Virus record (IMG/VR): IMGVR_UViG_3300027867_000003 | Span: 1 to 64,000 of that record | Source: a virus | DNA: 64,000 nucleotides | Strand: one strand, 5' to 3' | Notes under the pieces: model-generated | Seen by the model: the letters and a program-made list of their open reading frames with translations, nothing else | Database searches by the model: none | What the model was told of the DNA's origin: nothing | Part shown: one piece after another, positions 1-64,000 of the stretch | How the letters are laid out: each line of letters opens with the position of its first letter | Position numbering within the stretch: the stretch's first letter is position 1 | Program-made: the position numbers and the translations under genes

Positions 1-12
1 TTAGACCCTTCT

Positions 13-87
13 TCACAGCCCCGCTTTCAATTTATCTTCAACATCGGCGAGGGCGGTTTTCTGTCCTCTGGGAGTTCTTCGAGGCAT
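13..87 (-). CDS. small basic protein, 24 aa
   Basis: An ATG at 87 opens a 24-codon frame beginning MPRRTPRGQKTAL, basic at the N-terminus. A purine-rich stretch with AGG lies about ten bases upstream. Its TGA overlaps a GTG at 16 that could start a further gene running out of the window, the kind of stop/start overlap seen throughout this arm. No family recognised. It may be a real small late gene or chance. Confidence 0.35.
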   Translation of the reverse strand: MPRRTPRGQKTALADVEDKLKAGL

Positions 88-97
88 CACATTTTTC

Positions 98-436
98 CTA
101 AGAGATTTGAACGCCTGAGATCGCCATAGTCACGGTGTTCCCAGCACTCGCAGCAGCCCAAATTGAACTGAGGGCAGGCAATATATGCCCAACCAAATCC
201 GTGCCGTTCCAGGTCTCCGTAGCGGCGATGGATCGTTGGGTCGTTATTGCATTCTCCGCACTCGCTGCAACACCGTGAGGAACAATATAAATCGTTACTG
301 TGTGCGCGTTGGCGATATCAGTATTGGTGAACGTGGCTTTGTCGATTCGAGTCCGAATTGACGAACTGGTATAATATTGCACCGGGGCAGCCGTCAATTG
401 AACTGGCGCCACTATGGAAATCGGTGTGATGGACAT
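98..436 (-). CDS. putative small virion protein
   Basis: 112 aa, Ser/Thr/Ala-rich and beta-like, with no signal peptide and no cysteine. It resembles the small phage proteins found near fibre genes that describe a position-wise mean/variance-like beta fold, but I cannot name the family with certainty. It is the last well-supported gene of the minus-strand structural operon in this window. Role inferred from position: minor tail or decoration protein. Confidence 0.65.
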   Translation of the reverse strand: MSITPISIVAPVQLTAAPVQYYTSSSIRTRIDKATFTNTDIANAHTVTIYIVPHGVAASAENAITTQRSIAATETWNGTDLVGHILPALSSIWAAASAGNTVTMAISGVQIS

Positions 437-445
437 CGACTTATA

Positions 446-643
446 TTAGGTCATAACGAAGACAACAGGGATGAGAGAGATTGTCTCTAGAGAGGCGGTG
501 ATTTCCCGCACTACATCTCTTGAATGCCCCTTCCCTAAATCAACAACCGAAACCTCTCGAACAACGGACCGCACGAAAGCCGTTGGGGTTTCAGTCGAAC
601 TGATTTCCCGCACTACATCGTCAACGAATCCCGTATTTGCCAT
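446..643 (-). CDS. small protein with three VVRE repeats
   Basis: 65 aa. The core VVRE occurs three times (VVREISS, VVREVSV, VVREITA), spaced about 15-18 residues, and the C-terminus is hydrophobic. The DNA behind the first and third repeats is nearly identical, suggesting recent internal duplication. It lies two bases from the large gene upstream. Function unknown; probably a minor structural or assembly peptide. Confidence 0.55.
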   Translation of the reverse strand: MANTGFVDDVVREISSTETPTAFVRSVVREVSVVDLGKGHSRDVVREITASLETISLIPVVFVMT

Positions 644-644
644 T

Positions 645-2168
645 TTAGCTTGCTATCCCTGGTCCCGCAGTTGCAGCATTAACACCACTTCCGGTCCATG
701 AAGATCCAGTATTTGGGTCCGTGTCGAAGCTAGACGAAACCCACACGGCGCCAGTAGCAAGACCAGTATCGGCAACTGACCCAGTTCCGTCTGTGACGCC
801 GCTTAGGACATGCAACGCTAGCCCACGAGCCCCGGTGTCTAAATGTGCTACAGCCCTAACATCCATCCCCCATACCCTAATAGGAGTCGTCGTCAATGCG
901 GGAAAGGTATATAAATCCTCATTTCCTACAGTTGAGGAACTAATTGACGATGTGTCGTCTGGAGCAACTCTTTGGGCCTCACTTTCCCAATTCGTTGCCG
1001 TCCCCGAGCAATCACCCCAAATCTCATATTCATCTTGCCCTGTCGTCATAGCCGGTGCTGGATTGGGTGCCCCGGCAGAATATGTATTTGCGGCCCGCGC
1101 GGCCAATTTTGTCGTCAAGTCGATTAGGGCATAATTAAGTTGAGTGTCAGTTATGAAGCCGATCCAATATGGTGTTCCCGCCGTCAGAGCTACACCACCG
1201 ACTATTGTGCTGCTCAGAGGCGTTCCATCAACGCAGCCAACAACCTCAGTCCCGGTTCCTAACAATGTATGGGGAGCGCTCGATACCTCGGAATACACGA
1301 CTGACTTGAATTTTGCCCCCGAATTCGTTGTCAATGGAACACAGAAAACACTACCGAGGGTGCAGTTGACGTCCGAAATGCAGCGGACAAGAAATAACGA
1401 TCCTACAATCGTGGCCTGAGTGTTAGTTGTTGAATAAATTGCGTGGGCAGCGATTCCAGCAGGGACTATTAAATTCCCTCCGTTGGTAAATTGAGTTTGA
1501 TAATCCCCCGTTGGCCATTGGGTTTCAATCCGAATAGCGTCTGTACAGAATGTGTCGTCAGTCCCCGACATCAATTGAAGATCGTCAATAGCCATACCCC
1601 CATCACCGCCAGATTCGATTCCAAAGACTTGATAGAGATTAAAATAACTATTCGCACTGACAATAGTATTTCCAGTTCCCGTCAATATGGGAACCGCATC
1701 AAGATAGATGGTATAAGCTCCTGTTGAGCTAAATGTGATGTCGCCACTTAAAACGTGAATAGTGTTCAGATTTATCGAACTCCCACTTGAGGCAATCAGG
1801 GTTCCATTGCCGCGATAGAGGGAAATTCGCCCCGTAGTTTCCACCTTAATGTAACATTGCCGGGTTGCGTTGTCAAAGAAAGCAATTCCATTATGGCCAA
1901 TTAGACCATCATAGAATCTCATTGAGAATAATATTCGGCTATAATTTGCTGTAAGGGTCTTCGAGAGCCAAGTCTGAACACCGTCACCGTTGCTTAGGAG
2001 GGCATATCCTGTTGACGACAACCCCTGCACAACATTAAATGTTCCATTGGTAACGTTGTATTCTTGTTGGAGAAGTTGATTCAATGTCAACTGACCGGGG
2101 CCGCCTAGTATAATGCCGGGCGGCCCATATTTGTCCATACCATCTTTATGGACCGTTACATTGGGCAT
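645..2168 (-). CDS. putative tail fibre / receptor-contact protein
   Basis: 507 aa, rich in Gly, Ser, Thr and Asn, predicted mostly beta. The central part (about residues 75-200) reads like a concanavalin/LamG-type beta sandwich, and the C-terminal part has further beta repeats. The N-terminus contains a short GGPGQLTLNQLLQQ segment like phage fibre attachment regions. It follows a smaller structural protein in the tail end of the late operon. The fibre role is inferred from composition and position. Confidence 0.6.
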   Translation of the reverse strand: MPNVTVHKDGMDKYGPPGIILGGPGQLTLNQLLQQEYNVTNGTFNVVQGLSSTGYALLSNGDGVQTWLSKTLTANYSRILFSMRFYDGLIGHNGIAFFDNATRQCYIKVETTGRISLYRGNGTLIASSGSSINLNTIHVLSGDITFSSTGAYTIYLDAVPILTGTGNTIVSANSYFNLYQVFGIESGGDGGMAIDDLQLMSGTDDTFCTDAIRIETQWPTGDYQTQFTNGGNLIVPAGIAAHAIYSTTNTQATIVGSLFLVRCISDVNCTLGSVFCVPLTTNSGAKFKSVVYSEVSSAPHTLLGTGTEVVGCVDGTPLSSTIVGGVALTAGTPYWIGFITDTQLNYALIDLTTKLAARAANTYSAGAPNPAPAMTTGQDEYEIWGDCSGTATNWESEAQRVAPDDTSSISSSTVGNEDLYTFPALTTTPIRVWGMDVRAVAHLDTGARGLALHVLSGVTDGTGSVADTGLATGAVWVSSSFDTDPNTGSSWTGSGVNAATAGPGIAS

Positions 2169-2170
2169 AA

Positions 2171-2812
2171 CTAACCTCGGGTTCCCGAAAGGGTCATGGA
2201 AAACCCCGCAGCCGTAGCATCAGCCACCGCCGGTGCAATAATTCGAAGGACATCGCCCGTCGCAAACGTGGGGGCCAGATTATTGACCGTTGAATAACTT
2301 ATATTAACACTTCCACCCTGAATCGTGGCAGACCCAATATTCTTAAAAGTATCTGGCGTCGCAGCAAGAGCCTGGTCGATATCGAGAACCACTTTAGCCG
2401 TCGGTGCAATCTGTAATGTTCCAGTCGAGCCTTCAAAATTCGCGGGGAAGTTTAGCGCCCGGTCAGTCGTGAAACGAAGAAGGACTTGATTAGCCGCAGG
2501 AACAACTCCACTACCATTATACATGATTATGTCATACGGGGCCGGCGTTGGCGGGGGCGTTGTAGCTTGTTCGACGAGAGACTGAATATATCCTGGGCTC
2601 GGAATCAGATTCTCTAAGTCTGATATTTTCGCATAGACCGTTGGGTCAGGCGCGGGCGCTGGATTGCTCGCCGCGTCCGATGCACCTTGGACATTTGTTA
2701 TTAGGGATTGCAAAAATCGATACCAAGTTTGATTGATCGTTCCATCAAGATTTACTAAGGGTGTCTGAGGGGTTGGTAGGTAAATTGTTGGGGCGGGATT
2801 GGAAGCAGTCAT
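2171..2812 (-). CDS. hypothetical structural protein
   Basis: 213 aa. The N-terminus has a helical TWYRFLQSLI segment, followed by a Pro/Ala-rich linker (about 50-95) and a beta-rich C-terminal half. This head-linker-beta layout is common in phage adaptor or fibre-base proteins. It sits between the gp10-like gene and the fibre-like gene. No specific family recognised. Confidence 0.55.
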   Translation of the reverse strand: MTASNPAPTIYLPTPQTPLVNLDGTINQTWYRFLQSLITNVQGASDAASNPAPAPDPTVYAKISDLENLIPSPGYIQSLVEQATTPPPTPAPYDIIMYNGSGVVPAANQVLLRFTTDRALNFPANFEGSTGTLQIAPTAKVVLDIDQALAATPDTFKNIGSATIQGGSVNISYSTVNNLAPTFATGDVLRIIAPAVADATAAGFSMTLSGTRG

Positions 2813-2836
2813 AATTATTCGCTAAAGCGGCCATCA

Positions 2837-4387
2837 TTATTCAAAAGTTGCTCCGACTAAGGCGACAGGGAATTTATCAGCAGAAGATAATTCGAATATC
2901 CGATCATAGCCTTTGGCCATCCTGAGACTTCCGAGACGGTTGAATTTAACTCGGCGAGCGGTCTGACCTACAGGACCGCAGGATTGAATTAACTGAGGCC
3001 CCCAAGTATAACCCCCGTCATCAGACCATCGAAGTGCAACGTTCGGTGGGGAGGAATTCAGGGGCAAATTTGTCGTTCCGATACCGCCCGTTTCCATATC
3101 GATCATCAGATAATTGAATCTTAGGAGCCGCCCCGTTGGGGGTTGCTGAATCGCTCGCCAACTCCGAAGCCAGGCCCGAGTATTTCCGTTGTCGTCGAAG
3201 GTATTTAGATTATAGTAATAGATATTCCCGTTGCGATAATCACCGACCAAACTAAGACCTGCAAAGCTGGCAGCGCAATTACCCCAATGTCGATGAGGAA
3301 GGCCGTCCGTGGAGGAATAGGCGGCCCTTTGATGCCACATAGGAACCCCAGCCATTTGGCTCACAGTGTCATCGTAGACCCACGTTTGATCCCCACTTGG
3401 AGATGAGAGGACATAAAATTGATGCCCCTCTTGTTGGTAACAATATCCTATAGCATCTGACGGGTTGGGCCACGCCTGAATTTGTCGCTCTATCGCGTGA
3501 GTCGATATCCTCTGATAGGAATATTGAATCAACTTAACCACAATTCCCTCGCCCTGGGCATTCTGTGCGAGCATGAAAAACGTTTCACCTGACCGCCTCA
3601 CCGAGCCGGGAGCCAAGCATCCAACTTCCATATGTGGCCCAACCTCTCGGCCGAATGTAAAATTGGGTGTTCCATTATTGTTCCAGACCTCTGTATTTCT
3701 TTGTTTCATTACAAAGATTTCATTACGAGTCGAGATCATTTTGACTATTGGATCTGGCTCAACTGACGCTTGGGCGAACTGAAGAGTGGGCCAATTAGTG
3801 AAATCGACTTCATTCGACTGAAATAGATTATAAGTTCCGGGCTGATTTATGAGTCCAAAGCCGTCGTTCTGAACGATGCTCATTCCGACGAAAATTGCCA
3901 AATCAACCCCATTATCTTCCATTGTGACGAACGTGTCGGAGTTCGTCGGTGTGAAGGGCAGGTTGGCAATAGAAAACCCCGGAACTACAGTTCCTTTGGA
4001 ATATAAATACCCTCCTGGACCGCCGATCCCTGTAGCTGAGATCATAGTTACGTTGAAATTTTGATCGACAGAATATAGGCCGTTCCCGCTTACGACATAG
4101 AGCAGTTGTTGCGGAATTAGGGATGTCCCGGTGGCTCCTGAGCTTAAGGTCGCAATATGCATCTCCCGAATGGGGCCAGTTCCGATGGTGAGAAGGGATG
4201 TTAGTCCGGGGGCTCCATAGAGTGCCCCAATTTCCTTTCCGGTATGCGTTTCGACAATTTCGGGATAAACGTTAATTGCCTGTTGATCGGCCAATCGGCC
4301 CGAACGGGACATATAGGCTGGGCCGAAGATCGGCGACTTAATCGGAAGGGGTTGGTTTTGTTGGCCTAGCATATTCTGTTTAGCCAC
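2837..4387 (-). CDS. P22 gp10-like packaged-DNA stabilisation protein
   Basis: 516 aa, close to the P22 gp10 length (about 470). The N-terminus shows the family pattern: SRSGRLADQQAINVYPEIVE, then GALYGAPGL, with later beta-propeller-like repeats including DGGYTWGPQL. In P22-like phages this protein forms the hexameric plug region that seals the portal after packaging and receives the tail. Two gp4-like genes lie upstream in the same operon, as expected for head completion. The family assignment is from memory of the motif and gene order. Confidence 0.82.
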   Translation of the reverse strand: MAKQNMLGQQNQPLPIKSPIFGPAYMSRSGRLADQQAINVYPEIVETHTGKEIGALYGAPGLTSLLTIGTGPIREMHIATLSSGATGTSLIPQQLLYVVSGNGLYSVDQNFNVTMISATGIGGPGGYLYSKGTVVPGFSIANLPFTPTNSDTFVTMEDNGVDLAIFVGMSIVQNDGFGLINQPGTYNLFQSNEVDFTNWPTLQFAQASVEPDPIVKMISTRNEIFVMKQRNTEVWNNNGTPNFTFGREVGPHMEVGCLAPGSVRRSGETFFMLAQNAQGEGIVVKLIQYSYQRISTHAIERQIQAWPNPSDAIGYCYQQEGHQFYVLSSPSGDQTWVYDDTVSQMAGVPMWHQRAAYSSTDGLPHRHWGNCAASFAGLSLVGDYRNGNIYYYNLNTFDDNGNTRAWLRSWRAIQQPPTGRLLRFNYLMIDMETGGIGTTNLPLNSSPPNVALRWSDDGGYTWGPQLIQSCGPVGQTARRVKFNRLGSLRMAKGYDRIFELSSADKFPVALVGATFE

Positions 4388-4445
4388 TGATTAAACGCTG
4401 AACGTAATATGCGCCACAGCGAGACCGGCGGCCCTTCGCCGGGGA

Positions 4446-4862
4446 TCATTTCGACAGCGTGGCGATCCACCGCTTTTCCTTCTCGACCATGACCTGCGCC
4501 GCATAGCCGCGCGCATCAGCCTCGGTTTTCGGGTACACGGGCTCGTCCCGAGTGCCAGGCGAGATCACGCGCGGCGGTTTCTTGTTGGTCTGCGCGGCAA
4601 ACTTCGTGCCTTGGCAGCGGTGGCGTACGGCCTCGGCGGCATTGCACGGCACGCTCTTGTGCGCGATCACGTCGGTTGGGCGGACCAAAACCTGTGTGTA
4701 ACCGAGCGTGTTGTCGGGTGCCTTGACCGTATAGCGGCAGAGCCAGCCGACTTTGGTAATCTCTTGGCAGGCAGCAGTGGGCTGAGCTTTGGCATCAACG
4801 AGAGTAGCTGCCGTGGCTGGTTCTGAGAGCATCAACAACAGAAGCGCGAGAAATCGGATCAT
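4446..4862 (-). CDS. secreted hypothetical protein
   Basis: 138 aa. The N-terminus is a clear Sec signal peptide (MIRFLALLLLML, then SEPATA before a likely cleavage at about residue 19). The mature part has four cysteines and is basic. The gene is markedly GC-rich compared with the gp10-like gene beside it and resembles small periplasmic bacterial proteins, so it may be host-derived. Exported phage proteins can act in superinfection exclusion or receptor masking, but nothing here proves that. Confidence 0.6.
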   Translation of the reverse strand: MIRFLALLLLMLSEPATAATLVDAKAQPTAACQEITKVGWLCRYTVKAPDNTLGYTQVLVRPTDVIAHKSVPCNAAEAVRHRCQGTKFAAQTNKKPPRVISPGTRDEPVYPKTEADARGYAAQVMVEKEKRWIATLSK

Positions 4863-4865
4863 CTT

Positions 4866-6272
4866 TTATTGCTCACAGTGGTAAGAGAAAGTGTCACCCG
4901 AAAAGCTGGCGTTGGCGACCGTAAATCCTGCCGTCGTCGCAGGAGCCATCGTGTAGGCCACGCTGCCGCTGACGGTGCAGTGCGGGGCGGTCGTATAGGC
5001 TGGCGTGCCTGAGAACGTCACGGTACAGCCGGTCGCCGTCGTCCCTTCCGTAACCGTACCTCCGGTATCGCTGGCTGTCGCGTCGAGCGCGGGCGATCCG
5101 CTGCCGCAGGAGGATAGTGTCGGCGCGCTACCAGTGTTGGCAATGTGATCGCCGAAGGAAACGAAGCCCTTGCCTGTTCGGATAGCATAGTTTGATGTTG
5201 ATCCGGTTTGATCTCCAACGAATATGCCATCCCTCTCCGTCGCGGCCCCCGACTCCCCTAGCACGTAAACACCAGCTATCTGATTTACCGTACCACCCGC
5301 ATCAAATGTATCTGCGACTACTCCCGCCAATAAAGTCGTTGTTCCGCCGCTTGACTCCGCAAATCCAAATGCCCCTACCGTTTGATCCGATGCCCCGCCG
5401 AAAATTTCTCCGTAGAACATCCCGCCATAATTTATCCTTATGTTTCCGCTCCCAAAAAACAGCGTTCCAGCATACATGCCTTTTAGGGCGTAGAAATTAT
5501 GACTGTTGCTGGATGGCACGACAAGAGAACCATAAATTTGTTGGTAAGTCTCAAATAAGGTGTCTGTATCTATCGAGGGATCTGCAAGTGCGTATATTGT
5601 AAGAGCGGTATCAAAATCACTGTCCGTCCTAGTCAAAAGGGCATTTAGCGCTAGACTTTGTGCCGTTTCTATTGGATAATTTATATCAAAAGCGTTCCAA
5701 TCTCCATTGCCAACGGCTAAGCCCGACGCGAAAGCGCCCTGGCTAAAGTCAGTCGCTGGTTGTGGAGTATTGCTACCGGATGCGCCTTGATCGTTATAGG
5801 AGGTTCCGCAGGCTATAGAGGCTTCGTATCCACCAACCGTCGTATAATCGGGGTTCGTCAGCCAAATATCGATGCCGGCAGCATTTGCTGGACACGCAGC
5901 AGGCGTAATAACATTGTAGTTCGTGCTGTCGAGCGTTGCATTGCCGGTCGTAATCGTCGTTGAGGGTGAACACGCGCTGGAACCAGTCGGCATTCTAAAG
6001 GCAACGCAATAGGCGTAGGTAGTGCTACCAGCCGTGCCGTGCGTCGTGACGGCCGGGGCAGCGGGGGGCGAAGTGCCGGGGACGTAGAGCAGGTTCGCGG
6101 CGTCGCCGCCGAAAGCGCCGCCGGCGTTGTATTGCACGGCGCCGTTGGTCCCGCCCGGCGTACTGCTGCCGCTGCCGCTCGGATTCCACAAATTTTGAGC
6201 CAAGGCTTCAGACGAAACGGAACTCAGAAAAACCGGGACCAACATGGAATATAAATTAAGTTTGTCCCTCAT
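4866..6272 (-). CDS. secreted fibre-like protein with mosaic composition
   Basis: 468 aa with a signal peptide (hydrophobic MLVPVFLSSVSS, cleavage near ALA|Q). It continues with a Gly-rich GSGSSTPGG linker and a GAVQYNAGGAFGG motif of the type seen in phage fibre and host cell-surface proteins. The two ends of the gene (about 4866-5140 and 5990-6272) are GC-rich and the middle is AT-richer, suggesting exchange of the central domain. The C-terminal 60 residues are compact with paired cysteines. Its ATG overlaps the stop of the upstream gene (ATGA). Confidence 0.6.
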   Translation of the reverse strand: MRDKLNLYSMLVPVFLSSVSSEALAQNLWNPSGSGSSTPGGTNGAVQYNAGGAFGGDAANLLYVPGTSPPAAPAVTTHGTAGSTTYAYCVAFRMPTGSSACSPSTTITTGNATLDSTNYNVITPAACPANAAGIDIWLTNPDYTTVGGYEASIACGTSYNDQGASGSNTPQPATDFSQGAFASGLAVGNGDWNAFDINYPIETAQSLALNALLTRTDSDFDTALTIYALADPSIDTDTLFETYQQIYGSLVVPSSNSHNFYALKGMYAGTLFFGSGNIRINYGGMFYGEIFGGASDQTVGAFGFAESSGGTTTLLAGVVADTFDAGGTVNQIAGVYVLGESGAATERDGIFVGDQTGSTSNYAIRTGKGFVSFGDHIANTGSAPTLSSCGSGSPALDATASDTGGTVTEGTTATGCTVTFSGTPAYTTAPHCTVSGSVAYTMAPATTAGFTVANASFSGDTFSYHCEQ

Positions 6273-6598
6273 CGTTGATCCATTGTAACAGGGGTCGATG
6301 TCATGTTGGCAATCCCATTGACCTGCTCCTGTGGGGGGAATTCATTTGAGGGCCACGTCAAACAGGCCCCGAAGGGAACCGTATATGACCCAGCTGAATT
6401 TATCCCAGGAACTGTTGCTCCAAAAGAGATGCCAATATTAGCCGCGGTACTAACGTTGCAAATAGATAGCTTTTGTCTGTTTTGAGCCGGAAAAATTGCC
6501 ATGGTCGGCGTGGTTCCGAGGGTCACTGCGGTTTGGGCCAAAGACTGGCTAGCCCACAAGAATGTTACAGAGAATGTAAATATCTTCCAGATCGACAC
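6269..6598 (-). CDS. secreted small virion-like protein
   Basis: 109 aa. GTG start at 6598, overlapping the TAG of the upstream gene (TAGTG). The signal peptide is MSIWKIFTFSVTFLWASQSLA|Q. The remainder (KLSICNVSTAANIGISFGAT, then a PFGACLTWPSNEF segment) resembles small phage proteins that normally lack a signal. Two cysteines remain after cleavage. Function unknown. Confidence 0.6.
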   Translation of the reverse strand: MSIWKIFTFSVTFLWASQSLAQTAVTLGTTPTMAIFPAQNRQKLSICNVSTAANIGISFGATVPGINSAGSYTVPFGACLTWPSNEFPPQEQVNGIANMTSTPVTMDQR

Positions 6599-7335
6599 TA
6601 GGAACTCCCACCAGGTGCATCTCTATAAATGTTCCAAGTAGCCTTAGATCGACTAACAATCTCGCTATCATATCGCCCTATGGTTTGGCGATAATTCGTT
6701 CTTTTGACATTTCCCTTTGTTACGGCAGCGGATTTAATCAGGGCCGGAGATAAGGCGGCCTCGGGGAAATAGATCGCCAATTCGATTGCCAAATTTCTCT
6801 TAAGGGCAATATCATAGCCCTCGGGGAGATTGGCTTCTTCGTCAAGATCAGGAAACTGTGTAAACGGGAGATAGCTGTCCCAGAAAGCGGTCCATCCAAT
6901 GTTGGGAATTGGGAAGAAATTCAATATGCCCCACGGAAATTGTGGATCGTAGAACAGATACATAGGGACATTCGCATTGACCTGAAGGATGTTCCCAATT
7001 TGGTTCCATTGGTCGCGCTGAATGACAGTAAGGGGATAGCGATTGCCAGTTTGGTCGAGAATATAGGCCGCTCCAGTTCCGTCACGGATTCGAAGTGGTC
7101 TTTGGGCATCAATGTCACCGCCAACGCCGATGGTGTAGGTGTACTTACCAGGTACGAATACAACGGATTGTTCTAGATAGGCGTAAGTTGTCATGGCCTC
7201 ATTAGACCATGAATCCAACATATCATTAAGAACTTCGAATCCCCTAGCCATGTCGGCATCACGCACGACTTCACCGGGGGAATAAATCTGAATAGATTCG
7301 AAACTATCAGTTATGATTCGGCGGGCAGTCGCCAC
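6598..7335 (-). CDS. P22 gp4-like head-completion protein, copy 2
   Basis: 245 aa. N-terminal pattern ARRIITDSFESIQIYSPGEV followed by a helix ending in LNDMLDSW is typical of P22 gp4-type tail accessory factors, which add to the portal as a dodecamer after DNA packaging. It is a paralogue of the gene at 7530-8246: both share the PGEV, RGFEVLNDMLD / RGLQLLNDMID and FPWGI / FPWGT blocks. A 55-aa basic gene lies between them. Confidence 0.78.
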   Translation of the reverse strand: MATARRIITDSFESIQIYSPGEVVRDADMARGFEVLNDMLDSWSNEAMTTYAYLEQSVVFVPGKYTYTIGVGGDIDAQRPLRIRDGTGAAYILDQTGNRYPLTVIQRDQWNQIGNILQVNANVPMYLFYDPQFPWGILNFFPIPNIGWTAFWDSYLPFTQFPDLDEEANLPEGYDIALKRNLAIELAIYFPEAALSPALIKSAAVTKGNVKRTNYRQTIGRYDSEIVSRSKATWNIYRDAPGGSS

Positions 7336-7346
7336 AGACGCGATTC

Positions 7347-7514
7347 CTACTTCTTCCCACGAACCTTCTTCAAATTGGGATTCTTCTTCTTTGCCCCCGG
7401 CGATGCTCGGCGGGTCGAGGCAGCTAGGATCGCCCCCGCTCGTTCTTCGCTAACACCTTCCTTAGCTGCGATCTTTGATTGAACGGCCTTGAATCCGGGA
7501 TGCCTCTTTGCCAT
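7347..7514 (-). CDS. small Lys/Arg-rich protein, 55 aa
   Basis: ATG at 7514 with an AGGAGA ribosome-binding site seven bases upstream; stop TAG at 7347. The protein starts MAKRHPGFKAVQSKIAAKEG and ends in a Lys-rich tail with KKKNPNLKK. Similar short basic peptides (HPGFKAVQ...I) are common beside phage structural genes. It may bind DNA or RNA; function unknown. Confidence 0.7.
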   Translation of the reverse strand: MAKRHPGFKAVQSKIAAKEGVSEERAGAILAASTRRASPGAKKKNPNLKKVRGKK

Positions 7515-7529
7515 CGATTTTCTCCTGTC

Positions 7530-8246
7530 CTACGGTCTCGGTGCCACCGGCACCTGGGGTTGACTGTTTCGGCGGCTCATCGCTCGACTTAGCCGGTTCG
7601 TTAGAGTTAAGAGGGTCTTTGTCTGCTGAGCTTCAGCCATCAACTCAGGCGAGGCCGGCATTCCATAATATGGGGCCGACTCTTTCGCTAGATTAGTCGT
7701 CAGAGCCAATTGTTCTCCCTGAGAGAGATTATAGTTCGTTGAGGGAAGAGCAAATCCGGTGACGCCATAGAGGCCGGGGAAATTGAGTGTCATAGCTCCG
7801 TTAGGAATCGGAGCGACCCAAATTGTGCCCCACGGAAAAGCCGGATTATAGAACATTGTATTTGGGACACCTGAGAGGCCCGAGGCCCCCGACAGACCCG
7901 CGGCGTTGAAAATGGAATTCCACTCCAATTCTGAGACGGAGTTGACATTCGTTGTTGAGGCACCCGAAGTGACGGTGGCAACCGCAGGACCCATCGCAAC
8001 GCGGAGTGGCCGGGGGGTACTGATGACGGCCCCATTTCCAATCGTATAGCTCTGAGTCGCATTCGCTAAGGCCGCCGAAACAGTTGAAACCGAGAATAGT
8101 TGGATTGAATCATCCAACCACTGATCGATCATATCATTGAGGAGTTGAAGGCCCCGCGACTGATCGGCGTCAGAGATCACTTCACCCGGAGCATAGACTC
8201 CGAGTTTTTGCAGGGCATCGGCAATAATGAGGCTCGCAGTGGTCAT
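7530..8246 (-). CDS. P22 gp4-like head-completion protein, copy 1
   Basis: 238 aa, with ADALQKLGVYAPGEV followed by RGLQLLNDMIDQWLDD, the gp4-family signature. The ATG overlaps the stop of the upstream gene (ATGA). The second copy is at 6598-7335. A phage normally carries one gp4; whether both copies assemble on the portal or form a mixed ring cannot be told from sequence. Confidence 0.78.
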   Translation of the reverse strand: MTTASLIIADALQKLGVYAPGEVISDADQSRGLQLLNDMIDQWLDDSIQLFSVSTVSAALANATQSYTIGNGAVISTPRPLRVAMGPAVATVTSGASTTNVNSVSELEWNSIFNAAGLSGASGLSGVPNTMFYNPAFPWGTIWVAPIPNGAMTLNFPGLYGVTGFALPSTNYNLSQGEQLALTTNLAKESAPYYGMPASPELMAEAQQTKTLLTLTNRLSRAMSRRNSQPQVPVAPRP

Positions 8247-9031
8247 GCAACAGATTCCTTATTCCGACGACCGGAAGCAGGCGACGACGGCATTACATGA
8301 GCCTCAGGAGTTTCTGGTTCAGGTTCCTCAGATTTCCACTTCGCCAAAATCGCAGCTTCTTCCTCAGGTGTTTTAGCCAATTCTGATTTATCACTTGGCC
8401 GACCGTTCTGATGAATCCATTTGGGCCATTGAGTCGGATCTAAAGTCGCCGGAAGCCGAGGATCATGAATAAGGACGCCGTTAACGAGGCGCGGATAACT
8501 TGGGTCAGGATCAATGTAATCGACATCAGGGTCTCGTTCAACCAAAATTCCGTTTTCCCACCGGGGATATTGGGTCGGAGTATATTCCTCCTCATTTATC
8601 GAGTCATCTAAAACTGATTCGAGCATTCGGCGATTGTAGTCGCCCGCCGGTTTCCAACCCTTTTCGAGCCACTCAGATTCTTCTTTCGAGTTCTTGACCA
8701 CTACGTCGGGAAATACCTCCGGCTCACCCTTAATAGTAAAGGTTCCAACGATTCGATTATTCTCGACCCTCGGTTCGACCCGAGCCTCAGTAGCATCCTT
8801 GTGGTCGGGATGACGAAGAATCTTCGGATATTCGTGATGGTCGGTCTTAACGGCGGGGGCTTCACCGAAGCAAAGATAGCCGCGAGCCCGATGCTCAGCT
8901 TCCTGAGCGACGCCATTGACCGTGACGTTGGGAAATTGTTCTGGGAAGCCAGGAGCATTCCCAATTCCCAACACGGCATTTCGATGCTGAGGGTGTGTTA
9001 GGACAATCGGATAACCCGGTTCAACGGCCAT
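8243..9031 (-). CDS. hypothetical protein with short internal repeats
   Basis: 262 aa, acidic and hydrophilic. Short repeats are visible: YPIVLTHPQHRNAV and YPKILRHPDHKDAT near the N-terminus, YPRWENGILVERDPD and YPRLVNGVLIHDP in the middle. The C-terminal 50 residues are Glu/Pro-rich and likely disordered. It lies in the head-completion part of the operon and overlaps the gp4-like gene. Perhaps a minor capsid or assembly protein; family not recognised. Confidence 0.6.
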   Translation of the reverse strand: MAVEPGYPIVLTHPQHRNAVLGIGNAPGFPEQFPNVTVNGVAQEAEHRARGYLCFGEAPAVKTDHHEYPKILRHPDHKDATEARVEPRVENNRIVGTFTIKGEPEVFPDVVVKNSKEESEWLEKGWKPAGDYNRRMLESVLDDSINEEEYTPTQYPRWENGILVERDPDVDYIDPDPSYPRLVNGVLIHDPRLPATLDPTQWPKWIHQNGRPSDKSELAKTPEEEAAILAKWKSEEPEPETPEAHVMPSSPASGRRNKESVA

Positions 9032-9281
9032 TGGGGGACTCCACGGATTTTGTCTTCGCTCTGGGTTTTGTTGTCATTGAATCCTGCTTTTGCTTCTGTT
9101 CCACAAGCTTACCGTAGAGAGCATAGACCTGCCGATAAGGCAGCTGCTCCAGGGCAAGCGCGATCGTGTTAAGCTCAGCCGGTGTTACAACAATCGTGTA
9201 ATCCCGCTCAGGCGATTGTTGGGCGAGGACAGGACTGTAGATTGTCGAGACTAAGATCGCTGTAAGAAGCAATAATCGCAC
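9021..9281 (-). CDS. small secreted protein
   Basis: 86 aa. Signal peptide MRLLLLTAILVSTIYSPVLA|QQ, then a short amphipathic helical region (PAELNTIALALEQLPYRQVY) and a basic tail. It overlaps the downstream gene by 11 bases and follows another signal-bearing gene. The helical part resembles small phage proteins of unknown function that carry no signal peptide. Confidence 0.6.
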   Translation of the reverse strand: MRLLLLTAILVSTIYSPVLAQQSPERDYTIVVTPAELNTIALALEQLPYRQVYALYGKLVEQKQKQDSMTTKPRAKTKSVESPNGR

Positions 9282-9299
9282 AAAAGGAGCCTCGATCTG

Positions 9300-9767
9300 C
9301 TATTGGGCATAGTGCCAGGCGACAAACATTGGATAAGCAAAATGAGTTGCTTGGGCCGGCGATACGATTGTCGCCGCAACACCACAACTCCCTTTGATCG
9401 GCGAAGCCCCGACGAGTTGCTGGCTCGGCTGCCCATAGCCTGTTGTACCTACAATCATGTTGAAGGTCCAACCAATGCCAGCCAAGTTGGTTGTCGTAAA
9501 AGTCTCTGTTGCCGTGGCGCCGGTGGCATCGGAACCGACAGCGAGAATCAAGCTATCGACGTAGATACAGGAGCTTCCGCTAGAGGGAATTGTGATCGTG
9601 GTTTGAGATTCGTTGACCGAACCGGCCGAAATCAAGACATTAGTTGCTGCGTCGAGTCGAGAGGCGTTTTGCTGAACAGGGGCAGGATTCCCCGCCGTCG
9701 ATTGAGCGAGAGCCAAACTCGGAGTCAAGAACCCGATAATCGCGACGGAGGCGAGTAGTTTCTTCAC
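9300..9767 (-). CDS. secreted virion-like protein
   Basis: 155 aa. A strong signal peptide (MKKLLASVAIIGFLTPSLALA|Q) has a good ribosome-binding site (AAGGAGA) just upstream. The mature protein is Thr/Ser/Gly-rich and beta-like with two well separated cysteines. It lies directly downstream of the fibre-like gene at 9782-10891, which also has a signal peptide. Function unknown. Confidence 0.62.
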   Translation of the reverse strand: MKKLLASVAIIGFLTPSLALAQSTAGNPAPVQQNASRLDAATNVLISAGSVNESQTTITIPSSGSSCIYVDSLILAVGSDATGATATETFTTTNLAGIGWTFNMIVGTTGYGQPSQQLVGASPIKGSCGVAATIVSPAQATHFAYPMFVAWHYAQ

Positions 9768-9781
9768 AGCGTGTCTCCTTG

Positions 9782-10891
9782 TCAGTAAAAGGGGAGGAAG
9801 ATTGGCTGATTTCTAGGACCGACTAGCTGCAACCAGCCTTGAGGCAGCCAATGAGAGTTCATAGGGCCAAACGGACCAAGGCCAAAGACAGTCTGATTAG
9901 CGTTGGGAACAAAGTTCGCCACGATTCCGCCGACCGAAACTGCGGCCGAATTGAGCAAAGAAGCCAAGGTTGATATAGTCGCGAAGCTAGGCACTGAGTT
10001 GGCGCAGCCATTACTTCCACACATTAAGACCGAATTAGAAACACCGACGTTAGTTGATTGAATTGGATTTGTTCCGTTACCTACGAGAACGGCGTTGGCG
10101 GTTAGAAAATTTGTTCCGATTCCTCCCGAGGCAACACTGAGAGTTCCGAAGCTCGGGTCATTTCCGGGACCATTACTGAGTAAGACTTGGCCCGCTGTCC
10201 CGGTGGGGACGGAGCTAAACGGAAGGGACCCTTCTCCAACTAAGACGTTATGAAGACCGAGAGATGATTGCCCAGAGCCGCCATACGACGGCGATATGAC
10301 ACTACCGTTCCAGACACCAGAAGCTATGGTTCCAACGCCCGTTATTCCAGTCGGACCACTCAAACCTGAGTATGTTCCACTGAGCCGTCCCGATGGCAAG
10401 GTTCCTGATGAAATGTTTGAGGCATTGGTCGTATCGGTTGTGGCGCTAGGAGCAAATGCAGTGCCAGCTAATTTACTAACTGTGACCGTCCCAGCAGCAT
10501 TCATCGACACATCGCCGCCTAAGGACAACGATAGCGGGTCGCTACTGGGACCTTGACCAATTAAAATTTGTCCATTTCCCATCGCTGAAAGGACAGTAAT
10601 CGGGCTTGTACCTTCACCGAGAAGAACGCCGTGGGCAGTTAGAGAATTCTGCCCGGTGCCACCACCGGAGACAATTAGGGGCGTTCCAAGAGAAATTGAA
10701 TTGGCTATAATATTACCCGACATATTGATGGCGGCAATGGCCGTAGAGGAAAATAGAATCGAAGACCCGCTCGCGCCACCACCAGTGCAATTATTTCCAA
10801 GGCAATTAGTCTGCGCGAAAGACAGTGATGGATAGACCAGCCCCAACGCCAAGACCGCAGAGTAAGCGAATTTGTTAATTATCTTAGACAT
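9782..10891 (-). CDS. secreted repeat fibre protein
   Basis: 369 aa. Signal peptide (hydrophobic YSAVLALGLVYPSLSFA, then QT), followed by at least three copies of a unit seen in phage tail fibres: GGTGQNSLTAHGVLLGEG, then GGSGQSSLGLHNVLVGEG, then GIGTNFLTANAVLVGNG. Between them are SGTLPSGRLSGTYSG-like turns. The repeat is a known fibre shaft element; the unusual point is the export signal. The start overlaps the upstream methyltransferase gene by eight bases. Confidence 0.7.
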   Translation of the reverse strand: MSKIINKFAYSAVLALGLVYPSLSFAQTNCLGNNCTGGGASGSSILFSSTAIAAINMSGNIIANSISLGTPLIVSGGGTGQNSLTAHGVLLGEGTSPITVLSAMGNGQILIGQGPSSDPLSLSLGGDVSMNAAGTVTVSKLAGTAFAPSATTDTTNASNISSGTLPSGRLSGTYSGLSGPTGITGVGTIASGVWNGSVISPSYGGSGQSSLGLHNVLVGEGSLPFSSVPTGTAGQVLLSNGPGNDPSFGTLSVASGGIGTNFLTANAVLVGNGTNPIQSTNVGVSNSVLMCGSNGCANSVPSFATISTLASLLNSAAVSVGGIVANFVPNANQTVFGLGPFGPMNSHWLPQGWLQLVGPRNQPIFLPFY

Positions 10892-11780
10892 GGGTCTTTT
10901 GAATCACACGACAGGTATCGTCGATGCGGGTCATTTTGACGGGTTTATCGGCGAAATATTCATCGGTGGCCTTTCGTGATCCGTTCCAGCAACCATAGTC
11001 ATCGATAATTAGAATTCCCCCCAGAGATAATCTGGGCCACAGAACCTCTAGTTCGTGTTTCGTAGATTCATACCAATCGGTGTCGAGACGGACGATCGCA
11101 AAAGAATCGGCGGCGAAGTCACGAAGTGTGTCTTCAACACGGCCCTTGTAATATTCGACGAATTTCTCGGGATATTCCGTAGAGGCCATGTTTCGTTGGA
11201 CGTCTTCAAGCGGCTCCTTAATCCAACCCTCTTTCCACTGAGTCATTGCAGAATTGCCACAGGTATCAATGTCATTGACCCCCGCTGCGGTCATGCCCTC
11301 AAATGTGTCGAATAATTGAATTCGACGGGAAACAGGACCTTTAGCCATATTAGCTAAGGCCATCATCATCGACGAGCCACCCTTCCAGACGCCACATTCT
11401 ATGAAGGACCCAGGAATTTTGCTCCGTTCAACATATTCAACTGTCTTATATAAATCGAAGAGTCTTTCTGCCGACGTGAGCGTAAATGGTTTTACCTTGT
11501 CATAGAGGGGCCAAAAATCTTCATCAAAGTCGGCACATCGAATTCGATCCGCGGGAACAGGCGTCAATAGATGAAGGGCATTAAACAGGATTTCAGGAAC
11601 GATCTCCGCAGCACTGGCACCGACGAATGTAAAGTCGTCATCGAGCGGGCGACTCTTTAGGCTACTCTCAACTGCATCGTTTTCATTGTCTGCGAAGGCT
11701 GCCCCTGCCGCAGTGAGCAGTTGCGTTTGACCCATTGATTTTTTGGCGGCCGTAACAGCAGTTACATAGAACTTACTCAT
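10884..11780 (-). CDS. TylF/MycF-like O-methyltransferase
   Basis: 298 aa. The C-terminal 200 residues match the TylF (macrocin O-methyltransferase) family of SAM-dependent sugar methylases: FIECGVWKGGSSMMMA is the SAM-binding motif, followed by LFDTFEGM, LDTDWYESTKHELE and GGILIIDDYGCW with metal-binding acidic residues. Such enzymes methylate sugar hydroxyls. The gene is coupled (ATGA) to a glycosyltransferase-like gene, so a role in building or capping a glycan is likely. Confidence 0.8.
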   Translation of the reverse strand: MSKFYVTAVTAAKKSMGQTQLLTAAGAAFADNENDAVESSLKSRPLDDDFTFVGASAAEIVPEILFNALHLLTPVPADRIRCADFDEDFWPLYDKVKPFTLTSAERLFDLYKTVEYVERSKIPGSFIECGVWKGGSSMMMALANMAKGPVSRRIQLFDTFEGMTAAGVNDIDTCGNSAMTQWKEGWIKEPLEDVQRNMASTEYPEKFVEYYKGRVEDTLRDFAADSFAIVRLDTDWYESTKHELEVLWPRLSLGGILIIDDYGCWNGSRKATDEYFADKPVKMTRIDDTCRVIQKTHV

Positions 11781-12646
11781 TCGGCTGCCTCAGCGGTTTG
11801 TTTGTCAAATTCAGCCTTCATTTCTTTGGCCTTTTGTCTAAATCCATCAAGATTCGGACCTAGAGTTGATCTCCAGACCTTTTGACCCCGATGAGTGAAT
11901 TGGATATCGGGATCAATCCAGACTTCGCCACCCATATCGACCCATTTCTGAGCAAAGGCGTAGTCTTCGCCAGTCCACCATCTGTCGGGAGCGACACCCA
12001 TTTCAAAAATATTTGAATATTCCCCAACCGAATGATCGTGCTCGGTGTCGTAGAATATTCCGCTGATTTTGGTCATTTCCTCCAAAACCCAGCGTTTGAT
12101 TCTCAGAAACCCTGTTGGGACCTTGAAGGCCCTTAGGAGCCCATCTTCGCGCTCAATCAATTTGCCCGTCGCTGTGTCAGCAATTAGATGAACGGGAAAA
12201 TCAAGTTCATCAGACTTCTTGGGATAAATGCCGGCCAAGACACCTTCGGGTCGCCGGATGAATTCAATGACTTTCTCGGCAGGCCATCCCACATCGTCGT
12301 CGATGAAGAAGAAATCACTAGCCTGGGGGAATTTTCTCAGAAAATCCGTCGCCAATTTACTACGGACCTTTGAGAGATACGGATCGCCACCCCGGTAGAG
12401 GCTTCCAAAGGGAATTCCAGCCTCAACGAGTTTGACGAGGGTCCGGGTCCAAGAGTCTAGATATTCGAGACAAACGCTATGATGAAGGGCAGGGGTGGCA
12501 AATAAGACGCCACCAACATTGCTCAATTCTTGCATTGGGGTCTTATATTCATTAGGGTTTGCAACAAGGGGCATCCCCGTGGTTTCGTGTGCAAGTTTCA
12601 AGACCTCATCGAAACCATCGGTGGACTTCTTTTCGTCAGTTGACAT
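11777..12646 (-). CDS. GT-A glycosyltransferase-like protein
   Basis: 289 aa. The fold signature is FFFIDDDVGWP (DxD-type metal site) within a nucleotide-sugar transferase-like core, then GVLAGIYPKK, and a later ENDxF-like acidic region (WWTGEDYAFAQKW). It resembles Anp1/GT2-like phage proteins. It overlaps the methyltransferase gene downstream and a small gene upstream. Substrate unknown; candidates are virion proteins, modified bases or host surface sugars. Confidence 0.72.
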   Translation of the reverse strand: MSTDEKKSTDGFDEVLKLAHETTGMPLVANPNEYKTPMQELSNVGGVLFATPALHHSVCLEYLDSWTRTLVKLVEAGIPFGSLYRGGDPYLSKVRSKLATDFLRKFPQASDFFFIDDDVGWPAEKVIEFIRRPEGVLAGIYPKKSDELDFPVHLIADTATGKLIEREDGLLRAFKVPTGFLRIKRWVLEEMTKISGIFYDTEHDHSVGEYSNIFEMGVAPDRWWTGEDYAFAQKWVDMGGEVWIDPDIQFTHRGQKVWRSTLGPNLDGFRQKAKEMKAEFDKQTAEAAE

Positions 12647-12902
12647 TTGCGGGCCTCATTATGACCTGAGTAAGGATATTTTGTAGCAAATCGTCCTTGA
12701 TTCGATTAACATTGGCATCTAAGAATCTGCATCCTTCAAGACCTGGATCATTCGATTCAGCGTGACCTCTAGTATTTCTAATAGCTTGGTCTTCATCCAT
12801 AGCTATAGTGAGGCAAGCCGAGTGTCGTACTTCATGCCTTTCTCTACCACCTTCTAATTCCGTTACTCTGTCATATAGAAGGGATATGGCAAATAGATCC
12901 AT
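12636..12902 (-). CDS. hypothetical protein, 88 aa
   Basis: Hydrophilic protein with many charged residues and two separated cysteines; no signal peptide or membrane segment. It sits between two glycosyltransferase-like genes and overlaps the one downstream by 11 bases. Slightly AT-rich compared with its neighbours. No family recognised. Confidence 0.5.
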   Translation of the reverse strand: MDLFAISLLYDRVTELEGGRERHEVRHSACLTIAMDEDQAIRNTRGHAESNDPGLEGCRFLDANVNRIKDDLLQNILTQVIMRPANVN

Positions 12903-12903
12903 T

Positions 12904-13785
12904 CTAGGCGGCTTTCTGTAGCTCAGAAATTAGTTTAGGTTCTAGATCGGCAAGAAGGGCGAGGGCTCGGGTCTTGAGTCGCCGATAACGGTCCCCGCCG
13001 TCAGTAGAATTTCCAACTGAGGTCAAAGCTGGATTTGCCCGCATTCCCTCATTGATCCATTGAGAATAGAATTCGATTCGGGGATAACCCCGACGAAGAA
13101 TTTCCTTCCTCCATTCGGGCTCCCGGAACTCGGGATCGTCGATAATTCGACGAGCATCTTGTCGCCGAACAATCTTCAGGGCATCGAAGAGCGTTGACCA
13201 AAAAGCCAAGTCTCGCATTTCTTGAGTTGGCAATTTCTGAGCGATGTCAAGGTGAACATCGGCAAAGGAAATTCGATCAATCAACTTCGCTATATCATCG
13301 ATCCAATGATCCACAAACCAATAGGGAAAATACGGGGGAAAGAAATAGCCCAATTTCGCCGTTAGCTCGTGAGTAAGGGCATAGATTCCGGCAAAAGAGG
13401 CATTTGCCATATGATTTACAACGACACCAATCTTGTCAGGAAATAGACTTGCAGCATCCAAAATCAGTCGATCAAATCCCGGAGTTGCATAGGCGCAGTA
13501 GTCGGCCGAATAGGTATAAACGGAAGAGGGGAACTCTAGGACCCGATTCCATTTCGATCCAATGTCGTCCTCTCGGGGCTTTACCCACGGGATAATTCGG
13601 TCGTCTCGCGGCAGGAAAGGAAGGGCCTCTAGAGAAGCTGAGTCGTCAGAATCGACAGATATGATTAGCTTGGTCGAATTGAGACTTATATTAGGCAGTG
13701 TTCGTCGGACACATTCTAGCATCCGCCCCGGACGACCTCGAGTGCAAAGGTTGATTGCAAGGGTGTCCGGCTCATAAGGCAGCAT
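12904..13785 (-). CDS. glycosyltransferase-like protein
   Basis: 293 aa. It begins with LAINLCTRGRPGRMLECVRR and continues with KLIISVDSDDSA, the N-terminal half of a GT-A fold with a DxD-like SDDS. Later aromatic segments (PYFPYWFVDHWIDD) fit the acceptor side. First gene of the glycan cassette after the terminator at 13896-13939, which suggests the cassette has its own or read-through transcription. Function inferred. Confidence 0.62.
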   Translation of the reverse strand: MLPYEPDTLAINLCTRGRPGRMLECVRRTLPNISLNSTKLIISVDSDDSASLEALPFLPRDDRIIPWVKPREDDIGSKWNRVLEFPSSVYTYSADYCAYATPGFDRLILDAASLFPDKIGVVVNHMANASFAGIYALTHELTAKLGYFFPPYFPYWFVDHWIDDIAKLIDRISFADVHLDIAQKLPTQEMRDLAFWSTLFDALKIVRRQDARRIIDDPEFREPEWRKEILRRGYPRIEFYSQWINEGMRANPALTSVGNSTDGGDRYRRLKTRALALLADLEPKLISELQKAA

Positions 13786-13895
13786 TTACAACGTTCCCCC
13801 TAACCATTTCTTGCAACGTCGGCAATAATTACCGCCAGTCGAGTCGTCGTGCATTGGTGGCCACGGATGCCCGAATAATCGACATAAAAGCCTAG

Positions 13896-13939
13896 AAAAA
13901 AAGGTGGAGCTGGAATCAAGAAGCATAATTCCAGCTCCA
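13896..13939 (-). terminator. rho-independent terminator
   Basis: On the minus strand a perfect 12-bp stem (arms 13928-13939 and 13905-13916, TGGAGCTGGAAT and its complement) with an 11-base loop is followed within two bases by seven U residues (13902-13896). It lies just after the stop of the repeat protein gene at 13975, so it should end or thin transcription from the capsid genes before the glycan cassette. Confidence 0.88.
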
Positions 13940-13974
13940 GTCTTCCATAGCAACCACTCTATGGAATTTCGCCC

Positions 13975-15345
13975 TTAGGAACCTGCAACCAAACCGTTTG
14001 CTACTAGGGCGGTCCGAATTGCAGTAAGAAGGTTTGCCGACTGGGCCTCCTGTGGCGAAATGGTCTGAATCCAGCCCGCCCCGGTATCGATGTTTCCAAC
14101 TTGGAAGTTGGCAACCGAATAAACACCGGAGGGCGGCGTCGCCGTCGTTGCGCCCGTGTTGGCAAAAGTCAGATAGAGGGTATTTGCCGCCGAAGTCCGA
14201 GCACCGACTAGGCCGAGACCCGCCGGCATGGTCGAGGGTGGATTGACCCAAACAGGACTATTGACCGTTAGGCCCGTCACGGTGAAGGATTGCTCTGCTG
14301 TGGTCGAAGCAGCAACGCCAGTTGGCGTAAGGGCCGGCGCATAGGTTACGCAGGGGGCCGCCGGATTCGGACGGAATAGCGTAATCCCATATATCTCAGC
14401 AGTCGCTGAGGGCGTGATAGCCGTGGTTGACGTGTTGCCGTAGGTCACAGCCAAGGAGGTTGCCCCTGCAATTCGGGCACCCCCCATAAGGACCGTTGTC
14501 TCAGCTGAGGGCTTAGTGATTCCGACAATTGCGTCGGTCGTCGCGAGGCCAGCAACGGTGTAAGTTAGTTCCTTAACCGTGACAACGCTCTGATTCCCAG
14601 TAATCAGCTCTTCGACCAAAATGTTGTTGTTCGTCGCATCGAGGCCAGCGACTTGCCAAACAGTATAGCCCTCCGATGCAGTCGGTGTCACTGACGACGC
14701 ACCAACATTCATAAATGTAATGCCGACTTGATTCGCTGCTGCGACTCGAACGCCGGCAACATCAAGGCCACCCTGAGAAGAAGGCTTCATAACCTGAACG
14801 ACAGAGCCGGCCTGAATCCCCGGAACAGTGAAGACCTGTTCAGCCGTCGTATTGGGCAAAACGGGAGCCGGCGACAGAGTCACAACGTTCGAGACCATGC
14901 CACGAAGAACAACGGCCCGATAGACTTCACCAGCAGTCGGGCTTACGGCGCCGGAAGAGAGATTCGAGAACGAGACTGCAATAGAGTTTGTTCCACTGAC
15001 GCGGACATTTCCAACCCCAACACCAGCCTGGGCCGTAGGCTTGTTGACATAGATCAGGTCACCAGCTTGAGGAATAACCGAAGCGGTGCCACCAATGACG
15101 GTCGTTAGACCAGTTTCCCAGGTCGAGTTTGCCGCAACAGCATGGGGGGTAGCAACGAAGAAGAAAGTGCCAACCAAGCCAGCAGCTTCGCCCTTGGCGA
15201 CAGCAGCAAACGCGCCACCAGATGCCTGAGGTTGGGGCGTTGCGCCATAAAAAGCGATGAGGTCGGCAGGGCTCTGACCAAGAACTGTGCCAGCCGTATT
15301 CCCGTCGCTGAGCTGACGGACCTGAGTCGAGGAAGAGAGGGGCAT
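13975..15345 (-). CDS. protein of four tandem beta-domain repeats
   Basis: 456 aa. After an N-terminal 30 residues it consists of about four repeats of 85-95 residues. Each contains TAEQxFTV-like starts, a KPS/PPS turn (VMKPSSQGGL, ITKPSAETTV, VNPPSTMPAGL), a G.R(V/I/T)...AN..x(V/L).F.N strand pair and a TPTAxxxY ending. The C-terminus is alpha-helical. Very likely a virion surface protein (decoration or head fibre) because it follows the coat gene. It ends 36 bases before a strong terminator, consistent with high expression. Confidence 0.65.
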   Translation of the reverse strand: MPLSSSTQVRQLSDGNTAGTVLGQSPADLIAFYGATPQPQASGGAFAAVAKGEAAGLVGTFFFVATPHAVAANSTWETGLTTVIGGTASVIPQAGDLIYVNKPTAQAGVGVGNVRVSGTNSIAVSFSNLSSGAVSPTAGEVYRAVVLRGMVSNVVTLSPAPVLPNTTAEQVFTVPGIQAGSVVQVMKPSSQGGLDVAGVRVAAANQVGITFMNVGASSVTPTASEGYTVWQVAGLDATNNNILVEELITGNQSVVTVKELTYTVAGLATTDAIVGITKPSAETTVLMGGARIAGATSLAVTYGNTSTTAITPSATAEIYGITLFRPNPAAPCVTYAPALTPTGVAASTTAEQSFTVTGLTVNSPVWVNPPSTMPAGLGLVGARTSAANTLYLTFANTGATTATPPSGVYSVANFQVGNIDTGAGWIQTISPQEAQSANLLTAIRTALVANGLVAGS

Positions 15346-15359
15346 CGAAAGGTCTCCTA

Positions 15360-15665
15360 TTAACCGATGATCGGAACTACGGGCAGAACGGAGGGGTTAG
15401 ACCAGGTCCGCTCTGCCCCAAGTCGGATCTGGTTGTTGATTGCGGCCCGGAATTCGACGGCCAATGAATGGGGAATTTTTGGGCCAACGGGAATTGTGCC
15501 CCGAGTTATGTCATCAACCCAAACCTGATAGAGAGGTTCGGGGATGATATTGGGTCGAAGCATTTCCCGTTGTTCATCTCGGGAGAGCTTGTTAAAAGGA
15601 CGATAATCGGGAAATCCAACCGGAGTCCCCCCACTAGCCCGAACTGAGGGTTTCAGTTTAGTCAT
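15360..15665 (-). CDS. hypothetical protein, 101 aa
   Basis: Basic, proline-rich protein; the middle (LSRDEQREMLRPNIIPEPLYQVW) is helical. The start overlaps the stop of the small HTH gene upstream (ATGA). It lies between coat and the repeat protein. No family recognised; possibly a head-associated protein. Confidence 0.55.
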   Translation of the reverse strand: MTKLKPSVRASGGTPVGFPDYRPFNKLSRDEQREMLRPNIIPEPLYQVWVDDITRGTIPVGPKIPHSLAVEFRAAINNQIRLGAERTWSNPSVLPVVPIIG

Positions 15666-15880
15666 TCAAATAAGTCCCCTATGTCTATTGCCAAGTCGGT
15701 TTTAATCTTTCGGGGACCTCTTGGGGATGATGTGTCGAGAATCGGATCACCCCCTAAATCCCTCCAGCTTCGCCCTTTTCTTGTGTCGGTTATAGTTGGT
15801 TGGCTGATATTATATCGCTTAGCTAGAACGCTGGTTGTAAACAACGAGCCAACTATACCATGAACCGCTGAGCTTGGCAA
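15662..15880 (-). CDS. small HTH protein with C-terminal AIDIGDLFE tag
   Basis: 72 aa from a TTG at 15880; no ATG is available and the frame stays open further upstream to a stop. Residues 18-42 (VLAKRYNISQPTITDTRKGR) form a helix-turn-helix of the kind found at the end of HNH endonucleases. The AT-richer upstream DNA suggests a decayed endonuclease of which only the DNA-binding part survives. The protein ends in AIDIGDLFE, the tag seen on many right-arm proteins (see findings). It interrupts the capsid operon between coat and downstream genes. Confidence 0.55.
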   Translation of the reverse strand: MPSSAVHGIVGSLFTTSVLAKRYNISQPTITDTRKGRSWRDLGGDPILDTSSPRGPRKIKTDLAIDIGDLFE

Positions 15881-16036
15881 GCCTAATTCTCCATCTAATT
15901 CGGGATAGTATTTAGAACATCATTATCGATAGCAAATAGGGAATACGTCATTGTTTAGGTCGGAGGGTGTCGTATGACTAATCTGGTCGCCAGATACATC
16001 ATACAACACCAATCCGTCCAAACAAGCAAAGTCGGA

Positions 16037-17242
16037 TCAATTCGTGAGTCGAACGCCGAGTTCGGGATAGAAGCTGGACGTTCCGTACAAAATGTCGATG
16101 CGAGCTGGAAAAACGTCGTTCTGAATGTCGAACGCTCTAATAATTCGCATCGAGACGTTCTTATAATTCTCTCTCGCAGCGAAATCAACCCCTTCGGGAA
16201 TTTCCATCGGCACGGTCACGAGCCCGAAGGTGTCGCGAACGAAGGCCAGATTCTGGGCCACGGTGGCATTCTGTGTCCCAAGGACCGTGATAGCAGCGAG
16301 GTTGGCCGGAAGCGCATCGACCGTGGCATAGGGATTCGTGTTCGGCGCGGTGCCGACCACAGAGATCGACGGCGAGATCGGAATCACAGCATTTCCACTT
16401 CCGTCGGAATTAACCGCCGCCGTGACGACAAAGTTCTGGAGATTCCCCGTCGAAACTCGCGATTGCGGATTGATCGCATGGACACCGGCGATCGTGAAGA
16501 CATTGCCGGGGAGCAGAAGATTCGTGACGCTGGCGGTCCAACCATTGGTCACGAGTGACGAGCCGGTTTGGTTGGCGCCATTGACCACGCCGGCCGAAGT
16601 GCCCCAAGCACCGAGGGTCTCGGACTGGACGTTCTGGTCTCCATAAATCTCGAAGTTCGCAATGTTGGCGAGGAAGCCCTTGAGGGCAGGCTCGGCAACG
16701 GAGCGAACATAGAGGGAGATCAGGGCGGCATCAACGGACCAATAAGCGGCCGGATTGAGAACGAGATAGCGTCCGTCCTGCGGCACTGCTCCTTCGTCCA
16801 TCCGTTGGCCAACCGCCGCGACACTAGAATAGGAATTGGGCAAAGTCCCTGTGGTGCCCACTTTATTCCAAACGGCACTCCAATTGCCCATCACGTCGTA
16901 GTCGAGGCGGTTGGCGAGGGCCGCAGCGCCCGGCTTAAGATAGCGTTCGCTGAATTCCTCGATCGTCAGCGTCAGTTCGGTCGAACTGAATTCGAAATCC
17001 ACATGGCGCTGATTGGAAATGGAGATTGAAGTCGACGGCTCAGTGATGTTCTGAATCTGGAGACCTGGTCCAGTCGAAACCGTGAACCGATTGGGTTTGC
17101 GAACTGTCAGGGATGAGCCGATTTTGACGAACTGGTTTTCGAACTGTCGGTTAACCTTGCCGGTCATGACAAGGTTATTTTCGAGGAACACCAGTGTCTC
17201 TTTGCTGATGATGCTCGGGGTCAGAGTATTGTTGGAGGGCAT
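16037..17242 (-). CDS. major capsid protein, P22 coat (gp5) family
   Basis: 401 aa (P22 coat is 430). N-terminal KETLVFLENNLVMTGKVNRQ and FVKIGSSLTVRKPNRF, and C-terminal VSMRIIRAFDIQNDVFPARI then YPELGVRL, are hallmarks of the P22-type coat protein with the HK97 fold. A scaffold gene lies immediately upstream, as in P22. The middle (about 225-330) holds the inserted beta domain. Start ATG at 17242 is the only good choice. Confidence 0.88.
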   Translation of the reverse strand: MPSNNTLTPSIISKETLVFLENNLVMTGKVNRQFENQFVKIGSSLTVRKPNRFTVSTGPGLQIQNITEPSTSISISNQRHVDFEFSSTELTLTIEEFSERYLKPGAAALANRLDYDVMGNWSAVWNKVGTTGTLPNSYSSVAAVGQRMDEGAVPQDGRYLVLNPAAYWSVDAALISLYVRSVAEPALKGFLANIANFEIYGDQNVQSETLGAWGTSAGVVNGANQTGSSLVTNGWTASVTNLLLPGNVFTIAGVHAINPQSRVSTGNLQNFVVTAAVNSDGSGNAVIPISPSISVVGTAPNTNPYATVDALPANLAAITVLGTQNATVAQNLAFVRDTFGLVTVPMEIPEGVDFAARENYKNVSMRIIRAFDIQNDVFPARIDILYGTSSFYPELGVRLTN

Positions 17243-17441
17243 AGGTTAATTCCTCGCGAAGCGAATTGACAAAAGACCAGAGTTTCCAACTCCAGCCAGT
17301 TCTTGGGTTGAGTAACGCCTCCGCGAAGAGGACCGAAGCCCTCGGCCTAGGTTATACCGCCTAGTGTCGGTTGAGTACGACGCCCTCCGGCGAGAAAACG
17401 GACCCGAGATCAGAGTTCCCGGTGAACTCAGTGTTCAGATC

Positions 17442-18578
17442 TTAGTGCAGTTGTCGCCCCGGACGACGCTCAGCCAGAAGCTCACGGCTCCGCCGAGCAC
17501 CATATTCTTCCATCGATTCCTCACTGGGGGACCGCTGAGTAGCAGCCGCAGCAGCCCCGACAATCGGGTTCGGCGGAGGGGGAGGATTGTTATTCACTGG
17601 AGGAGTCGTGGGCGTCGGTGGAGTATTGTCGCTTCCATTCGGGGCCACAGGTGGAGCCAAGGCATTGGTTACAGTCGGCACCGAAGGCGGGGCTAATTTT
17701 GCTGCAATCAACCCAAGTTCGAACGCCTGGGCAGCTGCGTCGGGAACCGGCAATCCAGCCATCGGGTGGCCCTGGGGGAAGACTTGATCCTTGACAACCA
17801 GGCCGGCGATCCTCGATGCCTCGGCGGGATTCTTTCCAAGGAAATAGGCAATATCAGGTCCATTTTCGTGTCGAACGATCGTGTTGACCATTGCGACAGA
17901 GATCGGGAGGCTCGGATTATTTGTGACCTCATAGTAGTCGGGGTATTTTTCGAGAACCGTGGCTTGCTTGACTTCCCAATTTTGACGGAGGGTCTGAGCC
18001 TCAGCCCGGGTACGAGCCTCATATTCCTCTTGAGCCCTGCGATCGAGGGTCTGTTGCTCCGTCTGACGACGAAGGTTCTCAGATTCTTCCTGAATTCGGC
18101 GCATTTCGGCCGCTGTAGTCGCAGCCGCTCGGCGGGCGCCCCAATCGACAAGGGCCTCATCGTAGGCAACCGGATCGGCAAAACTATCTCGGGAGGGCCG
18201 AGGCTCCATAAAGTCGGTAACGGGAACCGCCGGAGTCGGAGCAATTGGGACTGGAGCCGTTTGTCGAGTCAACAACTCTTCATGTCGTTGCATAAGGCGC
18301 CGAAAATCCTCGGATTGCTGATTGACCAGCTGCTCTAGGCGGCGCCTCTCTCCGACTAACTCGGCAATCCGGGGAGCAATCGGCGACCGGGGTTCGTGAG
18401 TTAGGTCGGCAGGACCCGTCGGTGGCGCGGGAGGAGCTACGGTCGGCTCGGGAGTCGGTGGCGCGACGGGATCAGGCACAATGGTCGGTCGATCCGTCGT
18501 TGCACTGAGGGCTGGACCGGAGGGAGCCACTGCGGCATTCGGATTCGGAGTCGGGACTACGGGTTCGTTATCGGCCAT
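17442..18578 (-). CDS. scaffolding protein
   Basis: 378 aa. The N-terminal 60 residues are Pro/Ala-rich and disordered, residues about 70-200 are a long Glu/Arg/Gln-rich coiled coil, and the C-terminus is a short basic segment (RRSRELLAERRPGRQ). Basic C-terminal helices bind coat in P22-type scaffolds. Position between portal and coat supports the call. About 200 bases without a gene separate it from coat. Confidence 0.8.
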   Translation of the reverse strand: MADNEPVVPTPNPNAAVAPSGPALSATTDRPTIVPDPVAPPTPEPTVAPPAPPTGPADLTHEPRSPIAPRIAELVGERRRLEQLVNQQSEDFRRLMQRHEELLTRQTAPVPIAPTPAVPVTDFMEPRPSRDSFADPVAYDEALVDWGARRAAATTAAEMRRIQEESENLRRQTEQQTLDRRAQEEYEARTRAEAQTLRQNWEVKQATVLEKYPDYYEVTNNPSLPISVAMVNTIVRHENGPDIAYFLGKNPAEASRIAGLVVKDQVFPQGHPMAGLPVPDAAAQAFELGLIAAKLAPPSVPTVTNALAPPVAPNGSDNTPPTPTTPPVNNNPPPPPNPIVGAAAAATQRSPSEESMEEYGARRSRELLAERRPGRQLH

Positions 18579-18584
18579 CGGTAT

Positions 18585-18815
18585 CTACTTTCGCTTAGAG
18601 GAATTAGAGGATTTCGTGGTCTTCGGCCCCATCCGTGCTACGCGGGCCATTGATTCTTTTTTCTCGGCGGCCAATTTCGCCACACTCGCCATGAGCTTCG
18701 GGTCGCGCTTGATTTCCTCAGCCCGAGTTAAGTGATGAAGGGCATCGTGGGCGGCATAGTCATGTTCGGTTGTTGGCATGACCGAGGCTCTCGTGGGCTT
18801 CGATCGAGATTTCAT
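18585..18815 (-). CDS. small conserved phage protein
   Basis: 76 aa, or 64 aa if the internal ATG (MPTTEHDYAAHDALHH) is used. The block DYAAHDALHHLTRAEEIKRD followed by LMASVAKLA is familiar from many alphaproteobacterial phage genomes next to portal/scaffold genes. Lys/Ser-rich C-terminus. Function unknown. Confidence 0.6.
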   Translation of the reverse strand: MKSRSKPTRASVMPTTEHDYAAHDALHHLTRAEEIKRDPKLMASVAKLAAEKKESMARVARMGPKTTKSSNSSKRK

Positions 18816-20029
18816 TTCAACTCACTGGCGAAGGGATCATGGTCGACCGGAACTAGACGCTCACCATTGCGTCCGATAATTGTGAGATTCGAGGGATCAA
18901 AGATAACATAGTTGTGAGTCGGTTTCCAAAATTTTGCTTCTTTCAATTTCTCTTCCAAATGCGCTATCTTAGGATCGATAACATCTTTTATGAAATTCTC
19001 ATTATAGCCCTTAGGATCGGGATTCCACCTACTCGGCGGATTGTAGCCATGAATGGCACCAAATTCCCCAATTTCTGCATCTGCTTTTTGCTTCTTCATA
19101 TAGTCTAACTGACTCTGTAAATCATACACATTAGGGGGATTTCGGCTTCCTTGATCGAGGTACCGAATTCCCGGAATCCCGGCCTCATGGAGGGCCTTAG
19201 ATGCCAGTTTCCGTGGATCAGGAATATCCCAATCACCCCTCTTCGTATATTCTTGTGTTGCAATATTGTCATATATATCTTGTCCGGACCAATCCCTGTT
19301 TCGAATCGGGTCGAAGTCGAATTTCCTCAGAGTCTCAATGACCTTTGGGCTCTGTTCTTGAAGTGGCTTGTCCCAATGAAGCAGATCTTCTTCGTCGGGC
19401 TTAACATGGACTTCAAGCAATGAAGTAGGATTATTTAATATATCTAGTACTTCCTGAGACTGTTCATGCTGAGGAGTTTTTTCAAGATATAAGTCTAGGG
19501 CTTTTCCAAAGTTGTCATTAGTCTGTTGCAAGTATCTCTCTGCTATGTCTTGAGCTCTACTGCTAGCAAGAACACTTGATCTAGCATATGATTTTGCAAC
19601 ATTCTGGTTGCCGGCAACGTAGTGACCATAGCCATAGGATTGAGCACCCTCGCCCGAGCCAATTGCCTCGTCGCGAAATTCACCGAAGGGATTATGTTCG
19701 ACAGGCTCAAATCGATGCGGGGTTCCATGATAGGCTGTAAAGGCGCCCAAGATGTCGCCCTCAGGAACTAAAGCCGCACCAGTCGGAATTCCAGCACCTG
19801 CCAATCCGAGGGCATAGCCAGGAGCCAATTCGTTGATCTGATTCAGACTATATTTGCCCCGATAAATGTTGGCGGGGGTCGAAACGAAATTTCGAAGAGC
19901 ATTGACGCCAGAGCCAACATCAGTTTTAATTGCATCATATAGACTGGACAATAGGGTTGGATCAACACCAAAGCCAAATCCGACTGCCGGTGTCGGATCA
20001 TTCTGATATGTGACTAGATTATCGGGCAA
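18812..20029 (-). CDS. ADP-ribosyltransferase-like (PolyVal-type) protein
   Basis: 405 aa. Residues about 95-150 read AYHGTPHRFEP, then GSGEGAQSYGYGHYVA, the signature of the ART domain found in phage polyvalent proteins. Later HEAGIPGIRYLDQGSR and NYVIFDPSNLTIIGRNG complete that module. These domains are thought to modify host or virion targets, possibly after injection. Its place between portal and scaffold suggests it is packed in the capsid. The catalytic glutamate could not be fixed by eye. Confidence 0.68.
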   Translation of the reverse strand: MPDNLVTYQNDPTPAVGFGFGVDPTLLSSLYDAIKTDVGSGVNALRNFVSTPANIYRGKYSLNQINELAPGYALGLAGAGIPTGAALVPEGDILGAFTAYHGTPHRFEPVEHNPFGEFRDEAIGSGEGAQSYGYGHYVAGNQNVAKSYARSSVLASSRAQDIAERYLQQTNDNFGKALDLYLEKTPQHEQSQEVLDILNNPTSLLEVHVKPDEEDLLHWDKPLQEQSPKVIETLRKFDFDPIRNRDWSGQDIYDNIATQEYTKRGDWDIPDPRKLASKALHEAGIPGIRYLDQGSRNPPNVYDLQSQLDYMKKQKADAEIGEFGAIHGYNPPSRWNPDPKGYNENFIKDVIDPKIAHLEEKLKEAKFWKPTHNYVIFDPSNLTIIGRNGERLVPVDHDPFASELK

Positions 20030-20030
20030 C

Positions 20031-23000
20031 TTAGGCAGCCCCGCCTGTCATAACGCGGAGATACTTCCCCGGTCTTGTCGGATCAGGGACATAATAATTG
20101 CCGTCAGGAGCCTGACGAGCGCCAGGGGGGAAACGCCCTTCAGGTCCTGACGGAGCTGACGACGGAGAGGGAGAACCCCCATCAGTTTTCAAATCATCGG
20201 AACCCAGGTTGACTTTCGAGAGATCACCGTAGAGTTGGAGGACATCCGAGGCCAGATTTCGGAGCCCTTCGGCTTCACTGCGGCGATCCTCAGCATGGAC
20301 TCGCTGAGCCTCGGCATTGGCTTTCTGGACAATCGAAAGAAGTTGCGTTTCAAAGGTTCGATTGATCCGCTCTCGGGCGAGAGCACGGTCAGCATTGCGG
20401 TCGTTGACCTGGGCCATTAACTGTTGACGCTCGGCAGTGAGTTTCTGAATTTGTTGCTGCGATTGAGCCAATAGGGCCTGAACCTGAGGCGGAACATCCC
20501 GCATTTCGGGCTGAATCATTCCAGGCGGGAGGGTCTTTGCCAGCCGGGCTGCGATTTCCTCCGCGCCTTCCCAATCCTGATTCTTCGCCACGAGGTCGGC
20601 GATCACTGGGGCCGCAGTTGGAATGGCCCTCAGGAAGTCCATCATGGATTCGACAGTCTCAATTCGCCTAGTAGCGTAGCTGGGGCCAATCGTCACGGCG
20701 ACGCCGTAGCGACCATAAGTCGGATCAAAGGCCCGAGTGACTTTGGCCTGAGCAGAATTCTGTATATCGGAAACAGGTTTCTGCCCACCAGGTTGAATCT
20801 GAAGCTGTTCCTCAGTATCATCGTCACGGAGGATTGTCACAACGCGGCCGGGGCGGGTATAGATCTTTGGAATCAGGTCAACATAGATTTCACCTGTGTG
20901 ACGGAGGCTATGAATCAGGTTATCAATATAATTGAAGCTACCAATATCTCCCGAGCGGCGAAGCTCCCGAAGCGCCCGACCGCTTTCGTCGTACTGACGC
21001 TCTTGAAGGGTTGCGTCGAAACGAACGCCGGTTGTCGCCAACATGTCCTGGGCGGCGCCCATTGCGACATTCACAACACCGGCGGGAATTTGAGCAGGCG
21101 GAATTCGCTGCGGTGGAGGAACCATATGACCGTGGATTTCTTGGGCACGATAGGGAAGGAAAGACAGGTTCTTAGTATTAGATTCCTGCCAAACGCCCTC
21201 ATAGCCTTCTAGCTGGCCTTCTGCGATTAAATAAGGCGATTTAGGAACCAACATCGTTACTTCTGTTTCCATCGTGTTATGTGTTGCAATCATTCCCCTT
21301 CCAGCTAGAAACAGATGAGAAGGACTGTCCACAGAAATACATTTAACGGGAACAGAAGTCACAGATTCTACAGATACTATGCTGTGCCTCTTAGACCTTC
21401 TCTCTTGAAAAGGTCTGACTTTGTTTTGAATAGTTGCTTTCCTTTTAAGTCTAAATACATTTTCATCATGAGGACACGAAAATAAGAAAATATATGCGTC
21501 ACTCCCCTCATAAAGTCTACCTGTTGAAGCATTGACAGTGTTATGTTTCTCCCCAGCTTCCTTAATAATCTTGACTCTTATTCCTAGGGATGCAATAAGT
21601 TCCTCAAAATCCAAGGCTAACTTTTCGTTTGTAGTAGAAAACCCACATTGATTGTTTCGCGGGTTAATAGTTCCATCGGTGTCCATCAATCCTTGTAAAA
21701 GATTCCACCTTTGCTGGATAGAACCTCTAAGATACATTGCGGGTATGTGCTTTTTATTGACTATCAATCCCAACCCAGTAAATAAATGTCTAACACCTAA
21801 AACAGTGAATCTGCAAACCGCGTTATCTCCTCTAATATCATATTTTGTTGAACTCAATCTATATCTCAAATTTGTCAAATTATCTCGCATATTATCTACA
21901 TCAGACACACCAGAGAAAATTATAGGATCATTCTTAGATCCGTCCCCCAACCAAACACCCAATAAATATGGGTCTATGGGAAATTCCATGGAAGGAAGCT
22001 CCAAGGGCAAAGTAGTATAAATAAAATGCTTATCAGGTTCTAGTTCCTTTGTAGTTAAGATTTTATCTGTCCAGATTGTTCCAGCCGCTTTTCGACCAGA
22101 ACGCTCTTCAACCGCCCAGGGATGATCCTCATCAGCAATTATGGATGTCCCACAATTAAAAGTCACTCTAAAACATTTGTGAAACAGATGTGTTGGACTA
22201 ACTCCCTTAACATTACAGATGTCGCCTTTTTCGTCAAAAACTTTATCTCCAACAACTATATCACCAATAGGTTTCCATCCATCTGGAGTTGGAATAGGAG
22301 TATCGATTGCAAGACAGCGACTATAGTTCAGCATCCTCTGTGGATCTTTAGCTTGCCGAATAATTCCCCAGAGCTTTACCCTGCCCTCAATGTCCTGTTC
22401 ATCACCAATGACTTTGACAATCGGAATCCATCGACCTGGCCAAACGGTTTGTTCGAGGATCTGACGCCCTGTGATTTTGTACCATGTTATCTTAGGAACC
22501 AGTGATCTGCGTTTGTCGACGACCTTGAATTGTTGCAGAACCTCGGGGCGAAGCTCGTCGCGCCAACCCTCGAAACCATTTTCTAGGAGAACCAGCTCTC
22601 GGGGCTCTAATTTGGTTTCATAGTATTCCGCAATTCGAACACTATATTGATCGATCCAAGTCTTTAGGCTGTCACCGAAACCGCCTGTGACCCACGGCAT
22701 CGGGTCTGCGTCGGGCCACTGAGCTTTGAATTCATCTCGGTCAATCATCTCTGTGATGAAGCCGAATTTAGCGTCACTTCCGTCTATTTCGGTAGAATCG
22801 GGATCAAGATAAACTGAGTAGGCATTCCTAATGCGTTTACAAACAATGATTTGATCGAAGGTATCGGGGTCAGCATATTCAGTTGTAACTCGCCAGTATC
22901 CCCAACCTTTTCTGACGGCAGACTCGAAGCCAGTGTCATAGGCTCGATCTGCACGACTGTCGCGTTCGATTTCACGAATAAGCCCACGATAAATCCGAGC

Positions 23001-23417
23001 AACTTCAACATCGCTCCGGTCGCCAATCGGATGAATGTCGAGCGTTGGGCGGTTCTGGCGTTGGTCATTCGTAACTTGTTTAACGAGGACTGGAAACTTA
23101 TTGACCGTGAGGCAGGGACGTCGTTCCGAGTTCCTTCGTGCCCGATCGTTGGCGCTCCACTGATCTCCAGCATAGAATTTGTCGTCGTCGAGACCTTCGC
23201 GGCGATTATCGGCCTCAGCCGAGATGCAACGTTCGAGGCGCTTGCGGGCACGAGAGAGGACTTCGGCTTCATCCTCTTGCTGAGATTGATATTCGGCACG
23301 GAGAGGACGCACATTGGAATTATCGTTAAGATCAGTCGGTGAAATTTTATTCATTCCGACGTCGACCTTTGGCAAACTGATCTTGCCACTGTCGCGTGGG
23401 CTATCAGGGTCCTGCAC
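20031..23417 (-). CDS. portal protein (P22 gp1 family) containing an intein
   Basis: 1128 aa as translated; removing the intein (residues 368-714) leaves a 781-aa extein, close to the P22 portal (725 aa). The extein has the family blocks RRPCLTVNKFPVLVKQVTND and RRNSER near the N-terminus, the conserved KDPQRMLNYSR, and after the intein TMETEVTMLVPKSPYL. The portal forms the 12-mer through which DNA is packaged. The intein splits the most conserved portal motif. The C-terminal 150 residues are coiled coil (barrel-like) with a Pro/Ser-rich tail. Confidence 0.85.
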   Translation of the reverse strand: MQDPDSPRDSGKISLPKVDVGMNKISPTDLNDNSNVRPLRAEYQSQQEDEAEVLSRARKRLERCISAEADNRREGLDDDKFYAGDQWSANDRARRNSERRPCLTVNKFPVLVKQVTNDQRQNRPTLDIHPIGDRSDVEVARIYRGLIREIERDSRADRAYDTGFESAVRKGWGYWRVTTEYADPDTFDQIIVCKRIRNAYSVYLDPDSTEIDGSDAKFGFITEMIDRDEFKAQWPDADPMPWVTGGFGDSLKTWIDQYSVRIAEYYETKLEPRELVLLENGFEGWRDELRPEVLQQFKVVDKRRSLVPKITWYKITGRQILEQTVWPGRWIPIVKVIGDEQDIEGRVKLWGIIRQAKDPQRMLNYSRCLAIDTPIPTPDGWKPIGDIVVGDKVFDEKGDICNVKGVSPTHLFHKCFRVTFNCGTSIIADEDHPWAVEERSGRKAAGTIWTDKILTTKELEPDKHFIYTTLPLELPSMEFPIDPYLLGVWLGDGSKNDPIIFSGVSDVDNMRDNLTNLRYRLSSTKYDIRGDNAVCRFTVLGVRHLFTGLGLIVNKKHIPAMYLRGSIQQRWNLLQGLMDTDGTINPRNNQCGFSTTNEKLALDFEELIASLGIRVKIIKEAGEKHNTVNASTGRLYEGSDAYIFLFSCPHDENVFRLKRKATIQNKVRPFQERRSKRHSIVSVESVTSVPVKCISVDSPSHLFLAGRGMIATHNTMETEVTMLVPKSPYLIAEGQLEGYEGVWQESNTKNLSFLPYRAQEIHGHMVPPPQRIPPAQIPAGVVNVAMGAAQDMLATTGVRFDATLQERQYDESGRALRELRRSGDIGSFNYIDNLIHSLRHTGEIYVDLIPKIYTRPGRVVTILRDDDTEEQLQIQPGGQKPVSDIQNSAQAKVTRAFDPTYGRYGVAVTIGPSYATRRIETVESMMDFLRAIPTAAPVIADLVAKNQDWEGAEEIAARLAKTLPPGMIQPEMRDVPPQVQALLAQSQQQIQKLTAERQQLMAQVNDRNADRALARERINRTFETQLLSIVQKANAEAQRVHAEDRRSEAEGLRNLASDVLQLYGDLSKVNLGSDDLKTDGGSPSPSSAPSGPEGRFPPGARQAPDGNYYVPDPTRPGKYLRVMTGGAA
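21276..22316 (-). mobile_element. intein with LAGLIDADG homing endonuclease in the portal gene
   Basis: 347 residues. It starts with Cys (CLAIDTPIPT, block A) and ends with block G ending His-Asn, followed by Thr as the +1 extein residue. Block B is ADEDHPW and block F VKCISVDSPSHLFLAG. The two LAGLIDADG helices are LLGVWLGDG (intein residues 118-126) and LQGLMDTDG (207-215), both with the catalytic Asp. The DNA is visibly AT-richer than the extein. All splicing residues look intact, so splicing and homing are both plausible. Confidence 0.92.
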
Positions 23418-23431
23418 AGAGGTTATCCGCC

Positions 23432-23668
23432 TTAAATCTCACTGTGAATTCGGGTCATCAATTCACCAATTTTGTCCATTCGTGAATGAAGCCTACGGAT
23501 AAGATCAAGGGTCGTGGGAACTTCGCCCCCTGTGGGAGCAACCGAGACTCCAACGTCTGTTCCATCGATGTGTTTGGCAAGAAATTTGGTAATGGAGGAA
23601 ATGTGGTCCATTAACCGCTGATCGAGGGATTGGAGTTCTCCGGTAATCGAGGGTTTGATGTCGGGCAT
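23432..23668 (-). CDS. small coiled-coil protein
   Basis: 78 aa. Helical, with leucine spacing in LQSLDQRLMDHISSITKFLA and LDLIRRLHSRMDKIGELM. Located directly upstream of the portal. Perhaps a small assembly factor. No family recognised. Confidence 0.55.
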   Translation of the reverse strand: MPDIKPSITGELQSLDQRLMDHISSITKFLAKHIDGTDVGVSVAPTGGEVPTTLDLIRRLHSRMDKIGELMTRIHSEI

Positions 23669-23671
23669 TAG

Positions 23672-23827
23672 CTAATATCCCTTTCCGCCACCACCAGAGC
23701 CGCGGCTTCGGGTGGCCTTGGGCTTATCGCTTTGAAGAGCTTTTGGGGTCTTCATCGGCTTTGATTGCTTTGGAAGTCGGACGGTCTTTGGCTTATATGA
23801 GACGAAGGCAGATTTCTGTCGGGCCAT
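23672..23827 (-). CDS. small Lys-rich protein, 51 aa
   Basis: ATG at 23827, TAG at 23672. Very basic (SYKPKTVRLPKQSKPMK) with a Gly-rich C-terminus (SGGGGKGY). It starts one base from the stop of the upstream gene and ends a few bases from the next start. Likely nucleic-acid contacting; function unknown. Confidence 0.6.
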   Translation of the reverse strand: MARQKSAFVSYKPKTVRLPKQSKPMKTPKALQSDKPKATRSRGSGGGGKGY

Positions 23828-23828
23828 T

Positions 23829-24083
23829 CTAGGAATTCCTAACTAGGACTTCGCACGGGGGAAACCCGGCTTCGATAACAGCTTCTATAGACGAGAGGGC
23901 CTTTTCGCGCGCCTCGCGGAGGGATTTCCCAATCGGAGGCTTTGAGATCACGGCGAAGTATTCTCCATTCCGGCCATCTGAGACAGAGATTCGGAGAGCC
24001 TGAGAATCGAGAATTGGGGAATAGAAACTGAATTCACTGTATGTGAGCTTTGGTCGATCGCCCGATTTTTCCTCGTCGGTCAT
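23829..24083 (-). CDS. hypothetical protein, 84 aa
   Basis: Start ATG at 24083 chosen because it overlaps the upstream stop (ATGA); a longer frame exists but reads through the neighbour. The sequence has a beta-hairpin part (YSEFSFYSPILDSQALRISV) and ends with a helix. The neighbouring gene (24080-24328) is of the same size and also coupled, suggesting a pair. Function unknown. Confidence 0.58.
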   Translation of the reverse strand: MTDEEKSGDRPKLTYSEFSFYSPILDSQALRISVSDGRNGEYFAVISKPPIGKSLREAREKALSSIEAVIEAGFPPCEVLVRNS

Positions 24084-24328
24084 TGATCTTTTCCAACGAC
24101 AACCGGAACTAAGGTCGTCTGATTCGCGGCTGATAAGAGGGCAAATTTGGCCCGGTCCAAGATCCACGAGGCACGTTCAACGGTCATATCGGGGCCGCTC
24201 GTGATGACGAGAGCACCACTGGATAATTCGGATAGAATTAGAACCGAGGTTGGAGAAGACCTAATAACGGCCGTTAGGGCCGAGTCGGCCGACAGATGAA
24301 CATTGGAAATCGGAGCCGAGTCAAGCAT
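24080..24328 (-). CDS. hypothetical protein, 82 aa
   Basis: ATG at 24328 overlaps the stop of the small membrane protein gene by eight bases (ATGCTTGA), the best start. Residues 10-50 alternate hydrophobic and polar (beta), the rest is helical (ASWILDRAKFALLSAAN). No family recognised. Confidence 0.55.
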   Translation of the reverse strand: MLDSAPISNVHLSADSALTAVIRSSPTSVLILSELSSGALVITSGPDMTVERASWILDRAKFALLSAANQTTLVPVVVGKDQ

Positions 24329-24524
24329 GGGTTTTCCGCTTAGGAATCCAACCTCCGAGGAGAATGTAGGCAATACCACCCAAGATATAAGGAAGGGTAA
24401 AGACCGAGCCGATGACAATAGCTAGAAGGGCAACCATGATTAGGGAATTCGTAATAACGGTCAGCACGACTCCACCGCCGAATAAGAGGCAGGCGGCGAT
24501 AATTAGAAGAAGGAAAACGATCAA
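24321..24524 (-). CDS. small membrane protein, two TM helices
   Basis: 67 aa. TM1 about residues 2-22 (FLLLIIAACLLFGGGVVL), TM2 about 30-58 (MVALLAIVIGSVFTLPYILG), basic C-terminus. Size and topology would fit a holin-like protein, but no endolysin gene is visible nearby, so this is only a possibility. It overlaps both neighbours by 4-8 bases. Confidence 0.6.
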   Translation of the reverse strand: MIVFLLLIIAACLLFGGGVVLTVITNSLIMVALLAIVIGSVFTLPYILGGIAYILLGGWIPKRKTHA

Positions 24525-24724
24525 CGAATTATTCCCTGTGGACCGTTGGCGTTTCGCTTTTGGCGAAGCCGATTTTCGGAATCCCTGCCCCAGTCAGGCA
24601 TCGAAGGGTCATGTTGAGTCTGGAGAGATCGGCCATGTTTGTCGACAGGAAAGTTTTCCTTTGGCTGGGGCCACGAGCGACCTGGATGGGTCTTGAAAGG
24701 CTTTTCTTCGTGCGGAGCGGGCAT
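24521..24724 (-). CDS. hypothetical hydrophilic protein, 67 aa
   Basis: Charged, Pro-rich and probably disordered (EEKPFKTHPGRSWPQPKENF). It is the first gene downstream of a candidate promoter element at 24756-24764; AAAGGA lies about 15 bases before the start. It begins the cluster leading to the portal. Function unknown. Confidence 0.55.
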   Translation of the reverse strand: MPAPHEEKPFKTHPGRSWPQPKENFPVDKHGRSLQTQHDPSMPDWGRDSENRLRQKRNANGPQGIIR

Positions 24725-24751
24725 CAGAGGTAGTTCCTTTGACCTAAGTTC

Positions 24752-24940
24752 TCAAGGCATACAACGCACGGGGCCGGGGCAAACGACTGTTGGTTCTCCC
24801 TCACGACAGAGAATAACCCCATCGTGAGGGACCAAGGCAACACGGTGCAACTTTGCTGTAGCAGATGATTTGTTGGCCCAGTTACGGTTCCCCACCATCT
24901 TTAACGACCGCTTGTGGCGAATCGAACTACATTGCATCAT
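24752..24940 (-). CDS. possible small protein, 62 aa
   Basis: Open frame from ATG 24940 (or 24937, or 24898) to TGA 24752, basic, with several cysteines near the C-terminus (ILCREGEP, VVCPGPVRC). It starts five bases after the stop of the preceding candidate gene. No good ribosome-binding site and no family, so low confidence; this stretch (24725-25221) may partly be untranslated. Confidence 0.35.
   Translation of the reverse strand: MMQCSSIRHKRSLKMVGNRNWANKSSATAKLHRVALVPHDGVILCREGEPTVVCPGPVRCMP
24756..24764 (-). promoter_or_regulatory. TTGTATGCC element
   Basis: Minus-strand TTGTATGCC about 32 bases before the ATG at 24724. One of eight similar elements in the window, all pointing in the direction of transcription of their arm. 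It overlaps the last codons of a doubtful small gene. Role inferred: promoter -10-like or another transcription signal. Confidence 0.45.
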
Positions 24941-24945
24941 GCAGA

Positions 24946-25212
24946 CTATAGAACCAAGGCGCTTTGGTAGTAGCAGCAGTGGTAGTGATGGCGATGGGCA
25001 TAAGCCCAGCCACGTTTGCGGTCGCGGGTAGCGAACCGCCCTGCTCCACACCAACCGCCCCGCGCCGACTTAGGTGGGGGTTCACGAGAGTCGAAATTCT
25101 CGCGCCCCGGGCCAAAGGCCCCACGCTGGACTAATGCAGCAGTTTTGATCGACAAGTTGAGCCCACCGGAGCGACAGACAGGCGCCTCATTCAGTCGCAT
25201 GTCTTGGCCCAT
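24946..25212 (-). CDS. possible protein, 88 aa
   Basis: Frame from ATG 25212 to TAG 24946 between the small gene ending at 25222 and the next candidate. The composition is odd (Arg/Gly-rich, then a His/Cys/Tyr-rich tail, HRHHYHCCYY), and an equally long open frame exists on the other strand. It may be a real fast-evolving gene or chance in GC-rich DNA. Confidence 0.3.
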   Translation of the reverse strand: MGQDMRLNEAPVCRSGGLNLSIKTAALVQRGAFGPGRENFDSREPPPKSARGGWCGAGRFATRDRKRGWAYAHRHHYHCCYYQSALVL

Positions 25213-25221
25213 TCCTGCGTT

Positions 25222-25491
25222 CTAGTCCTGACTGCCAGTCAATGTGCGATTCTCTGACTCGGTCGATTGATTGAGCCAAGGAACCGATTTGCCGCCGTTA
25301 GGTTGGTCCTCAAGGGCTTCTATAGCCTTTCGGGCCTGACGCCGGACAAATTCTCGAATCTCCTCGCTAGTTGATTCCCATCGGGGTGGGAAATTGCCGG
25401 TTGCCAAACGACGCCAATTGGCATAATAAATTGCTTGAGCGACAACGTCGAGCTTTGGGTGATCGAATTGATCGGGCATTTTATCGTCCAT
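25222..25491 (-). CDS. hypothetical protein, 89 aa
   Basis: ATG at 25491 is preferred; the frame also stays open to a TTG at 25527 inside the previous gene. The helical core LDVVAQAIYYANWRRLATGN, then PPRWESTSEEIREFVRRQARKAIEAL, resembles small phage proteins containing a W...S.E..R...R.QA motif. Function unknown. Acidic C-terminus. Confidence 0.6.
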   Translation of the reverse strand: MDDKMPDQFDHPKLDVVAQAIYYANWRRLATGNFPPRWESTSEEIREFVRRQARKAIEALEDQPNGGKSVPWLNQSTESENRTLTGSQD

Positions 25492-25502
25492 TGTTGATGG
25501 AT

Positions 25503-25742
25503 CTAGGTGTTGAGCTTTTCGAACCAAATGGGGACTTTTTGCCAGCGAAGGCCAGCGGCCGCGACGAAGCCGAGGGACGCAAGATCACCGGAAGATAATT
25601 TCTTCGGGAGTCGGTCGTCGTTGGGCTTGTAGATGATTTCAATCTGACGGCCGAGGGTTCGCTCGCAATGGAGGTTCCAGGCCCGTAAGTCAAGGGGTTG
25701 GCTCCGAGGACCAAGAAATATGGGAACTCCAGGTCTATTCAT
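25503..25742 (-). CDS. hypothetical protein, 79 aa
   Basis: Start ATG at 25742 overlaps the stop of a 23-codon membrane peptide gene (ATGA). Contains two Trp-centred hydrophobic stretches and several Arg. Lies just after terminase in the operon order. No family recognised. Confidence 0.55.
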   Translation of the reverse strand: MNRPGVPIFLGPRSQPLDLRAWNLHCERTLGRQIEIIYKPNDDRLPKKLSSGDLASLGFVAAAGLRWQKVPIWFEKLNT

Positions 25743-25810
25743 AAGGAATCCAGGGTTTCGAGAACAGAATGAATAAAGAGAACGAGAATCAGGATAATGA
25801 GGCTGCCCAT
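25739..25810 (-). CDS. 23-aa membrane peptide coupled to terminase
   Basis: ATG at 25810 overlaps the terminase stop (TGATG) and its own TGA overlaps the next ATG (ATGA), so it is linked on both sides. The peptide is MGSLIILILVLFIHSV plus a short polar tail: a single membrane helix. It is too short for routine gene finders. The double coupling is the main evidence. Confidence 0.5.
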   Translation of the reverse strand: MGSLIILILVLFIHSVLETLDSL

Positions 25811-27243
25811 CAATGGACCATCCAGCTGAGGTCGGAGACGTTCGACTCTATGGATGTCGATCTGACGAACCTCCGAAGCTTCGGGGTTCGGACCATCTGG
25901 AGGCCCCGGCCAATCAAAGAACAGACGTCGACGCCGTCATCATGACGGCCACTGGGAAACGAGGTTAGCTGGTGCAACAAATCTCCTTTCCAGCGGGCAT
26001 TCTTCGGGAGAAAGACCTTCCCCATAGACGCTTTTGCCTGGAAGCTTTTGCAACGGGTTGGTTTGTCGTTGATCGAGGGGAGCCACTCAATTCGGCATTC
26101 AGCGTTTCGCTCGGTCATCCGGGCCGTTAGAAAGGGCTCGACCGATCTCCTGATGGGGCCGCTTTCGCCGAACCACAATTCAGGATCGTGGTCGAGGATC
26201 AAATCGCATTGCTTCTCGATCCAAATATCTGGGGTAGTTTGGCCGCGCCACCAGTCGGTGATATAGATATTTCCCATTGAGTCGAGATTGAAGATACCGT
26301 GTTCGGTGAAATCGCCGTGGCCTTCGGTGACGGCATAGTCGGAGGCCCCATAGGCAATCGTGTTTGCCGGAAGGGCGTCGTATTCGCCGAACCAAGAGGC
26401 TTTGAAATAGTCGCCTTCCTCAGAGACGGGGCGCTGTTGATAGAGGGCTTGCCAACTCCTGGCGTCAAGTTTTGCGACCTCAACCATCTTAGGCGTGAAC
26501 CACTCGGGCCATAGGAGAACCCCGGGTCTTCGACCCAAGGGATCGTCGACGTGGGCTTCCATGCCCAGCTCAACCACGGTCCATTGATCTGCTTCTCGGT
26601 CGAGAATTCGCCCCGCCAGATCCCGTTCGTGCCACCGAGTTGTGACAATGATCTGAGCCGCCTTCGGCTTGAGGCGGGTCAGGAAGTCAGAGATGTACCA
26701 GTCGTAGGTCCGTTCTTGGGCTCGAAGGGAATCGGCTTCTTCCCGACCTTTGGTCGGGTCGTCGATCAGGCCGATGTCGGCCCTTCGACCTGTAATGGCA
26801 ACGCCAACGCCGGCGGCAAAATACTCACCGTCGAGTTCTGTTGACCAATAGGAAACGGCTTTTGAGTCGCGGGCGATGCTGACGCCAAAGAGGGCCGCGT
26901 GGTCAGGGCGGGAGAACAGATTTCGAACCCGTCGGCCGAAGCGATCCGCTAGGTCCTGTGTATGCGAACAGGCTAAAATGGCCTTCGTCGGATTTCGGCC
27001 GAGATACCATGACGGAAAGACCATTGAACAATAGAAACTTTTCCCACTACCTGGGGGTTCGCAGATCATCAGTTTGTCGATTTTGCCGACTTCCACGGCT
27101 TCAAGGTGCCGCAGAATTAGTCTGTGATGTTGAGCGGGCGTGACGCCTAAGTCCATGTATTCGACGTAGTCGGCAATCGAGGCCCGTGCGACGGAACGGA
27201 GTTCCAATTCACGAAGGGCCTCAGGTGGACTTAGGAAGGGCAT
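25810..27243 (-). CDS. terL: terminase large subunit
   Basis: 477 aa. Walker A EPPGSGKS (residues 62-69), Walker B GLIDDP (Asp161-Asp162), coupling motif VTTRWHERDLAG, and the C-terminal RNase H-like nuclease with ASDYAVTEGHGD, GESGPIRRSV and GRHDDGVD supplying the acidic metal ligands. It cuts and pumps DNA through the portal. The small subunit is not adjacent; the best candidate is the HTH protein at 31342-31941. A degenerate second terminase-like ATPase is at 29441-30364. Confidence 0.9.
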   Translation of the reverse strand: MPFLSPPEALRELELRSVARASIADYVEYMDLGVTPAQHHRLILRHLEAVEVGKIDKLMICEPPGSGKSFYCSMVFPSWYLGRNPTKAILACSHTQDLADRFGRRVRNLFSRPDHAALFGVSIARDSKAVSYWSTELDGEYFAAGVGVAITGRRADIGLIDDPTKGREEADSLRAQERTYDWYISDFLTRLKPKAAQIIVTTRWHERDLAGRILDREADQWTVVELGMEAHVDDPLGRRPGVLLWPEWFTPKMVEVAKLDARSWQALYQQRPVSEEGDYFKASWFGEYDALPANTIAYGASDYAVTEGHGDFTEHGIFNLDSMGNIYITDWWRGQTTPDIWIEKQCDLILDHDPELWFGESGPIRRSVEPFLTARMTERNAECRIEWLPSINDKPTRCKSFQAKASMGKVFLPKNARWKGDLLHQLTSFPSGRHDDGVDVCSLIGRGLQMVRTPKLRRFVRSTSIESNVSDLSWMVH

Positions 27244-27267
27244 CGATGATCGGTCTCAGAGGTCCTG

Positions 27268-27432
27268 CTAGGCCGCCGCCGGGGGCGTATCGGCGGCTGT
27301 GGCCGATTGAAGGGCCGTGATGGCGGAATTGAGGGCGTCGATGGCGGCCGTGATTTTCTCCTGATTAGAAACAATGAGACGGAGCCACGAGATCAGGCTC
27401 CACGAGGGAGGATATTGGGGAACCTGAGCCAA
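27268..27432 (-). CDS. possible small protein from TTG, 54 aa
   Basis: A frame begins at TTG 27432 and ends at TAG 27268, just upstream of terminase. It has a Trp-rich start (YPPSWSLISWLRL) and an Ala/Thr helix. It is in the same frame as the preceding gene, whose TAG at 27451 is the only stop between them, so it could also be a read-through extension. No clear ribosome-binding site. Confidence 0.38.
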   Translation of the reverse strand: MAQVPQYPPSWSLISWLRLIVSNQEKITAAIDALNSAITALQSATAADTPPAAA

Positions 27433-27450
27433 TGGCTGGTTGCCTGAGGG

Positions 27451-27705
27451 CTATTGGTCGAGCTTGCGACCGCCGCCGGAGCCGCCGAGAAACGGCGGCG
27501 GATCGCGGTCCTGGGTGTGGGGATTCGTCGGGGCCGAGGTCATGATTTCGACCTTAGAGCGGGTCGGGCGGGAGCCGCTACCGACGGCGGTGTCTTGGGG
27601 CATCGAGCCGCCGTGTTCCTGCGGCATCGACGGGACATCGTGGATGATGTGGCCGCCCTTGGACATCATTTTGCCGGTGTGCGGATCGGGGCGATTAGAG
27701 GCCAT
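27451..27705 (-). CDS. hypothetical hydrophilic protein, 84 aa
   Basis: Gly/Pro/His-rich, probably disordered (SKGGHIIHDVPSMPQEHGGS). It ends in TAG after KLDQ and the frame continues open for more than 55 codons. The ATG at 27705 follows a purine-rich GAAAGGACCTCCC. No family recognised. Confidence 0.5.
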   Translation of the reverse strand: MASNRPDPHTGKMMSKGGHIIHDVPSMPQEHGGSMPQDTAVGSGSRPTRSKVEIMTSAPTNPHTQDRDPPPFLGGSGGGRKLDQ

Positions 27706-27737
27706 GATGGGAGGTCCTTTCTGAGGCCGGGGGGAGT

Positions 27738-27965
27738 TTAAGGGAGTTGACCCGTAGTAATCCCCAAGGCGGGGTCAATGTAGTTCACGACATAGCCTTG
27801 GGACTTATAGAAGGCAATTTCGTTGCGAAGTGCGTCGAGAGATCCAACACCGAGAACTCTGGTCGGGCCGGTGGGAGTTGACTGGACACCATTGATGGTG
27901 ATTATTATTGATGGCGAGGTCCCCGCCGGGGATTTTGACTTCGTGATGCTAATGGTGCCGGCCAC
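27738..27965 (-). CDS. hypothetical protein, 75 aa
   Basis: Begins MAGTISITKSKSPAG and has a beta-rich first half and a helix with FYKSQGYVVNYIDP. It lies between the CPCH-motif gene and a disordered protein gene. No family recognised; small and soluble. Confidence 0.55.
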   Translation of the reverse strand: MAGTISITKSKSPAGTSPSIIITINGVQSTPTGPTRVLGVGSLDALRNEIAFYKSQGYVVNYIDPALGITTGQLP

Positions 27966-27975
27966 TGATAGGTCC

Positions 27976-28182
27976 TCAGTTAAAGGGGGGTTTCACGGAT
28001 TTGTTGTGCGGGCTGTTAGGCTCGTCGAACTCGCGGCCGTCGAAACTGTTGTGGACGATGATACCATCGTCGATGAATGGATGACAGGGACAATCGACGC
28101 TGAAGGCGTGTTCCTGAAGATCTTCTATAGGAGTTACGTGTCGAGAGCCGTCTTCGAATATGTCGGCGCGCCACGGTTTCAG
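27976..28182 (-). CDS. CPCH-motif protein without a standard start codon
   Basis: A 68-codon frame reads LKPWRADIFEDGSRHVTPIE, then FSVDCPCHPFIDDGIIVHNS and FDGRE, a pattern I recall from small phage proteins (HV.P..DL..H.....C.C.P...DG..VHNS.D.RE). It is likely metal-binding. No ATG, GTG or TTG lies in this frame. Upstream an ATG at 28211 with a GGAG site opens a 10-codon frame whose TGA overlaps a CTG at 28182. So CTG initiation with coupling, a -1 shift, or a mutation must be involved. Confidence 0.55.
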   Translation of the reverse strand: MKPWRADIFEDGSRHVTPIEDLQEHAFSVDCPCHPFIDDGIIVHNSFDGREFDEPNSPHNKSVKPPFN

Positions 28183-28262
28183 ATCGAGCGCCGAGAGATT
28201 TCACTTGCCATAGGGGACTCCAGGGTTAGAGTTGCGTTTGATGATTGAGTGGTGGCTTGATT

Positions 28263-29189
28263 CTAGGTTCTTTCATAGTGAATCCTCGAGCGGATTATGT
28301 CGAAACGACAGATATAGGAATCGTAGCCCTCGTGAAAGGTAGCGAGGAATCGAACGGGAACTTTCTCACCCTCAACCCCTATTACGTCTTCGGGGATTCC
28401 AAGATGAGCTAAAGTGTCATTGGGCCGAATGCATTCTATGAGATATGATGCAAGGGAGGGTGCAAGTTCCTCAACCTTAGCAATGAATTTGCGCCAAACT
28501 GGCTCTCGGACCTCAGCCATGAATTGGCGCGACTGAAGGCTCAGTTGTTCCCATTCGTCTCCGTGTTTGACAACTTCATCGGAGGTCGTGAAAACTATAT
28601 TGTCCCGATTTAATGTGCCCCTAATATAAGTTTCAATTAGGGCCATTACACGTTTGGCGTCCTCGGCCTTTGCACCCTGTCTATCTTCAATAGGTGCGTG
28701 CTTCGTTTCGAGATTTGGGATGAGCTTTTCGATTTGGATTTCACCGCCGCAGCCAACGTCGTATTTTATGGCGATGGCGACGGCCTCGGGAGCGGTTGCA
28801 CCGGCGGCCATTGCGCCTATTAGGGTGTATTCTGCGCCGCCTTCGACATAGAAATCGGCCTTTGGATTTCTGATAGCGCGGCCCTGATAATCGACACAAA
28901 TGACTTCACCATTGGTGCGGACGATTATGGCGCCAAAGCCGCCGACTCGGTCGCCACATTTTGGATCAAATAGCTCACTGTGGCAGTCATTTTCGATCCA
29001 GTTATCTACGGCGCCGGACAGAATTAGGCCCTGGAAGATTTGGTTTGTCCCGGCTTGCCCCGCTGCCGCGCCCATTGTGCCGGATTCGGTGTTTCGGACA
29101 ATCTTGCGATTATAGCCGCGAACTGAATCGCCCCCTAGAGTCAGGGTGTCGGCGGCCATGATTCCGTCGCGATAAGCGATTGCAGTCAT
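28263..29189 (-). CDS. HslV/proteasome-like Ntn-hydrolase
   Basis: 308 aa. After Met removal the N-terminus is Thr (TAIAYRDGIMAADT), with Asp14 and Lys29 at the places of the proteasome beta catalytic residues, then a GAAAGQAG turn. Residues 1-175 form the proteasome-like domain. The C-terminal 130 residues (charged, with RFLATFHEGYDSYICRFD) are not recognised. The ATG overlaps the stop of the small gene upstream. A virion maturation protease or host-protein degrading role is possible. Confidence 0.72.
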   Translation of the reverse strand: MTAIAYRDGIMAADTLTLGGDSVRGYNRKIVRNTESGTMGAAAGQAGTNQIFQGLILSGAVDNWIENDCHSELFDPKCGDRVGGFGAIIVRTNGEVICVDYQGRAIRNPKADFYVEGGAEYTLIGAMAAGATAPEAVAIAIKYDVGCGGEIQIEKLIPNLETKHAPIEDRQGAKAEDAKRVMALIETYIRGTLNRDNIVFTTSDEVVKHGDEWEQLSLQSRQFMAEVREPVWRKFIAKVEELAPSLASYLIECIRPNDTLAHLGIPEDVIGVEGEKVPVRFLATFHEGYDSYICRFDIIRSRIHYERT

Positions 29190-29314
29190 AGGCTTGGCTC
29201 ATATAGACGTGGGTCGTTCTCGGGATCGGCGTTGTTAAGGATGTCGTCGCGGGCCTGTTGAAGCATTGTTATGATTTCATTGATTTCATCGGGTGTGCAT
29301 TGTGAATGTTCCAC
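29186..29314 (-). CDS. small acidic protein, 42 aa
   Basis: GTG start at 29314 (a stop lies just upstream in frame, so only GTG or a later ATG can serve). Helical and acidic: CTPDEINEIITMLQQARDDI. Its TGA overlaps the ATG of the Ntn-hydrolase gene, implying translational coupling. Function unknown; it could be a partner of the hydrolase. Confidence 0.5.
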   Translation of the reverse strand: MEHSQCTPDEINEIITMLQQARDDILNNADPENDPRLYEPSL

Positions 29315-29444
29315 GTCGGGGAACTACGAAATCAATATGTCCGCAGAGTGTTCCGGCAGCTTTGAATGTTGCTCTGGGGAGCCGAGTTTCAAATAACCTT
29401 GCCTCGTAAAGAGGCTTTCTTAAAGACGTAATCTTGGAGGTCAA
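29286..29444 (-). CDS. small basic protein, 52 aa
   Basis: TTG start at 29444 overlaps the TGA of the terminase-like gene (TTGA). Basic, with LYEARLFETRLPRATFKA. It overlaps the following 42-aa gene by 29 bases. The overlap style matches its neighbours, but the start is non-standard, so moderate confidence. Confidence 0.42.
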   Translation of the reverse strand: MTSKITSLRKPLYEARLFETRLPRATFKAAGTLCGHIDFVVPRRGTFTMHTR

Positions 29445-30364
29445 TGGGGGCCTCCCATGTAGAGCCTATTTTCCCCAAGATCGATCTGGGCGATGAGGGC
29501 CAGTTCGCGGTCGGACATCAGCCGAGGGTCGCGGTTCTGGTTGTCGGGATCAATGGAGTCGTCCAGTGGTTCGCAGAGATAGAGGGCGCGGAAGAGATAG
29601 TCCGGGAGGTCCTTTTTGATTTCCTCGATCTCGGATTCGTCAAGAATATTGGTCTCTTCCATGACATTGAGATAGGTGATTTTTCTATATTGAGAGTCTG
29701 GAAGATCGCCGGCTTCGGATCTGCGGCACATGTTATAGAACCAATTGTTCTTGTCTCTGACGGAGCCCATGATGACCGCGGGGGCCTTTAGGGCCATCAG
29801 ATTTGACCGTAGTTGGTGCCAGGCGGATTCGGAAACTTGGGGACCGATGGTTTGACTAGCACCGTCGATTACGAGGCCCCAGATGTCCTCGGAAATGATA
29901 TTACTGTCGGCAGAACGGAAGACCAACAGAGTTCCCGAGGAAGCGATGATCGTTGGCGTTGGGGCTTCACGGCTTTGGAAGGATCGTATGGGAAGATTTT
30001 GGCGAACCCGGTTGAAGGCGACCCGGGTCTGCTCTGAACTGGGGGTGACGAACCAATAGGTCTGACCGGGTTTGCCGAGAAACCCCCATTCGAGAATTCG
30101 GGCTATGCCGGCGGCGGTCATGCCGGACTTTGTTGATGCTTCGAGGAGGGTCCAGCGTTTGTCGGTAAAGATGGCCGCCTGCTGACGGGGATAGAGATAG
30201 GGCCTGGTGTAGACTAGATCGGTCACAGTCGGAACCTGAAGGCTGTCAAAAGGATCGGCCCGGAACCGCGGGGACCGAAGTCCGGGAGGCTCAACGGGCC
30301 GATAAGTCTGTCCCACCACAAGAGAGAAGGGGCGCCAGAGCCGAGGATGTACCGCGAGGCACAA
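29441..30364 (-). CDS. degenerate terminase-like ATPase
   Basis: 307 aa. The fold pattern is that of a terminase ATPase: LYPRQQAAIF, then LLEASTKSGMT where Walker A should read SGKT, so Lys is replaced by Met82. WGLVIDGAS has Gly168 where the Walker B Glu is expected. Downstream GSVRDKNNWFYNMCRRSEAG and LPDYLFRALYLCEP match terminase. It stops before any nuclease domain. The start is uncertain (TTG 30364 or a GTG further in). Probably an inactive structural or regulatory relative of the real terminase at 25810. Confidence 0.65.
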   Translation of the reverse strand: MCLAVHPRLWRPFSLVVGQTYRPVEPPGLRSPRFRADPFDSLQVPTVTDLVYTRPYLYPRQQAAIFTDKRWTLLEASTKSGMTAAGIARILEWGFLGKPGQTYWFVTPSSEQTRVAFNRVRQNLPIRSFQSREAPTPTIIASSGTLLVFRSADSNIISEDIWGLVIDGASQTIGPQVSESAWHQLRSNLMALKAPAVIMGSVRDKNNWFYNMCRRSEAGDLPDSQYRKITYLNVMEETNILDESEIEEIKKDLPDYLFRALYLCEPLDDSIDPDNQNRDPRLMSDRELALIAQIDLGENRLYMGGPH

Positions 30365-30406
30365 GATGCAGGCTCACATCTGGCTTACTCGGTTTTGAAG
30401 GGGGTG

Positions 30407-30877
30407 TCAAGCCCCAATTTTCGCCGAGGCCCATTCGGCGAGGAAGGAGCCTATTAGGCATACCTTATCGTGGGGTGCATTCTCTGCGACAACTGATAGT
30501 CCTTTTTCGTGCCACCGCTTAACTTGGCGACGATCGCTTTCTAGAATCTTGGCTATTCCGAGCCACTGATGTATATAGCGCCCCGTGACTGGATTGACTA
30601 AAGCTCTAAGCTGAAGAACACGACGGCGCTTAGGATCTGAATCTGCAAGGGGAAGGCTGAGAATTTGGTCCATTATGGGGATTTCGGCGGCTGAGGGAGC
30701 CATTGCAGATATTCGCATCTGGCCGCGGAACTCCAGGACTTGGAATTTTTCTAAATTATAATCAGGCCAGGCAACATGAAAGTCAGCTGGGCGTAGTCCT
30801 ACGGAGGGCATTGCCATCAACCGACCTCCGGCCCATTCAAGCCACCACTGAAGTTGCTCTGGGTCTAGTTTTCCCAC
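30407..30877 (-). CDS. DUF6362-like protein
   Basis: 156 aa. The pattern of an N-terminal helix with MPSVGLRPADFHVAWPDY, an IPIMDQILSLPL core and a C-terminal helix-turn-helix-like part (WLGIAKILESDRRQVKRWHE) fits phage proteins of the DUF6362 type, often near terminase genes. It may bind DNA. It sits between the nuclease and the terminase-like ATPase. Confidence 0.55.
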   Translation of the reverse strand: MGKLDPEQLQWWLEWAGGRLMAMPSVGLRPADFHVAWPDYNLEKFQVLEFRGQMRISAMAPSAAEIPIMDQILSLPLADSDPKRRRVLQLRALVNPVTGRYIHQWLGIAKILESDRRQVKRWHEKGLSVVAENAPHDKVCLIGSFLAEWASAKIGA

Positions 30878-30889
30878 GGTTGGATCTTC

Positions 30890-31345
30890 CTAGAACCTGA
30901 GGGGGGTTGTCTCTAGCCACTGAAACAGGTGTGGGGGGCGGATTTCTCGCCAGTCGAGAAGCGGCTTTGGGGCCTCAGGTGAGAGGCGCTTGACGACGAC
31001 CAAAGGCACAGTGCTTTTATTTAGGGCCTTTGTGACGACGGGGCAATAGAGATCAGTGAGCTTGGGAAGCGCAGAAGAGATCCAGGTATATTTAACTTCG
31101 ATAACGATGATAAATCGGCCCGAAGGATCATGGAGAAGAACGTCTGGGCTACAGGCGTTGGGGCCTTCGATGTCGTCGACATAGGAGAACCAGGGATTGA
31201 ATTCGATTTGGAAATCTGTTTCGGTTATGGCTTTCTGTAGGGATTTTTGAAATCGTCTCTCGTAGCGAAGTCCGAGGACGATACCGGGCTTTTGAGATCG
31301 GGATGGTCGATGAAGTCGGGGGCATCGTTGGGCAGAGATAATCAC
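30890..31345 (-). CDS. PD-(D/E)XK nuclease
   Basis: 151 aa. Catalytic core PDVLLHDPSGRFIIVIEVKY, with Asp68 and Glu83-x-Lys85, preceded by a helix with a conserved Arg. The C-terminus is a beta/helix cap. Single-domain nucleases like this act as resolvases or as repair enzymes in phages. Its start overlaps the HTH protein gene stop (ATGA), and a terminase-like ATPase lacking a nuclease domain follows two genes later. Confidence 0.7.
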   Translation of the reverse strand: MIISAQRCPRLHRPSRSQKPGIVLGLRYERRFQKSLQKAITETDFQIEFNPWFSYVDDIEGPNACSPDVLLHDPSGRFIIVIEVKYTWISSALPKLTDLYCPVVTKALNKSTVPLVVVKRLSPEAPKPLLDWREIRPPHLFQWLETTPLRF

Positions 31346-31941
31346 TCGGGCTTCTCCGCCCCTGGGATTTCGTTCCCGTCTTGATCGATCGTCTTACGGA
31401 TGTCCCGAGGCCCCATGTTAAAGGTGACGTTGACCGGGGCAGCTGGGAGCGTGTTGGCCGTCTTGGGAGGCGCCACTGTACGGTCGAAACCGAAGGCCCC
31501 GATTTGACGAAGTTCGCCAATTGGGAGCGTTTCGGCCTTTGCTGGGTCATCCAATCTTTCTTGGAGAATATCGGTTGCGGTTTCGGCGAGAATTCGAAGC
31601 TTTGTCTGAACCCTCTCGATTTCCTGCAAACTTCCTTCGGTGACCTGTTCGCGATAATAGTCGCAAAGGTGATTGAACGACGGGTCGGCCTGGAGTTGGG
31701 TAATTCGCTGGGGGGTGCAGCCAACTAGGAAGGCCGTTTCGCGGACGTTTTTGCCACTAGCAAGATGTCTTGCGGCCGCGTGATGAGAGGCTTTGAGGCG
31801 CTGAATGGGAGGAACTGAGACTGGGGTTCGGGGCTCAGATGAAAGGCGAGCGATGTCCTCGGCCGTTAGTTCGCGTTCGACGGTCATAATGAGCCCGGTT
31901 CCGCCGGGGCGACCTCGGGAAGGGAGAAGATCATGGGCCAT
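31342..31941 (-). CDS. HTH protein, candidate small terminase
   Basis: 199 aa from ATG 31941, which has a GGGGG-rich site upstream and falls after the stop of the previous gene; a longer frame to 32082 overlaps that gene and is less likely. Residues about 55-85 form a helix-turn-helix (HLASGKNVRETAFLVGCTPQ), followed by a long helix (about 95-135). HTH plus helical oligomerisation domain is the small-terminase layout. The large subunit is four kilobases away, so the role is inferred. Confidence 0.6.
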   Translation of the reverse strand: MAHDLLPSRGRPGGTGLIMTVERELTAEDIARLSSEPRTPVSVPPIQRLKASHHAAARHLASGKNVRETAFLVGCTPQRITQLQADPSFNHLCDYYREQVTEGSLQEIERVQTKLRILAETATDILQERLDDPAKAETLPIGELRQIGAFGFDRTVAPPKTANTLPAAPVNVTFNMGPRDIRKTIDQDGNEIPGAEKPE

Positions 31942-31958
31942 GAGGGTTCCCCCTTCCC

Positions 31959-32294
31959 TTAGGTCGCAGAGCGAGGGCTGATCGACAATCGAATCTCGGC
32001 GCCGTAGCCGACGCGGCCCACCCGCGGGGGTCGGTTGGTCCAAGCGTCGAGGATTCCCGACGTTGCTGACAGGCGGGTCCAACGATAGAATCGGCCGCCC
32101 ATTTTCCCTGCTTCGCGAATGGCTAAGGTGAGAACCTCGTCACCCTCGCCCGAGACATTGATCGAAATCGTTGGATCGACTCCTTCGACCTCACCGTTGA
32201 GAACCAGCCATGCGGAATGGCTCTCAGGGAGGGAGGAAGAGGAACCAACGTCGGGGTCGAAGGGTTGGTTTTCGACCAAATTAAGGTGGGTCAT
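31959..32294 (-). CDS. hypothetical protein, 111 aa
   Basis: Predicted beta-rich with a SINVSGEGDEVLTLAI segment and a WTRLSATSGILDAW segment. About 120 bases downstream of a TTGTATGCC element, so it may be the first gene of a transcript including the small terminase candidate. No family recognised. Confidence 0.58.
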   Translation of the reverse strand: MTHLNLVENQPFDPDVGSSSSLPESHSAWLVLNGEVEGVDPTISINVSGEGDEVLTLAIREAGKMGGRFYRWTRLSATSGILDAWTNRPPRVGRVGYGAEIRLSISPRSAT

Positions 32295-32412
32295 GGAAAG
32301 GGTCCTTTGGACAATTGGTTTCGCGGCTGGAGAGCGGGAGTTCGGGCGACTGTAGAACGGTTGGCATTGGTCTTGGTTCCTTTGGTTAGATTGGGCCGAC
32401 TGTCCCCCCTAA

Positions 32413-32421
32413 GGCATACAA
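32413..32421 (-). promoter_or_regulatory. TTGTATGCC element
   Basis: Minus-strand TTGTATGCC, context ACATTGTATGCCTTAGG, in the 264-base stretch without a firm gene between 32294 and 32559. It points toward the gene starting at 32294. The same stretch has an open frame of 77 codons (32386-32616) that I do not trust. Confidence 0.45.
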
Positions 32422-32558
32422 TGTTTCCGAATTACTTCTGGGGTCAAAAATTGCTCGCGATTTGGGAGAGTCCCTGGTCAGGGTGTGGGTATCCTGGTCC
32501 AGAGGACTCCGTTTTCTGAGACGGGTCCTCGGACCTAAGATACAACCGAAAGGTCTGT

Positions 32559-32777
32559 TCACCCACCTAGGGGCGGTTGTCTTGTTCGCGGCTTGCGAAC
32601 CAAAGTCATTTCCCAAAAACGGACCGGCTCTTGCGACGGAAACTTGTGTAGTTCAATGAAGGCATATAGGCGATTATCGTTATAATACTCAATCGCCTGT
32701 TTTCGGTTGTCGAAAAACTCTGCCATTCCATTATAGCAAAGTTCTACCATATAACGTTTTGTCTTTGTGGTGGTCAT
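32559..32777 (-). CDS. small protein, 72 aa
   Basis: Begins MTTTKTKRYMVELCYNGMAE with aromatic residues in EYYNDNRLYAFIELHKF. Looks like a small compact alpha/beta domain. It follows a hairpin at 32804-32827. No family recognised. Confidence 0.5.
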   Translation of the reverse strand: MTTTKTKRYMVELCYNGMAEFFDNRKQAIEYYNDNRLYAFIELHKFPSQEPVRFWEMTLVRKPRTRQPPLGG

Positions 32778-32803
32778 CTTTCCGGCCCTTTCGCGTGAAA
32801 GAT

Positions 32804-32827
32804 GGGAGGGAACAACTGTTCCCTCCC
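32804..32827 (-). terminator. hairpin after the GC-rich gene
   Basis: Perfect 11-bp inverted repeat GGGAGGGAACA / TGTTCCCTCCC with two bases between the arms, 15 bases past the stop at 32842. On the minus strand it is followed only by a short T-rich ATCTTT, so it could be a weak terminator or an mRNA-stabilising hairpin. Confidence 0.5.
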
Positions 32828-32841
32828 TCGTTGCGCCCGTC

Positions 32842-33429
32842 TTAAAGGGCGATGTCGATGGCGGCGTCGGTCTTAGGCGCGACCTTCGCGCGCTTGCGAT
32901 CCTTCGCCGGGACGATTGCCCGACCGGACTCCTGCGCCGATTTCACGGCATTGGCGAAAATCCGGCTGCGGTGCTTCTCGGCCGTCTGCTCGACCACCAA
33001 CTTGCGCGCGTCCTTCTCGACCTTCGTGGCGTCCTTGCCGAGTTCGCCGAGCTTGCCGTCGACCGCATTAGCGACCGCGACGAAGTAGGCTGCCTCGTGC
33101 GCGTCGTTGTTCTTCGCGCTCGGCCCGTTGCCCGCGTACAGCTTGTCGATTGCCGATTGCAGGCTCTCGCCGTCGTAGTTCTGTCCGACGCGGTTGCGGG
33201 CGTATTCAGCCCACGACTGGAACAGATAGGGGCGGGCGGCCGGCTCGACGTTGGCGAAACCGGCGAGCGCCCGAAGGACGGCCAACATGCCGTTGACTTC
33301 GATCTCGACCTGATTGTCGTGGATGCCGAACTTGCGCGCCGCAGCGGCGGCCAGCCAGGCCTCATGATCAGGATTGGCCTCGCCAGCCGGCTCTACGGGG
33401 CGCACGTGGCTCTGTGTGCTCTGTGCCAT
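32842..33429 (-). CDS. hypothetical protein with C-terminal AIDIAL
   Basis: 195 aa, GC-rich compared with the rest of the arm. Alanine-rich helices in the middle, a basic stretch (KDRKRAKVAPK) and the terminal AAIDIAL, a variant of the AIDIDL tag. First gene of the left arm after the control region, so probably early expressed. Function unknown. Confidence 0.62.
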   Translation of the reverse strand: MAQSTQSHVRPVEPAGEANPDHEAWLAAAAARKFGIHDNQVEIEVNGMLAVLRALAGFANVEPAARPYLFQSWAEYARNRVGQNYDGESLQSAIDKLYAGNGPSAKNNDAHEAAYFVAVANAVDGKLGELGKDATKVEKDARKLVVEQTAEKHRSRIFANAVKSAQESGRAIVPAKDRKRAKVAPKTDAAIDIAL

Positions 33430-33457
33430 GATGTTTTGCCTTCTCTCTCATTGGATG

Positions 33458-33479
33458 GCTCGGGCGGGCTTGCCCGAGC
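33458..33479. repeat. 8-bp inverted repeat, GC-rich
   Basis: GCTCGGGC and its exact complement with a six-base loop, about 30 bases upstream of the ATG at 33429 and so within its leader. It could be an operator or an RNA hairpin that affects translation. Confidence 0.55.
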
Positions 33480-33620
33480 TTCTGTGCCAGCGGTAGCCGC
33501 ACTGGCGCGGGTGGCGCGGCGGCCGAACCGCCCGTATCGAAACCACGATTGGGAGTATAGCCTCGCGCGCGCGTGAAGGGAAGAAAATCGCAGCCGGGAG
33601 CCACGGTGTTTTTGCATAGC

Positions 33621-33654
33621 TTCGGCGGCGTTGGGGGCGCGCAGCGCCGCCGAA
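33621..33654. repeat. 10-bp inverted repeat
   Basis: TTCGGCGGCG and CGCCGCCGAA separated by 14 bases. TGCAT lies near the left arm and ATGCA near the right, so the symmetry extends further. Candidate protein-binding site in the control region. Confidence 0.55.
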
Positions 33655-33825
33655 TGCATGGCTCGGGAAGCTCGATTGTCGAACCCCCGCGTCGTCCAGA
33701 AGATCGGGCTTTCTCGACTTGCGAACCCCTCGCATCGCCGGGGGCGAAGCTGCCTTATAACATAGGCAAAAACAAAAAATCGACGGGGGATTTTCTCCAA
33801 CATAGGGATCATTGCCTCTTAACAT

Positions 33826-33878
33826 ATCTCCCGACCTAATTTTTGGGGCGCCCCTGGGGTAGGTGATTGTCGGGAGAT
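33826..33878. repeat. nested palindrome
   Basis: Outer arms ATCTCCCGAC (33826-33835) and GTCGGGAGAT (33869-33878) are perfect complements; inside them ACCTA and TAGGT pair, and the centre holds the palindrome GGGGCGCCCC (33845-33854). Likely operator, or part of the origin. Confidence 0.65.
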
Positions 33879-33993
33879 CGGGCGCTACTTAACATTGGCC
33901 CCTGTTAATGGTAGATTATACTAGATAGTAACACTGGCCTCCGATATTAAAGGGCATGTGTTCGGGGGTATGACGGGTCCGGGGGGCGGATTG

Positions 33994-34002
33994 GGCATAC
34001 AA
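33994..34002 (-). promoter_or_regulatory. TTGTATGCC element facing the left arm
   Basis: Minus-strand GGTTGTATGCCCAAT, identical over 15 bases to the plus-strand copy at 34213-34227. The two copies point away from each other across the A/T tract, as divergent promoters would. Confidence 0.55.
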
Positions 34003-34074
34003 CCTCCGTTTGTCGAAATAGCTATTTTGTAGAAACAGTCTCTTCGACCTCAGAGTTCTTTCGACCTAAGTCCA

Positions 34075-34083
34075 TTGTATGCC
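34075..34083 (+). promoter_or_regulatory. TTGTATGCC element
   Basis: Plus-strand TTGTATGCC, eight bases after the second TTCGACCT repeat and just before the A/T tract. Points toward the right arm. Confidence 0.5.
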
Positions 34084-34089
34084 TCTTCT

Positions 34090-34140
34090 AAAAAAAGAAA
34101 AAAAAAATAAAAAAAAAATATAAAAAATATATACATACAA
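34090..34140. other. A/T tract, possible unwinding element
   Basis: About 51 bases that are almost entirely A and T on the plus strand, mostly A runs, ending in TATATACATACAA. Unique in the window. It fits a DNA unwinding element or a bent promoter upstream region. Confidence 0.5.
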
Positions 34141-34214
34141 AGGCACTTCGACCTTGGGGAAGCTTCGACCTAACTTCCTTACAAAGTCGGAACAAGGTTC
34201 CCGACTAACCAAGG

Positions 34215-34223
34215 TTGTATGCC
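34215..34223 (+). promoter_or_regulatory. TTGTATGCC element
   Basis: Plus-strand GGTTGTATGCCCAAT, the mirror partner of the copy at 33994-34002. About 250 bases before the first right-arm gene. Confidence 0.5.
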
Positions 34224-34328
34224 CAATAGGCCAGACCCCTTTGTAAATGGCCTGTAAACAGGGAATACCCGGTTTAACATCGGACGGGTTTAATCAAGTC
34301 CAGTATTCCCCCCTATCAACCACTCCCA

Positions 34329-34337
34329 TTGTATGCT
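34329..34337 (+). promoter_or_regulatory. TTGTATGCT element
   Basis: Plus-strand CATTGTATGCTCCC, 134 bases before the first right-arm gene at 34471 and followed by a pyrimidine-rich leader ending in a TATATAGGAGA ribosome-binding region. Confidence 0.45.
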
Positions 34338-34470
34338 CCCTAACCCCCTTCCACCTCGCCCACATGCCCTTTAACATTGCCCCCGATTATCACTACCCAG
34401 TATACTCCCCCATCAGGGCGAATTTTCCCGACCTTCACAACCCATCCCTATATATAGGAGAACTCCAGTC

Positions 34471-34977
34471 ATGCCCATCTCCCAGGACCGCATGATGAAT
34501 TTGATCCGCGCTGCCGACTTCCTCCTTAGCCGATTCAAACAGATGGATCATCAAGCCGATGTCCTGAGCGTCGAGGCCCGAGGAGCAATCACAGAGATCA
34601 GGTCCTTTGGCCTCAACCCCGATCATCCTTCCTGGGGTCCCATAGGACGACTTATCAGCGCCGCTGAAACCCTCAGCAACATTATAAATACCGAGGTTCC
34701 GATAAACCACATCATCACGATCGCCGAGGAAAGAGGTCACTTCAACTCCCGTGCCGCGGCAAACGTCCGCGCCCGGAAATACCAGCGTCGAAAGCGCGGC
34801 CTCGACCCCAACGCTGAGCCCCCACTACGGCAGCAGCGGATCGACTCTCGATCCCCTGAAGCCAACCCCGTGTCACCCGACACCTATATACCTCCCAATT
34901 CCAGCCAAATCGAAGAAAGACTCCGATCAACAGGGCTTTTCGACTCCGACGGAAACATCATCCCAGGGAAGATATAG
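34471..34977 (+). CDS. first right-arm gene, hypothetical
   Basis: 168 aa with an AGGAGA site ten bases upstream. The N-terminal two thirds are helical (LIRAADFLLSRFKQMDHQAD); the C-terminal third is basic (RARKYQRRKRG) then Pro/Ser-rich. As the first gene after the control region it is likely expressed immediately on infection. Function unknown. Confidence 0.6.
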   Translation: MPISQDRMMNLIRAADFLLSRFKQMDHQADVLSVEARGAITEIRSFGLNPDHPSWGPIGRLISAAETLSNIINTEVPINHIITIAEERGHFNSRAAANVRARKYQRRKRGLDPNAEPPLRQQRIDSRSPEANPVSPDTYIPPNSSQIEERLRSTGLFDSDGNIIPGKI

Positions 34978-34988
34978 GATAAACGAAA

Positions 34989-35624
34989 ATGATAAACATT
35001 CAAGACATAGAAATTGTTATCCCCGATGTTTATACATTTATAGAAAATAATAACATATGTGCCTACTGCGGGGAAAAGCAATATTGTCACGATCATTTTC
35101 TACCAATTTCTGTGCAGAAGGTATTAAAACCTATATTATATACCAAGAATGCTGAATTTTTAATACCATCTTGCTACGAATGTAACAGCCTAGTTGCCTG
35201 CATACCGTTTGCCACGGTAAGCCACAAAATCGCTCATGTATCTAAGATTTACGAGAACCGTTCAGTATCGAATAGTCAATTTTGGACCGACGAGCAGAAG
35301 AGCAGTTTTGCATACAGGGCTTTGTGGTCTATAGCTAGCAATCCAAATATAAAAGAGCTTATAAAAATAAGATTGGATTTGCCTAAGTTGGGAACTCCTG
35401 AATGCAACTATCTAATTGAACAGGTTTTAGGAACTCCAATGCCCATAATAGTTAAAAAGTCCATCATACGCGGCTTGACCCAGTTTTCCACAACCATTAG
35501 TTGTGCGTTCAAGGTACGATTCAATTCAAATCCAAAACGCAAGGTATATCAACAGCTTACTGATCCTAAATTCCCCTTGTATGCCTCCCCCCCACTATGC
35601 TACCATGCTCCCGAGGCAATCTAG
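34989..35624 (+). CDS. HNH-type endonuclease, probably mobile
   Basis: 211 aa, strongly AT-rich compared with both neighbours. The core is CAYCGEKQYCHDHFLP with a second CYECN pair, the zinc-bound HNH layout seen in phage homing endonucleases. The last codons run through a TTGTATGCC element and a C-run, so the 3' end appears to be set by the insertion point. Free-standing homing endonuclease is the best reading. Confidence 0.68.
   Translation: MINIQDIEIVIPDVYTFIENNNICAYCGEKQYCHDHFLPISVQKVLKPILYTKNAEFLIPSCYECNSLVACIPFATVSHKIAHVSKIYENRSVSNSQFWTDEQKSSFAYRALWSIASNPNIKELIKIRLDLPKLGTPECNYLIEQVLGTPMPIIVKKSIIRGLTQFSTTISCAFKVRFNSNPKRKVYQQLTDPKFPLYASPPLCYHAPEAI
35577..35585 (+). promoter_or_regulatory. 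TTGTATGCC element
   Basis: Lies inside the last codons of the HNH gene and about 110 bases before the gene at 35693. Because it sits in AT-rich mobile DNA next to GC-rich phage DNA, it probably belongs to the original phage promoter region. Confidence 0.45.
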
Positions 35625-35648
35625 CCTCGACCAACCGGAGACGCTGAA

Positions 35649-35693
35649 ATGCCCGCTCCTCATAAGATCACACTGCTACAGGAGACCCATTGA
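35649..35693 (+). CDS. possible 14-aa leader peptide
   Basis: ATG at 35649 opens MPAPHKITLLQETH, whose TGA overlaps the next ATG (TGATG). The AGGAG for the main gene lies inside it. It could couple or tune translation of the next gene, or be chance. Confidence 0.3.
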   Translation: MPAPHKITLLQETH

Positions 35694-36217
35694 TGACCCC
35701 CGGCCTCCCGACCGTAGTCCTTTGCCTCCGCCCCGACGGGACAATCCAAGCCGAGGCGCCCGGAGCCAACGGAACCAGGGTCAAGTTGGACGACTCCCTG
35801 CTGCGGAATCTTCCCCCCCAGTATCAAGACTCCCTAGTTGAACAGCAGAACCGTCTGCGGCGCAAAGCCCAAGACGAAGCCCTTGAACGTAATCGCTGGG
35901 TCTTCAACTATGTCGCCGAGACTCACAACCACGGCTCCGAGTCGGGCGAAGCCTTTGCCCGTCGAACCGTCGGCCGCACTGTCCGAACCCCTCAGGGCAT
36001 TCGAAATGTCCTCGCCCGCTCTGGCTTTTCGAAGGCCGAGATCGACCTTATGGAATCTCGGGGCGAGCTGACGGGGAGCGCCTTTTTCTCGTCGATCGAA
36101 ACCGAGGACCGCATTGCCCGCATGAGGGAGACGGGAGAATCGACAGCCAAGGTCAAGCGGGCCAAATCCGGCCCCGTCGACCTGTCTCAGGCCGTCGACA
36201 TCACAGACTTGTTCTAG
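35693..36217 (+). CDS. hypothetical protein with C-terminal AVDITDLF
   Basis: 174 aa from ATG 35693 with AGGAG eight bases upstream. The middle contains a helical FSKAEIDLMESRGELTG region and the end is a basic linker (KVKRAKSG) followed by LSQAVDITDLF, a tag variant. A broken copy of the tag DNA lies downstream at 36524-36571. Function unknown. Confidence 0.65.
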   Translation: MTPGLPTVVLCLRPDGTIQAEAPGANGTRVKLDDSLLRNLPPQYQDSLVEQQNRLRRKAQDEALERNRWVFNYVAETHNHGSESGEAFARRTVGRTVRTPQGIRNVLARSGFSKAEIDLMESRGELTGSAFFSSIETEDRIARMRETGESTAKVKRAKSGPVDLSQAVDITDLF

Positions 36218-36228
36218 GGAGAAGGACA
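36152..36228 (+). repeat. tag-coding repeat, intact copy
   Basis: GTCAAGCGGGCC followed by the codons for VDITDLF, the stop and AGAAGGACA. The outer parts recur at 36524-36571 with the middle deleted. Confidence 0.6.
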
Positions 36229-36512
36229 TGGTAAAAGTAACCTGTTTAGGTCTAGGCTCAGAGTCGCCCCCAACGACTAAGGAAATACCCTCTCAAGATC
36301 AATACGGCCCTCACATGTCTACTCAGGGCGTCCAAGTTCTTATACCACTTAGTGCCTATGAACGACTCGTAAACTGGGCAAGTGTCAGACGAACATTGAA
36401 TGGCGTTCTGTCATCTAATGAAGATAGCCTAGACGAACTGCACGACATCAGTTCTGCACTGGCAGAATGCCACGAAGCAATTCGTCAGCATTGGAAGGGG
36501 ATTTCCCAGTGA
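36228..36512 (+). CDS. hypothetical protein, 94 aa
   Basis: ATG 36228 with GGGAGAAGGA upstream. The second half, LIPLSAYERLVNWASVRRTL then a helix, resembles small phage proteins of unknown function. It lies between the two copies of the tag repeat. Confidence 0.55.
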   Translation: MVKVTCLGLGSESPPTTKEIPSQDQYGPHMSTQGVQVLIPLSAYERLVNWASVRRTLNGVLSSNEDSLDELHDISSALAECHEAIRQHWKGISQ

Positions 36513-36523
36513 CCGAAATCGGC

Positions 36524-36571
36524 GTGAAGCGGGCCCATCGACATCACAGACCTTGTTCTAGCAGAAGGACA
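36524..36571 (+). repeat. decayed copy of the tag-coding repeat
   Basis: GTGAAGCGGGCC joined directly to ATCGACATCACAGACC and TTGTTCTAGCAGAAGGACA. Compared with 36152-36228 the linker is missing and one C is inserted, so the tag codons are out of frame and untranslated. It shows that tag plus stop plus ribosome-binding region can duplicate as a unit. Confidence 0.55.
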
Positions 36572-36580
36572 GACCCTCAA

Positions 36581-36784
36581 ATGTCAGAACTATTCTCCGT
36601 TGGAAACTGCCGCGTGGTTAGGATAAGCCCCTATAGGTGGCAAGTCATCGACGACATAGATCGTATCCTCCTGAGCACAGCATACCGAGGGATCGCAGAT
36701 CGCTTCAAAGAAACTTATAACCATCGCGGCAGCGAGTTCAACCTAACGACCGGCAAAGAGCAAGAGAAGGATCAAAGCCGATGA
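36581..36784 (+). CDS. hypothetical protein, 67 aa
   Basis: Start ATG 36581 (MSELFSVGNCRVVRISPYRW) follows the decayed repeat. A beta-hairpin then a helix with YNHRGSEFN. Overlaps the next ATG (ATGA). No family recognised. Confidence 0.55.
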   Translation: MSELFSVGNCRVVRISPYRWQVIDDIDRILLSTAYRGIADRFKETYNHRGSEFNLTTGKEQEKDQSR

Positions 36785-37248
36785 CCAATCATGTCGCCTT
36801 AGACGAATACCACAGACGATCTCAGGTTCTCCACGACTTCACCGTCGACGAATATGGGGTCATCCAAGATCCCGGAAAATTCGAAGGTCAGATGCTCTAC
36901 GTCCCAGTCTTCTGGTCCTATGTCCTCGATGGCTGTGGCGAAGATGATCCCGACGACGAAACGGCCGCTTGGTTCGACATCGAAGAATCTGATCTCGCCG
37001 AGTTTCCCGAACTCACGGGTGTCTCAAAGGTCCGTCTCTATGAATCCGACACCGGATTTGTCATCTGTGAGTGCTTCACGCAGGACGAACTCGCGGATCT
37101 GGAAGCGAGCCCAAAATCGTCCATTCGTTGTCCCGACTGCGAAATGCTCTCGATCAACGGCGTTCCGTGCCACGAAACCGGATGTCCCAATTCCCGAAAG
37201 CAGTGGAACCCCGAGACCGAGGAATGGACCTCGGAGGACAACCTCTAA
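36781..37248 (+). CDS. zinc-binding protein with INGVPCHETGCPN motif
   Basis: 155 aa. The N-terminal 100 residues are acidic; the C-terminus has CPDCEMLSINGVPCHETGCP, a C..C...C.E.GC motif shared by many small phage and bacterial proteins and likely zinc-binding. The long acidic part is extra. Start overlaps the stop of the upstream gene; its TAA overlaps the next ATG. Confidence 0.65.
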   Translation: MTNHVALDEYHRRSQVLHDFTVDEYGVIQDPGKFEGQMLYVPVFWSYVLDGCGEDDPDDETAAWFDIEESDLAEFPELTGVSKVRLYESDTGFVICECFTQDELADLEASPKSSIRCPDCEMLSINGVPCHETGCPNSRKQWNPETEEWTSEDNL

Positions 37249-37493
37249 TGTCCATCTTCACCCGACGCCACTACATCTGGCTCGCCGAAGTCGGTCGACA
37301 GATGATCGCCGCCGACCTCGATCGAAGCTCTAAGATCGACAAATGTATCCAAGTCCTCGCAACGGCTCTCGAAGCCGAATCTCCCGCCTTCAACCACGAC
37401 AGATTCATGAAGGCCATTTACGACCCCTCGGTCGACCTTTCAACCTCTAACGAAATGGAAACGAGCGATGTCCGTTCCACAAAGAGCCGCTGA
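37248..37493 (+). CDS. small conserved phage protein, first copy
   Basis: 81 aa. FTRRHYIWLAEVGRQ at the start and SPAFNHDRFMKAI at the end match a family of short phage proteins (F...HY..IA...........NP.F...RF..A). A paralogue is at 40844-41104. The stop of the gene overlaps the CobS-like gene by 26 bases. Confidence 0.65.
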   Translation: MSIFTRRHYIWLAEVGRQMIAADLDRSSKIDKCIQVLATALEAESPAFNHDRFMKAIYDPSVDLSTSNEMETSDVRSTKSR

Positions 37494-39168
37494 ACTATAC
37501 GCCGAGATCGAACGTCTGATCGGCCCCCCAAGGCCCTACGATCGAGAAAGTCAGAAGAATCCCCGATCCGACACCGAAGTCCGTCTCCTTCGTCAGTGGC
37601 TAATCGCCAAGGGCGTCCCTGAGGCCGCAGCCTATCGCGCCTCGACCTACGTCCTCAACGGTGCTTGGAACGGTCAGGATAGATACATCCGTCCAATGAT
37701 CGAAGAGGCGACTACGAAGACCGCATCTCGTCGTCGGACCTCAGCTGCTATTGACATCGGCGACGCCTTCGCGCCATCGGAGATCGACCAACATCTCGGT
37801 GTTCCAAAATCAAGGCCAGTCGCCCCAGACAGCCGCGAGACCAAGTCCTCCATCTTCGACGACTCCGCCGCCGACGACCTCGAACGTGAGATAACTCAGC
37901 GTCTGTCGGCCCGATTCGAAGCCCAGCGTCAGGACGACCTAAGGAGGATCAAAAGCCTCTCCGAGGCCCTGAGTTGCCGAGAGTCGGAAGTCGAACTGGC
38001 TGAAACCGAGGCTCGTCGTCAGGCTGAAGCCGCCATCGCCGACAATCAAAAGAAGATCGCCGCTGCAACCGAGGCACTCAGGGCAACAGCTCTATTGCTC
38101 GAAGCTGACGAAACAATCGCTCCCTCGACCCGAGAAGAGGCCGCTGGAGCACTGCGCCAGTCGGCCAATCTTCTCGAAGGCCGCGAAACGGCGATCGAAG
38201 GTCCGAAGTCCGAGGCTCCTGCAATCAGCACCGAGCCCCAGATCCCAGATACCCGGACAATCGCAGCCCGCGACCTATTTGGCAATGCTATCGGCGACGG
38301 CCTCCTAGTTCCCCGCTTCGCCGAAAGGACGGAATTCGTCCCCGCGATCGACCCCGATTACGTCTTCGACCCCGAGACGACCTTTTCCATCCTTCTCGGT
38401 TTCACCGCGAATCGACGGGTCTTAATCAGCGGCAAACACGGCACCGGCAAGACCAGTCACGTCGAACAGGTTGCCGCGAGACTGAATTGGCCCTTTGTGA
38501 GACTGAACCTAGATGGTCATATCAGCCGAACCGACCTAATTGGCCGCGACGCAATCGTCATCGAATCAGGATTGCAGAAAACCGCCTTCAAAGAGGGCAT
38601 TCTCCCTTGGTCGATGCAACAGCCAATGGCCCTCTGCCTCGACGAATACGACGCCGGACGACCCGATGTCCTATTCGTCGTCCAACGGCTTTTGGAAGCT
38701 GATGGTCGATTGACCATTGCCGAGCAAAATCGCGTCATCGAGCCGCATGAGGCATTCAGACTATTTGCAACCGCGAACACCGTCGGCTTGGGAGATTCCT
38801 CCGGTCTTTATCACGGAACCAATCCCCTCAATGCTGCCCAGATGGACCGTTGGTCAATCGTCGTCAAGCTCGACTATCTGCCCGCCGAGCACGAATGCCG
38901 GATAATCAAATCCAAATGCCCCACGCTTCGCGACGACACGATCGCCTCAATGGTAAATGTTGCCTCAGCAGTCCGAAAGCTCTTCGCCGCCGGAAAGATC
39001 TCGACCGTCATGAGCCCCCGCACCGTCATTATCTGGGCCGAAAACGCCGGTCTGATGCACAACGATCTTCGGCGGGCTTTCACCATGACCTTTCTGAACA
39101 AATGTGACGAAACCGAACAGCCCGACATCCTGAGCTGTTTCGACACCGCCTTCGGCCGGAGGCCGTGA
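37468..39168 (+). CDS. cobS: CobS-like AAA+ ATPase
   Basis: 566 aa, longer than bacterial CobS (about 330). The C-terminal 280 residues hold the MoxR/CobS AAA+ core: Walker A GKHGTGKT (residues 322-329), Walker B MALCLDEYDAG, then ANTVGLGDSSGLYHGT and NAAQMDRWSIVV, typical of CobS. Residues 1-90 are a small separate domain ending in basic RRR; at 93-101 sits AAIDIGDAF, an internal copy of the tag. Residues 140-250 are coiled coil. It should work with the VWA protein encoded next. No CobN is present, so B12 synthesis is unlikely. Confidence 0.8.
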   Translation: MSVPQRAAELYAEIERLIGPPRPYDRESQKNPRSDTEVRLLRQWLIAKGVPEAAAYRASTYVLNGAWNGQDRYIRPMIEEATTKTASRRRTSAAIDIGDAFAPSEIDQHLGVPKSRPVAPDSRETKSSIFDDSAADDLEREITQRLSARFEAQRQDDLRRIKSLSEALSCRESEVELAETEARRQAEAAIADNQKKIAAATEALRATALLLEADETIAPSTREEAAGALRQSANLLEGRETAIEGPKSEAPAISTEPQIPDTRTIAARDLFGNAIGDGLLVPRFAERTEFVPAIDPDYVFDPETTFSILLGFTANRRVLISGKHGTGKTSHVEQVAARLNWPFVRLNLDGHISRTDLIGRDAIVIESGLQKTAFKEGILPWSMQQPMALCLDEYDAGRPDVLFVVQRLLEADGRLTIAEQNRVIEPHEAFRLFATANTVGLGDSSGLYHGTNPLNAAQMDRWSIVVKLDYLPAEHECRIIKSKCPTLRDDTIASMVNVASAVRKLFAAGKISTVMSPRTVIIWAENAGLMHNDLRRAFTMTFLNKCDETEQPDILSCFDTAFGRRP

Positions 39169-40505
39169 TGTCCAATCCTGCATCGCTCGCCCTCCGAAAA
39201 CTAGCCGCGGTCCTCGACGACCTAAGCCCAGAGAACCAAGAGCCCGAGAACCAAGACCCCTGTGGGGATGAGAATAACGAAGATCAAAAAAAGGACTCCG
39301 AGGACGAAGGTGGCGCGAGTGATTCATCTGACTCGGATGGCGAAGACAGTGACGATGAAGATGACGGGGAGGATGATCCTGAGACTGATCCTGAGGCTTC
39401 AGACAACCCAACTGAAAGTTCGGCTAAAAGCCCCCCAACGGAAAAAAGCCCCCAACCATCAGCACCGACATCGAAACCTCTACCTCCTGCGCTCGACCAA
39501 CTCGTCGCCGCCATCATTCAGCGACCCGATGACCCCTCAGATTGTCCTCCTGATGGCCCGCTTCTCCTGATCGAACCCGAGAACGAGGAATATAAGATCC
39601 GTGACAAATCAAAGGACCGCACCATCCGGGCCGAAGATGGCTTCAGAGAATTCCACATCGACAAACAGAAGCATCGTCAAATGCTCGACGACCTCCTGCC
39701 CGATTCTCATAGCCTCGTCTCTCGTCTCTCGGCTCGCCTCCAACGGTCGATCCAGGCCCTCCAGACCCGGAGTTGGCAGTTCGACCTCGATGACGGCCAT
39801 CTCGACCCAAGTAGATTGGCTCGCATAGTCGCCAGTCCCCTAAGTCCTGTAGCCTATAAACAGGAAAAAGAGGCTCTGTTCAAAGAAACCACCGTCACTC
39901 TGTTAATCGACAACTCGGGCTCGATGGACCATGGTGGCAAAATCAATCTGGCCGCTACGACGGCCGACATCCTAACTCGCTGTCTCGAACGCTGCGGCGT
40001 CTCTGTCGAAGTCCTCGGCTTCACCGCCTCCGACAGCGGCAGACGACGCCATGTCCGTGGTCATCGTTGCAGCAGCCTCTTTCACATCATCTATAAATCC
40101 GCCACCATTCCATATCGTCGAACCAAAGACAACTTCGGCTTCATCATTGCCTCAAAGCCTGTCGTTCAAAATGTCGACGGGGAGGCCCTCGTCTGGGCCT
40201 ACAACCGCCTTATTCTCCGACCTCAGGAACGCAAAATCCTCATCGTTTTGTCGGACGGCGAGCCAGCCGACGGCTGCTCAGATTCCCGGCTTCTCGACTC
40301 CCATCTCCGTCAGATGATCCGCGAGATCGAAAGTCGAAATCTCGTCGAACTCCTCGCCATCGGCCTCGGCCATAATGTGACCCAATACTATCGCCACGCC
40401 ATTATGATCCACGATTTCGCAACCCTTCCTACGGTCCTTCTTAACGAACTCCATCCCATGTTAACGAAGGTCCGAGACAAAAACCCGAAACGCCGTGCGG
40501 CCTAA
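39168..40505 (+). CDS. cobT: CobT-like VWA-domain protein
   Basis: 445 aa. ATG 39168 overlaps the CobS stop (TGATG). Residues 25-85 are extremely acidic, as in CobT. The C-terminal VWA domain has the MIDAS LLIDNSGSM (Asp248), ILTRCLERCGVSVEVLGFT, GEALVWAYNRL, and VLSDGEPADG and VELLAIGLGHNVTQYY, all close to CobT. Together with the ATPase it probably forms a MoxR-VWA type remodelling machine acting on an unknown target. Confidence 0.82.
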   Translation: MSNPASLALRKLAAVLDDLSPENQEPENQDPCGDENNEDQKKDSEDEGGASDSSDSDGEDSDDEDDGEDDPETDPEASDNPTESSAKSPPTEKSPQPSAPTSKPLPPALDQLVAAIIQRPDDPSDCPPDGPLLLIEPENEEYKIRDKSKDRTIRAEDGFREFHIDKQKHRQMLDDLLPDSHSLVSRLSARLQRSIQALQTRSWQFDLDDGHLDPSRLARIVASPLSPVAYKQEKEALFKETTVTLLIDNSGSMDHGGKINLAATTADILTRCLERCGVSVEVLGFTASDSGRRRHVRGHRCSSLFHIIYKSATIPYRRTKDNFGFIIASKPVVQNVDGEALVWAYNRLILRPQERKILIVLSDGEPADGCSDSRLLDSHLRQMIREIESRNLVELLAIGLGHNVTQYYRHAIMIHDFATLPTVLLNELHPMLTKVRDKNPKRRAA

Positions 40506-40535
40506 GAAACCTGTCTCAAGAAAGGAACTCACCAA

Positions 40536-40838
40536 ATGACCAATCCTACCGACGCCGTTCTCTCCCTCGTCGACGCAATGGAACGGGCGAAACAGAACAA
40601 GGCTACCGATGACGAAAAGCAATCTATCGACCATCAGGTAACCCTCTGTCAAAAGATCGACGAACTCTGCTACGAAATGGCCCAGAGGAAGATTCTCAGT
40701 GGTGAGGAAATCCTAAACTGTTTGGCCATCACTTTGGGAATGTGTATCAAGACCAACCGAAACGGTGGCCCCACAACCGGCCTCCTGATCGCGGTTCCCC
40801 TCTGCCAAAAGATCCTCAACATCTCGACGGAGGACTAA
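40536..40838 (+). CDS. hypothetical helical protein, 100 aa
   Basis: Helical throughout, with four cysteines. AAAGGA lies about 12 bases before the ATG. Starts the series of small genes after CobS/CobT. No family recognised. Confidence 0.55.
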   Translation: MTNPTDAVLSLVDAMERAKQNKATDDEKQSIDHQVTLCQKIDELCYEMAQRKILSGEEILNCLAITLGMCIKTNRNGGPTTGLLIAVPLCQKILNISTED

Positions 40839-40843
40839 AACCC

Positions 40844-41104
40844 GTGGCCATCTTTTCCAAACGTCACTATGAAGCAATCGCCCAAGCAATTCGAAAGGAG
40901 ATCGAACTGCAACAACAGGAATGCGACAAACTCAGGATCAACGATCCCGATGTCGAAGACAAAGCCTCTCAGGACCGCGACGCCTGTTATTGCGCTGGGG
41001 CCTTGGACATGAGCGCCAATATCCGTCAGGCCCTGGCGGAACTCTTCAAATCCGACAACCCTGCCTTCAATGCTGACCGTTTCCTAAAAGCGAGCAGCAA
41101 CTAA
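40844..41104 (+). CDS. small conserved phage protein, second copy
   Basis: 86 aa from GTG 40844 (MAIFSKRHYEAIAQAIRKEI), ending DNPAFNADRFLKA. Same family as 37248-37493. GGAGG lies 14 bases before the GTG and no ATG is available at this position. Function unknown, but two copies in one arm suggest different partners or timing. Confidence 0.62.
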   Translation: MAIFSKRHYEAIAQAIRKEIELQQQECDKLRINDPDVEDKASQDRDACYCAGALDMSANIRQALAELFKSDNPAFNADRFLKASSN

Positions 41105-41134
41105 TCCCCGTTTCTCATCTTGGGAGTCAGAGCA

Positions 41135-42013
41135 ATGGTCTCAAAGAACGCAAAAGCCCCCGAGGCAACTGGAATTTCCCTCACCAAAGGCGATCTTCTG
41201 AATCGCCCCGGAACATTTCTAATGATCCCCACAGGAGAACTTAAAGTCGATTCCGAATACCAACGCCCCTTAACAGGCAGTCGAGTCGATCGACTTGCCA
41301 ACGACTGGAATTGGATCGCGTGTGGCGTCTTAACTGTCGCTCTTCGCGGTCCCGGGAGTGGCGATTACTATCTAATCGACGGTCAACACCGTTGGGCCGC
41401 CGCTCGGAGAGCCGAAATTTCCGAACTCCCTTGCATGGTCTTTGAAACATCCGAACATACCGACGAAGCCCGAGGCTTTCTTGACGCGAACACGAATCGA
41501 AAATCGATGGCCGTTTTAGACAAATACCGCGCCATGCTAGTCATCGAAGACCCAGTTGCCTTGAAAGTTAAGGACCTACTAACTCAAGCCAACCGCGATC
41601 CGGTTCTCAGCTATAGCGGTCGAAGCAACCAACCCTCAACTATGGGTCGCGCTTTCAACGCCCTTGATTATCTAATGTCAGCAGTTAGAACCGACAGCGA
41701 GGCCATAGAACGCATTTGGCCCCTAATGATCGAAGTCTCCGACGGCCGACTCCTCACCAAACGCCTCATTCAAGGCTTCTTCTATATTGAACGCTATTTA
41801 TCAAACGCCTCAATTACCGAACGTCTCTGGCGTCGACGAATCCTTCAAATCGGATATGATTTGCTTCACAAATCCATCGACGAAACCTGTTCTTTCGAGG
41901 GCCGCTCGGGATCTGCAATTTGTGCCCAAGGAATTCTTAGAGCACTCAATAAAGGTCTCAGGAACAAACTCAGAATCAATGTCACGCAAGAGCCCGAGAA
42001 CCAAGATGAGTGA
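41135..42013 (+). CDS. ParB-like (DGQHR) protein, DUF6551 type
   Basis: 292 aa from ATG 41135 (GGGAG eight bases upstream). VDSEYQRPLTGSRVDRLAND and YYLIDGQHRWAAARRA are the ParB/Srx-fold nucleotide-binding motifs; FLDANTNRKSM follows. Such proteins bind DNA or nucleotides and occur in phages as regulators or modification factors. The C-terminal half is helical. Confidence 0.7.
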   Translation: MVSKNAKAPEATGISLTKGDLLNRPGTFLMIPTGELKVDSEYQRPLTGSRVDRLANDWNWIACGVLTVALRGPGSGDYYLIDGQHRWAAARRAEISELPCMVFETSEHTDEARGFLDANTNRKSMAVLDKYRAMLVIEDPVALKVKDLLTQANRDPVLSYSGRSNQPSTMGRAFNALDYLMSAVRTDSEAIERIWPLMIEVSDGRLLTKRLIQGFFYIERYLSNASITERLWRRRILQIGYDLLHKSIDETCSFEGRSGSAICAQGILRALNKGLRNKLRINVTQEPENQDE

Positions 42014-42038
42014 GAAAAATCCAAGCGGAGGACCTCAA

Positions 42039-42461
42039 ATGACGATCAATGAGACAAAATCTCTCCTTCAATCCCATCATATCGTCGGAAGCCGCTATCG
42101 ACCTCCCGCGAGAGCCCTTCTTGACGCCATTGCTGTCGGAACCCCCCTGACGCTTCGCGCAGAACCAACCAATGCTGTCGACCCAAACGCCATCGCGGTT
42201 TATCTCAAGACCGCAGATATTGGCGACCGAGCCTGGGTGAAGCTCGACGGAACCCTCAGATGGTATGACACAGACATCATGACTGTGATGTCTGAATCTG
42301 AGTATCACGTCGGCTATATCGCCGCTGCCATTGCCGCGGTTCTCAGGTCTCAGGGCTTTCCTGACACGGATGTCCCCGGGAAATTCGCGATCTCTCCTCG
42401 TGGCACACCGAAGGTCGAATTCACCTTCATCTCTCAGAAACAGGAGCCTCAAGATGCCTAA
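42039..42461 (+). CDS. HIRAN-domain protein
   Basis: 140 aa from ATG 42039 (GGAGG seven bases upstream); an earlier ATG at 42006 overlapping the previous stop is possible. HIVGSRYRPPA, LTLRAEPTNAVDPNAIAVYL and YHVGYIAAAIAAVL are the HIRAN core, which recognises 3' ends of DNA in helicases such as HLTF. Stand-alone HIRAN proteins occur in phages, probably for sensing damaged or stalled DNA. Confidence 0.75.
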   Translation: MTINETKSLLQSHHIVGSRYRPPARALLDAIAVGTPLTLRAEPTNAVDPNAIAVYLKTADIGDRAWVKLDGTLRWYDTDIMTVMSESEYHVGYIAAAIAAVLRSQGFPDTDVPGKFAISPRGTPKVEFTFISQKQEPQDA

Positions 42462-42978
42462 CTGGACCGCGAACCAACTCACAGTCGAAGGCGACAAAGA
42501 CGAAATCACGAGGTTCCTCGACAGCGTCAAGAGCCCTGTGCAGGACTTCGACTTCAACCAAATCATTCCAATGCCCAAGATACTACTAAACACAGGCTCA
42601 GGAGCCTGGGAGATCGACGGCCAGAGAGTCTCATCTTGGTACGCGGAAGAAGGAGGAAAGCGTCGACTCTTTACTCCTGAGGAACAACAAGAACTCGAGT
42701 CCATCGGCCACAACAATTGGTATAGTTGGTCCGTAGCTAATTGGGGCTGTAAATGGAACGCCACCAACCTAGAAGTGGACAGCGACAGCTATGAAGACGA
42801 AGCCGTCATAGAATTTAACACCCCTTGGTCACCTCCGACACCAATTCTATTAGCCCTTCGGGAGCAGTATCCGACTCTGGAATTCAAGCTCCGCTATCGT
42901 CTCGAAGACGACAATCCATTTCCCCACGATGCCGATGAAGACAAAGGCACCCAAGAAACAACCCGACTCGCGGCTTGA
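42454..42978 (+). CDS. Api92-like protein (DUF1281 type)
   Basis: 174 aa. MPNWTANQLTVEG, then FNQIIPMPK, WYSWSVANWGCKWNA and FNTPWSPPTPILLAL match the Api92-like ferredoxin-fold family common in phages and integrative elements; function unknown. AGGAG lies ten bases before the ATG. Confidence 0.75.
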   Translation: MPNWTANQLTVEGDKDEITRFLDSVKSPVQDFDFNQIIPMPKILLNTGSGAWEIDGQRVSSWYAEEGGKRRLFTPEEQQELESIGHNNWYSWSVANWGCKWNATNLEVDSDSYEDEAVIEFNTPWSPPTPILLALREQYPTLEFKLRYRLEDDNPFPHDADEDKGTQETTRLAA

Positions 42979-43020
42979 CCGCGCAGCGGGAAGTGAGAAC
43001 CCATGAAAGGAAACCCCTCA

Positions 43021-43242
43021 ATGAATCCCGAACTCAAGTCCCTCTGGATCGCAGCCCTCAGAAGACAGTCGTACATTTGGCCCAGAAACCAAAAGCCCCC
43101 AGATCAGGAGCCCCATCAAATGTCCGAAATCCGAGCCCGTGATGTCGTTGCCGACGCCCTCAGCCTCGGCCTCGCTTTCATAACTGCGATCCTCGTTGTC
43201 GCAGTCATCTGGCTCTCCCTCATCCTCATCGGAGTCGACTAA
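43021..43242 (+). CDS. small membrane protein with a foreign N-terminal piece
   Basis: 73 aa from ATG 43021. The first 15 residues (MNPELKSLWIAALR) look like the start of a common short phage protein, then a Pro-rich joint leads to MSEIRARDVV and one TM helix (LAFITAILVVAVIWLSLILI). An AGGAGCC site precedes the internal ATG at 43120, so a 40-aa membrane peptide may be the main product. Confidence 0.5.
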   Translation: MNPELKSLWIAALRRQSYIWPRNQKPPDQEPHQMSEIRARDVVADALSLGLAFITAILVVAVIWLSLILIGVD

Positions 43243-43243
43243 T

Positions 43244-43393
43244 ATGAAGGCCAATTCTCTGAAATATGTCCTCCATCCGTGGAAATCCTGGGAAGAGGCC
43301 CAAAAGAAGCGACAAAAAAGAGCCCAAGAAACCTTCAACATCCTTCATAAATGGCTGACCGAAGCGCTCGCTGGCATCGGGGAGGCTCAGTGA
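43244..43393 (+). CDS. small basic helical protein, 49 aa
   Basis: Begins MKANSLKYVLHPWKSWEEAQ and has a Lys/Arg/Gln-rich helix. ATG 43244 lies one base after the preceding stop. Its TGA overlaps a GTG of the next frame. No family recognised. Confidence 0.5.
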   Translation: MKANSLKYVLHPWKSWEEAQKKRQKRAQETFNILHKWLTEALAGIGEAQ

Positions 43394-43449
43394 GAGACCC
43401 GGGTCGAACACGTCCGAGCGATGTCGCAGCGTATCGGAGTCAGAAGACC

Positions 43450-43773
43450 ATGACCGACGAACCCCCATTCGAGCCCCTCGTGCTCAATGAGTCGATTATC
43501 CGAGACTCAGTGGCCTCTGGCAATGTCGATCGACTGATCTCGCTCTTTCAATTCCTAAAAGACGGCCGCGACCGCGCCGAATTTCAGGTCAAATGTCTCG
43601 AACACCAGATCGCGTTGCTCGAAAAAGCCACCAAAGCGATCACGGAACCCTTGAGACCTGCAACTCGGTCAAACGAAAAAGATGTTTTCATCACCCCTAA
43701 TCGTCCCACAGGTCCAAAGACCAAACCAGTAACCGAGGATCCTCTGTCGGCCGCGATCGACATAGACCTCTAA
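43450..43773 (+). CDS. hypothetical protein with C-terminal AIDIDL
   Basis: 107 aa from ATG 43450 (a GTG at 43390 is possible). The first 60 residues are helical (LISLFQFLKDGRDRAEFQVK), then a Pro/Lys-rich linker and LSAAIDIDL at the very end. Same helical-domain + linker + tag plan as other tagged proteins. Function unknown. Confidence 0.58.
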   Translation: MTDEPPFEPLVLNESIIRDSVASGNVDRLISLFQFLKDGRDRAEFQVKCLEHQIALLEKATKAITEPLRPATRSNEKDVFITPNRPTGPKTKPVTEDPLSAAIDIDL

Positions 43774-43790
43774 AAACAGGAGAATCCCCA

Positions 43791-43976
43791 ATGCAGATAG
43801 ACATAGAGATAAAAGAAGACGAAATCAGGCAAATTCTATCCGACTATATTGCCACCAGATTCGGCGTATCATTAGACCCAAAGAAGCTTCATATTGAAGT
43901 AAGATCAAAGAAAAATTATAAATCCGAATGGGAAGTCGCAGACTTTCGAATGAAGGCAAATATAACAGGACAATAA
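43791..43976 (+). CDS. small acidic/basic protein, 61 aa
   Basis: MQIDIEIKEDEIRQILSDYI, then basic. AT-richer than its neighbours. AGGAG lies ten bases before the ATG. Predicted alpha plus beta hairpin. No family recognised. Confidence 0.55.
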   Translation: MQIDIEIKEDEIRQILSDYIATRFGVSLDPKKLHIEVRSKKNYKSEWEVADFRMKANITGQ

Positions 43977-44012
43977 ATCACAATAAATCACACACTTATC
44001 GGAGCCGCTACA

Positions 44013-44285
44013 ATGTCCCGTCGAAACAAATACGAACTCACTGATCTGAGGATCGAATTCGACGACCTCAGGACCCAGAAGCGAGAAGCCGAGTTTCTGT
44101 GGAAAATCGCCTCAGAGTTCCGGTGGCCCACCCCAGTCCTCGATCATCTAGGCGATCGGTGCAACAACCTGTCCAATGCTCTCGCTGTCATCGAACATGA
44201 AATGGACTACGAAGGCATCCACGAACCGGCGGAACCTGCGACCCATCGGCTCTATTTCTCCAGAAAGAAGGAGTTCTTCCTATGA
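44013..44285 (+). CDS. hypothetical protein, 90 aa
   Basis: Helical, charged (YELTDLRIEFDDLRTQKREA). No signal, no cysteine pair. Coupled to the next gene by ATGA. No family recognised. Confidence 0.55.
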   Translation: MSRRNKYELTDLRIEFDDLRTQKREAEFLWKIASEFRWPTPVLDHLGDRCNNLSNALAVIEHEMDYEGIHEPAEPATHRLYFSRKKEFFL

Positions 44286-44497
44286 GAGGAACCAAACGAT
44301 CGACCTCAGTTCGCCGGAAACATCGCCTATACGTCGACGTTACATTCAGTTCCCCCGTCTCCCGCCGAAAAGCTGCTTATGGGCTTCGATTAGTCCTCGA
44401 TGATCGTCTTGACCTCCAAGCCAAGCCCGTTTGGGCCTATGACGGAAGTCCCTATATCGATAAACTTTCAATCAAGGAAAAGGACAAAAGAGGCTGA
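44282..44497 (+). CDS. small basic protein, 71 aa
   Basis: Basic N-terminus (RGTKRSTSVRRKHRLYVDV) then a beta part with AYGLRLVLDDRLDL. Ends ten bases before a TTGTATGC element. No family recognised. Confidence 0.52.
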   Translation: MRGTKRSTSVRRKHRLYVDVTFSSPVSRRKAAYGLRLVLDDRLDLQAKPVWAYDGSPYIDKLSIKEKDKRG

Positions 44498-44506
44498 GGC
44501 GATCGG

Positions 44507-44540
44507 TTGTATGCACTCTCCGCTCGCCGGATCGTATGCC
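44507..44540 (+). promoter_or_regulatory. tandem TTGTATGC / TCGTATGCC elements
   Basis: TTGTATGCA at 44507-44515 and TCGTATGCC at 44532-44540, 25 bases apart, in a gene-free stretch 70-100 bases before the ATG at 44612. Only internal site of this type in the right arm after 35.6 kb; it may restart transcription for the tagged gene cluster. Confidence 0.45.
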
Positions 44541-44611
44541 CCCTCCGCCGCCCTTGCCATCGCCCCTCCCCTCCATTATCATCCCAACCAACCACCAAAG
44601 GCCACACCCCA

Positions 44612-45043
44612 ATGCCCGACCAACCAACCACCCCAACGAAAGAACAAGAACTCCCCAACGAGAAATCCGAAATCGAGACTGAGATCCTTCTCTCCGACAA
44701 AAAGACCTTCTCTGCCGACGAACTAGAAGCCGGCTCCATCCGCTATGGCAATCGCGGCATATGGCTACTTCCCCTTCGATCGGGCAATCTGGCCCTCTTC
44801 GACAGGGGATTTAATCTAATCTCGATAATTGACGATCTTCCCACAGCGGCCGAGATCAGTCTCCTGGCTCAAGAATCCGAGGCTCGTTGTCGAGCCGACA
44901 TGAGGGCCTACGAATTAAGTCATTTCTTGGGCGAGCCGTCGGACAGACAACTCGTTCGAGACATTCGCCGGGCCGAACGAACCCCAGTTCCCCGATCACC
45001 AAAACAGTCCCCGCTATCTCAGGCCATCGACATCGACCTCTAA
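44612..45043 (+). CDS. hypothetical protein with C-terminal AIDIDL
   Basis: 143 aa from ATG 44612; the frame is open further upstream through the promoter-like element, which is not expected to be coding. A beta domain (GSIRYGNRGIWLLPLRSGN) is followed by a helix, a Pro/Arg linker and LSQAIDIDL. Function unknown. Confidence 0.6.
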   Translation: MPDQPTTPTKEQELPNEKSEIETEILLSDKKTFSADELEAGSIRYGNRGIWLLPLRSGNLALFDRGFNLISIIDDLPTAAEISLLAQESEARCRADMRAYELSHFLGEPSDRQLVRDIRRAERTPVPRSPKQSPLSQAIDIDL

Positions 45044-45061
45044 GAAGAGGAATCCTTCCCT

Positions 45062-45340
45062 ATGCCCCAAATTCAATCAATCAGCCTCGCAGACCTCATC
45101 GACCACGAGTCCCGCCGAATCGCAATCGACCTAATTCAACAGAAACTCGAATCCGAGGGACTCCCTCTCCCAAAGGACAGCAGCCTCGCAGTCCACGTTG
45201 ACCAAATTCTCCTTCTCAGGCCCGAGATCAGAACTCAGGCCGAGAAAGTCGTTCTCGCCCGCCAAGACGCCTTTACAGAGAGCCTCCAAGCTATCGGAAT
45301 CGAAGTCCAGATCGTCGAACCCATCGACATCGACCTCTGA
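45062..45340 (+). CDS. hypothetical protein with C-terminal PIDIDL
   Basis: 92 aa, helical, charged. Ends VEPIDIDL. The DNA at the tag (CCATCGACATCGACCTCT) is identical to that of the preceding gene apart from the stop codon. Nothing else recognised. Confidence 0.6.
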   Translation: MPQIQSISLADLIDHESRRIAIDLIQQKLESEGLPLPKDSSLAVHVDQILLLRPEIRTQAEKVVLARQDAFTESLQAIGIEVQIVEPIDIDL

Positions 45341-45354
45341 GGAACAAACCAAAC

Positions 45355-45624
45355 ATGGTGAAACGAGCGCTACGTCGACACCAAGCACAGTCCCATATGC
45401 GGCGCCGATTAAAAGAAGACCGTAATCAACATTACGCCAATCTGACCTGCCTCTGTTGGACTGATCCCCGAACGATGGCGCGGTTCAAAGAACAGCCGTG
45501 CCGTTGCAGTTGTTACGGCTGCGGTAATCCACGGTATCAGGTAAAGGGGGAGGAACGCTTTACGATGCAAGAACGCCGACACCTATTGAGCGATGACAGA
45601 GCCTTAGAGGCCAATCTAAAATGA
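45355..45624 (+). CDS. small zinc-binding protein, CGNPR family
   Basis: 89 aa. RRHQAQSHMRRRLKED at the start, PCRCSCYGCGNPRYQVKGE in the middle and ERFTMQERRHLL at the end match a small bacterial/phage family with C.C..CGNPR and TxQE motifs, likely zinc-binding. Function unknown. Confidence 0.7.
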   Translation: MVKRALRRHQAQSHMRRRLKEDRNQHYANLTCLCWTDPRTMARFKEQPCRCSCYGCGNPRYQVKGEERFTMQERRHLLSDDRALEANLK

Positions 45625-45887
45625 CCCAATTATCTAACATAGCCCGCTCAATTCTCCGACAAGCTGCTTTATCCGAATTCGGCCTAGAGATCGGGATTAC
45701 GGCAACGTCAGACAAGATCATCACACCGGCCCTACGGGCGAAGCAAATTCTATATCGCTTTAAGTCCGAAGATGCTGATTTCTCGAATCTCCGAATTGAT
45801 CTCAGTCCCACCGATCCCGACAAATATCTCTGGATCATCAACACAGGACCTCGAATTCCGACCACAGCTCTGGAGATCGACCTCTGA
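45621..45887 (+). CDS. hypothetical protein with C-terminal ALEIDL
   Basis: 88 aa. ATG overlaps the previous stop (ATGA). Helix, then beta with KYLWIINTGPR, then TTALEIDL, a diverged tag. Its stop overlaps the next ATG (TGATG). Function unknown. Confidence 0.58.
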   Translation: MTQLSNIARSILRQAALSEFGLEIGITATSDKIITPALRAKQILYRFKSEDADFSNLRIDLSPTDPDKYLWIINTGPRIPTTALEIDL

Positions 45888-46105
45888 TGCCCTCTCCTAG
45901 CGAACAACCTCTAGAGCGTGTCTGCATCCGGCTCTATAAGGCCGACTACGAAGCCATCCGCCAAATGGCCGAGACAATCGGAACAACCGGCGGAATAAAT
46001 ACCATCATTCGTGAAATCGTCCATCGCTATATCAAGGGCGTCAGAGACCTAGAGAGGCGAAACATCGACGAATTGAACCGAAGAACCCCAGAACAGAATC
46101 CATAG
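45887..46105 (+). CDS. ribbon-helix-helix-like protein
   Basis: 72 aa. ERVCIRLYKADYEAIRQMAE followed by a second helix reads like a ribbon-helix-helix DNA-binding fold (strand, helix, helix). It might regulate this cluster, for instance at the elements near 44.5 kb. Assignment by pattern only. Confidence 0.5.
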   Translation: MPSPSEQPLERVCIRLYKADYEAIRQMAETIGTTGGINTIIREIVHRYIKGVRDLERRNIDELNRRTPEQNP

Positions 46106-46122
46106 GAAAGGGACCACCTTCG

Positions 46123-46335
46123 ATGCCCCGCTACATCACCCACGCCCGAGATACCCGAGAACTTCTGGCCGAGTTCCAGAGCGACATAACCCGGCGACTC
46201 GATACCCTCGACGGAATCCTAAAAACCATGAAACCCAACGCGGCAGAATCGAGCCGAATAAGTCGCGCCCGGCGCGAATTGCTCGACCTACAAGACTACT
46301 GGCGGAACATCGAAATCGGGGGAGATCGCGAATGA
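46123..46335 (+). CDS. small coiled-coil protein, 70 aa
   Basis: Helical with heptad-like spacing (LLAEFQSDITRRLDTLDGIL). Basic. Coupled to the next gene by ATGA. No family recognised. Confidence 0.52.
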   Translation: MPRYITHARDTRELLAEFQSDITRRLDTLDGILKTMKPNAAESSRISRARRELLDLQDYWRNIEIGGDRE

Positions 46336-46604
46336 CCGACAGCGAAGCCCCAACCTCTCCTCTCACAGAGGCGACCCCCGATTCCGTCGACGAACTCCTG
46401 GATCTGATGAATCGTTCGATGGTTGCCGGAATGCCCGAAGCCATTACGGACGACAAATTGGTCAAACTAATCGCAGCCTATCGGCGCCAAGCTGAGAATT
46501 GGCTCATTCAGGAAGCCGAAAAGCGTGCCGCCGGCCCCCGAAAGCGCCAACCAAAGACCTTCGACACCAGCCAAGCCATCGACATCGGCGACCTCTTCCA
46601 ATGA
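46332..46604 (+). CDS. small protein with C-terminal AIDIGDLFQ
   Basis: 90 aa. Helical core (DELLDLMNRSMVAGM), basic linker (GPRKRQPKT) and the tag TSQAIDIGDLFQ. Stop overlaps the exonuclease start (ATGA), so the two are made together. Possible role: partner of the exonuclease; unproven. Confidence 0.6.
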   Translation: MTDSEAPTSPLTEATPDSVDELLDLMNRSMVAGMPEAITDDKLVKLIAAYRRQAENWLIQEAEKRAAGPRKRQPKTFDTSQAIDIGDLFQ

Positions 46605-47722
46605 CTGAGATCATAGACAACAATGAACCCGAACCACTAAGCCTTGGAAAGCAAATGGTAGAATCTATGACAATTCATTCTGAAATCGAGATAGATTCAA
46701 TGACCGATGGCACAGGTCTGACGAGCCTCGAAGCCACAGTTCTAGAGGCCCAGCGACAGTCCTCTGAGGCCCTGTCTTCCGAAGGCCGACAATCCTTCTC
46801 GACCAAAATCCCCAACCTTCAGATTGCCTGGGATTCGACGAGCCTCAACGATCTAAAAAAGTGCCCCCGCTATTATCAATATTCCATGGTCCTAGGTTAC
46901 GGAAGTCCATTCGCTAATGCTCATCTGACCTTCGGTGGCCTTTTCGCCAAATCACTAGAAACCTATAATCGCCTGATGGCAAAAACCGACTCCGATCACG
47001 AAAAAGCCCTAATTGAAGTCATTCGCTTTCTAGTTTCCGCCACTTGGGACTCCGAGATAAATCGTCCTTGGGTATCCGACGAGCCAACAAAGTCCCGCGA
47101 TACCCTTCTCCGCACCGTTATTTGGTATCTCGATTTCTTCAAAACCGATTCACTGAAAACCCTGACCTTTCCTGATGGAACCCCCGCAGTTGAGGTTCCG
47201 TTTAGACTCCATTTAGGCGATATTGATCTCTTTGCCCCAAGTGGCGAGGAATTCCTGCTCTGCGGTTATCTCGACAAAATCGTCATTTGGAACGACGGAA
47301 TCTACATAGTCGACCAGAAGACAACCAAATCCCCCCTCGATGATACTTATTTCAAACAATATAATCCACATAATCAGATGACCCTATATTCCATTGCTGG
47401 AAAAACAGTTCTAGAACACGAAATCGACGGAGTTATCATCGACGCGGCACAGATTCTCGTCGAAGGGACCCGATTTAGACGGCGCCCAATTCCAAGGTCT
47501 ACAGAACAGCTTGAAGAATGGCTCGTCGATCTGAAATATTATCTCAAAGAAGCCATAACTTATGCCATTGACAATCACTGGCCAATGCGAGAATCGTCTT
47601 GTGGCTTCGGTCGGAATCAATGCACCTTTCGCCCCGTCTGCTCCGCAGATCCGTCGGCCCGACAGGAAATGCTCGACAGCTTCTATGTCAGGAGAATCTG
47701 GAACCCCCTAGAGACCCGCTAA
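46601..47722 (+). CDS. RecB/Cas4-family PD-(D/E)XK exonuclease
   Basis: 373 aa from ATG 46601. LLCGYLDKIVIWNDGIYIVDQKTT supplies the nuclease Asp and D-x-K motifs in a segment listed here only for its key residues (GYLDK, VDQKTT). KKCPRYYQY near residue 88 and CGFGRNQCTFRPVC near the C-terminus give four Cys for an Fe-S cluster as in Cas4/AddB. Likely end-resecting nuclease in phage recombination together with the Sak4-like protein downstream. Confidence 0.78.
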   Translation: MTEIIDNNEPEPLSLGKQMVESMTIHSEIEIDSMTDGTGLTSLEATVLEAQRQSSEALSSEGRQSFSTKIPNLQIAWDSTSLNDLKKCPRYYQYSMVLGYGSPFANAHLTFGGLFAKSLETYNRLMAKTDSDHEKALIEVIRFLVSATWDSEINRPWVSDEPTKSRDTLLRTVIWYLDFFKTDSLKTLTFPDGTPAVEVPFRLHLGDIDLFAPSGEEFLLCGYLDKIVIWNDGIYIVDQKTTKSPLDDTYFKQYNPHNQMTLYSIAGKTVLEHEIDGVIIDAAQILVEGTRFRRRPIPRSTEQLEEWLVDLKYYLKEAITYAIDNHWPMRESSCGFGRNQCTFRPVCSADPSARQEMLDSFYVRRIWNPLETR

Positions 47723-47745
47723 TCATCAACCAAAGGACCTCTCCA

Positions 47746-48012
47746 ATGGGCTACTACATCAACCCGCCATCCGAGACCAAAGAACAGTGGCTTCAAAAGC
47801 ATGGAACCCCCGTTCACGGTGACGTGGTCCTCTCTCACGACTTCTCAGGACCAACCCTTCCGGTTTGCCTCGTCGATAACGGACCCTTCACCGCCGCCGG
47901 CATAGCTTTCGACGCAGGCGAACTCCGAGCCTTCGGTCACCCCGACCGCAGACCCAAATCTTGGTTCCTCGTCAGCCGAGAGGACCTAGAGCCATATTAT
48001 AGAGGGAAATAA
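47746..48012 (+). CDS. conserved phage protein, 88 aa
   Basis: MGYYINPPSETKEQWLQKHG, then LPVCLVDNGPFTAAGIAFD and KSWFLVSREDLEPY. This pattern is widespread in phages (GYYINP...KE.WL..HG....CLVDNG.F.AAGI); function unknown. AAAGGA lies about ten bases upstream. Confidence 0.72.
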   Translation: MGYYINPPSETKEQWLQKHGTPVHGDVVLSHDFSGPTLPVCLVDNGPFTAAGIAFDAGELRAFGHPDRRPKSWFLVSREDLEPYYRGK

Positions 48013-48015
48013 CCG

Positions 48016-48462
48016 ATGCCCGTCTTCGCCCTCATCGACCCAAAGGCCCGATCAATCGACCTAGAGGATTTCCCTAGCTACGATCTAGCTCTCGACAAAG
48101 TTGGGCTAAAAGCTGGTTCCGTCGACTTCGGCACCGTGGCTCAGTGGAAAGACGGTCGAAATCTCTCAATCATCGTCTATGAATGGAGCCTCATGGACAG
48201 CGACCCTGAAGCCTATTTCGCCTGCAACGGACGTCTCTACAATGGCCCCGCCGTGATGTATATGTCCGACGCCGAGGGTGAGACAATCGACTTCTCGCCG
48301 GCCTTGGCCGAACACTTCAAGGCCGACTGTTCTCACTTCCTCTGGCTCAGTTCGGTCGAAGCCGCCGAAAAGGCCATCATGGAGAACAAAGTCATTCGAC
48401 CCCAGACGGCCATCAACGGAGTTCCAACGTGGCAATGGAATAAGCCGAAGGAGTCTGTCTGA
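48016..48462 (+). CDS. hypothetical protein, 148 aa
   Basis: Mixed alpha/beta, acidic, with aromatic-rich segments (SHFLWLSSVEAAEKAIME). Placed just before the Sak4-like gene. No family recognised. Confidence 0.55.
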   Translation: MPVFALIDPKARSIDLEDFPSYDLALDKVGLKAGSVDFGTVAQWKDGRNLSIIVYEWSLMDSDPEAYFACNGRLYNGPAVMYMSDAEGETIDFSPALAEHFKADCSHFLWLSSVEAAEKAIMENKVIRPQTAINGVPTWQWNKPKESV

Positions 48463-48463
48463 G

Positions 48464-49450
48464 ATGCCCAGCCTCCTTGATCCAATCTCCGAATCCGCCA
48501 AGATCCTCCTAATCGGAGATCAGTCGGCCGGAAAGACCGGGGCAAAAGCCAGCCTCATCGCAATGGGCTATAAGCTCCTGATGATCGACACCGACAAAGG
48601 CTTCAAAATCCTCAGAGCCCTCTTGACCGATTCTCGATATCCATATAAAGCCTATATGGAAAAACATGGCATCCGACCTGAGGAAAATATCAGCTACATT
48701 CCGATTGACGTCCCGATGGACTTCAAATCCGAGAACATCAAAGGGACTCAGTGGAACATTCTAAGTCCTATGTCGTCGTCTGCCTGGTCAACCGTCATCA
48801 ATCTCCTTCGTGAGTGGAAAGACGGTCAGAAGTCCTGGGGCTCTATCAACGACTGGGACAGCGACACAATTCTCGACTTCGACACCATGTCAACATTGGC
48901 TGAGATTGCCAAATATTGGGTCCAAGACATGAACGGCCATCTTGGAGCCCTCGTCGACGATCACGGCCGAGACACCGGCGGGGCGCAAGAAATGATAATG
49001 CGCCTGATGACCAAAGTCACATCATCATCGGTGCGATGTAATGTCATCATCACAGCACATATAAAGCGAGTCGACATGTCAGCCGATGTCCCCCAGTCCC
49101 CAGAACAGAGGCTCAGAGAAAAAAAGGCCATCGACCCAAAGGGCTTTCCCGCCGTTATCGGACAGGCCGTCAGTCCATATATCGGAAAGAAATTCAACGA
49201 CCAATTCATCGTCAAACAAGACGGCGACGGCAACCGAGGAACCCGAAGAATCTACACCGTGCCAACTGACAACGTTGGGGCCAAGAACTCCGTCTATCTT
49301 GAACCATCTTATGACCTTACCAGTGGCCTCGCCGAAATATTCTGCGCCCTTCAATACAAAGACCCCCCAACGGATCTCATTAACGCCATGAAACCGAAGT
49401 CAGAAGGCCCACCCCCAGGTCCCATCGCCAGTGGCTTTGGAAAACGATAA
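48464..49450 (+). CDS. Sak4-like RecA-family ATPase
   Basis: 328 aa. Walker A LLIGDQSAGKTG (residues about 14-25), then GYKLLMIDTDKGFKIL, a Walker B-like ILDFDTMSTL and NVIITAHIKRVDM, typical of phage Sak4 single-strand annealing/recombination ATPases. It sits with a RecB-like nuclease and a probable ssDNA-binding protein, a standard recombination set. Confidence 0.75.
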   Translation: MPSLLDPISESAKILLIGDQSAGKTGAKASLIAMGYKLLMIDTDKGFKILRALLTDSRYPYKAYMEKHGIRPEENISYIPIDVPMDFKSENIKGTQWNILSPMSSSAWSTVINLLREWKDGQKSWGSINDWDSDTILDFDTMSTLAEIAKYWVQDMNGHLGALVDDHGRDTGGAQEMIMRLMTKVTSSSVRCNVIITAHIKRVDMSADVPQSPEQRLREKKAIDPKGFPAVIGQAVSPYIGKKFNDQFIVKQDGDGNRGTRRIYTVPTDNVGAKNSVYLEPSYDLTSGLAEIFCALQYKDPPTDLINAMKPKSEGPPPGPIASGFGKR

Positions 49451-49467
49451 CCCAAGGACAATTCTCA

Positions 49468-49665
49468 ATGATCCCCTCTCCTGATATTCCCCCCGGCTAC
49501 TATCTGGTCCAAAAGGGCCGCTATCCCTCCGGTCAGCCTGCTTGGCGCGTTGCTCGTTGGATGCCGCAGGCTGAGACGTGGGAACTCAACAGCCCTTGGT
49601 TCGACCATCCCGGTCACTACGTCGCCGCAGGCTATTTCGACGACATCGGAACCAAGGTAGCATAG
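49468..49665 (+). CDS. small protein, 65 aa
   Basis: PPGYYLVQKGRYPSGQPAWR and WELNSPWFDHPGHYV: a Trp/Tyr/Pro-rich small domain. AAGGACA lies about ten bases before the ATG. No family recognised. Confidence 0.52.
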   Translation: MIPSPDIPPGYYLVQKGRYPSGQPAWRVARWMPQAETWELNSPWFDHPGHYVAAGYFDDIGTKVA

Positions 49666-49675
49666 GACAGAGCCC

Positions 49676-49825
49676 ATGACCTTCAAACGCCAGACACAAT
49701 TCGAGACCCTTAAATCGGGTCTCTCCCGCTCTACCGACGGCCCAACAGTGGCCGCAGTAGAAAGAGCACAGAATTCAGAATCTCCTGAATCTCCTGCTCT
49801 CCTTCAACCCACCGAAAGGACCTAA
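49676..49825 (+). CDS. small protein, 49 aa
   Basis: ATG 49676, TAA 49825. MTFKRQTQFETLKSGLSRST then a Ser/Pro-rich tail. An AGGACAG site lies eight bases upstream. The DNA has a short inverted repeat (GAGACCC / GGGTCTC). Likely a real minor gene; function unknown. Confidence 0.48.
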   Translation: MTFKRQTQFETLKSGLSRSTDGPTVAAVERAQNSESPESPALLQPTERT

Positions 49826-49830
49826 TTCCT

Positions 49831-50322
49831 ATGGCCGAACCAATGGACCTTCGCGATCTGCTTGACGCCCCAGGGACATCGTTTCCTGACCGCCCGAGTC
49901 TCCCCGGCTCAAAGACCTTCTACGGGAAGCTCCTTTCCGTCGAAGCAACTCACAGCCAGGTGAAGGGAACCCCTGCGTTCCGCTTCAACGTCCGTCTCAC
50001 GGACCCTGGTTCCGATGTTCCCAAGCCCGCCCTCGACGCAATCACGGGCGCCGGTTTCAACCTCAGCGACTACCAGGTCTACTATGACTTCTGGCTGACC
50101 CCCGGCTCCATGTCCATGCTGTGGCGCTTTCTGGAAGGTGGTGGTTTCGACCGGAACAAGGGCCTCCGGGAGCAGATGAAGCTCGACGACAGTTATAACC
50201 CCACCGCCGATACCAACGACCTGTTCCGGGGCATGGACATCATCTGCCGAACCCAACAGGCGAACGACCAGGGGCGGGTCTTCAGCAACCTCGACATGAT
50301 TGCCTTCAGGAAAGCCGCCTAA
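49831..50322 (+). CDS. probable ssDNA-binding protein (DUF669-like)
   Basis: 163 aa. KTFYGKLLSVEATHSQVKGT, FRFNVRLTDPG and FSNLDMIAFRKAA give an OB-like layout similar to DUF669-type proteins that accompany Sak4 ATPases. AAAGGA lies nine bases before the ATG. The typical acidic tail of bacterial SSB is absent. Role inferred from neighbours. Confidence 0.6.
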   Translation: MAEPMDLRDLLDAPGTSFPDRPSLPGSKTFYGKLLSVEATHSQVKGTPAFRFNVRLTDPGSDVPKPALDAITGAGFNLSDYQVYYDFWLTPGSMSMLWRFLEGGGFDRNKGLREQMKLDDSYNPTADTNDLFRGMDIICRTQQANDQGRVFSNLDMIAFRKAA

Positions 50323-50326
50323 GAGA

Positions 50327-50350
50327 TCCGTTCTCCCTCTTCGGAACGGA
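50327..50350 (+). other. RNA hairpin after the ssDNA-binding gene
   Basis: TCCGTTC and GAACGGA form a 7-bp stem with a 10-base loop five bases after the stop at 50322. There is no T-run, so it is more likely an mRNA-stability or attenuation hairpin than a terminator. Confidence 0.4.
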
Positions 50351-50352
50351 CG

Positions 50353-50490
50353 ATGACAAATGGACCCTTGTTATCTGTCCGTCCTCACCCGGCAAACGGC
50401 AGCCGGGCCGAAGAAAGTCGCGACAGGCCGGAAAGACGGCCACCCCCCTTCGGAGACCTAAGAATGCCCCCGTCGAATCCATTTGCCTAA
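50353..50490 (+). CDS. possible protein, 45 aa
   Basis: ATG 50353 to TAA 50490. Arg/Pro/Glu-rich, disordered (SRAEESRDRPERRPPPFG). It begins right after the hairpin. No ribosome-binding site of note, so it could be an untranslated spacer. Confidence 0.33.
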   Translation: MTNGPLLSVRPHPANGSRAEESRDRPERRPPPFGDLRMPPSNPFA

Positions 50491-50515
50491 ATCCGGGCAG
50501 CTCGTTCTTCGAACA

Positions 50516-50617
50516 ATGGACAACCGGCACCGATTCCTGTTCGCACCACAGGACCGGAAGCCCCGTCGACGAACCCCGGAGACAAACCCCATGACAGGAA
50601 AGGACCCCCGTCAATGA
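50516..50617 (+). CDS. possible basic peptide, 33 aa
   Basis: ATG 50516; MDNRHRFLFAPQDRKPRRR then a polar tail. Its TGA overlaps the next ATG (ATGA). The coupling is the only support. Confidence 0.35.
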   Translation: MDNRHRFLFAPQDRKPRRRTPETNPMTGKDPRQ

Positions 50618-50784
50618 TCTGGGAATACAAAATACTCGACCCCGGAGCTGAGGTCAATCTCAATGAACTCCAATCCGAGCTAAATTCCCTCGGCCTCAAT
50701 CGCTGGGAACTCGTCGGCTTCGACGACACCATGATGATCCTCAAACGAATCCGAGACGACTGGCAAAGAAAGGACGAGAGATAG
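50614..50784 (+). CDS. DUF4177-like small protein, 56 aa
   Basis: MIWEYKILDPGAEVNLNELQ followed by LNRWELVGFDDTMMIL: the WEYK...LN.LG..GWELV pattern of the small DUF4177 fold. AAAGGA lies about 12 bases upstream of the ATG. Function unknown; often found as a small phage protein. Confidence 0.68.
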   Translation: MIWEYKILDPGAEVNLNELQSELNSLGLNRWELVGFDDTMMILKRIRDDWQRKDER

Positions 50785-50787
50785 ACC

Positions 50788-52212
50788 ATGTCTCGTGATC
50801 TCGATCCCCGGAAAATCATAGTCCGAAATCGCCAACGGAAGGACCTCGGAAATCTGACATCCCTAGAGAACTCCATAAAGACCCGAGGCCAGATTCATCC
50901 AATCGTCGTTCGAACCGAGCCCGATGATTCGATTGTCCTGATGGTCGGTGGCCGAAGGCTCCAGGCTTGCATCAATCTCGGCATCCCCGTCAAGGCCGAC
51001 TTCTGGGACGACCTCGACGACACAACGGCCAAAGCCGTTGAACTAGAGGAAAACATAAAGCGAAGCGATCTGTCGTGGCGCGATCACGCCACAGCGGTCG
51101 GCGAACTCCATCAATTATACAAAGACACCCGCCCGGATTGGACTGTCCAGAAAACCGCAAGCGAAATTAGCATGGCCCCCAGCCAGATTCATCTAATTCT
51201 CACCGTATTCAAGAACCTCGCTTCGCCCCTCTTGAACAATTCCCAGAGTCTCGACCAATCTTATTCAATCCTTCAGAACACAGCTGAACGCAAAACGGCC
51301 CAAATCGTCGCCGACATAATTTCAGCGAGCAAAGAGATCTTCGACTCAGCATCGAATTCACAGGAGAAAAACAATGAAAGAGACTCTATTGGCCCTGACG
51401 GCAGGGATGATAGTGGGGTTAATAATGTCACCAATGGTCAAGGACTTATCAATTCAGAGAAGGATGATGCTGATAGCCATTCCAGCAATCTTAGCAGGAG
51501 TCTTAGTTCAACGTCTATATCACCCAAAATAATTCTGAATACCAATTTCCTCACCTGGGTCGCCAAATACAGCGGGCCTCAGTTCAACCTCATTCACTGC
51601 GACTTCCCATATAGCATCCAATATGACAGCTATGCAAAATCCATCTCTAGCACAACCGAAGATTATGATTTCTCCGGCTTCTTCGACCTCCTCGACCCGC
51701 TCGTCGAAAACATCAATAAGATCGCCTCCTATTCATCGCACATCATGTTCTGGTTTTCTATGAAATTCTACGAACAAACGAAACAAAAACTCGAATCCAG
51801 TGGTCTCTATGTCCACGACCATCCCCTAATCTGGCACAAGACTGACAACGCCGGCATCATTCCGGGTAGAGACAATGCCTTTCCCCGCCGGGTCTACGAG
51901 ACAGCATTTCTATGTTCCCGTGGTCGAAGAACCCTCGTCAAATCTCTCTCAAATACCTATGGATGTCCAACATCCGATAAACCGATTCATCCCTCTCAGA
52001 AGCCCGAGCCGATGCTAAGGCACTTTTTCTCAATGCTCATAGACGAAACAACCGATTTCTTCGACCCCACCTGCGGCAGCGGCACTGCGCTCAGGGCCGC
52101 CGACGCCGTCGGAGCCCGCTCGGTCCTCGGTGTTGAAATCGACCCTGCTTACGCCGCCTCAGCCGAAAGCGCCTTCCAGACATCCTGGCTACTCCGAAAA
52201 GCAATAAGATGA
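50788..52212 (+). CDS. ParB-domain / DNA methyltransferase fusion
   Basis: 474 aa. Residues 1-125 are a ParB/Spo0J-like domain (LENSIKTRGQIHPIVVRTE, MVGGRRLQACINLG, ELEENIKRSDLSWRD). Residues about 195-245 are a Ser/Asn/Asp-rich linker. The C-terminal 225 residues are an amino-methyltransferase (N6-adenine or N4-cytosine) with motif IV DFPYS and motif I FFDPTCGSGTALRAA plus HPSQKPEPM. It probably protects phage DNA from restriction. The linker DNA also encodes a membrane peptide in another frame (51374-51532). Confidence 0.82.
   Translation: MSRDLDPRKIIVRNRQRKDLGNLTSLENSIKTRGQIHPIVVRTEPDDSIVLMVGGRRLQACINLGIPVKADFWDDLDDTTAKAVELEENIKRSDLSWRDHATAVGELHQLYKDTRPDWTVQKTASEISMAPSQIHLILTVFKNLASPLLNNSQSLDQSYSILQNTAERKTAQIVADIISASKEIFDSASNSQEKNNERDSIGPDGRDDSGVNNVTNGQGLINSEKDDADSHSSNLSRSLSSTSISPKIILNTNFLTWVAKYSGPQFNLIHCDFPYSIQYDSYAKSISSTTEDYDFSGFFDLLDPLVENINKIASYSSHIMFWFSMKFYEQTKQKLESSGLYVHDHPLIWHKTDNAGIIPGRDNAFPRRVYETAFLCSRGRRTLVKSLSNTYGCPTSDKPIHPSQKPEPMLRHFFSMLIDETTDFFDPTCGSGTALRAADAVGARSVLGVEIDPAYAASAESAFQTSWLLRKAIR
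51374..51532 (+). CDS. overlapping 52-aa two-helix membrane protein
   Basis: Lies wholly inside the methyltransferase gene in the +1 frame. AGGAG ends seven bases before the ATG at 51374. The product has two strong membrane helices (LLALTAGMIVGLIMSPMV and MMLIAIPAILAGVLVQRL) joined by a charged turn KDLSIQRR. In the host frame this same stretch is a low-complexity Ser/Asn/Asp linker, just where a second gene could be tolerated. It could be a small holin-like or inner-membrane protein. Confidence 0.68.
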   Translation: MKETLLALTAGMIVGLIMSPMVKDLSIQRRMMLIAIPAILAGVLVQRLYHPK

Positions 52213-52949
52213 ACGCTTATTACAACGAAATAGACACCTATTGTTCTAAATGGCTAGAACGGTTAATTTCGTCCAATGTGCTACCACAGGGCATAGTAGA
52301 TAATAGAAGTATAATAATGGCTAACTATGTTAACTTAGGACTATTTAACCAATGCCATTTCTTTGCCGGAATTGGCGGATGGCCTCTAGCTTTGCGGATG
52401 TCAAATTGGCCTAAAGACGAGCCCATTTGGACCGGAAGTTGCCCATGTCAACCGTTTTCTATAGCGAGCCCAAATCGGAGTAGAACAGCCGATGACCGAC
52501 ATCAATGGCCCAACTTCTTCCAACTCATCGAAAAGCATCGACCTTCAACAGTCTTTGGAGAGCAAGTTGCAGGAATGGATGGCCTGTCATGGTTCACCGA
52601 TATCAGGAATGACCTTGAAGGAATTGACTATGCTGTTGGGGCCGCGAATTTGCCAGCTATCGGGGCACCCCACAGGAGAAGCAGAATCTTCTGGGTGGCC
52701 CACTCCAGCCGCAAGAGATTGGAAGGACCTCTCTTTACGAGAGAAAGGTTATTCGTTGCAGCGCAGGAGGCATCAGCCTTCAACAGTCACCACGGCTTAC
52801 GAACGCGGTTTAACGACAGCCCAAATCCCGCATCTACTCTGTCATATCATGGGATTTCCCGACCTATGGATATTGTGCGCGCCTTTGGAAACTCGATAGT
52901 TCCTCAAACAGCTACAATATTCATAAACCTAATTACAGAATGCCTCTAA
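52209..52949 (+). CDS. C5-cytosine DNA methyltransferase
   Basis: 246 aa. Start overlaps the previous stop (ATGA). Motif I CHFFAGIGGWPLAL, motif IV GSCPCQPFS with catalytic Cys80, motif VI FGEQVAG, motif VIII APHRRSRIFWVA and motif X RAFGNSIVPQTA. The target-recognition region is short. The 5' 140 bases are AT-rich. Half of the gene is also open and protein-like in the +1 frame. Likely DNA protection, together with the ParB-methyltransferase. Confidence 0.82.
   Translation: MNAYYNEIDTYCSKWLERLISSNVLPQGIVDNRSIIMANYVNLGLFNQCHFFAGIGGWPLALRMSNWPKDEPIWTGSCPCQPFSIASPNRSRTADDRHQWPNFFQLIEKHRPSTVFGEQVAGMDGLSWFTDIRNDLEGIDYAVGAANLPAIGAPHRRSRIFWVAHSSRKRLEGPLFTRERLFVAAQEASAFNSHHGLRTRFNDSPNPASTLSYHGISRPMDIVRAFGNSIVPQTATIFINLITECL
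52492..52899 (+). CDS. overlapping-frame protein within the methyltransferase gene
   Basis: 135 aa in the +1 frame: LQQSLESKLQEWMACHG, SGMTLKE, then SSGWPTPAARDWKDLSLRE and IMGFPDLWILCAPLETR. I recall phage and bacterial proteins with exactly these blocks (SL.S.L, TWK, WPTP..RD, WLMG.P..W..CAP), annotated separately or as methyltransferase-related. Here they are written over the cytosine methyltransferase motifs. Whether it is translated is unknown; the ATG at 52492 lacks a good ribosome-binding site. Confidence 0.42.
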   Translation: MTDINGPTSSNSSKSIDLQQSLESKLQEWMACHGSPISGMTLKELTMLLGPRICQLSGHPTGEAESSGWPTPAARDWKDLSLREKGYSLQRRRHQPSTVTTAYERGLTTAQIPHLLCHIMGFPDLWILCAPLETR

Positions 52950-53158
52950 GAAAGATTTCCCAAATGACCCTCTTTCTAGTTGCCTATTTCATTCTCAACA
53001 TAACCATCGCGTTCAAATTCCTCATCGACAGCCCGGGTCTAAAACAGAGTGTCGCCTTCATCTGTGCCTATCTTATAGCCCTTGTCGGAATTCCCGTCCT
53101 AATTGCAATCTTCATCAAAGTCAGTTTCGATCGCCTCTATAACAGAAAACCCCTTTGA
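52940..53158 (+). CDS. small membrane protein, two TM helices
   Basis: 72 aa (64 from ATG 52964). TM1 TLFLVAYFILNITIAFKFLI, TM2 VAFICAYLIALVGIPVLIAI, basic ends. Overlaps the methyltransferase stop. Size and topology resemble holins, but no endolysin was found. Second such gene within 1.6 kb after the overlapping one at 51374. Confidence 0.58.
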   Translation: MPLRKISQMTLFLVAYFILNITIAFKFLIDSPGLKQSVAFICAYLIALVGIPVLIAIFIKVSFDRLYNRKPL

Positions 53159-53174
53159 AAGGCAACTTAGAGAT

Positions 53175-54518
53175 ATGAAGGTCGTTATAGTCGGCGAAGC
53201 CTGGGGGAGGCATGAAGAACAGATGTCCCATGCCCTCGTAGGACCCTCGGGTCGCGAATTGACCCTCGAACTCGGTATCTCCGGCCTCGCCCCCTTCATG
53301 CAAATTCAATGTCATGAATGCAAAGAGATGGTCGACTTCACCGACGGCACCTGCGATAATTGCAAAAGTCGCATCTGGCCCAATGAATTCCATCTTCTCG
53401 ACTATTGGAAGAAACTGCGAACCGAACATGGTATTGCCGTCACCAACGTCTTCAACCGAAGGCCGTTTGCCCTTTATAATTTCCCCGACATCGGCTGGTC
53501 AACTTGCAAGATCATCGAAGATCGCGGAAAGTTTAGCAAAATTAAGCGCCTCTCCGACGACACCGAGCACACCGTCATCACAAAATCTGTCATCCAGAAT
53601 GACCTCGGTGGCTTCTTTTCTCCCGAGAGACAGACCCCGATGCCCCCGTGGAAAGCATCAAAGATAGTCAGCGGAACACACCTAAAGCGCGAGTTCTTCC
53701 ATCACGTCGAGAGCCTATGGACGGAAATCCGCGACCTCGACCCGACATTGATCCTCTGTCTCGGCAACGCCGCCTGCTGGGCCATCCTAGGTCAGACAAA
53801 AATCACCGCCCTCCGCGGCACAGTTTCTATGAGTGCGAAGGACCTGACAGGATTTGAGAAGAAATGCCTCGCAACTTTTCATCCTGCCGCCGTCCTTCGC
53901 GCCCCTCCCATGCGAGCGAGCGTCATTCCCGACCTGACGAAGGCCAAACGCGAAGCCGAGTTCCCCGAAATACGACGCCCCGAACGATGGCTGACAATCC
54001 CGAGTCCCAACGAGGCCGGAATAAAAGAAGGCTATGAATGGTTAAAACGACCGACTCAATCGTATTCCTGCGACATCGAAACAATCAAACGTCAAATATC
54101 TATCATCGGTTTTGGAAGATCCCCCTCAGATGCCCTGGTTATCCCCTTTAGGGATGCAAACGTCGATAACCAAGGTCATATCGTCGATGTCGGAAAGATC
54201 GCCACTGATCTCGGATTCCCTTCAACCAATATAAATTATTGGCCCACTCCGGAACTAGAATTCGAAGCCTGGAAACTCGCTATAGCAGCCCTCCAATCAG
54301 ACAAAGAGAAGATATTCCAAAACGGTATATATGATTTATCTTATATGGTCGGAATGGGCATATTTCCAAAGAACATCGCCCACGATACGATGTTGTGGCA
54401 TCATAGTCGATTCATTGAACTACCTAAGAGCTTAGGATTTTTAGGCTCTATATACTGTAATGAAATTTCGTGGAAACAGATGTCCCGACACAGCAACTCT
54501 CTAAAAAGAGACGAATAA
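53175..54518 (+). CDS. uracil-DNA glycosylase-like / 3'-5' exonuclease protein
   Basis: 447 aa from ATG 53175. Residues 1-270 are a UDG-superfamily domain: VGEAWGRHEEQ, ALVGPSGREL, TNVFNRRP, LGNAACWAILG and TFHPAAVLR, with an inserted zinc ribbon (CHECKEMVDFTDGTCDNC). Residues about 285-440 are a DnaQ-like exonuclease with motif I DIET and motif II QNGIYDLSYM, then HDTMLWHH and LPKSLGFLGS. The third exonuclease motif is encoded in the next frame. In related phages these domains are fused to the polymerase. Confidence 0.78.
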   Translation: MKVVIVGEAWGRHEEQMSHALVGPSGRELTLELGISGLAPFMQIQCHECKEMVDFTDGTCDNCKSRIWPNEFHLLDYWKKLRTEHGIAVTNVFNRRPFALYNFPDIGWSTCKIIEDRGKFSKIKRLSDDTEHTVITKSVIQNDLGGFFSPERQTPMPPWKASKIVSGTHLKREFFHHVESLWTEIRDLDPTLILCLGNAACWAILGQTKITALRGTVSMSAKDLTGFEKKCLATFHPAAVLRAPPMRASVIPDLTKAKREAEFPEIRRPERWLTIPSPNEAGIKEGYEWLKRPTQSYSCDIETIKRQISIIGFGRSPSDALVIPFRDANVDNQGHIVDVGKIATDLGFPSTNINYWPTPELEFEAWKLAIAALQSDKEKIFQNGIYDLSYMVGMGIFPKNIAHDTMLWHHSRFIELPKSLGFLGSIYCNEISWKQMSRHSNSLKRDE

Positions 54519-54520
54519 CC

Positions 54521-55999
54521 ATGCCAACAATAGCGTTCCACGAGATCGAAATTAATAAAGCCAATCAGGCCATATATTGCGGCGGGGACAATTTTCTCAC
54601 CAAAGAGATAGACCAAGTCAGGCAGAATTTGCGAGACAATGACACTCTCATATATGATCTTGAGCGAGCCCTGCAAGGCCCCGTCCTAGAACTAATGCTC
54701 CGAGGCTTCCGCGTCGACATAGACGAACGCGATAAGGCCATAGAGCTAGTCACACAGAAGCGAGCCTCAGTCGAGAAAATCCTCTCCGCCATCATAACAG
54801 CGATCCAGGGTTCCTATGATCCCAAGTTCCCCCGATCAGACAAACAACTGCGAACTCTGTTCTACGATCATATGAGGCTAATTCCAATTGAAAAGCACAT
54901 AAACGGTGAGACCAAGAGACCAATGGACAGAGAGACATTGGAGAAACTCGAACTCCAAGATAAGTGGGCCGCCCCCATCATCAATGCAATTCTCCAGTTT
55001 CGCGATCATTCGAAGTCCCTCGAAGTCCTCGAAAAGGAAATCGACTCCGATTTCCGCTGGCGATGCTCATATAATATCGGAGGGACAAATACGGGTCGTT
55101 TTAGTAGTTCCAAATCCCCCTTTGGAACAGCCAGTAATTTTCAAAATATTCATGAGGACCTTAGACGGGTCTTCATCCCCGATTCGGGATATAAGCTCTA
55201 TGGCATCGATAAGGCCCAGAGCGAATCTCACGACGTCGCCTGGTTCTGCGGTACAATTTTAGGCGACTGGACCTATCTCGACGCCTGCCAATCAGGCGAC
55301 TTACATACCTTCGTAACCCGCATGTGCTATCCTGATTGGGCCTGGACCGGAGACCTTAGAAAGGACCGTGCTTTAGCTGAACGTCGTTTTTATCGTCTCT
55401 TCACCTATCGTGACGTCTCAAAGCGCGTCGGCCATGCTACGAACTACCTTGGAACTCCCAAAGAGATTTCTCGACAAACTCGGCTACCCCAGAATATTGC
55501 TGAGGAATTCCAAGAACGCTATTTCACCGCCTTCCCGTGCATCCCGCAGATGCACCAATGGATTTCTCAAGAACTTCAACGCCACAGATTCTTAGTCAAT
55601 TCCTTCGGTCGCAGGAGAGACTTCTTCGACCGTCCAGATAGCCGCGAGACACTGAAATCGGCTGTCGCCTATATGTTTCAATCAGCGACCGCAGACGCCT
55701 TGAATTTGGGTATGTACCGTCTTTGGAAGAACATGAGAAGCAAAGTCCAACTCCTCTCCCAGCTTCACGATGCCGTTTACTTCCAAGCCCCCATCACGGA
55801 CGAAGAATCCGAAAGAACCCTAATCCGTGAATGCGTCAATTGGGTTCAGATCACCCAGAGAGATCCGAAATCAGGTCGCTCTATGACCATCCCAGGAGAG
55901 CCGGTCGGCGGCTTCAATTGGGCCCACCGATTTAGAATCCGAGAAGACGGCACGAAGGAAGAATGGAACAAACATGGCCTAGACTCAATTAGGATCTAA
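54521..55999 (+). CDS. DNA polymerase, family A, polymerase part
   Basis: 492 aa from ATG 54521; the frame is open from 54470, overlapping the previous gene by 49 bases in -1. It begins with the missing exonuclease motif (AIYCGGDNFLTKEI) and carries polymerase motif A (LYGIDKAQSESHDVAW), motif B (SKRVGHATNYLGTP) and motif C (SQLHDAVY, HDA instead of HDE). It should be the replicative polymerase, acting with or fused to the preceding protein. CTAAAAAG in the overlap could allow a -1 slip. Confidence 0.8.
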   Translation: MPTIAFHEIEINKANQAIYCGGDNFLTKEIDQVRQNLRDNDTLIYDLERALQGPVLELMLRGFRVDIDERDKAIELVTQKRASVEKILSAIITAIQGSYDPKFPRSDKQLRTLFYDHMRLIPIEKHINGETKRPMDRETLEKLELQDKWAAPIINAILQFRDHSKSLEVLEKEIDSDFRWRCSYNIGGTNTGRFSSSKSPFGTASNFQNIHEDLRRVFIPDSGYKLYGIDKAQSESHDVAWFCGTILGDWTYLDACQSGDLHTFVTRMCYPDWAWTGDLRKDRALAERRFYRLFTYRDVSKRVGHATNYLGTPKEISRQTRLPQNIAEEFQERYFTAFPCIPQMHQWISQELQRHRFLVNSFGRRRDFFDRPDSRETLKSAVAYMFQSATADALNLGMYRLWKNMRSKVQLLSQLHDAVYFQAPITDEESERTLIRECVNWVQITQRDPKSGRSMTIPGEPVGGFNWAHRFRIREDGTKEEWNKHGLDSIRI

Positions 56000-56003
56000 A
56001 GAA

Positions 56004-56390
56004 ATGGAAATCGTAGAACCCGGTCACTGGTTTAAGCTGAACAACTATTCCGGGATTTCAGAGAGCACAACTTTGTCGAAATCTCAATTAGTTTTCATGC
56101 ATAGAGTTGGTGACAATTACCCAGGAAACCACGGCTATCCGTATGATGGGACAAATTGTCAGGAAGTCCTAAGAGCCTTGATTCACCGTTGCATTTACTT
56201 AAATGGTCAGATTCCTTGCCGAGAAACAGAGAACATAATCGAGAATCTTCGTTATAGTCTAATCTTGTTCGAAGAAAGAGCAGCTAGGGTTCACGGACTA
56301 AAACTCCCCCCAAATCTTCCAAAAGATATAGAAAATACACCAACTTGCCGCCAGTGCGGTCATATAGTATGTAATCACAAGAAATTCTGA
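56004..56390 (+). CDS. conserved phage protein with PGN...GT..QEVLRALI motif
   Basis: 128 aa. LVFMHRVGDNYPGNHG, DGTNCQEVLRALIHRCIYL and the C-terminal CRQCGHIVCNH match a family of small phage proteins of unknown function; the C-terminal cysteines probably bind zinc. Starts four bases after the polymerase stop. Confidence 0.68.
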   Translation: MEIVEPGHWFKLNNYSGISESTTLSKSQLVFMHRVGDNYPGNHGYPYDGTNCQEVLRALIHRCIYLNGQIPCRETENIIENLRYSLILFEERAARVHGLKLPPNLPKDIENTPTCRQCGHIVCNHKKF

Positions 56391-56417
56391 ATCTGAGGAT
56401 CGAGAAAATTTGCCCAG

Positions 56418-56597
56418 ATGCCTTCTGACTGGATCACCGACTTTGTGGCATCCACAGAGACCATGCGAAGCCCGGATTCATTTCGCCTTTGGGGCGGCAT
56501 CGCCACAATTGCCGCCGTTCTCGAACGCCGCGTATGGACGGAGACCGACGTCGACAAACTGAAGAGGTTAGGAAAATGTCTAGAAAAAGGTGTATAA
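56418..56597 (+). pseudogene. orphaned 5' end of the P-loop ATPase gene
   Basis: 59 codons; the first 48 (MPSDWITDFVASTETM then RSPDSFRLWGGI and VLERRVWTETDVDKL) align with the start of the intact gene at 57119, 34 of 47 residues identical. After DKL the frame runs into HNH element DNA and stops. GC-rich phage codon use, unlike the replacement copy. This is the original start, cut off by the insertion; it may still be translated as a short peptide. Confidence 0.8.
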
Positions 56598-57360
56598 TCT
56601 GCGGTAATCCCGTTCATGGGAATGGGCTGTGCTCGAAACACTATCAGCGCCAACGCTTTCATGGAGACCCAAATATAATCTTAACTGTTCAAAATAAGGG
56701 GCTATTATGTAGCATTGAAGCTTGCAAAAAATCAGCTTTCACGAAAGGATTCTGCCGACAACACTACGACTCTATCACGGTATACGGCCGGGTCGACTTA
56801 ATAAGACGAGAAAAAGGAACAGGATCTATACATAGCGGCTACGTTTTCATAACTGTAAATGGAGAACAGGTCAGAGAGCACATATATTTAGCTGAAAAAG
56901 CATTAGGAAGAAAATTACCAGAAGGGGCGGTTGTCCATCACATGAATGAAGACGGAACCGACAATCATACTCCATTCAATTTAGTAATCTGTCCAGATAG
57001 AGCCTATCATAACCTACTTCATACCAGAATGCGGCAACTAAGTGGAGTCCCAGCTGTACGACGCAGAAAATCTATTACTGAACATGCTATAGACATTGAT
57101 CTATAGACCACTTTCTAGATGTCAGACTGGATAGAATCTTTTATGGATTCAACTTCCTCCCTTAGGAGTCCCGACTCATTCCGACTGTGGACCGGAATAA
57201 GCATATTAGCGTCTGTTCTAGAACGACGAGTATGGACAGAAACAGATATAGATAAACTGCACCCTAATTTGTATGTTGTACTGGCTGGAGGTCCAGCCAG
57301 CGGAAAAACTAACATGATAAAGAGATCCAGAGCCATGCTAGCTCCAATTAAAGGACTATT
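56564..57360 (+). mobile_element. HNH insertion with recoded target 5' end
   Basis: AT-rich block inserted after codon DKL of the original ATPase gene. It consists of the HNH gene, a short spacer and a new, AT-rich copy of the first about 80 codons of the ATPase gene. Around 57355-57365 the base composition returns to phage style. The left boundary is the codon after CTG at 56559-56561; the right boundary is approximate. Confidence 0.7.
56576..57106 (+). CDS. HNH homing endonuclease with C-terminal AIDIDL
   Basis: 176 aa from ATG 56576 (AGG just upstream). Two zinc-binding repeats (CIICGNPVHGNGLCSKHY, then CSIEACKKSAFTKGFCRQHY), a GYVFITVNG strand, and the HNH core AVVHHMNEDGTDNHTPFNLV. AT-rich. 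Ends TEHAIDIDL, the phage tag written with different codons (GCTATAGACATTGATCTA). It interrupts the ATPase gene start. Confidence 0.85.
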   Translation: MSRKRCIICGNPVHGNGLCSKHYQRQRFHGDPNIILTVQNKGLLCSIEACKKSAFTKGFCRQHYDSITVYGRVDLIRREKGTGSIHSGYVFITVNGEQVREHIYLAEKALGRKLPEGAVVHHMNEDGTDNHTPFNLVICPDRAYHNLLHTRMRQLSGVPAVRRRKSITEHAIDIDL

Positions 57361-58327
57361 CCTCGGTCCCGACGCCCCAACAAAAGCCTCGTTCATCGAC
57401 TCTCTCGAAGCCTCCGCCAAAGTCAGTACCAACGGCAGCGGGATGACCATCTTCTCTGCTATGACCGTTCTCTGCGAAGAATTCGGCGTCTTGATTCCGA
57501 AATACGACGACAGTTTCCTCGCAACCCTCAGCAAACTCTATGACAACGGCCCCATTCACACAGAGCCTCGGCGATCCGTCAAAAGCTCCCGGATCGAGAA
57601 CCCCACAGTCAATATCCTCGCCGCCGCCACCCCAGCAGCGTTATCGACTTTTCCCGAGGCCGCCTGGGGTGAGGGATTCACCAGCCGCGTCGTCTTTGTC
57701 TACGGAACCACTCCCGAAGTATATCGCGACATGTTCGCCAAGAGACCCGAGTCCGACATAGAGAGCCTTCAGAAGGAACTCGATCGCCTCTTCAACGAAC
57801 TCCACGGTCCATTTGAATGGGAAGACGAGGCCCAAGACGCCATCAGACATTGGTTCAACGACGAGAAACTGGCCCCCACCCCAACCTATGGACGGTTGGT
57901 CAATTATCTTGGCCGCCGAAACGAACACACGATGAAGTTATCTATGATCTCCGCGGTCTCTGCGGGCAACGGCCTCACCGTGACATTGAGCGACTTTCTC
58001 CGAGGCCGCCAGTGGCTCCTAGACGCGGAGGAAATGATGCCGGATGTCTTTAGAGCGATGAAACAGAAATCAGATACTCAGCTCATTCAGGACATGCACC
58101 AAGCCATGTGGCAAGAATATGCCAAAATCGCCCGCGACAAACGAGTCGATATGGACGAATCCTGGATGTGGAACTATCTCCGAGAGAAAGTCACCAGTGA
58201 CAAAATCAAAACTATCATCACAGCCGCCGAGAAGTCCGGACTCATTCGCCCATCAGGACTTCTCCCCGGCAAATGGGCACCAGCACCTATTGACCTCGCA
58301 ACCGGCGGAACCAAAGAAAGAACCTAA
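57119..58327 (+). CDS. P-loop ATPase, DUF3987-like (possible replicative helicase)
   Basis: 402 aa. SDWIESFMDSTSSLRSPDSF at the start, Walker A VLAGGPASGKTN, then GPDAPTKASFIDSL, CEEFGVLI and the TPAALSTFPEAAWGEGFTSR block are typical of the phage DUF3987-like ATPases that stand in the place of primase-helicases. The first about 80 codons are AT-rich and come from the HNH element; the rest has phage codon use. It lies between polymerase and the zinc-finger primase-like gene. Confidence 0.75.
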   Translation: MSDWIESFMDSTSSLRSPDSFRLWTGISILASVLERRVWTETDIDKLHPNLYVVLAGGPASGKTNMIKRSRAMLAPIKGLFLGPDAPTKASFIDSLEASAKVSTNGSGMTIFSAMTVLCEEFGVLIPKYDDSFLATLSKLYDNGPIHTEPRRSVKSSRIENPTVNILAAATPAALSTFPEAAWGEGFTSRVVFVYGTTPEVYRDMFAKRPESDIESLQKELDRLFNELHGPFEWEDEAQDAIRHWFNDEKLAPTPTYGRLVNYLGRRNEHTMKLSMISAVSAGNGLTVTLSDFLRGRQWLLDAEEMMPDVFRAMKQKSDTQLIQDMHQAMWQEYAKIARDKRVDMDESWMWNYLREKVTSDKIKTIITAAEKSGLIRPSGLLPGKWAPAPIDLATGGTKERT

Positions 58328-58330
58328 GAA

Positions 58331-58504
58331 ATGACCGCACTTGTCGTTGGAATCGGCTTCTCAACCTTCGGTATAGGAGCCGAACTAATAGCCTTAGTAT
58401 TTATACTAAGGACAAGAAGATCAGATGATATAGCAGGGCTAACATTTGCAGCCATGCTTGGCTGTCTAATCGCCTTCATCGGTGCCACACTCATCATCGG
58501 CTAA
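58331..58504 (+). CDS. small membrane protein, 57 aa
   Basis: ATG 58331, TAA 58504. Two membrane helices (TALVVGIGFSTFGIGAELIA... and LTFAAMLGCLIAFIGATLII) around a basic turn RTRRSDD. Starts three bases after the ATPase stop. Function unknown. Confidence 0.6.
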   Translation: MTALVVGIGFSTFGIGAELIALVFILRTRRSDDIAGLTFAAMLGCLIAFIGATLIIG

Positions 58505-58520
58505 GAAAGGAACCTCATTG

Positions 58521-58829
58521 ATGCCTCGTTTAACCGACGCCGAAGCCCAGAGAATAAGAAACAAATACACAAAGATACCCGGAATCACCAACCTGCGTGA
58601 CAGGATATGGATCTTGGTCCATCCAAATGGTGCCGAAATCGCCTTCACGGACTATAATCAGGAAATAACAGGCCACACAGACAACGCCGAAGAATTCCCC
58701 GAACTGGGTGAATTCATTCACTATGGCGGCAATGCCTACTACGTTGTCGGTGAGGCAAATCGCCGGGGATTCTACGTCATCGACGGCGGGCCACACGAGC
58801 CAAAGAAAGGCCCTAAGAAATGTTACTAG
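58521..58829 (+). CDS. hypothetical protein, 102 aa
   Basis: From ATG 58521 with AAAGGAA upstream. Basic helix (RLTDAEAQRIRNKYTK), then a beta part (RIWILVHPNGAEIAFTDYNQ). Ends KKGPKK. Compact DNA-contacting protein is possible. No family recognised. Confidence 0.55.
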   Translation: MPRLTDAEAQRIRNKYTKIPGITNLRDRIWILVHPNGAEIAFTDYNQEITGHTDNAEEFPELGEFIHYGGNAYYVVGEANRRGFYVIDGGPHEPKKGPKKCY

Positions 58830-59059
58830 TCCGTAAGTTGAAAGAGTTTCGCAATTTGAACTTCAAATGCAACGTTTCGGGATGCAGCAACCCTGCCACG
58901 TTCCGCGGGACATATAAGACACAGTTACACAGCAACGGCCAAATCATAAGCGGCGAACAAGAGTACCAATACTGCACCGCCCACATACCCAAGAACCAAG
59001 AAGGAAGTCTTTGGAAAGAAATACGAGAAGAAATGTCTACCCTATCCAAAACCATTTAA
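58820..59059 (+). CDS. small zinc-binding-like protein, 79 aa
   Basis: NFKCNVSGCSNPATFRGTYK and YQYCTAHIPKNQ give C...C and C..H pairs for one zinc. Overlaps the previous gene by ten bases. AT-richer than the average. Function unknown. Confidence 0.55.
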   Translation: MLLVRKLKEFRNLNFKCNVSGCSNPATFRGTYKTQLHSNGQIISGEQEYQYCTAHIPKNQEGSLWKEIREEMSTLSKTI

Positions 59060-59077
59060 CGCAGAAGGCTACGCCTA

Positions 59078-59302
59078 ATGCCCGACTTCATCATTCACGT
59101 TCCCGACTGGATCTTCAAATCGTCCCTCCGAGCGCGGAATTGGCTCATCGAGTCATTCGACAGCGCGGTCGGCCGGGGCTCCATCGACATCAGGCCCCTA
59201 GACAAAACTCTGATCCAACATGCCATAGACGAGCTATCCCAATCAAACTACGCCACCAGCTGGGACGTAGCAAAGGACCTAAAGGAGGTATTTTCCAAAT
59301 GA
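59078..59302 (+). CDS. hypothetical protein, 74 aa
   Basis: FIIHVPDWIFKSSLRARNWL then helical with a charged end (WDVAKDLKEVFS). Its TGA overlaps an ATG of a nine-codon frame that precedes the primase-like gene. No family recognised. Confidence 0.52.
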   Translation: MPDFIIHVPDWIFKSSLRARNWLIESFDSAVGRGSIDIRPLDKTLIQHAIDELSQSNYATSWDVAKDLKEVFSK

Positions 59303-59390
59303 CCGCCGAATCCCCTGGCTATGATTGAAAATCTGCACCGCTGAACGTAGGTTCACTGAATTGATCTCGCAGGATTCCAGGGAAGGGAAA

Positions 59391-60224
59391 ATGACCGCTG
59401 TTGATAACAGAGCCAAACGGGCGAACGATGTCCAAAGGATCGTGGGCAGCCTTCCGCTATTAGTTGCGGTCGTCGAAAAGACCGTTAAACTAGACGCTCA
59501 CGGCTTCGGCATTTGCCCCTTTCATAAGGAAGACACGCCCAGCTTTCACGTCTTTCAAAGCAGTAGGTCCTCTCGTGCCAGATACTATTGCTTTGGATGC
59601 AACGCCAAGGGCGACATATTCGACTATATATCTCGTATTCATGGAATGGATTTCAATACAGCCCTGGTTAAATTGTCTAGTCCAAATGTCCTAGATCAGC
59701 TGCCGGTTATTTCTCCCTCCCTGGAACCTGCGAAATCCCAGCCCGATGAAACATTGAGAAGTCTCTTAGATATTTCAGTTGAAGAACTGACAGAGCCTGA
59801 GCCTAAGTTACCCGACGATTCAGCTAAAACAATATCTTGTGAATCTGATTGCCCAAGGTATGCAGAAATTCGAGAAGATTATGACCTCCTATTAGGAGAG
59901 TATCATTCTCTCAGAGCCAAATTGAATATAGGGGATTTTCAACCGTCTGTAGAAAAGACACCGGTTCATGTAGATCCGATTCGTGGCCTAGAATGGCAAA
60001 TAAGACTATTTATTCATAACTTGGAAAGCGAACAGGTTGAAACTAAGGTGAAGGAACATTACAACAAGATATATATTGAGGCTCTAAACATGGTCCTTAG
60101 TTGGATTCCAGGACAAATATATAATCAGTCAGAGAAGCGTAGTGAAAAGGACAATTCGACAGAAGTGCCAGAACCAAATTTGGAAAGTATTAGATTCACC
60201 TACGACATCAAGAAAGGCATCTAA
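59391..60224 (+). CDS. CHC2 zinc-finger primase-like protein
   Basis: 277 aa from ATG 59391 (GGAAGGGAAA just upstream). Residues about 35-85 form the DnaG-type CHC2 zinc finger: ICPFHKEDTPSF and YYCFGCNAKGDIFDYI. No TOPRIM catalytic domain follows; the rest is acidic and helical. AT-rich, so possibly acquired separately. It may recruit priming or bind template DNA for the neighbouring ATPase. Confidence 0.72.
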   Translation: MTAVDNRAKRANDVQRIVGSLPLLVAVVEKTVKLDAHGFGICPFHKEDTPSFHVFQSSRSSRARYYCFGCNAKGDIFDYISRIHGMDFNTALVKLSSPNVLDQLPVISPSLEPAKSQPDETLRSLLDISVEELTEPEPKLPDDSAKTISCESDCPRYAEIREDYDLLLGEYHSLRAKLNIGDFQPSVEKTPVHVDPIRGLEWQIRLFIHNLESEQVETKVKEHYNKIYIEALNMVLSWIPGQIYNQSEKRSEKDNSTEVPEPNLESIRFTYDIKKGI

Positions 60225-60228
60225 GATC

Positions 60229-61047
60229 GTGCCCACACTCATCCGAACCTCCATAAAAGACCCCTCGCTCGTTGCCCGGGTCTCCCAATTCCTCCAGGAC
60301 CTCGGTCTTCCGACCTGGATCACCGAATTGGGCGAGGGAAAGCGGCGTTTAGTCAGCCCCAAGGACCTAGAGGCCATCAGACGGCTCGCTGGGGAGGGCA
60401 GAACGACCCGCGAAATCGCCATCGAAATAGGATTCAAGGCCCCTACTGTCCGGGCCGCAATGATCCGACATAAGATCCCAGCTGGCGTCAGACCCGGAGG
60501 TAGGCCAAAATTCCCCGACAAAGAAATCGAAGCCGCATTAGCTGGGGTGAGGAGCCTAAAAGAAGCGACACGTCGAAGTGGAATTCCTCGGTCAACTTTG
60601 AGCCGCCGGCGCCAAGGAGAGTCAACCTATATTCCTAGAACCGCTATCGACCACCCCGCGGTTGAATCAATCCGAAATCACATAGCCCTAGGTAAAACGA
60701 TCTCTGAGACAGCAAACATCCTAGGCATGAAACGCTCAACTGTAGCTAGGATAATGTCGACTCGGGGAATTAAAAGCCTGAATAAACCCGGCGGCCGAGC
60801 GAGACCAACAGTAGCCGTTCCTCTGCCTAAGAAGTTGAGAACAGCGACTAAATCGAAGCCTCGTCGAACAACCAAGGTGATTCCGATGCCACCTAAGGTC
60901 ATTGATCTCGCTGATCGGGAGGCCCTGATTGCAGAGGCCGTTGCAGCTGGTCGTGTAACCCGAATAACCCCGGCTGAGACTGCCGACTACAACACCCTCG
61001 TGGCCCGGTCAAAGGGCCGTGGTTGGAAAAGCAAAGGAATCCGATGA
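60229..61047 (+). CDS. DNA-binding protein with three HTH units
   Basis: 272 aa from GTG 60229. After an N-terminal segment come three helix-turn-helix motifs: GRTTREIAIEIGFKAPTVRA, SLKEATRRSGIPRSTLSRR and GKTISETANILGMKRSTVAR, then a Lys/Arg/Pro linker and a short C-terminal domain (TPAETADYNTLVARSKGRGW). Probable transcription regulator, perhaps of the late arm. Confidence 0.7.
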   Translation: MPTLIRTSIKDPSLVARVSQFLQDLGLPTWITELGEGKRRLVSPKDLEAIRRLAGEGRTTREIAIEIGFKAPTVRAAMIRHKIPAGVRPGGRPKFPDKEIEAALAGVRSLKEATRRSGIPRSTLSRRRQGESTYIPRTAIDHPAVESIRNHIALGKTISETANILGMKRSTVARIMSTRGIKSLNKPGGRARPTVAVPLPKKLRTATKSKPRRTTKVIPMPPKVIDLADREALIAEAVAAGRVTRITPAETADYNTLVARSKGRGWKSKGIR

Positions 61048-61400
61048 TGCCCCTTGTAGAATTCCCTGAAGTCGATCCCATTCAATCTGAGATCACTGAG
61101 CCTGAGGTCCTAAGGGCGGCCCGCCAGAGACTTCGAGAACTAACCGCCAACGTCACTCTAGCTGATCTGAGTTCTATTGATGAGAATCTTCGAATCATCG
61201 CCTATCATCTTCGAAACGCAAGCCGAGAGCCGTGGAAACCCCCGGTTCAAAACAGTCCCCTGAAGTTCATACGGTGCAAAACCTGCGGCAAGGGTCCGAT
61301 GGACGCGCCGCTCTATAGAAATCGCCCCGACGCCAATGATTGGAGCTGTCCCGACCATCTTCCACCAGTCCCCGGATTTCGAATCGGTGACCCTCACTAG
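61044..61400 (+). CDS. hypothetical protein with C-terminal zinc site
   Basis: 118 aa from ATG 61044 overlapping the previous stop. Helical N-terminal half; C-terminal CKTCGKGPMDAPLYR then NDWSCPDH gives a C..C...C..H site. No family recognised. Confidence 0.55.
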   Translation: MMPLVEFPEVDPIQSEITEPEVLRAARQRLRELTANVTLADLSSIDENLRIIAYHLRNASREPWKPPVQNSPLKFIRCKTCGKGPMDAPLYRNRPDANDWSCPDHLPPVPGFRIGDPH

Positions 61401-61443
61401 CCCCGCAATCCAGAGTTCATCAAGCAATCGAAAGGAGATTAAG

Positions 61444-62058
61444 ATGCCAATGGACCACAATTCCGATTCCATCGACTCCATCGATGTCGGTCATGGAAAG
61501 ATCAGAATCGGTGCCGTGGTTACAATAGTCAACAGACCGGGGCGAAGATACATAGTTTCGTCAATAAATCCGACCTTGCTAACGGCGAACCTAAGTGACA
61601 ACGGCAATGGGTATTATGTCGCCGTTGGGACCTATGATCTAGAGAACCTGAGACCAATAGTAGAGGACCCAAGTATCCTTTGCCTCTGTTATGCGAATGG
61701 GTGCCCTCACAAAGATGAATGCAACGCTGCTGGCTGTTGCACTGAGGCCCGGCTGACCGGCCGCCCACCACCCCATATAGAGCACGCCCTAAAGCCGCCT
61801 AAATCAACTCGTCCGCCTTTAGTTACCGTCTCCGGCGATGGACAAAAGATCTTCCTATACGACCGAGAGTTATCTCCCGAGAGAGCTAAAGAATTGATAG
61901 AGGAATTAGAAACTGCAATGCAAAAAGCGCGCCGAAATAGTCGCTTGACCGAGTTAATGCAAAAGGCTGTTAGTGACTTCGAAACTCTGACACGGGAGCA
62001 GCAGGAGAAAATCCTAGAAACGCAGCGCCTGAGTTGGGCCAAACAGATGTTTGACTGA
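61444..62058 (+). CDS. hypothetical protein with SH3-like and Cys-rich parts
   Basis: 204 aa from ATG 61444 (AAAGGAG nine bases upstream). Residues 15-80 look like a small beta barrel (IRIGAVVTIVNRPGRRYIVS). Residues 90-110 are Cys-rich (CLCYANGCPHKDECNAAGCC). The C-terminus is a long helix. Function unknown. Confidence 0.55.
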   Translation: MPMDHNSDSIDSIDVGHGKIRIGAVVTIVNRPGRRYIVSSINPTLLTANLSDNGNGYYVAVGTYDLENLRPIVEDPSILCLCYANGCPHKDECNAAGCCTEARLTGRPPPHIEHALKPPKSTRPPLVTVSGDGQKIFLYDRELSPERAKELIEELETAMQKARRNSRLTELMQKAVSDFETLTREQQEKILETQRLSWAKQMFD

Positions 62059-62077
62059 GAGATGGAGGATCGTCGTC

Positions 62078-62407
62078 ATGGCAAAAATAATTACCGAAGC
62101 CCTAAAGTGCTGCATCTGCCTATCGACGTTCACTAGTATTCGAAGACCCAAGGATCGCCGACCTGTAACCTGCGGTACGCCCAATTGCGTCGCCTTGGCT
62201 CGTGGTCGGCACACCGTTGTCAATGACAGTGAATCTCAGTGGCGTGAATTAAGTTCATGGGGGAATATTGAATTTCCCTCCGATCCCGATCCTGGGGACG
62301 GAGGTCCATTGAATCTCCCCCTTCCAATCCATAGTTCCTTCCGATCTTTGACAGGGAACTCGAGTCAATTGGCCCTCCAATCCCCCTTAGCAGGAATAGA
62401 ACCATGA
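62078..62407 (+). CDS. hypothetical protein with N-terminal zinc site
   Basis: 109 aa from ATG 62078 (GGAGG nine bases upstream). LKCCICLSTFTSIRRPKDRR then TCGTPNC: two Cys pairs, a treble-clef-like zinc site. The C-terminal half is Pro/Ser-rich. No family recognised. Confidence 0.52.
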   Translation: MAKIITEALKCCICLSTFTSIRRPKDRRPVTCGTPNCVALARGRHTVVNDSESQWRELSSWGNIEFPSDPDPGDGGPLNLPLPIHSSFRSLTGNSSQLALQSPLAGIEP

Positions 62408-62721
62408 CAAAAGATGACGAAATTCGACTCGCCCAAGTGATCCGCGACAAGGGCTCGTTGAGCGAGGACGCCTTTGGCATAGCAGGAGAACTAGCCTTCG
62501 TCCTGAGGCTGCTGCGGGAGGCAACAGAGTGGCGCGACATTGCGACCCTCGACCATCTTTTTGATCTGGTATTGTTGTCCAACAACTTAGACTGTTGGAT
62601 CGGCTACCGAAGATTTGGAGAGGATAGCTGGGAATGGGGGACAAACGAGGAGGACATGTCAGACCTCGTGCCTACTAAATGGCTCCCCCTGCCCGCGCCC
62701 CCGAAGGCGCAAGGCCGATGA
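62404..62721 (+). CDS. DUF551-like protein
   Basis: 105 aa. Start overlaps previous stop (ATGA). Helical first part; C-terminus DCWIGYRRFGEDSWEWG then PTKWLPLPAPP, close to the DUF551 ending (THW.PLP.PP) common in phages. Marks the start of the GC-rich right end. Confidence 0.6.
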   Translation: MTKDDEIRLAQVIRDKGSLSEDAFGIAGELAFVLRLLREATEWRDIATLDHLFDLVLLSNNLDCWIGYRRFGEDSWEWGTNEEDMSDLVPTKWLPLPAPPKAQGR

Positions 62722-63350
62722 CCGAGGAAGAGGCGATCGAGCGGGCCGAATGGGTATGGGCCGAAGAAAGCTGCGTAAGACTCGGTGCTACGATTAAAAA
62801 CGGTTGCGTGCAAATCGACATTTGTGACGAGCACGGCAAGCCAATCGCATCTGCAACGGTCGCACCGTATCGGTGGCGACGCATCGCCGCCTACCTCGCC
62901 GCGATGGCCGAAGCGCCGCCGACTTCGTGGACGTGCTTCCATTGTGGTGAGACCTTCACGGATAGCTTGGCCGCACTGGAACATTTCGGGCCTAGTGGGA
63001 TGTCGGACGCGGCTTGTCAAATTGACATCAAAGCCTTCCGAGAAATGGAGGAATTTACCGCACGATGCCGTGCCGAGGACAGCGATACGGACCGTGCCAT
63101 GTACCGGATGCGGGCCGAGAACACCGTCGCATTACGCCGTGAGGAGGAAGCTGGTTACGCAAAAGGTCTGGCCGATGCCCGCAAAGAACTGGCCGAAGCA
63201 CCGCCGAGCGAGGCGGAGGTCGAGAGTGCGCTAGCGGCCTACTTTCCCAACCGAGGCAAGAATGGCTTTTCGCCAGCCGAGAAGGAACACATGCGCGCCG
63301 CCTTCATGGCTGCTCGCCGCGCCCGTTCGCAGGAGATGAAAGATGGCTGA
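62718..63350 (+). CDS. hypothetical protein with C2H2-like finger
   Basis: 210 aa from ATG 62718 overlapping the previous stop. SWTCFHCGETFTDSLAALEH is a C2H2-like zinc finger (about residues 72-95). The C-terminal half is helical and basic. GC-rich codon use differs from the bulk of the right arm, suggesting recent acquisition. Confidence 0.55.
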   Translation: MTEEEAIERAEWVWAEESCVRLGATIKNGCVQIDICDEHGKPIASATVAPYRWRRIAAYLAAMAEAPPTSWTCFHCGETFTDSLAALEHFGPSGMSDAACQIDIKAFREMEEFTARCRAEDSDTDRAMYRMRAENTVALRREEEAGYAKGLADARKELAEAPPSEAEVESALAAYFPNRGKNGFSPAEKEHMRAAFMAARRARSQEMKDG

Positions 63351-63513
63351 GCGCGATAGCATCGGCATCTGGCCGTGCCCGGCCTGTGGTGCCGCTAACC
63401 TCGCTGAAGGCTGGTACAAATGTCTTGAAGATACCGATCACGGTGATTGCGCGCATAACGTCTTAGAAACCCCCTGCCCGAATGACGACTTGTTCGACGG
63501 AGATGAAAGATGA
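63343..63513 (+). CDS. small Cys-rich protein, 56 aa
   Basis: ATG 63343, TGA 63513. IWPCPACGAANLAEGWYKC then later HGDCAHN: a small zinc-ribbon-like protein. Overlaps both neighbours by 4-8 bases. Confidence 0.58.
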   Translation: MAERDSIGIWPCPACGAANLAEGWYKCLEDTDHGDCAHNVLETPCPNDDLFDGDER

Positions 63514-63869
63514 CTGACGCCCCGATCGCCGAACAGAAGCTCTCTACACTTCGCAAGGCGCTCACATTGCTAACCTATCGAACCAATGCAGAAAAAGACC
63601 GTGATTGGGCACTCGCCGAACTCGCCGAACTCGCCGCCCTCGACGCTCCGCCGCAGCCCGACCTCGCGGAGATCGGCATGGAGGAACTACGAAAAGCGCA
63701 AACACCCTATCACGCTTCACGGGAAGCGATGCTCGCCGCCTACGCCGCGATGCTCAAGCGCGACCCGAAGGTGCGGGAGCTGATCGGGGCGGCACAGGAG
63801 TACGCCGATAAAGCTGTATCGACGGATCGCCTCCGCGCCGCCCTCGCAGCCTTGGAGAATGAACCATGA
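63510..63869 (+). CDS. hypothetical helical protein, 119 aa
   Basis: Ala/Leu/Glu-rich helices (KLSTLRKALTLLTYRTNAEK). GC-rich. Coupled to both neighbours by ATGA overlaps. No family recognised. Confidence 0.55.
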   Translation: MTDAPIAEQKLSTLRKALTLLTYRTNAEKDRDWALAELAELAALDAPPQPDLAEIGMEELRKAQTPYHASREAMLAAYAAMLKRDPKVRELIGAAQEYADKAVSTDRLRAALAALENEP

Positions 63870-64000
63870 CCGACCTCACCCCGGCCGAGATCATCGCGGC
63901 GATCTACCTAGCCGGCTTCCCGTTCCTCTGGGCGCTGCTGTTCCGACGACCGGCCTGCGCGCTGTTCCGCGCCTTCGGGCTGCTATTCGTGGCCGTCGTG
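63866..64000 (+). CDS. membrane protein, 5' part only
   Basis: Start ATG 63866 overlaps the previous stop; the window ends inside the gene. The visible 45 residues contain two hydrophobic stretches (IIAAIYLAGFPFLWALL and LFRAFGLLFVAVV). Could be a holin or other small membrane protein. Confidence 0.5.
   Translation, partial: MTDLTPAEIIAAIYLAGFPFLWALLFRRPACALFRAFGLLFVAVV

Follow-up and report, generated by a model that had tools for sequence, protein, structure and literature searches.

A recurring C-terminal peptide on unrelated phage proteins, with different versions in related phages, as a candidate docking tag

Why should otherwise different proteins of one phage have a short terminal peptide in common? 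We analysed a 64,000-nucleotide stretch of IMG/VR record IMGVR_UViG_3300027867_000003 (the window), for which an earlier note, made from the letters alone, had listed nine proteins ending in variants of AIDIDL or AIDIGDLF and had proposed that the peptide docks its carriers onto one shared partner.

Tagged proteins and conservation of the peptide

All nine C-terminal tags were found where they had been reported, among 92 predicted proteins, and the internal copy described for the CobS-like protein is also present:

15665–15691, minus strand: tag AIDIGDLF(E), C-terminus LAIDIGDLFE of a 72-residue ORF (15662–15880)
32845–32862, minus strand: tag AIDIAL, C-terminus AAIDIAL of a 195-residue protein (32842–33429)
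36191–36214, plus strand: tag AVDITDLF, C-terminus QAVDITDLF of protein 35690–36217
43753–43770, plus strand: tag AIDIDL, C-terminus AAIDIDL of protein 43351–43773
45023–45040, plus strand: tag AIDIDL, C-terminus QAIDIDL of protein 44507–45043 (family F3)
45320–45337, plus strand: tag PIDIDL, C-terminus EPIDIDL of protein 45062–45340 (family F4)
45867–45884, plus strand: tag ALEIDL, C-terminus TALEIDL of protein 45621–45887 (family F2)
46575–46601, plus strand: tag AIDIGDLFQ, C-terminus QAIDIGDLFQ of protein 46332–46604 (family F1)
57086–57103, plus strand: tag AIDIDL, C-terminus HAIDIDL of an HNH homing endonuclease (56576–57106, plus strand) with a C-terminal extension
37747–37770, plus strand: internal copy AIDIGDAF, residues 94–101 of an AAA+/CobS-like protein (37468–39168), following SRRRTSA

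Scored with the pattern [APV][ILV][DE]I..[LF] at C-termini, the nine observed tags compare with an expectation of 0.027 when positions inside these 92 proteins are scored and of 0.021 when their tails are shuffled, at most two matches being reached across 2000 shuffles. The basic or proline-rich linker said to precede the tag is clear in seven of the nine proteins and is not seen in those ending at 45340 and 45887. Neither Pfam nor PHROG gave a match for the tag carriers, and most of the tagged genes are small early genes. In family F2 the tag is an optional extension. The HNH endonuclease, which probably starts at the ATG at 56576 rather than the TTG at 56489, has database matches that stop about 20 residues before its end, and one homolog ends there untagged.

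What is conserved is the peptide rather than the DNA. Third positions of the tag codons differ in 53–54% of comparisons, as against 8–18% at first and second positions. The AT-rich codons reported for the HNH tag (GCT ATA GAC ATT GAT CTA TAG) were confirmed, and the tag of ORF 15662–15880 also uses AT-richer codons (GCA ATA GAC ATA GGG GAC TTA TTT). Shine-Dalgarno-like sequences lie downstream of the stops of tagged genes, and the tag therefore does not represent a ribosome-binding site embedded in the gene end. Tails of DNA origin do exist: small ORFs of Cobavirus T5S1-k141 end in xPxEFLS, and the AAGGAG or GGGGAG for the next overlapping gene sits within the stretch coding for that end. Some tags in the window are also nearly identical at the DNA level, and a few of these may be copies. 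It is nevertheless highly improbable that the common tail as a whole is a by-product of recently copied gene ends, of a regulatory repeat or of ribosome-binding sites lying within the genes, given the third-position divergence, the placement of the Shine-Dalgarno-like sites and the fact that tags are found on either strand, at the ends of two unrelated endonucleases and also within the AAA+ protein. The Cobavirus tails were considered as a second example and rejected, since embedded ribosome-binding sites and paralogy explain them.

Genome-specific versions of the tag in related phages

Exact IMG/VR searches for AIDIGDLF and for AIDIDL followed by a stop gave unrelated or chance matches only, because the relatives use other versions of the tag. 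A single-protein query with CobT found no relative, a terminase query returned only relatives without tags, and a scan of genome contigs gave one match too weak to be of use. Relatives were collected instead by a search based on the family A DNA polymerase (54470–55999, plus strand), which yielded 63 related loci. Orthologs of the tagged proteins in these loci are also tagged, each in the version of its own genome: AIDIDL/AIDIGDLF in this phage, VLDI in G009, ALDL or AIDL in G010 and VIEVEI in G017. The VLDI-type tail ends eight proteins of G009, five of which fit a narrow pattern against 0.0 expected, and the ALDL/AIDL-type tail ends seven proteins of G010.

The exchange between relatives can be followed family by family. 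Orthologs of protein 32842–33429 end in DAVMEL (G009) and SAALDL (G010), those of protein 43351–43773 in QVLDI (G009), LALDL (G010) and VIEVEIGDI (G017), those of family F3 in AQVLDI (G009), LAIDL (G010) and AIEIEIP (G017), and those of family F4 in AQVLDI, ALDLDIDP and VIEIEIP. Protein 35690–36217 has a weak homolog in G009 (E 0.001) ending in GVVLEI and a positional counterpart in G010 ending in LTLAIDL. The AAA+ homologs carry DVLDLD (G009) and EGIDLD (G010) at the same internal place, so that the internal motif matches the local version in three phages and the AAA+ protein looks like one more tagged client. A LAGLIDADG endonuclease of G009 likewise ends in the G009 version; known homologs of this enzyme and of the HNH endonuclease lack these local tags or do not cover them. 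More distant tags (LSLDDLGL, SILFDDL) are tied to AIDIDL and VLDI by position and family rather than by an unambiguous alignment.

The most constant carrier is family F1, a small, uncharacterised family with 31 members, including one in the cultured Caulobacter phage Kuura. Tails of Kuura include NIDDLFSE in Kuura_036 and SIDDLLSTL in Kuura_051. Its alignment and AlphaFold model give a helical N-terminal part, a linker and the tag, and neither profile nor model had a convincing match to any solved structure. Tagged F1 was found in 28 of the 30 relatives whose upstream region is sequenced, and in every F1 locus it lies just upstream of, and adjoins, a PD-(D/E)XK nuclease gene (46499–47722, plus strand, in the window).

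Sharing of one version by unrelated proteins of a genome was assessed statistically. None of 2000 permutations reached the agreement observed when six tagged families were combined with the AAA+ copy, in a table compiled by hand from matches already seen; less selected tests are weaker (p about 0.002). One of these, on all F1/F2 pairs (one complete family pair), gave p=0.002. With this phage excluded, the best other tail of each genome resembled its F1 tag at a Fisher probability of 7e-12 when internal 10-mers served as the control and of 0.002 when the C-termini of other genomes did; this comparison replaced an initial binomial form that was blunted by tagged genes in its control. A general profile trained on F1 tags, with modest power, was only 2–3.5 times enriched at other C-termini. 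The C-terminal enrichment in related phages that the earlier note had named as support was found, together with genome-specific versions, which could alternatively reflect different hosts.

Candidate partners

These data strongly support the proposal of a docking tag, and fare less well with the partners that had been suggested. One common partner would bind the tag, and the following additional genes of the window, besides the polymerase, are relevant to what it may be:

39165–40505, plus strand: CobT-like VWA protein (Pfam CobT_C 4e-51), a disfavoured candidate partner
48278–49450, plus strand: Sak4-like annealase/recombinase (phrog_124; PMC5928155), candidate partner
49831–50322, plus strand: OB-fold SSB-like protein next to Sak4 (AlphaFold pLDDT 94.8), lacking an acidic tail

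The statement that no described system is like it was too strong. In T4, gp43, gp33 and gp55 have interchangeable clamp-binding C-termini in common, and internal placement in a fusion is tolerated (PMC2988020). Here too, several unrelated proteins of one phage carry the same hydrophobic-acidic C-terminal peptide after a divergent linker. In T4 three carriers are known and the partner is a phage clamp; the phages studied here have up to about ten carriers each and no recognisable clamp, and the tag sequence varies from phage to phage while being uniform within each.

A host beta sliding clamp, which would bring the tagged proteins to replicating DNA, is an unlikely partner. The hydrophobic-acidic C-termini, the L-x-L or L-F anchor after Asp and the disordered tails do resemble clamp ligands, which are short, sit on disordered tails of many proteins and use hydrophobic anchors (PMC11139829); clamp motifs may be internal (PMC2988020), and ligands include Pol IV RQLVLGL and, without Gln, AMSLF of the delta subunit (PMC11139829). 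No phage DnaN-type clamp was found: the DnaN N-domain had no match in 25 records, with positive controls, and a gp45 profile matched nothing, controls included, and hence says nothing about a phage clamp. However, neither the Gln nor the fixed spacing is present in the tags: none of 35 listed tags matches the Q-phi-x-[LM]-x-[FL] consensus, in which the Gln contribution is strong (PMC11139829), and with a pocket conserved among bacteria, versions such as VLDI and VIEVEI would be unexpected. Without the Gln motif in the tags and a recognisable DnaN in the relatives, analogy is the only argument left for a clamp.

Another host factor, such as a protease or RNA polymerase, could read the tag as a mark for turnover or for transcriptional control. 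Hydrophobic C-terminal peptides are common degrons, the tagged genes are for the most part small early genes, and the phage encodes an HslV-like peptidase, but we know of no degron of this sequence, the internal copy speaks against a strictly C-terminal one, lineage-specific versions would not be expected of a conserved host protease, and an HslV homolog was found in only one related locus; we consider this reading quite unlikely. Slightly less likely is a CobS/CobT-type AAA+/VWA machine, whose VWA metal site would bind the Asp or Glu of the tag much as integrins bind LDV-type peptides. In each of the compact tags an acidic residue is flanked by hydrophobic ones, this phage encodes both proteins, its CobT-like protein with a DNSGS site, and the AAA+ protein contains a tag. 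Yet the CobT family, which apart from this phage was found only in unrelated ones, is absent from all 23 related IMG/VR records, and AAA_5 from most, while tags persist; a DxSxS metal site is missing from the gene beside the AAA+ in the closest two relatives, G009 and G010 (a VWA_2 profile is uninformative here, as it also misses this phage's own CobT-like protein); and the unrelated CobS/CobT phages CRP-810 and ICP2 have no common tails. Loading of cargo into the capsid is very improbable. As in encapsulin systems, one C-terminal peptide follows a flexible linker on unrelated proteins, AIDIGDLF presumably resembles the general form of such cargo-loading peptides, and one tagged gene lies beside a P22-like coat gene. 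Against this, most carriers are early genes, short versions such as VLDI do not fit, and no capsid link is seen; G009 and G010 keep their tags with no detectable homolog of this phage's coat protein (the only coat compared), which makes the capsid an improbable partner.

The best fit is a phage-encoded hub within the conserved replication/recombination block that the related phages share, and by analogy the tags would work like the T4 clamp tails. In phage HK620, a Sak4 recombinase is brought in by an SSB-type C-terminal tail, the six acidic and hydrophobic residues that end a phage protein (PMC5928155). Here, similarly, Sak4 and an SSB-like OB protein, whose best Foldseek matches are PrgE and bacterial SSBs, share one block; unlike in HK620, the OB protein has no such acidic tail, and other, unrelated proteins, without Pfam or PHROG matches, carry the tips.

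A possible lineage-specific code

Overall, we somewhat favour a docking motif for one co-evolving partner, likely a phage-encoded replication/recombination hub. The peptide would be a short linear motif, usually on a flexible basic or proline-rich tail, through which many small early proteins of a phage, together with its AAA+ protein and homing endonucleases, would attach to this partner, most likely among the PD-(D/E)XK nuclease, Sak4, the SSB-like OB protein and the split family A polymerase. Partner and tag would co-evolve, each lineage having its own version (AIDIDL/AIDIGDLF, VLDI, ALDL, VIEVEI, LSLDDLGL), and new genes joining a genome would acquire the local one. A more far-reaching idea, which we raise tentatively as possible rather than probable, is that the peptide is an identity code, in which one hub admits only proteins bearing the lineage's password to the replication/recombination machinery and mobile endonucleases must acquire it.

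The tag groups at least six unannotated families by one common feature and offers a way into a replication/recombination block that lacks characterisation. With the cultured phage Kuura its partner can be searched for now. It would also explain the extra tails on unrelated homing endonucleases of these phages. If the docking reading is true, a phage can arrange its early proteins about a single hub by means of a peptide code that is uniform in each genome and changes between relatives, for which we know of no described phage system, and a password of this kind could isolate co-infecting phages from each other.

Gene content of the phage

The full virus record, L005, comprises 84,797 bases, most of which lie in the window. 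The phage encodes P22-like coat, portal and scaffold proteins and a pair of CobS- and CobT-like proteins. Its replication block consists of a PD-(D/E)XK nuclease, Sak4, an OB protein, a ParB-methylase, a UDG-exonuclease, a family A polymerase and a DUF3987 primase-like protein.

Features of the phage:
20031-23417 (-), portal gene; about 346 additional residues (372-717) relative to the homologs in L007 and L008, together with a match of this part to phage terminase profiles, suggest a putative intein
25810-27243 and 29441-30364 (-), two genes matching terminase large subunit profiles; homologs of the latter in the related genomes G009 and G010 are longer
28263-29189 (-), HslV-family peptidase (phrog_1040); no HslU partner was recognised
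37468-39168, CobS-like AAA+ protein
45621-45887, member of family F2
46332-46604, member of small family F1, directly upstream of the PD-(D/E)XK nuclease
49831-50322, member of a widespread, uncharacterised family adjoining Sak4, with a high-confidence predicted OB-fold that is SSB-like
53103-55999, DNA polymerase that appears split, a UDG and exonuclease-like protein (ending in conserved LKRDE) standing apart from the family A polymerase domain, as in most relatives
56418-58327, DUF3987 primase-like gene, its first ~50 codons duplicated, with one copy on either side of the HNH gene
56576-57106, HNH homing endonuclease
75354-76688 of the record, possible purine pathway gene; its product has phosphoribosylglycinamide synthetase (GARS) domains

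In more distant relatives (L060, L080, L052 and others), Sak4 carries its own common C-terminal motif, (E/x)TGLADYFK.

C-terminal tags in the window

All nine C-terminal tails claimed in the earlier note were found, as was the copy within the CobS-like protein (residues 94-101). The tag pattern ends 9 of the 92 predicted proteins, compared to 0.021 expected from shuffled tails and 0.027 from internal positions. Tag codons differ in 53-54% of comparisons at third positions versus 8-18% at other positions, and SD-like sequences lie downstream of the stops, outside the tags. A real DNA-level artefact provides the contrast: in Cobavirus T5S1-k141 (L019), small ORFs end xPxEFLS over AAGGAG or GGGGAG. 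About 14 such ORFs, many of them paralogs, occupy 4067-14989 of that record, and their shared end encodes the ribosome-binding site for the next overlapping gene.

Genome-specific versions of the tag

Exact pattern scans for the tag found no tagged relative; a profile search with the polymerases of the window phage and Caulobacter phage Kuura yielded 63 related loci at 70 to 34% identity. F1, which has no convincing match in Pfam or PHROG, is present in 28 of the 30 genomes that have the replication block and a sequenced upstream region. Its 31 aligned members, counting the window phage and Kuura, nearly all end in a hydrophobic-acidic tip after a linker (LSLDDLGL, INLDDLGI, LDLSDLDD, SLDIQELDF, NIDDLFSE, AIDIGDLFQ), and the predicted structure has a helical N-terminal part and a tail modelled at lower confidence.

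Full records of relatives revealed that each genome has its own flavour of the tag, and the tailed proteins of G009, G010 and G017 are mostly orthologs of the window's tagged proteins. The internal motif also varies at the same place in AAA+ homologs: AAIDIGD (window phage), DVLDLDS (G009) and EGIDLDK (G010).

Tails in related genomes (G025 to Kuura: matching tails on unrelated proteins)
G009: QVLDI, AQVLDI (two families), GEIMDI, VVLEI, AVEI, VMEL; GIVLDI (LAGLIDADG endonuclease)
G010: SAALDL, SLALDL, LTLAIDL, LAIDL, LAMDL, EIDL, ALDLDIDP
G017: VIEVEIGDI, VIDVEIPEF; AIEIEIP or VIEIEIP slightly before the end
G025: ILGDDELML, ILDDEELML
G030: TLSLDDLGL, VLSLFDLGL
G015: PELDLSDLDD, PELNLDDLED
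G018: AASAGDLGL, ATAGDLGL
Kuura: NIDDLFSE, SIDDLLSTL

Across 26 loci with both families, F1 and F2 tails were more alike within a locus than when permuted (11.46 versus 9.70, p=0.002). With the window phage excluded, comparing the F1 tag with the best other tail per genome gave a combined value of 7e-12 with internal peptides as the background and of 0.002 with other genomes' C-termini, the latter limited by the number of controls. A seven-family tail table (window phage, G009, G010, G017) scored 20.0 versus 15.07 +- 0.58, reached in 0 of 2000 permutations, although it is a weaker argument because it was compiled by hand.

The tag is an extension in some F2 members, and others stop after the common domain without it. 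The HNH tail is not covered by database matches, the HNH homolog of Podoviridae ctDrO704 ends without it, and phage matches to the 181-residue G009 LAGLIDADG enzyme reach residues 4-153 at most; two unrelated mobile endonucleases have therefore probably each gained the local tag.

Candidate partners

CobS/CobT is disfavoured as the general partner because CobT was found in 0 of 23 related IMG/VR records and the gene adjoining the AAA+ gene in G009 and G010 lacks a DxSxS site at the expected place. The capsid would be an unlikely partner, since neither G009 nor G010 has a match to the coat of the window phage; the constant element is the replication/recombination block. In phage HK620 the last six SSB residues recruit Sak4 (PMC5928155). 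The SSB-like protein adjoining Sak4 here (pLDDT 94.8; among solved structures its fold is nearest to PrgE and bacterial SSBs) lacks a tail of this kind, which would make Sak4 a candidate partner.

The closest working analogy is T4: the C-termini of gp43, gp33 and gp55 carry a common clamp-binding motif that can be swapped between them, the linkers being divergent, and the motif tolerates internal placement (PMC2988020). No DnaN-type clamp was recognised in 25 records, and none of 35 listed tags fits the beta-clamp consensus (PMC11139829). We do not claim that the tags belong to a T4-type or beta-clamp system. The tag finding is genuine and extends past one genome. The peptide is very probably a docking tag, and we somewhat favor a single phage-encoded hub in the replication block as its partner.

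Follow-up and report, generated by a model that had tools for sequence, protein, structure and literature searches.

A conserved second reading frame nested in a phage cytosine methyltransferase gene, with a possible role as target-recognition subunit

Two reading frames at the methylase locus

The window, a stretch of 64,000 nucleotides of viral DNA, contains a gene for a C5-cytosine methyltransferase (alpha, read in frame 0) within which a second open reading frame (beta, read in the +1 frame) is fully nested (table 1). The start codon of alpha overlaps the stop codon of the upstream gene (ATGA). That gene (50788-52212, + strand) codes for a protein in which a DNA methylase domain is joined to an N-terminus resembling ParB, and a second methylase thus directly adjoins alpha in this phage.

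Alpha matches PF00145 (2e-12) and phrog_363 (3e-56), and a profile of the alpha family finds M.HhaI (3e-15). Frame 0 satisfies the motif order of PF00145, namely I, IV (PCQ), VI, VIII, and X, with motif VI reading GEQV instead of ENV in all six aligned sequences. No match to motif IX was found in frame 0 of the window, and a IX-like block reads in the +1 frame. Hence, frame 0 does not meet the criterion of a single chain that includes motif IX and a target-recognition domain.

Beta matches phrog_1008 ("DNA methyltransferase"; E 5e-8, profile positions 61-150 of 329; E 3e-10 in a genome search), as does each of the 45 proteins scanned from the +1 alignment. Searches of Pfam, NCBIfam, and PDB with beta gave no recognition, and its AlphaFold model is of low confidence (pLDDT 67, pTM 0.28). 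The initial annotation had described two readable frames, and this description holds: LESKLQEW, GWPTPAARDWKD, MGFPDLWILCAP, and APLETR are present in beta, and FGEQVA and AFGNSIVPQ are the overlapping residues of alpha. Its placement of frame-0 motifs IV to X within the bounds of beta stands only in part. Motif VI, motif VIII, and the start of motif X are there; upstream of these bounds are motifs I and IV, and motif IX was not found in frame 0. The annotated phage proteins it had called familiar can be identified as phrog_1008. It left the +1 protein without an assigned function.

Table 1. Positions of alpha, beta, and their motifs in the window
Feature	Position	Strand	Basis	Remark
Alpha, C5-cytosine methyltransferase, frame 0	52209..52949	+	ORF, motifs, profile matches	246 aa
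Motif I, FFAGIGG, frame 0	52359..52379	+	translation and alignment	
Motif IV, GSCPCQPFS, frame 0	52434..52460	+	alignment	includes catalytic cysteine
GGAG, candidate Shine-Dalgarno	52477..52480	+		11 nt before beta ATG; weak, position unusual for the family
Beta, +1-frame ORF, ATG to TAG	52492..52899	+		135 aa, nested in alpha
Motif VI, FGEQVAG, frame 0	52554..52574	+		overlaps +1 residues (S)LESKLQE
Motif VIII, APHRRSRIFWVA, frame 0	52665..52700	+	alignment	
GWPTPAARDWKD module, +1 frame	52693..52728	+		frame 0 of relatives evolves neutrally here
IPHLLCHIMGFPDLW, motif-IX-like block, +1 frame	52825..52869	+	profile alignment	
Motif X, FGNSIVPQ, frame 0	52884..52907	+		beta stop codon inside motif X codons

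Conservation and coding signals of the +1 frame

Both frames, always in register +1, are present in 166 of the 166 related loci first examined; of these, 160 were collected from viral contigs with either frame as query. Scanning bacterial genomes with the +1 family yielded 46 loci, all in the same register. When the +1 protein was searched with tblastn, it hit 26 phage records, in which the underlying annotated genes are methylases or unnamed, and frame 0 matches 413 phage records, with N15, K1 phages, and BASEL phages among them. Both ORFs are annotated in Escherichia phage K1H, Xanthomonas phage PhiXhv-18, and Paenibacillus phage Jacopo, and the methylase frame alone is annotated in N15 and BcepC6B. 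The record of Pseudomonas phage PMG1 has only the +1 ORF annotated as a methyltransferase; its alpha (~1500-2400) is frameshifted near the N-terminus, a change that is either a sequencing error or real.

Synonymous codons were shuffled within each gene, which retains the methylase protein and codon usage. Across loci, the mean +1 open run is 295 codons versus 152 expected from the shuffles, and it is 285 versus 147 codons where frame 0 was the sole query used to collect the loci. Run length in the +2 frame, the control, is significant in no case. The +1 run is 237 versus 95 codons in Paenibacillus-type loci and likewise 237 versus 95 codons in Hades-type loci, with 100% of each significant. 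Actinobacteriophage (ShiLan-like) loci have little excess in +1 length, as would be anticipated for a domain that is split or resides in frame 0. A set of 147 loci has 6 +1 stops over reference codons 38-205 versus ~430 expected, and there is no overall depletion of stops in the +2 frame over the same codons.

Substitutions in 33 independent pairs were classed as synonymous or nonsynonymous in each frame and profiled along the gene. Only 10 ordinary control genes could be aligned, so the main control comes from those parts of the gene that lie outside beta. Codons 0-90 behave as in an ordinary gene, with frame 0 alone constrained, and codons 90-165 are constrained in both frames. Between motifs VIII and X (codons 165-240), constraint is confined to +1 (alternative-frame dNN/dNS of 0.54; frame-0 ratio of 1.08). 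Constraint is again in both frames over codons 240-330 and in frame 0 only beyond 330. Among close pairs (at least 82% identical, in long gap-free blocks), differences in codons 165-240 are distributed 164:42:28 over frame-0 positions 1:2:3, and frame-0 position 1 is the wobble position of +1. The pattern along the gene indicates that +1 is a real coding frame and that the methylase frame is near neutral in the variable region. Robustness was checked against kappa, gap handling, and divergence, and the result held for kappa and gap handling. Selection was measured in relatives only, the nearest of which is ~65% identical to the window.

The +1 frame also has start signals in relatives. A Shine-Dalgarno sequence of at least 4 nt paired with an ATG or GTG in +1 occurs within methylase codons 24-44 in 117 of 147 loci (42.5 expected), and one of at least 5 nt in 67 loci (11.6 expected). 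There is no such enrichment at codons 45-97. These signals favor independent internal initiation over frameshifting.

In the window itself, the +1 open run is 144 codons versus 60.5 after synonymous shuffling of frame 0 (p = 0.0033), and the +2 frame is ordinary in the same test. Scored with a profile of the +1 family that was built without the window, the +1 frame reaches 155 bits versus 77.6 ± 11.7 (maximum of 116) in 1000 synonymous shuffles. Because +1 stops are located upstream at reference codons 42, 59, and 84, the ORF can begin only at 52492. The window is an outlier in this respect, and its beta is short, starts later than in relatives, and is without the usual start region and the first conserved beta segment. 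Its start at this position and its continued function in the window are inferred.

The initial annotation had posed a choice between shadow proteins of methylase genes and true dual coding. The latter is backed by the shuffles, the two-frame substitutions, the depletion of stops, and the internal ribosome-binding site, and we regard dual coding in the family as nearly certain. Its proposed check, whether homologues of both frames always come from the same locus, was met in all of the 166 related loci first examined and of the 46 bacterial-genome loci, and purifying selection in frame 0 only, which would have refuted dual coding, is contradicted by substitution counts that reveal selection on +1 as well.

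Domain content of beta and a proposed two-polypeptide enzyme

The conserved core of beta consists of GSTLYxLTWKxxxTPSGR, followed by one or more (G)WPTPxAxD modules and then LNPxxSRWLMGxPxxW. Beta thus includes an LNPxxxxWLMGFPxxW block, which in other phages immediately precedes motif X in the methylase frame, in the place of motif IX. Homologues have three arrangements. In arrangement I, beta is nested and motif X is in frame 0 (the window, N15, K1H, and Jacopo). In arrangement II, found in loci L190, L223, and L262, frame 0 terminates beyond motif VIII, and motif X is in the +1 protein together with the modules and the LNP..MGFP block. In arrangement III, everything is in frame 0 (L221 and ShiLan gp70). 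The block QLNPDWVECLMGFPIGWTDI was found in all three settings (L173, L190, and L221). The single chain of L221 matches both phrog_363 (8e-69) and phrog_1008 (2e-16), and the +1 protein of L190 matches phrog_1008 (2e-60) as well as the C-terminus of phrog_363 (256-317 of 327; 1e-7). When compared with hhalign, the profiles of beta and of fused methylases align over the WPTP..LNP..MGFP region (97.7%, E 2e-12). HMMER places the block on residues 272-308 of HhaI, with a nonsignificant domain score.

Under a strict pattern, 188 of 313 loci have motif IX in +1 and motif X in frame 0. The window block IPHLLCHIMGFPDLW is missed by this pattern, as it does not start with LNP, yet is aligned by the profile. 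The C-terminal half of the AlphaFold model of a fused methylase is, like the model of window beta, too low in confidence to permit comparison of folds. The LNP..MGFP block is thus only inferred, by position and pattern, to be motif IX, and the WPTP modules to be the target-recognition region. The fused loci L221, L172, and L237 retain, over motifs VI-VIII, a short ORF in +1 that contains the first half of beta (reading, for example, TSSWKM..FSETWPPSGMTRSG), and the rest is in frame 0.

We suggest that the locus very probably codes for one cytosine methylase as two polypeptides, with beta as the target-recognition and motif-IX subunit, a reading for which there is no biochemistry. Alpha would bind S-adenosylmethionine and carry out catalysis with motifs I, IV, VI, VIII, and X. 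Beta, begun from its own internal ribosome-binding site, would provide the small domain, made up of motif IX and the WPTP modules for target recognition. An active enzyme may then assemble from the two polypeptides and would methylate the DNA of the phage, plausibly to counter restriction by the host. Assembly, the role of motif IX, specificity, and the biological role are all inferred.

That +1 is a mere shadow, with only frame 0 coding and similarity in +1 a by-product of conserved methylase codons, is barely credible. The +1 frame shows no amino-acid constraint before approximately reference codon 75, and strong conservation of frame-0 motifs will make +1 resemble itself at those places. 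A shadow ORF is countered by the synonymous shuffles, the depletion of stops, the internal ribosome-binding sites, the +1-only selection between motifs VIII and X, and the presence of the same +1 domain in the methylase frame elsewhere; the shuffles and substitution counts lead us to reject a shadow ORF for the family, unless the alignments are grossly wrong. A programmed +1 frameshift, by which translation begun at one start codon would yield an alternative, fused methylase, would suit loci L190, L218, L223, and L262, in which frame 0 terminates beyond motif VIII and +1 runs on through motif X. However, a late shift requires neither a +1 start site nor depletion of stops from codon 38, both of which are strong, and selection on +1 begins at about codons 75-80, before motif VI. 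Frameshifting is disfavored by the start signals and seems very improbable.

Beta could also be a real second gene that was overprinted on the methylase and has an unrelated function, such as regulation or anti-restriction. Its fold is not named by any library, and overlap could be mere economy. Such a gene is nevertheless improbable in light of natural fusions, in which one and the same enzyme has the C-terminal half of beta located between its motifs VIII and X, the absence of an HNH signature in Pfam, and the gap at motif IX of alpha that beta fills. A further doubt concerns the window alone, where beta, though real in relatives, may be a decaying relic. The window has three upstream +1 stops and the other 146 loci together have one there (in L109), the first conserved segment is lost, the Shine-Dalgarno sequence is weak, and the variable region is shortened. 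Conversely, the 135 codons that are left form an open frame (p = 0.0033), and both halves score far above synonymous shuffles. We consider decay unlikely, though not to be dismissed, and function of the short beta of the window as uncertain, if somewhat favored.

The proposed two-polypeptide methylase has precedents. The gene for the small subunit of M.EcoHK31I is located inside that of its large subunit, in another frame. Both M.EcoHK31I and M.AquI are C5 methylases of two polypeptides, and in M.EcoHK31I, the larger has motifs I-VIII and X and the smaller has only motif IX (PMC3404938). The window meets this division of motifs, with I, IV, VI, VIII, and X in alpha and the IX-like block in beta. 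By analogy and without comparison to EcoHK31I sequences, the locus is most likely similar in architecture to M.EcoHK31I (YGGCCR). They differ in that the present family is selected in +1 only from motif VIII to motif X and has a beta with repeated WPTP modules, whereas in EcoHK31I it is the large subunit to which the predicted target-recognition domain is assigned; in addition, the present system is phage-borne and no restriction partner was noted. M.AquI (CYCGRG) is likewise split, and resembles L190, L223, and L262, in which alpha terminates beyond motif VIII and the variable region, IX, and X belong to the downstream protein. Unlike M.AquI, the window and most relatives keep motif X in frame 0 and have a fully nested beta.

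Frame 0 and +1 of the window match phrog_363 and phrog_1008, respectively, which are both described as "DNA methyltransferase" but are separate PHROGs families; the descriptions shown are silent on nesting. An out-of-frame HNH endonuclease hidden in a phage methylase gene, in the ShiLan domain, is similar in being an out-of-frame protein within such a gene, but it is a homing endonuclease in an insertion and a mobile element rather than a subunit (PMC11855218). No HNH motif was matched in the +1 family by Pfam. In the literature searched, no account of a phage-wide nested methylase was found. It is likely that this is a widespread dual-coding module of tailed phages, in which the specificity subunit is located in +1 of the catalytic subunit, a modular recognition array evolves where the catalytic frame is free, and all nested, split, and fused steps are present in relatives.

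Consequences for annotation and other features of the window

The findings amount to an annotation correction for a methylase family of hundreds of phages, in which often just one protein is annotated, and explain the existence of a +1 "methyltransferase" family. Alpha cloned alone from such phages may be inactive or differently specific. The alternation of selection along the gene, from frame 0 only, to both, to +1 only, to both, and back to frame 0 only, is an unusually clean natural case, and the series of nested, split, and fused homologues makes movement of a domain into another frame and back testable.

Elsewhere in the window, a portal-like ORF of 1128 aa (20031-23417, - strand) has an apparent intein with LAGLIDADG-like blocks (CLAIDTPIPTPDGW ... 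LLGVWLGDGSKN ... GLMDTDGTI ... GMIATHNT). Downstream of alpha, a family A DNA polymerase is seemingly split (53103-54518 and 54470-55999, + strand), as either two genes or a frameshift; the N-terminal ORF (53103-54518), with resemblance to a glycosylase and an exonuclease, is in a different frame from the polymerase ORF and overlaps it.

Follow-up and report, generated by a model that had tools for sequence, protein, structure and literature searches.

A phage HNH endonuclease gene between two copies of a replication-gene start: a putative homing element that restores its target

Group I introns and inteins that encode homing endonucleases insert in important genes at conserved motifs, and the function of the interrupted gene is kept. 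The locus considered here raises the question of how a nuclease gene might occupy a comparable position without either device: it shows no splicing, unlike these elements, and the gene appears to be rebuilt by duplicated coding sequence. The locus lies in a window of 64,000 nucleotides (bases 1-64000 of virus record IMGVR_UViG_3300027867_000003, which totals 84,797 bases), where the start of a DUF3987 ATPase gene occurs on both sides of an HNH gene (Table 1). The explanation that we prefer, with a probability of about 0.82, is a self-sufficient homing element that inserts in an important gene and brings along a diverged end of that gene, by which the gene is restored.

The doubled start of the DUF3987 gene

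The protein read from the upstream start (MPSDWITDF...TDVDKL) loses homology past DKL, while that of the downstream start (MSDWIESF...TDIDKLHPN...) continues into a complete gene (57119-58327) of 402 codons with a frame that is open throughout. When the initial Met and an extra Pro are excluded, the two starts align over 46 codons with 33 identical residues, 22 of them spelled by a different codon; their nucleotide identity is 0.64, and the differences number 12, 7 and 30 at the three codon positions. A search of the window's own record recovered the second copy with E=3e-18, so the doubling is not due to chance. The doubled start around the HNH gene is real, as a preliminary description of the locus had stated, down to the end of the upstream copy after DKL; the 34 of 47 identical residues given there are the same alignment with the Met included. 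As judged from the reading frames, the HNH gene interrupts a replication gene close to its start, and the target gene stays complete. The tail of the upstream frame overlaps the start of the HNH gene, from which a translational coupling may be inferred as a possibility. The count of promoters and terminators at the element was no higher than in shuffled sequences.

Table 1. Features of the window around the HNH gene
Feature	Position	Strand	Basis
DNA polymerase A gene, upstream context	54470..55999	+	PF00476 E=6e-30
Remnant: putative native DUF3987 5' end, cut after DKL; probable left homology arm	56418..56561	+	GC3, homology to 57122-57259
Read-through tail of the remnant frame up to the stop at 56597; overlaps HNH start	56562..56597	+	sequence/ORFs
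HNH endonuclease gene (predicted), ATG at 56576	56576..57106	+	176 aa, HNH_3
Carried diverged copy of codons 1-80, predicted to restore the DUF3987 gene	57119..57358	+	GC3
GGPASGKT of the restored gene, presumably Walker A, within the carried segment	57287..57310	+	sequence
Putative native DUF3987 remainder; probable right homology arm	57359..58327	+	GC3 209/322; DUF3987 E=1.4e-16

Base composition separates the two copies. The GC3 of the remnant (32/48) is like that of gene codons 81-402 (p=0.87), and that of the carried codons 1-80 (28/80) is like that of the HNH gene (60/176; p=0.89), whereas the carried codons differ both from the rest of their gene (p=1.9e-6) and from the remnant (p=9e-4). 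Along the restored gene, GC3 per ten codons is 0.4, 0.5, 0.5, 0.2, 0.2, 0.3, 0.5 and 0.2, and then 0.6, 0.8 and 0.8, the AT-rich stretch stopping near 57359. This agrees with the earlier account of an AT-rich HNH gene followed by an AT-rich start of about 80 codons on a GC-rich rest. The drop from rest to start (0.30) exceeds that of all 79 DUF3987 relatives measured, in which start minus rest has a mean of -0.02 (sd 0.068, lowest -0.187). Together, the split and the drop suggest that the original gene therefore consisted of the remnant and the rest, and that the HNH gene and codons 1-80 arrived together. The incoming segment would so have replaced native codons ~48-80, including the presumed Walker A motif; P59, G62 and K63 of the restored gene are invariant in the aligned set (A4). 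Amino-acid identity leaves undecided which copy is native, the remnant being closer to 11 of the 25 closest relatives and the carried copy to 5, with 9 ties (33, 28 and 18, respectively, among all 79); as far as sequence can tell, it is composition that decides. When the 80 residues of the AT-rich start were used to scan for a donor, 8 loci came up at 41-57% identity, none of them close.

The site is represented by an occupied form, that of the window, and by an empty form, that of 80 relatives with one start; in L001 (58% identity), for instance, a single DUF3987 start immediately follows the polymerase gene. The preliminary description had named two findings that would refute it, namely an AT-rich start in relatives without the HNH gene and an upstream copy that is a separate, conserved gene. 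Neither was borne out: comparison of the 5' ends of HNH-free relatives revealed the AT-rich drop in 0 of 79, and among the DUF3987 loci from viral contigs 0 of 80 had two starts, and a separate gene is excluded by the cut inside the homologous stretch and the lack of a second copy in the 80 relatives. Its proposal of a spare, recoded start fared differently in its two halves. The spare start stands, with its best support in the helicase relatives discussed below, but "recoded" calls for correction, because 13 of the 46 residues differ as well, and the segment is better read as coming from a diverged homologue. That the carried start has lost the cut site, as had also been proposed, is likely, in the absence of cutting data. 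Neither the DUF3987 loci in viral contigs nor the scan with the carried 80 residues yielded another carrier of the element in the window, and the mobility of this element would rest on analogy with the helicase relatives. A separate observation concerns the interval between the polymerase A gene and the remnant, where a 128-codon ORF (56004-56390) of low GC3 (0.40) has a Cys/His-rich C-terminus and is missing from the equivalent place in L001.

The HNH protein comprises two Cys/His knuckles and then an HNH_3 domain. Against PF13392 it scores 24.1 bits (E=2.8e-5), slightly below the cut-off of 24.8, and in the genome search its HNH_3 match reaches 26.2 bits, above the cut-off; it also matches PHROG HNH families. 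HNH_3 scores of its relatives are mostly 29-49 bits, with only 15.3 in L021. By sequence profile the predicted nuclease thus belongs to HNH_3, and no further HNH_3 match occurs in the window's record. In a structural model of modest confidence (mean pLDDT 72, pTM 0.42), elements E119-122, E136-139 and H142-156 would fit a ββα-metal fold. A Foldseek search of the model against the PDB gave nothing at E<=0.001, a profile search of PDB sequences with the HNH protein gave 0 matches, and a scan of the genome collection with the HNH alignment confirmed 0 of 35 stretches. Two further candidates were rejected: a group I intron or other known RNA (0 Rfam matches), and an intein or in-frame insert, given that the HNH frame differs from that of the remnant and that the restored gene has a start of its own.

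Helicase genes and the extent of the mobile unit

The combination of remnant, HNH gene and carried start is also present at ResIII/DEAD helicase genes in 13 contigs, nine of them distinct (L059=L061, L068=L069 and L089=L090=L092 being counted as one each). A scan with the helicase gave 80 loci, comprising 5 occupied and 71 single-start genes and 4 that were not scored by the motif used. Two pairs of carriers delimit the unit. Nucleotide identity between L075 and L076 is 0.29 upstream, 0.77 in the remnant, 0.99 in both the HNH gene and the carried start, and 0.61-0.73 in the body; the respective values for L071 and L073 are 0.39, 0.77, 0.98, 0.98 and 0.67-0.72. Only the HNH gene and the carried start are alike in either pair, and the edges are sharp to the base. 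The left edge falls within the glycine codons of what we take to be Walker A, at the identical site in all helicase carriers; the right one lies some 8 codons further on, with identity declining after about codon 41-43 in the two pairs. Start identity reached at most 0.91 among the 1014 pairs of HNH-free helicases whose body identity is <0.76. The nearest neighbour of the remnant is a native start or another remnant in 9/9 distinct carriers, and that of the carried start is another carried start in 4/9 and the HNH-free L101 or L158 in 5/9. Comparison of these predicted genes shows that the nuclease gene and the carried start travelled between helicase genes as one unit, and it likewise establishes the edges of the putative unit and the completeness of the gene. 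The nuclease gene and the diverged end of its target gene thus appear as a single mobile unit, with what is left of the native end on one side and the native rest of the gene on the other.

In one group of helicases the remnant reads in frame into the HNH gene, from which we infer that the nuclease may therefore use the helicase's own start signals. The start motif STGGGKT[YC], typical of one group of carried copies, occurs in 6 of the 71 single-start helicases (L098, L100, L101, L102, L158 and L172), with start identities of 0.84-0.97 to the carriers. These six HNH-free genes may be resistant alleles that remained after loss of the HNH gene, or donors. Three helicases (L152, L156 and L159) show a different peculiarity, about 200 extra bases near the 3' end with no HNH gene at the start.

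Other target genes and frequency of the arrangement

Counted by distinct surroundings, 18 nuclease genes at the 5' or the 3' end of a gene are flanked by a duplicate: the window, nine helicase cases, one each at a SNF2 gene, a UDG start, L045, L394 and an ERCC4 gene, and three at a UDG/exonuclease end. Their nucleases belong to the HNH_3, HNH-AP2 and endonuclease-VII-like families, and the closest relatives of the window's HNH protein adjoin neighbouring replication genes of related phages. Gene starts are affected in a UDG-family gene (L031/L032), a SNF2-type helicase (L344) and an untyped gene (L045, HNH_3 by profile with an AP2 part recognized by eye), the last with a duplicate of 17 codons in which 14 residues are the same, 7 of the 14 with another codon. 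At the UDG/exonuclease 3' end (L010, L017 and L021) the last 18-19 codons of the gene are repeated past the HNH gene; this site is shared by six HNH genes (L010, L016, L017, L019, L020 and L021), and the remnant is present in 3/6. Further 3' cases are a polymerase gene (L394, HNH with AP2) and an ERCC4-type gene (the second case in L032), whose nuclease matches endonuclease VII families and where the order of composition is reversed. A weaker case at a polymerase 3' end (L009) has the HNH gene behind the gene, with GC3 of 0.76 in the polA body, 0.36 in its last 40 codons, 0.36 in the HNH gene and 0.79 in the next gene. At four 5' targets the remnant stops at or shortly before a conserved motif, presumably Walker A or the GEAP of UDG. 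Eroded remnants are seen in L286 and L292, and the helicase of the latter, broken by stops, is the sole exception seen to a complete target gene.

Some other loci are recorded here as separate observations. L314 has an exact 49-base direct repeat (2252-2300 and 3029-3077) around an HNH ORF (2450-2881), which is not a diverged coding duplicate like the other cases. In L152 (4643-5677) the start of a nuclease-like gene flanks a PAPS-reductase-like ORF at either end, which might be a decayed case or the same arrangement with a cargo other than an HNH gene. Two HNH genes of the window type lie some 4 kb from each other in one contig (IMGVR_UViG_3300025838_000059; L350 and L371).

In a filtered survey of 6139 unique ORFs from the fetched loci, duplicated flanks were found for 16/221 ORFs with an HNH motif versus 10/5918 without (p=1.8e-17). 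The loci had been chosen for HNH, helicase or DUF3987 genes, and the thresholds were fixed after the first cases had been seen; the out-of-frame rows of L045 and L292 were left out of the comparison of remnant and carried copies. Duplicated flanks other than those of carriers include tandem paralogues, internal zinc-knuckle repeats and reverse-strand readings. The duplicate was found for 0/312 ORFs in 20 loci of named phages (16 HNH loci, L014, L015 and L254-L267, and 4 DUF3987 loci, L005-L008), and the trait is therefore not general to phage HNH genes. It was also missing from most of 82 HNH loci scored, a set affected by the shared helicase target and by low-complexity frames.

Proposed mechanism, alternatives and related systems

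In the proposed mechanism, the HNH protein would cut the gene of a co-infecting phage in which it is uninterrupted, close to a conserved motif of the active site. The carrier would then serve as the template for repair of the break, the remnant being the homology arm on one side and the gene body that on the other. The recipient would thereby acquire the nuclease and lose the stretch surrounding the cut, and the carried end would re-establish the reading frame. Because it is diverged, the carried end should both escape cutting and recombine poorly with the remnant, a recombination that would delete the nuclease. Cutting at the replaced stretch, repair with these arms, immunity of the carried end and its lack of the original target sequence are all inferred, with no data on cutting or homing.

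Plain intronless homing would instead have a free-standing HNH gene arrive by ordinary co-conversion, the doubled end being a by-product of the resolution of recombination. Phages are known to have free-standing homing endonuclease genes (HEGs) next to divergent targets (PMC2988022, available in part), many HNH relatives adjoin genes without a duplicate, and only half of the six insertions at the UDG/exonuclease site have kept a remnant. A by-product is nevertheless hard to reconcile with a left edge common to all helicase carriers and a unit that ends some 8 codons further in two pairs, or with a duplicate that recurs at many genes and at either end next to a complete gene, L292 excepted, and we regard this explanation as unlikely. 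Still more improbable is an origin by tandem duplication, in which the upstream one of two gene copies was truncated and the HNH gene came in between them later. Such a history is suggested by eight loci (L027, L033, L035, L037, L038, L040, L042 and L050) in which an HNH gene lies between or near full-length tandem paralogues, apparently tail-type proteins, but no DUF3987 relative (0/80) has a second copy, the remnants stop at the edge of the nuclease, and the carried ends are common to phages with differing gene bodies. A chimeric contig assembled from two phages can hardly be entertained: although the window belongs to a single virus record and a second assembly was not found, other, independent assemblies show this anatomy too (e.g. 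L068=L069, L059=L061 and L089=L090=L092).

The self-sufficient element that we favour has partial counterparts, described here as far as the available parts of the cited sources allow. Mobile ORFs (mORFs) with foreign C-termini are present in fungal mitochondria (Glomus atp6, atp9, cox2 and nad3, with Allomyces atp6 referred to), where an endonuclease gene and a diverged target end are likewise joined in frame with the native end beyond; the ends differ mostly synonymously, and horizontal transfer was proposed (PMC3630166). This gene-hybrid layout, with a foreign end joined and the native end left beyond the endonuclease, is shared by the window and its relatives; a LAGLIDADG or GIY-YIG enzyme in a mitochondrial genome is not, their nucleases matching HNH profiles and their records being viral. 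The fungal elements are mitochondrial, encode LAGLIDADG or GIY-YIG enzymes and replace C-termini only (PMC3630166), whereas the phage elements are of the HNH type and affect both 5' and 3' ends. The T4 seg and mob genes are similar in being free-standing nucleases without intron or intein that spread with flanking DNA, but they lie beside targets that are cut at a distance of hundreds of bases or more, or they split a gene, as does mobE in Aeh1 nrdA and mobA in T4 gene 60 (PMC2988022). A rebuilt gene end is not described for intronless homing in the available part of that account, in which "duplicat" does not occur, nor do the accessible portions of two other accounts of phage HEGs contain such an arrangement (PMC10448857, PMC2248197); gene fragments produced by selfish elements are treated in PMC8351571. 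A phage description was not found in the literature searched, which mostly did not cover subscription papers. The synthetic HomeR home-and-rescue drive is alike in that the target lies in an essential gene restored by a re-coded end, but it is an engineered split Cas9 system in flies and rebuilds a 3' end only (PMC7968924), whereas the elements in phages occur naturally and rely on a single small nuclease.

We lean slightly towards the wider view that these loci represent a widespread class of natural phage cleave-and-rescue elements that arose several times, with different HNH-type nucleases. Each would be aimed at a block of conserved codons close to either the 5' or the 3' end of a gene for replication or repair, would exploit the native end left behind as a homology arm, and would carry a diverged end that both immunises and restores the gene. 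If so, HNH-free alleles with a carried end would represent the resistance stage of a cycle of gain and loss. The self-sufficient element would add to introns and inteins a third natural solution by which a selfish nuclease resides inside an important phage gene and does not destroy it. Its design is close to that of synthetic home-and-rescue drives, and it would thus offer natural sequences for studying the spread of drives, resistance alleles and loss. More generally, the starts and ends of phage genes can be foreign patches, by which annotation and phylogeny may be misled.
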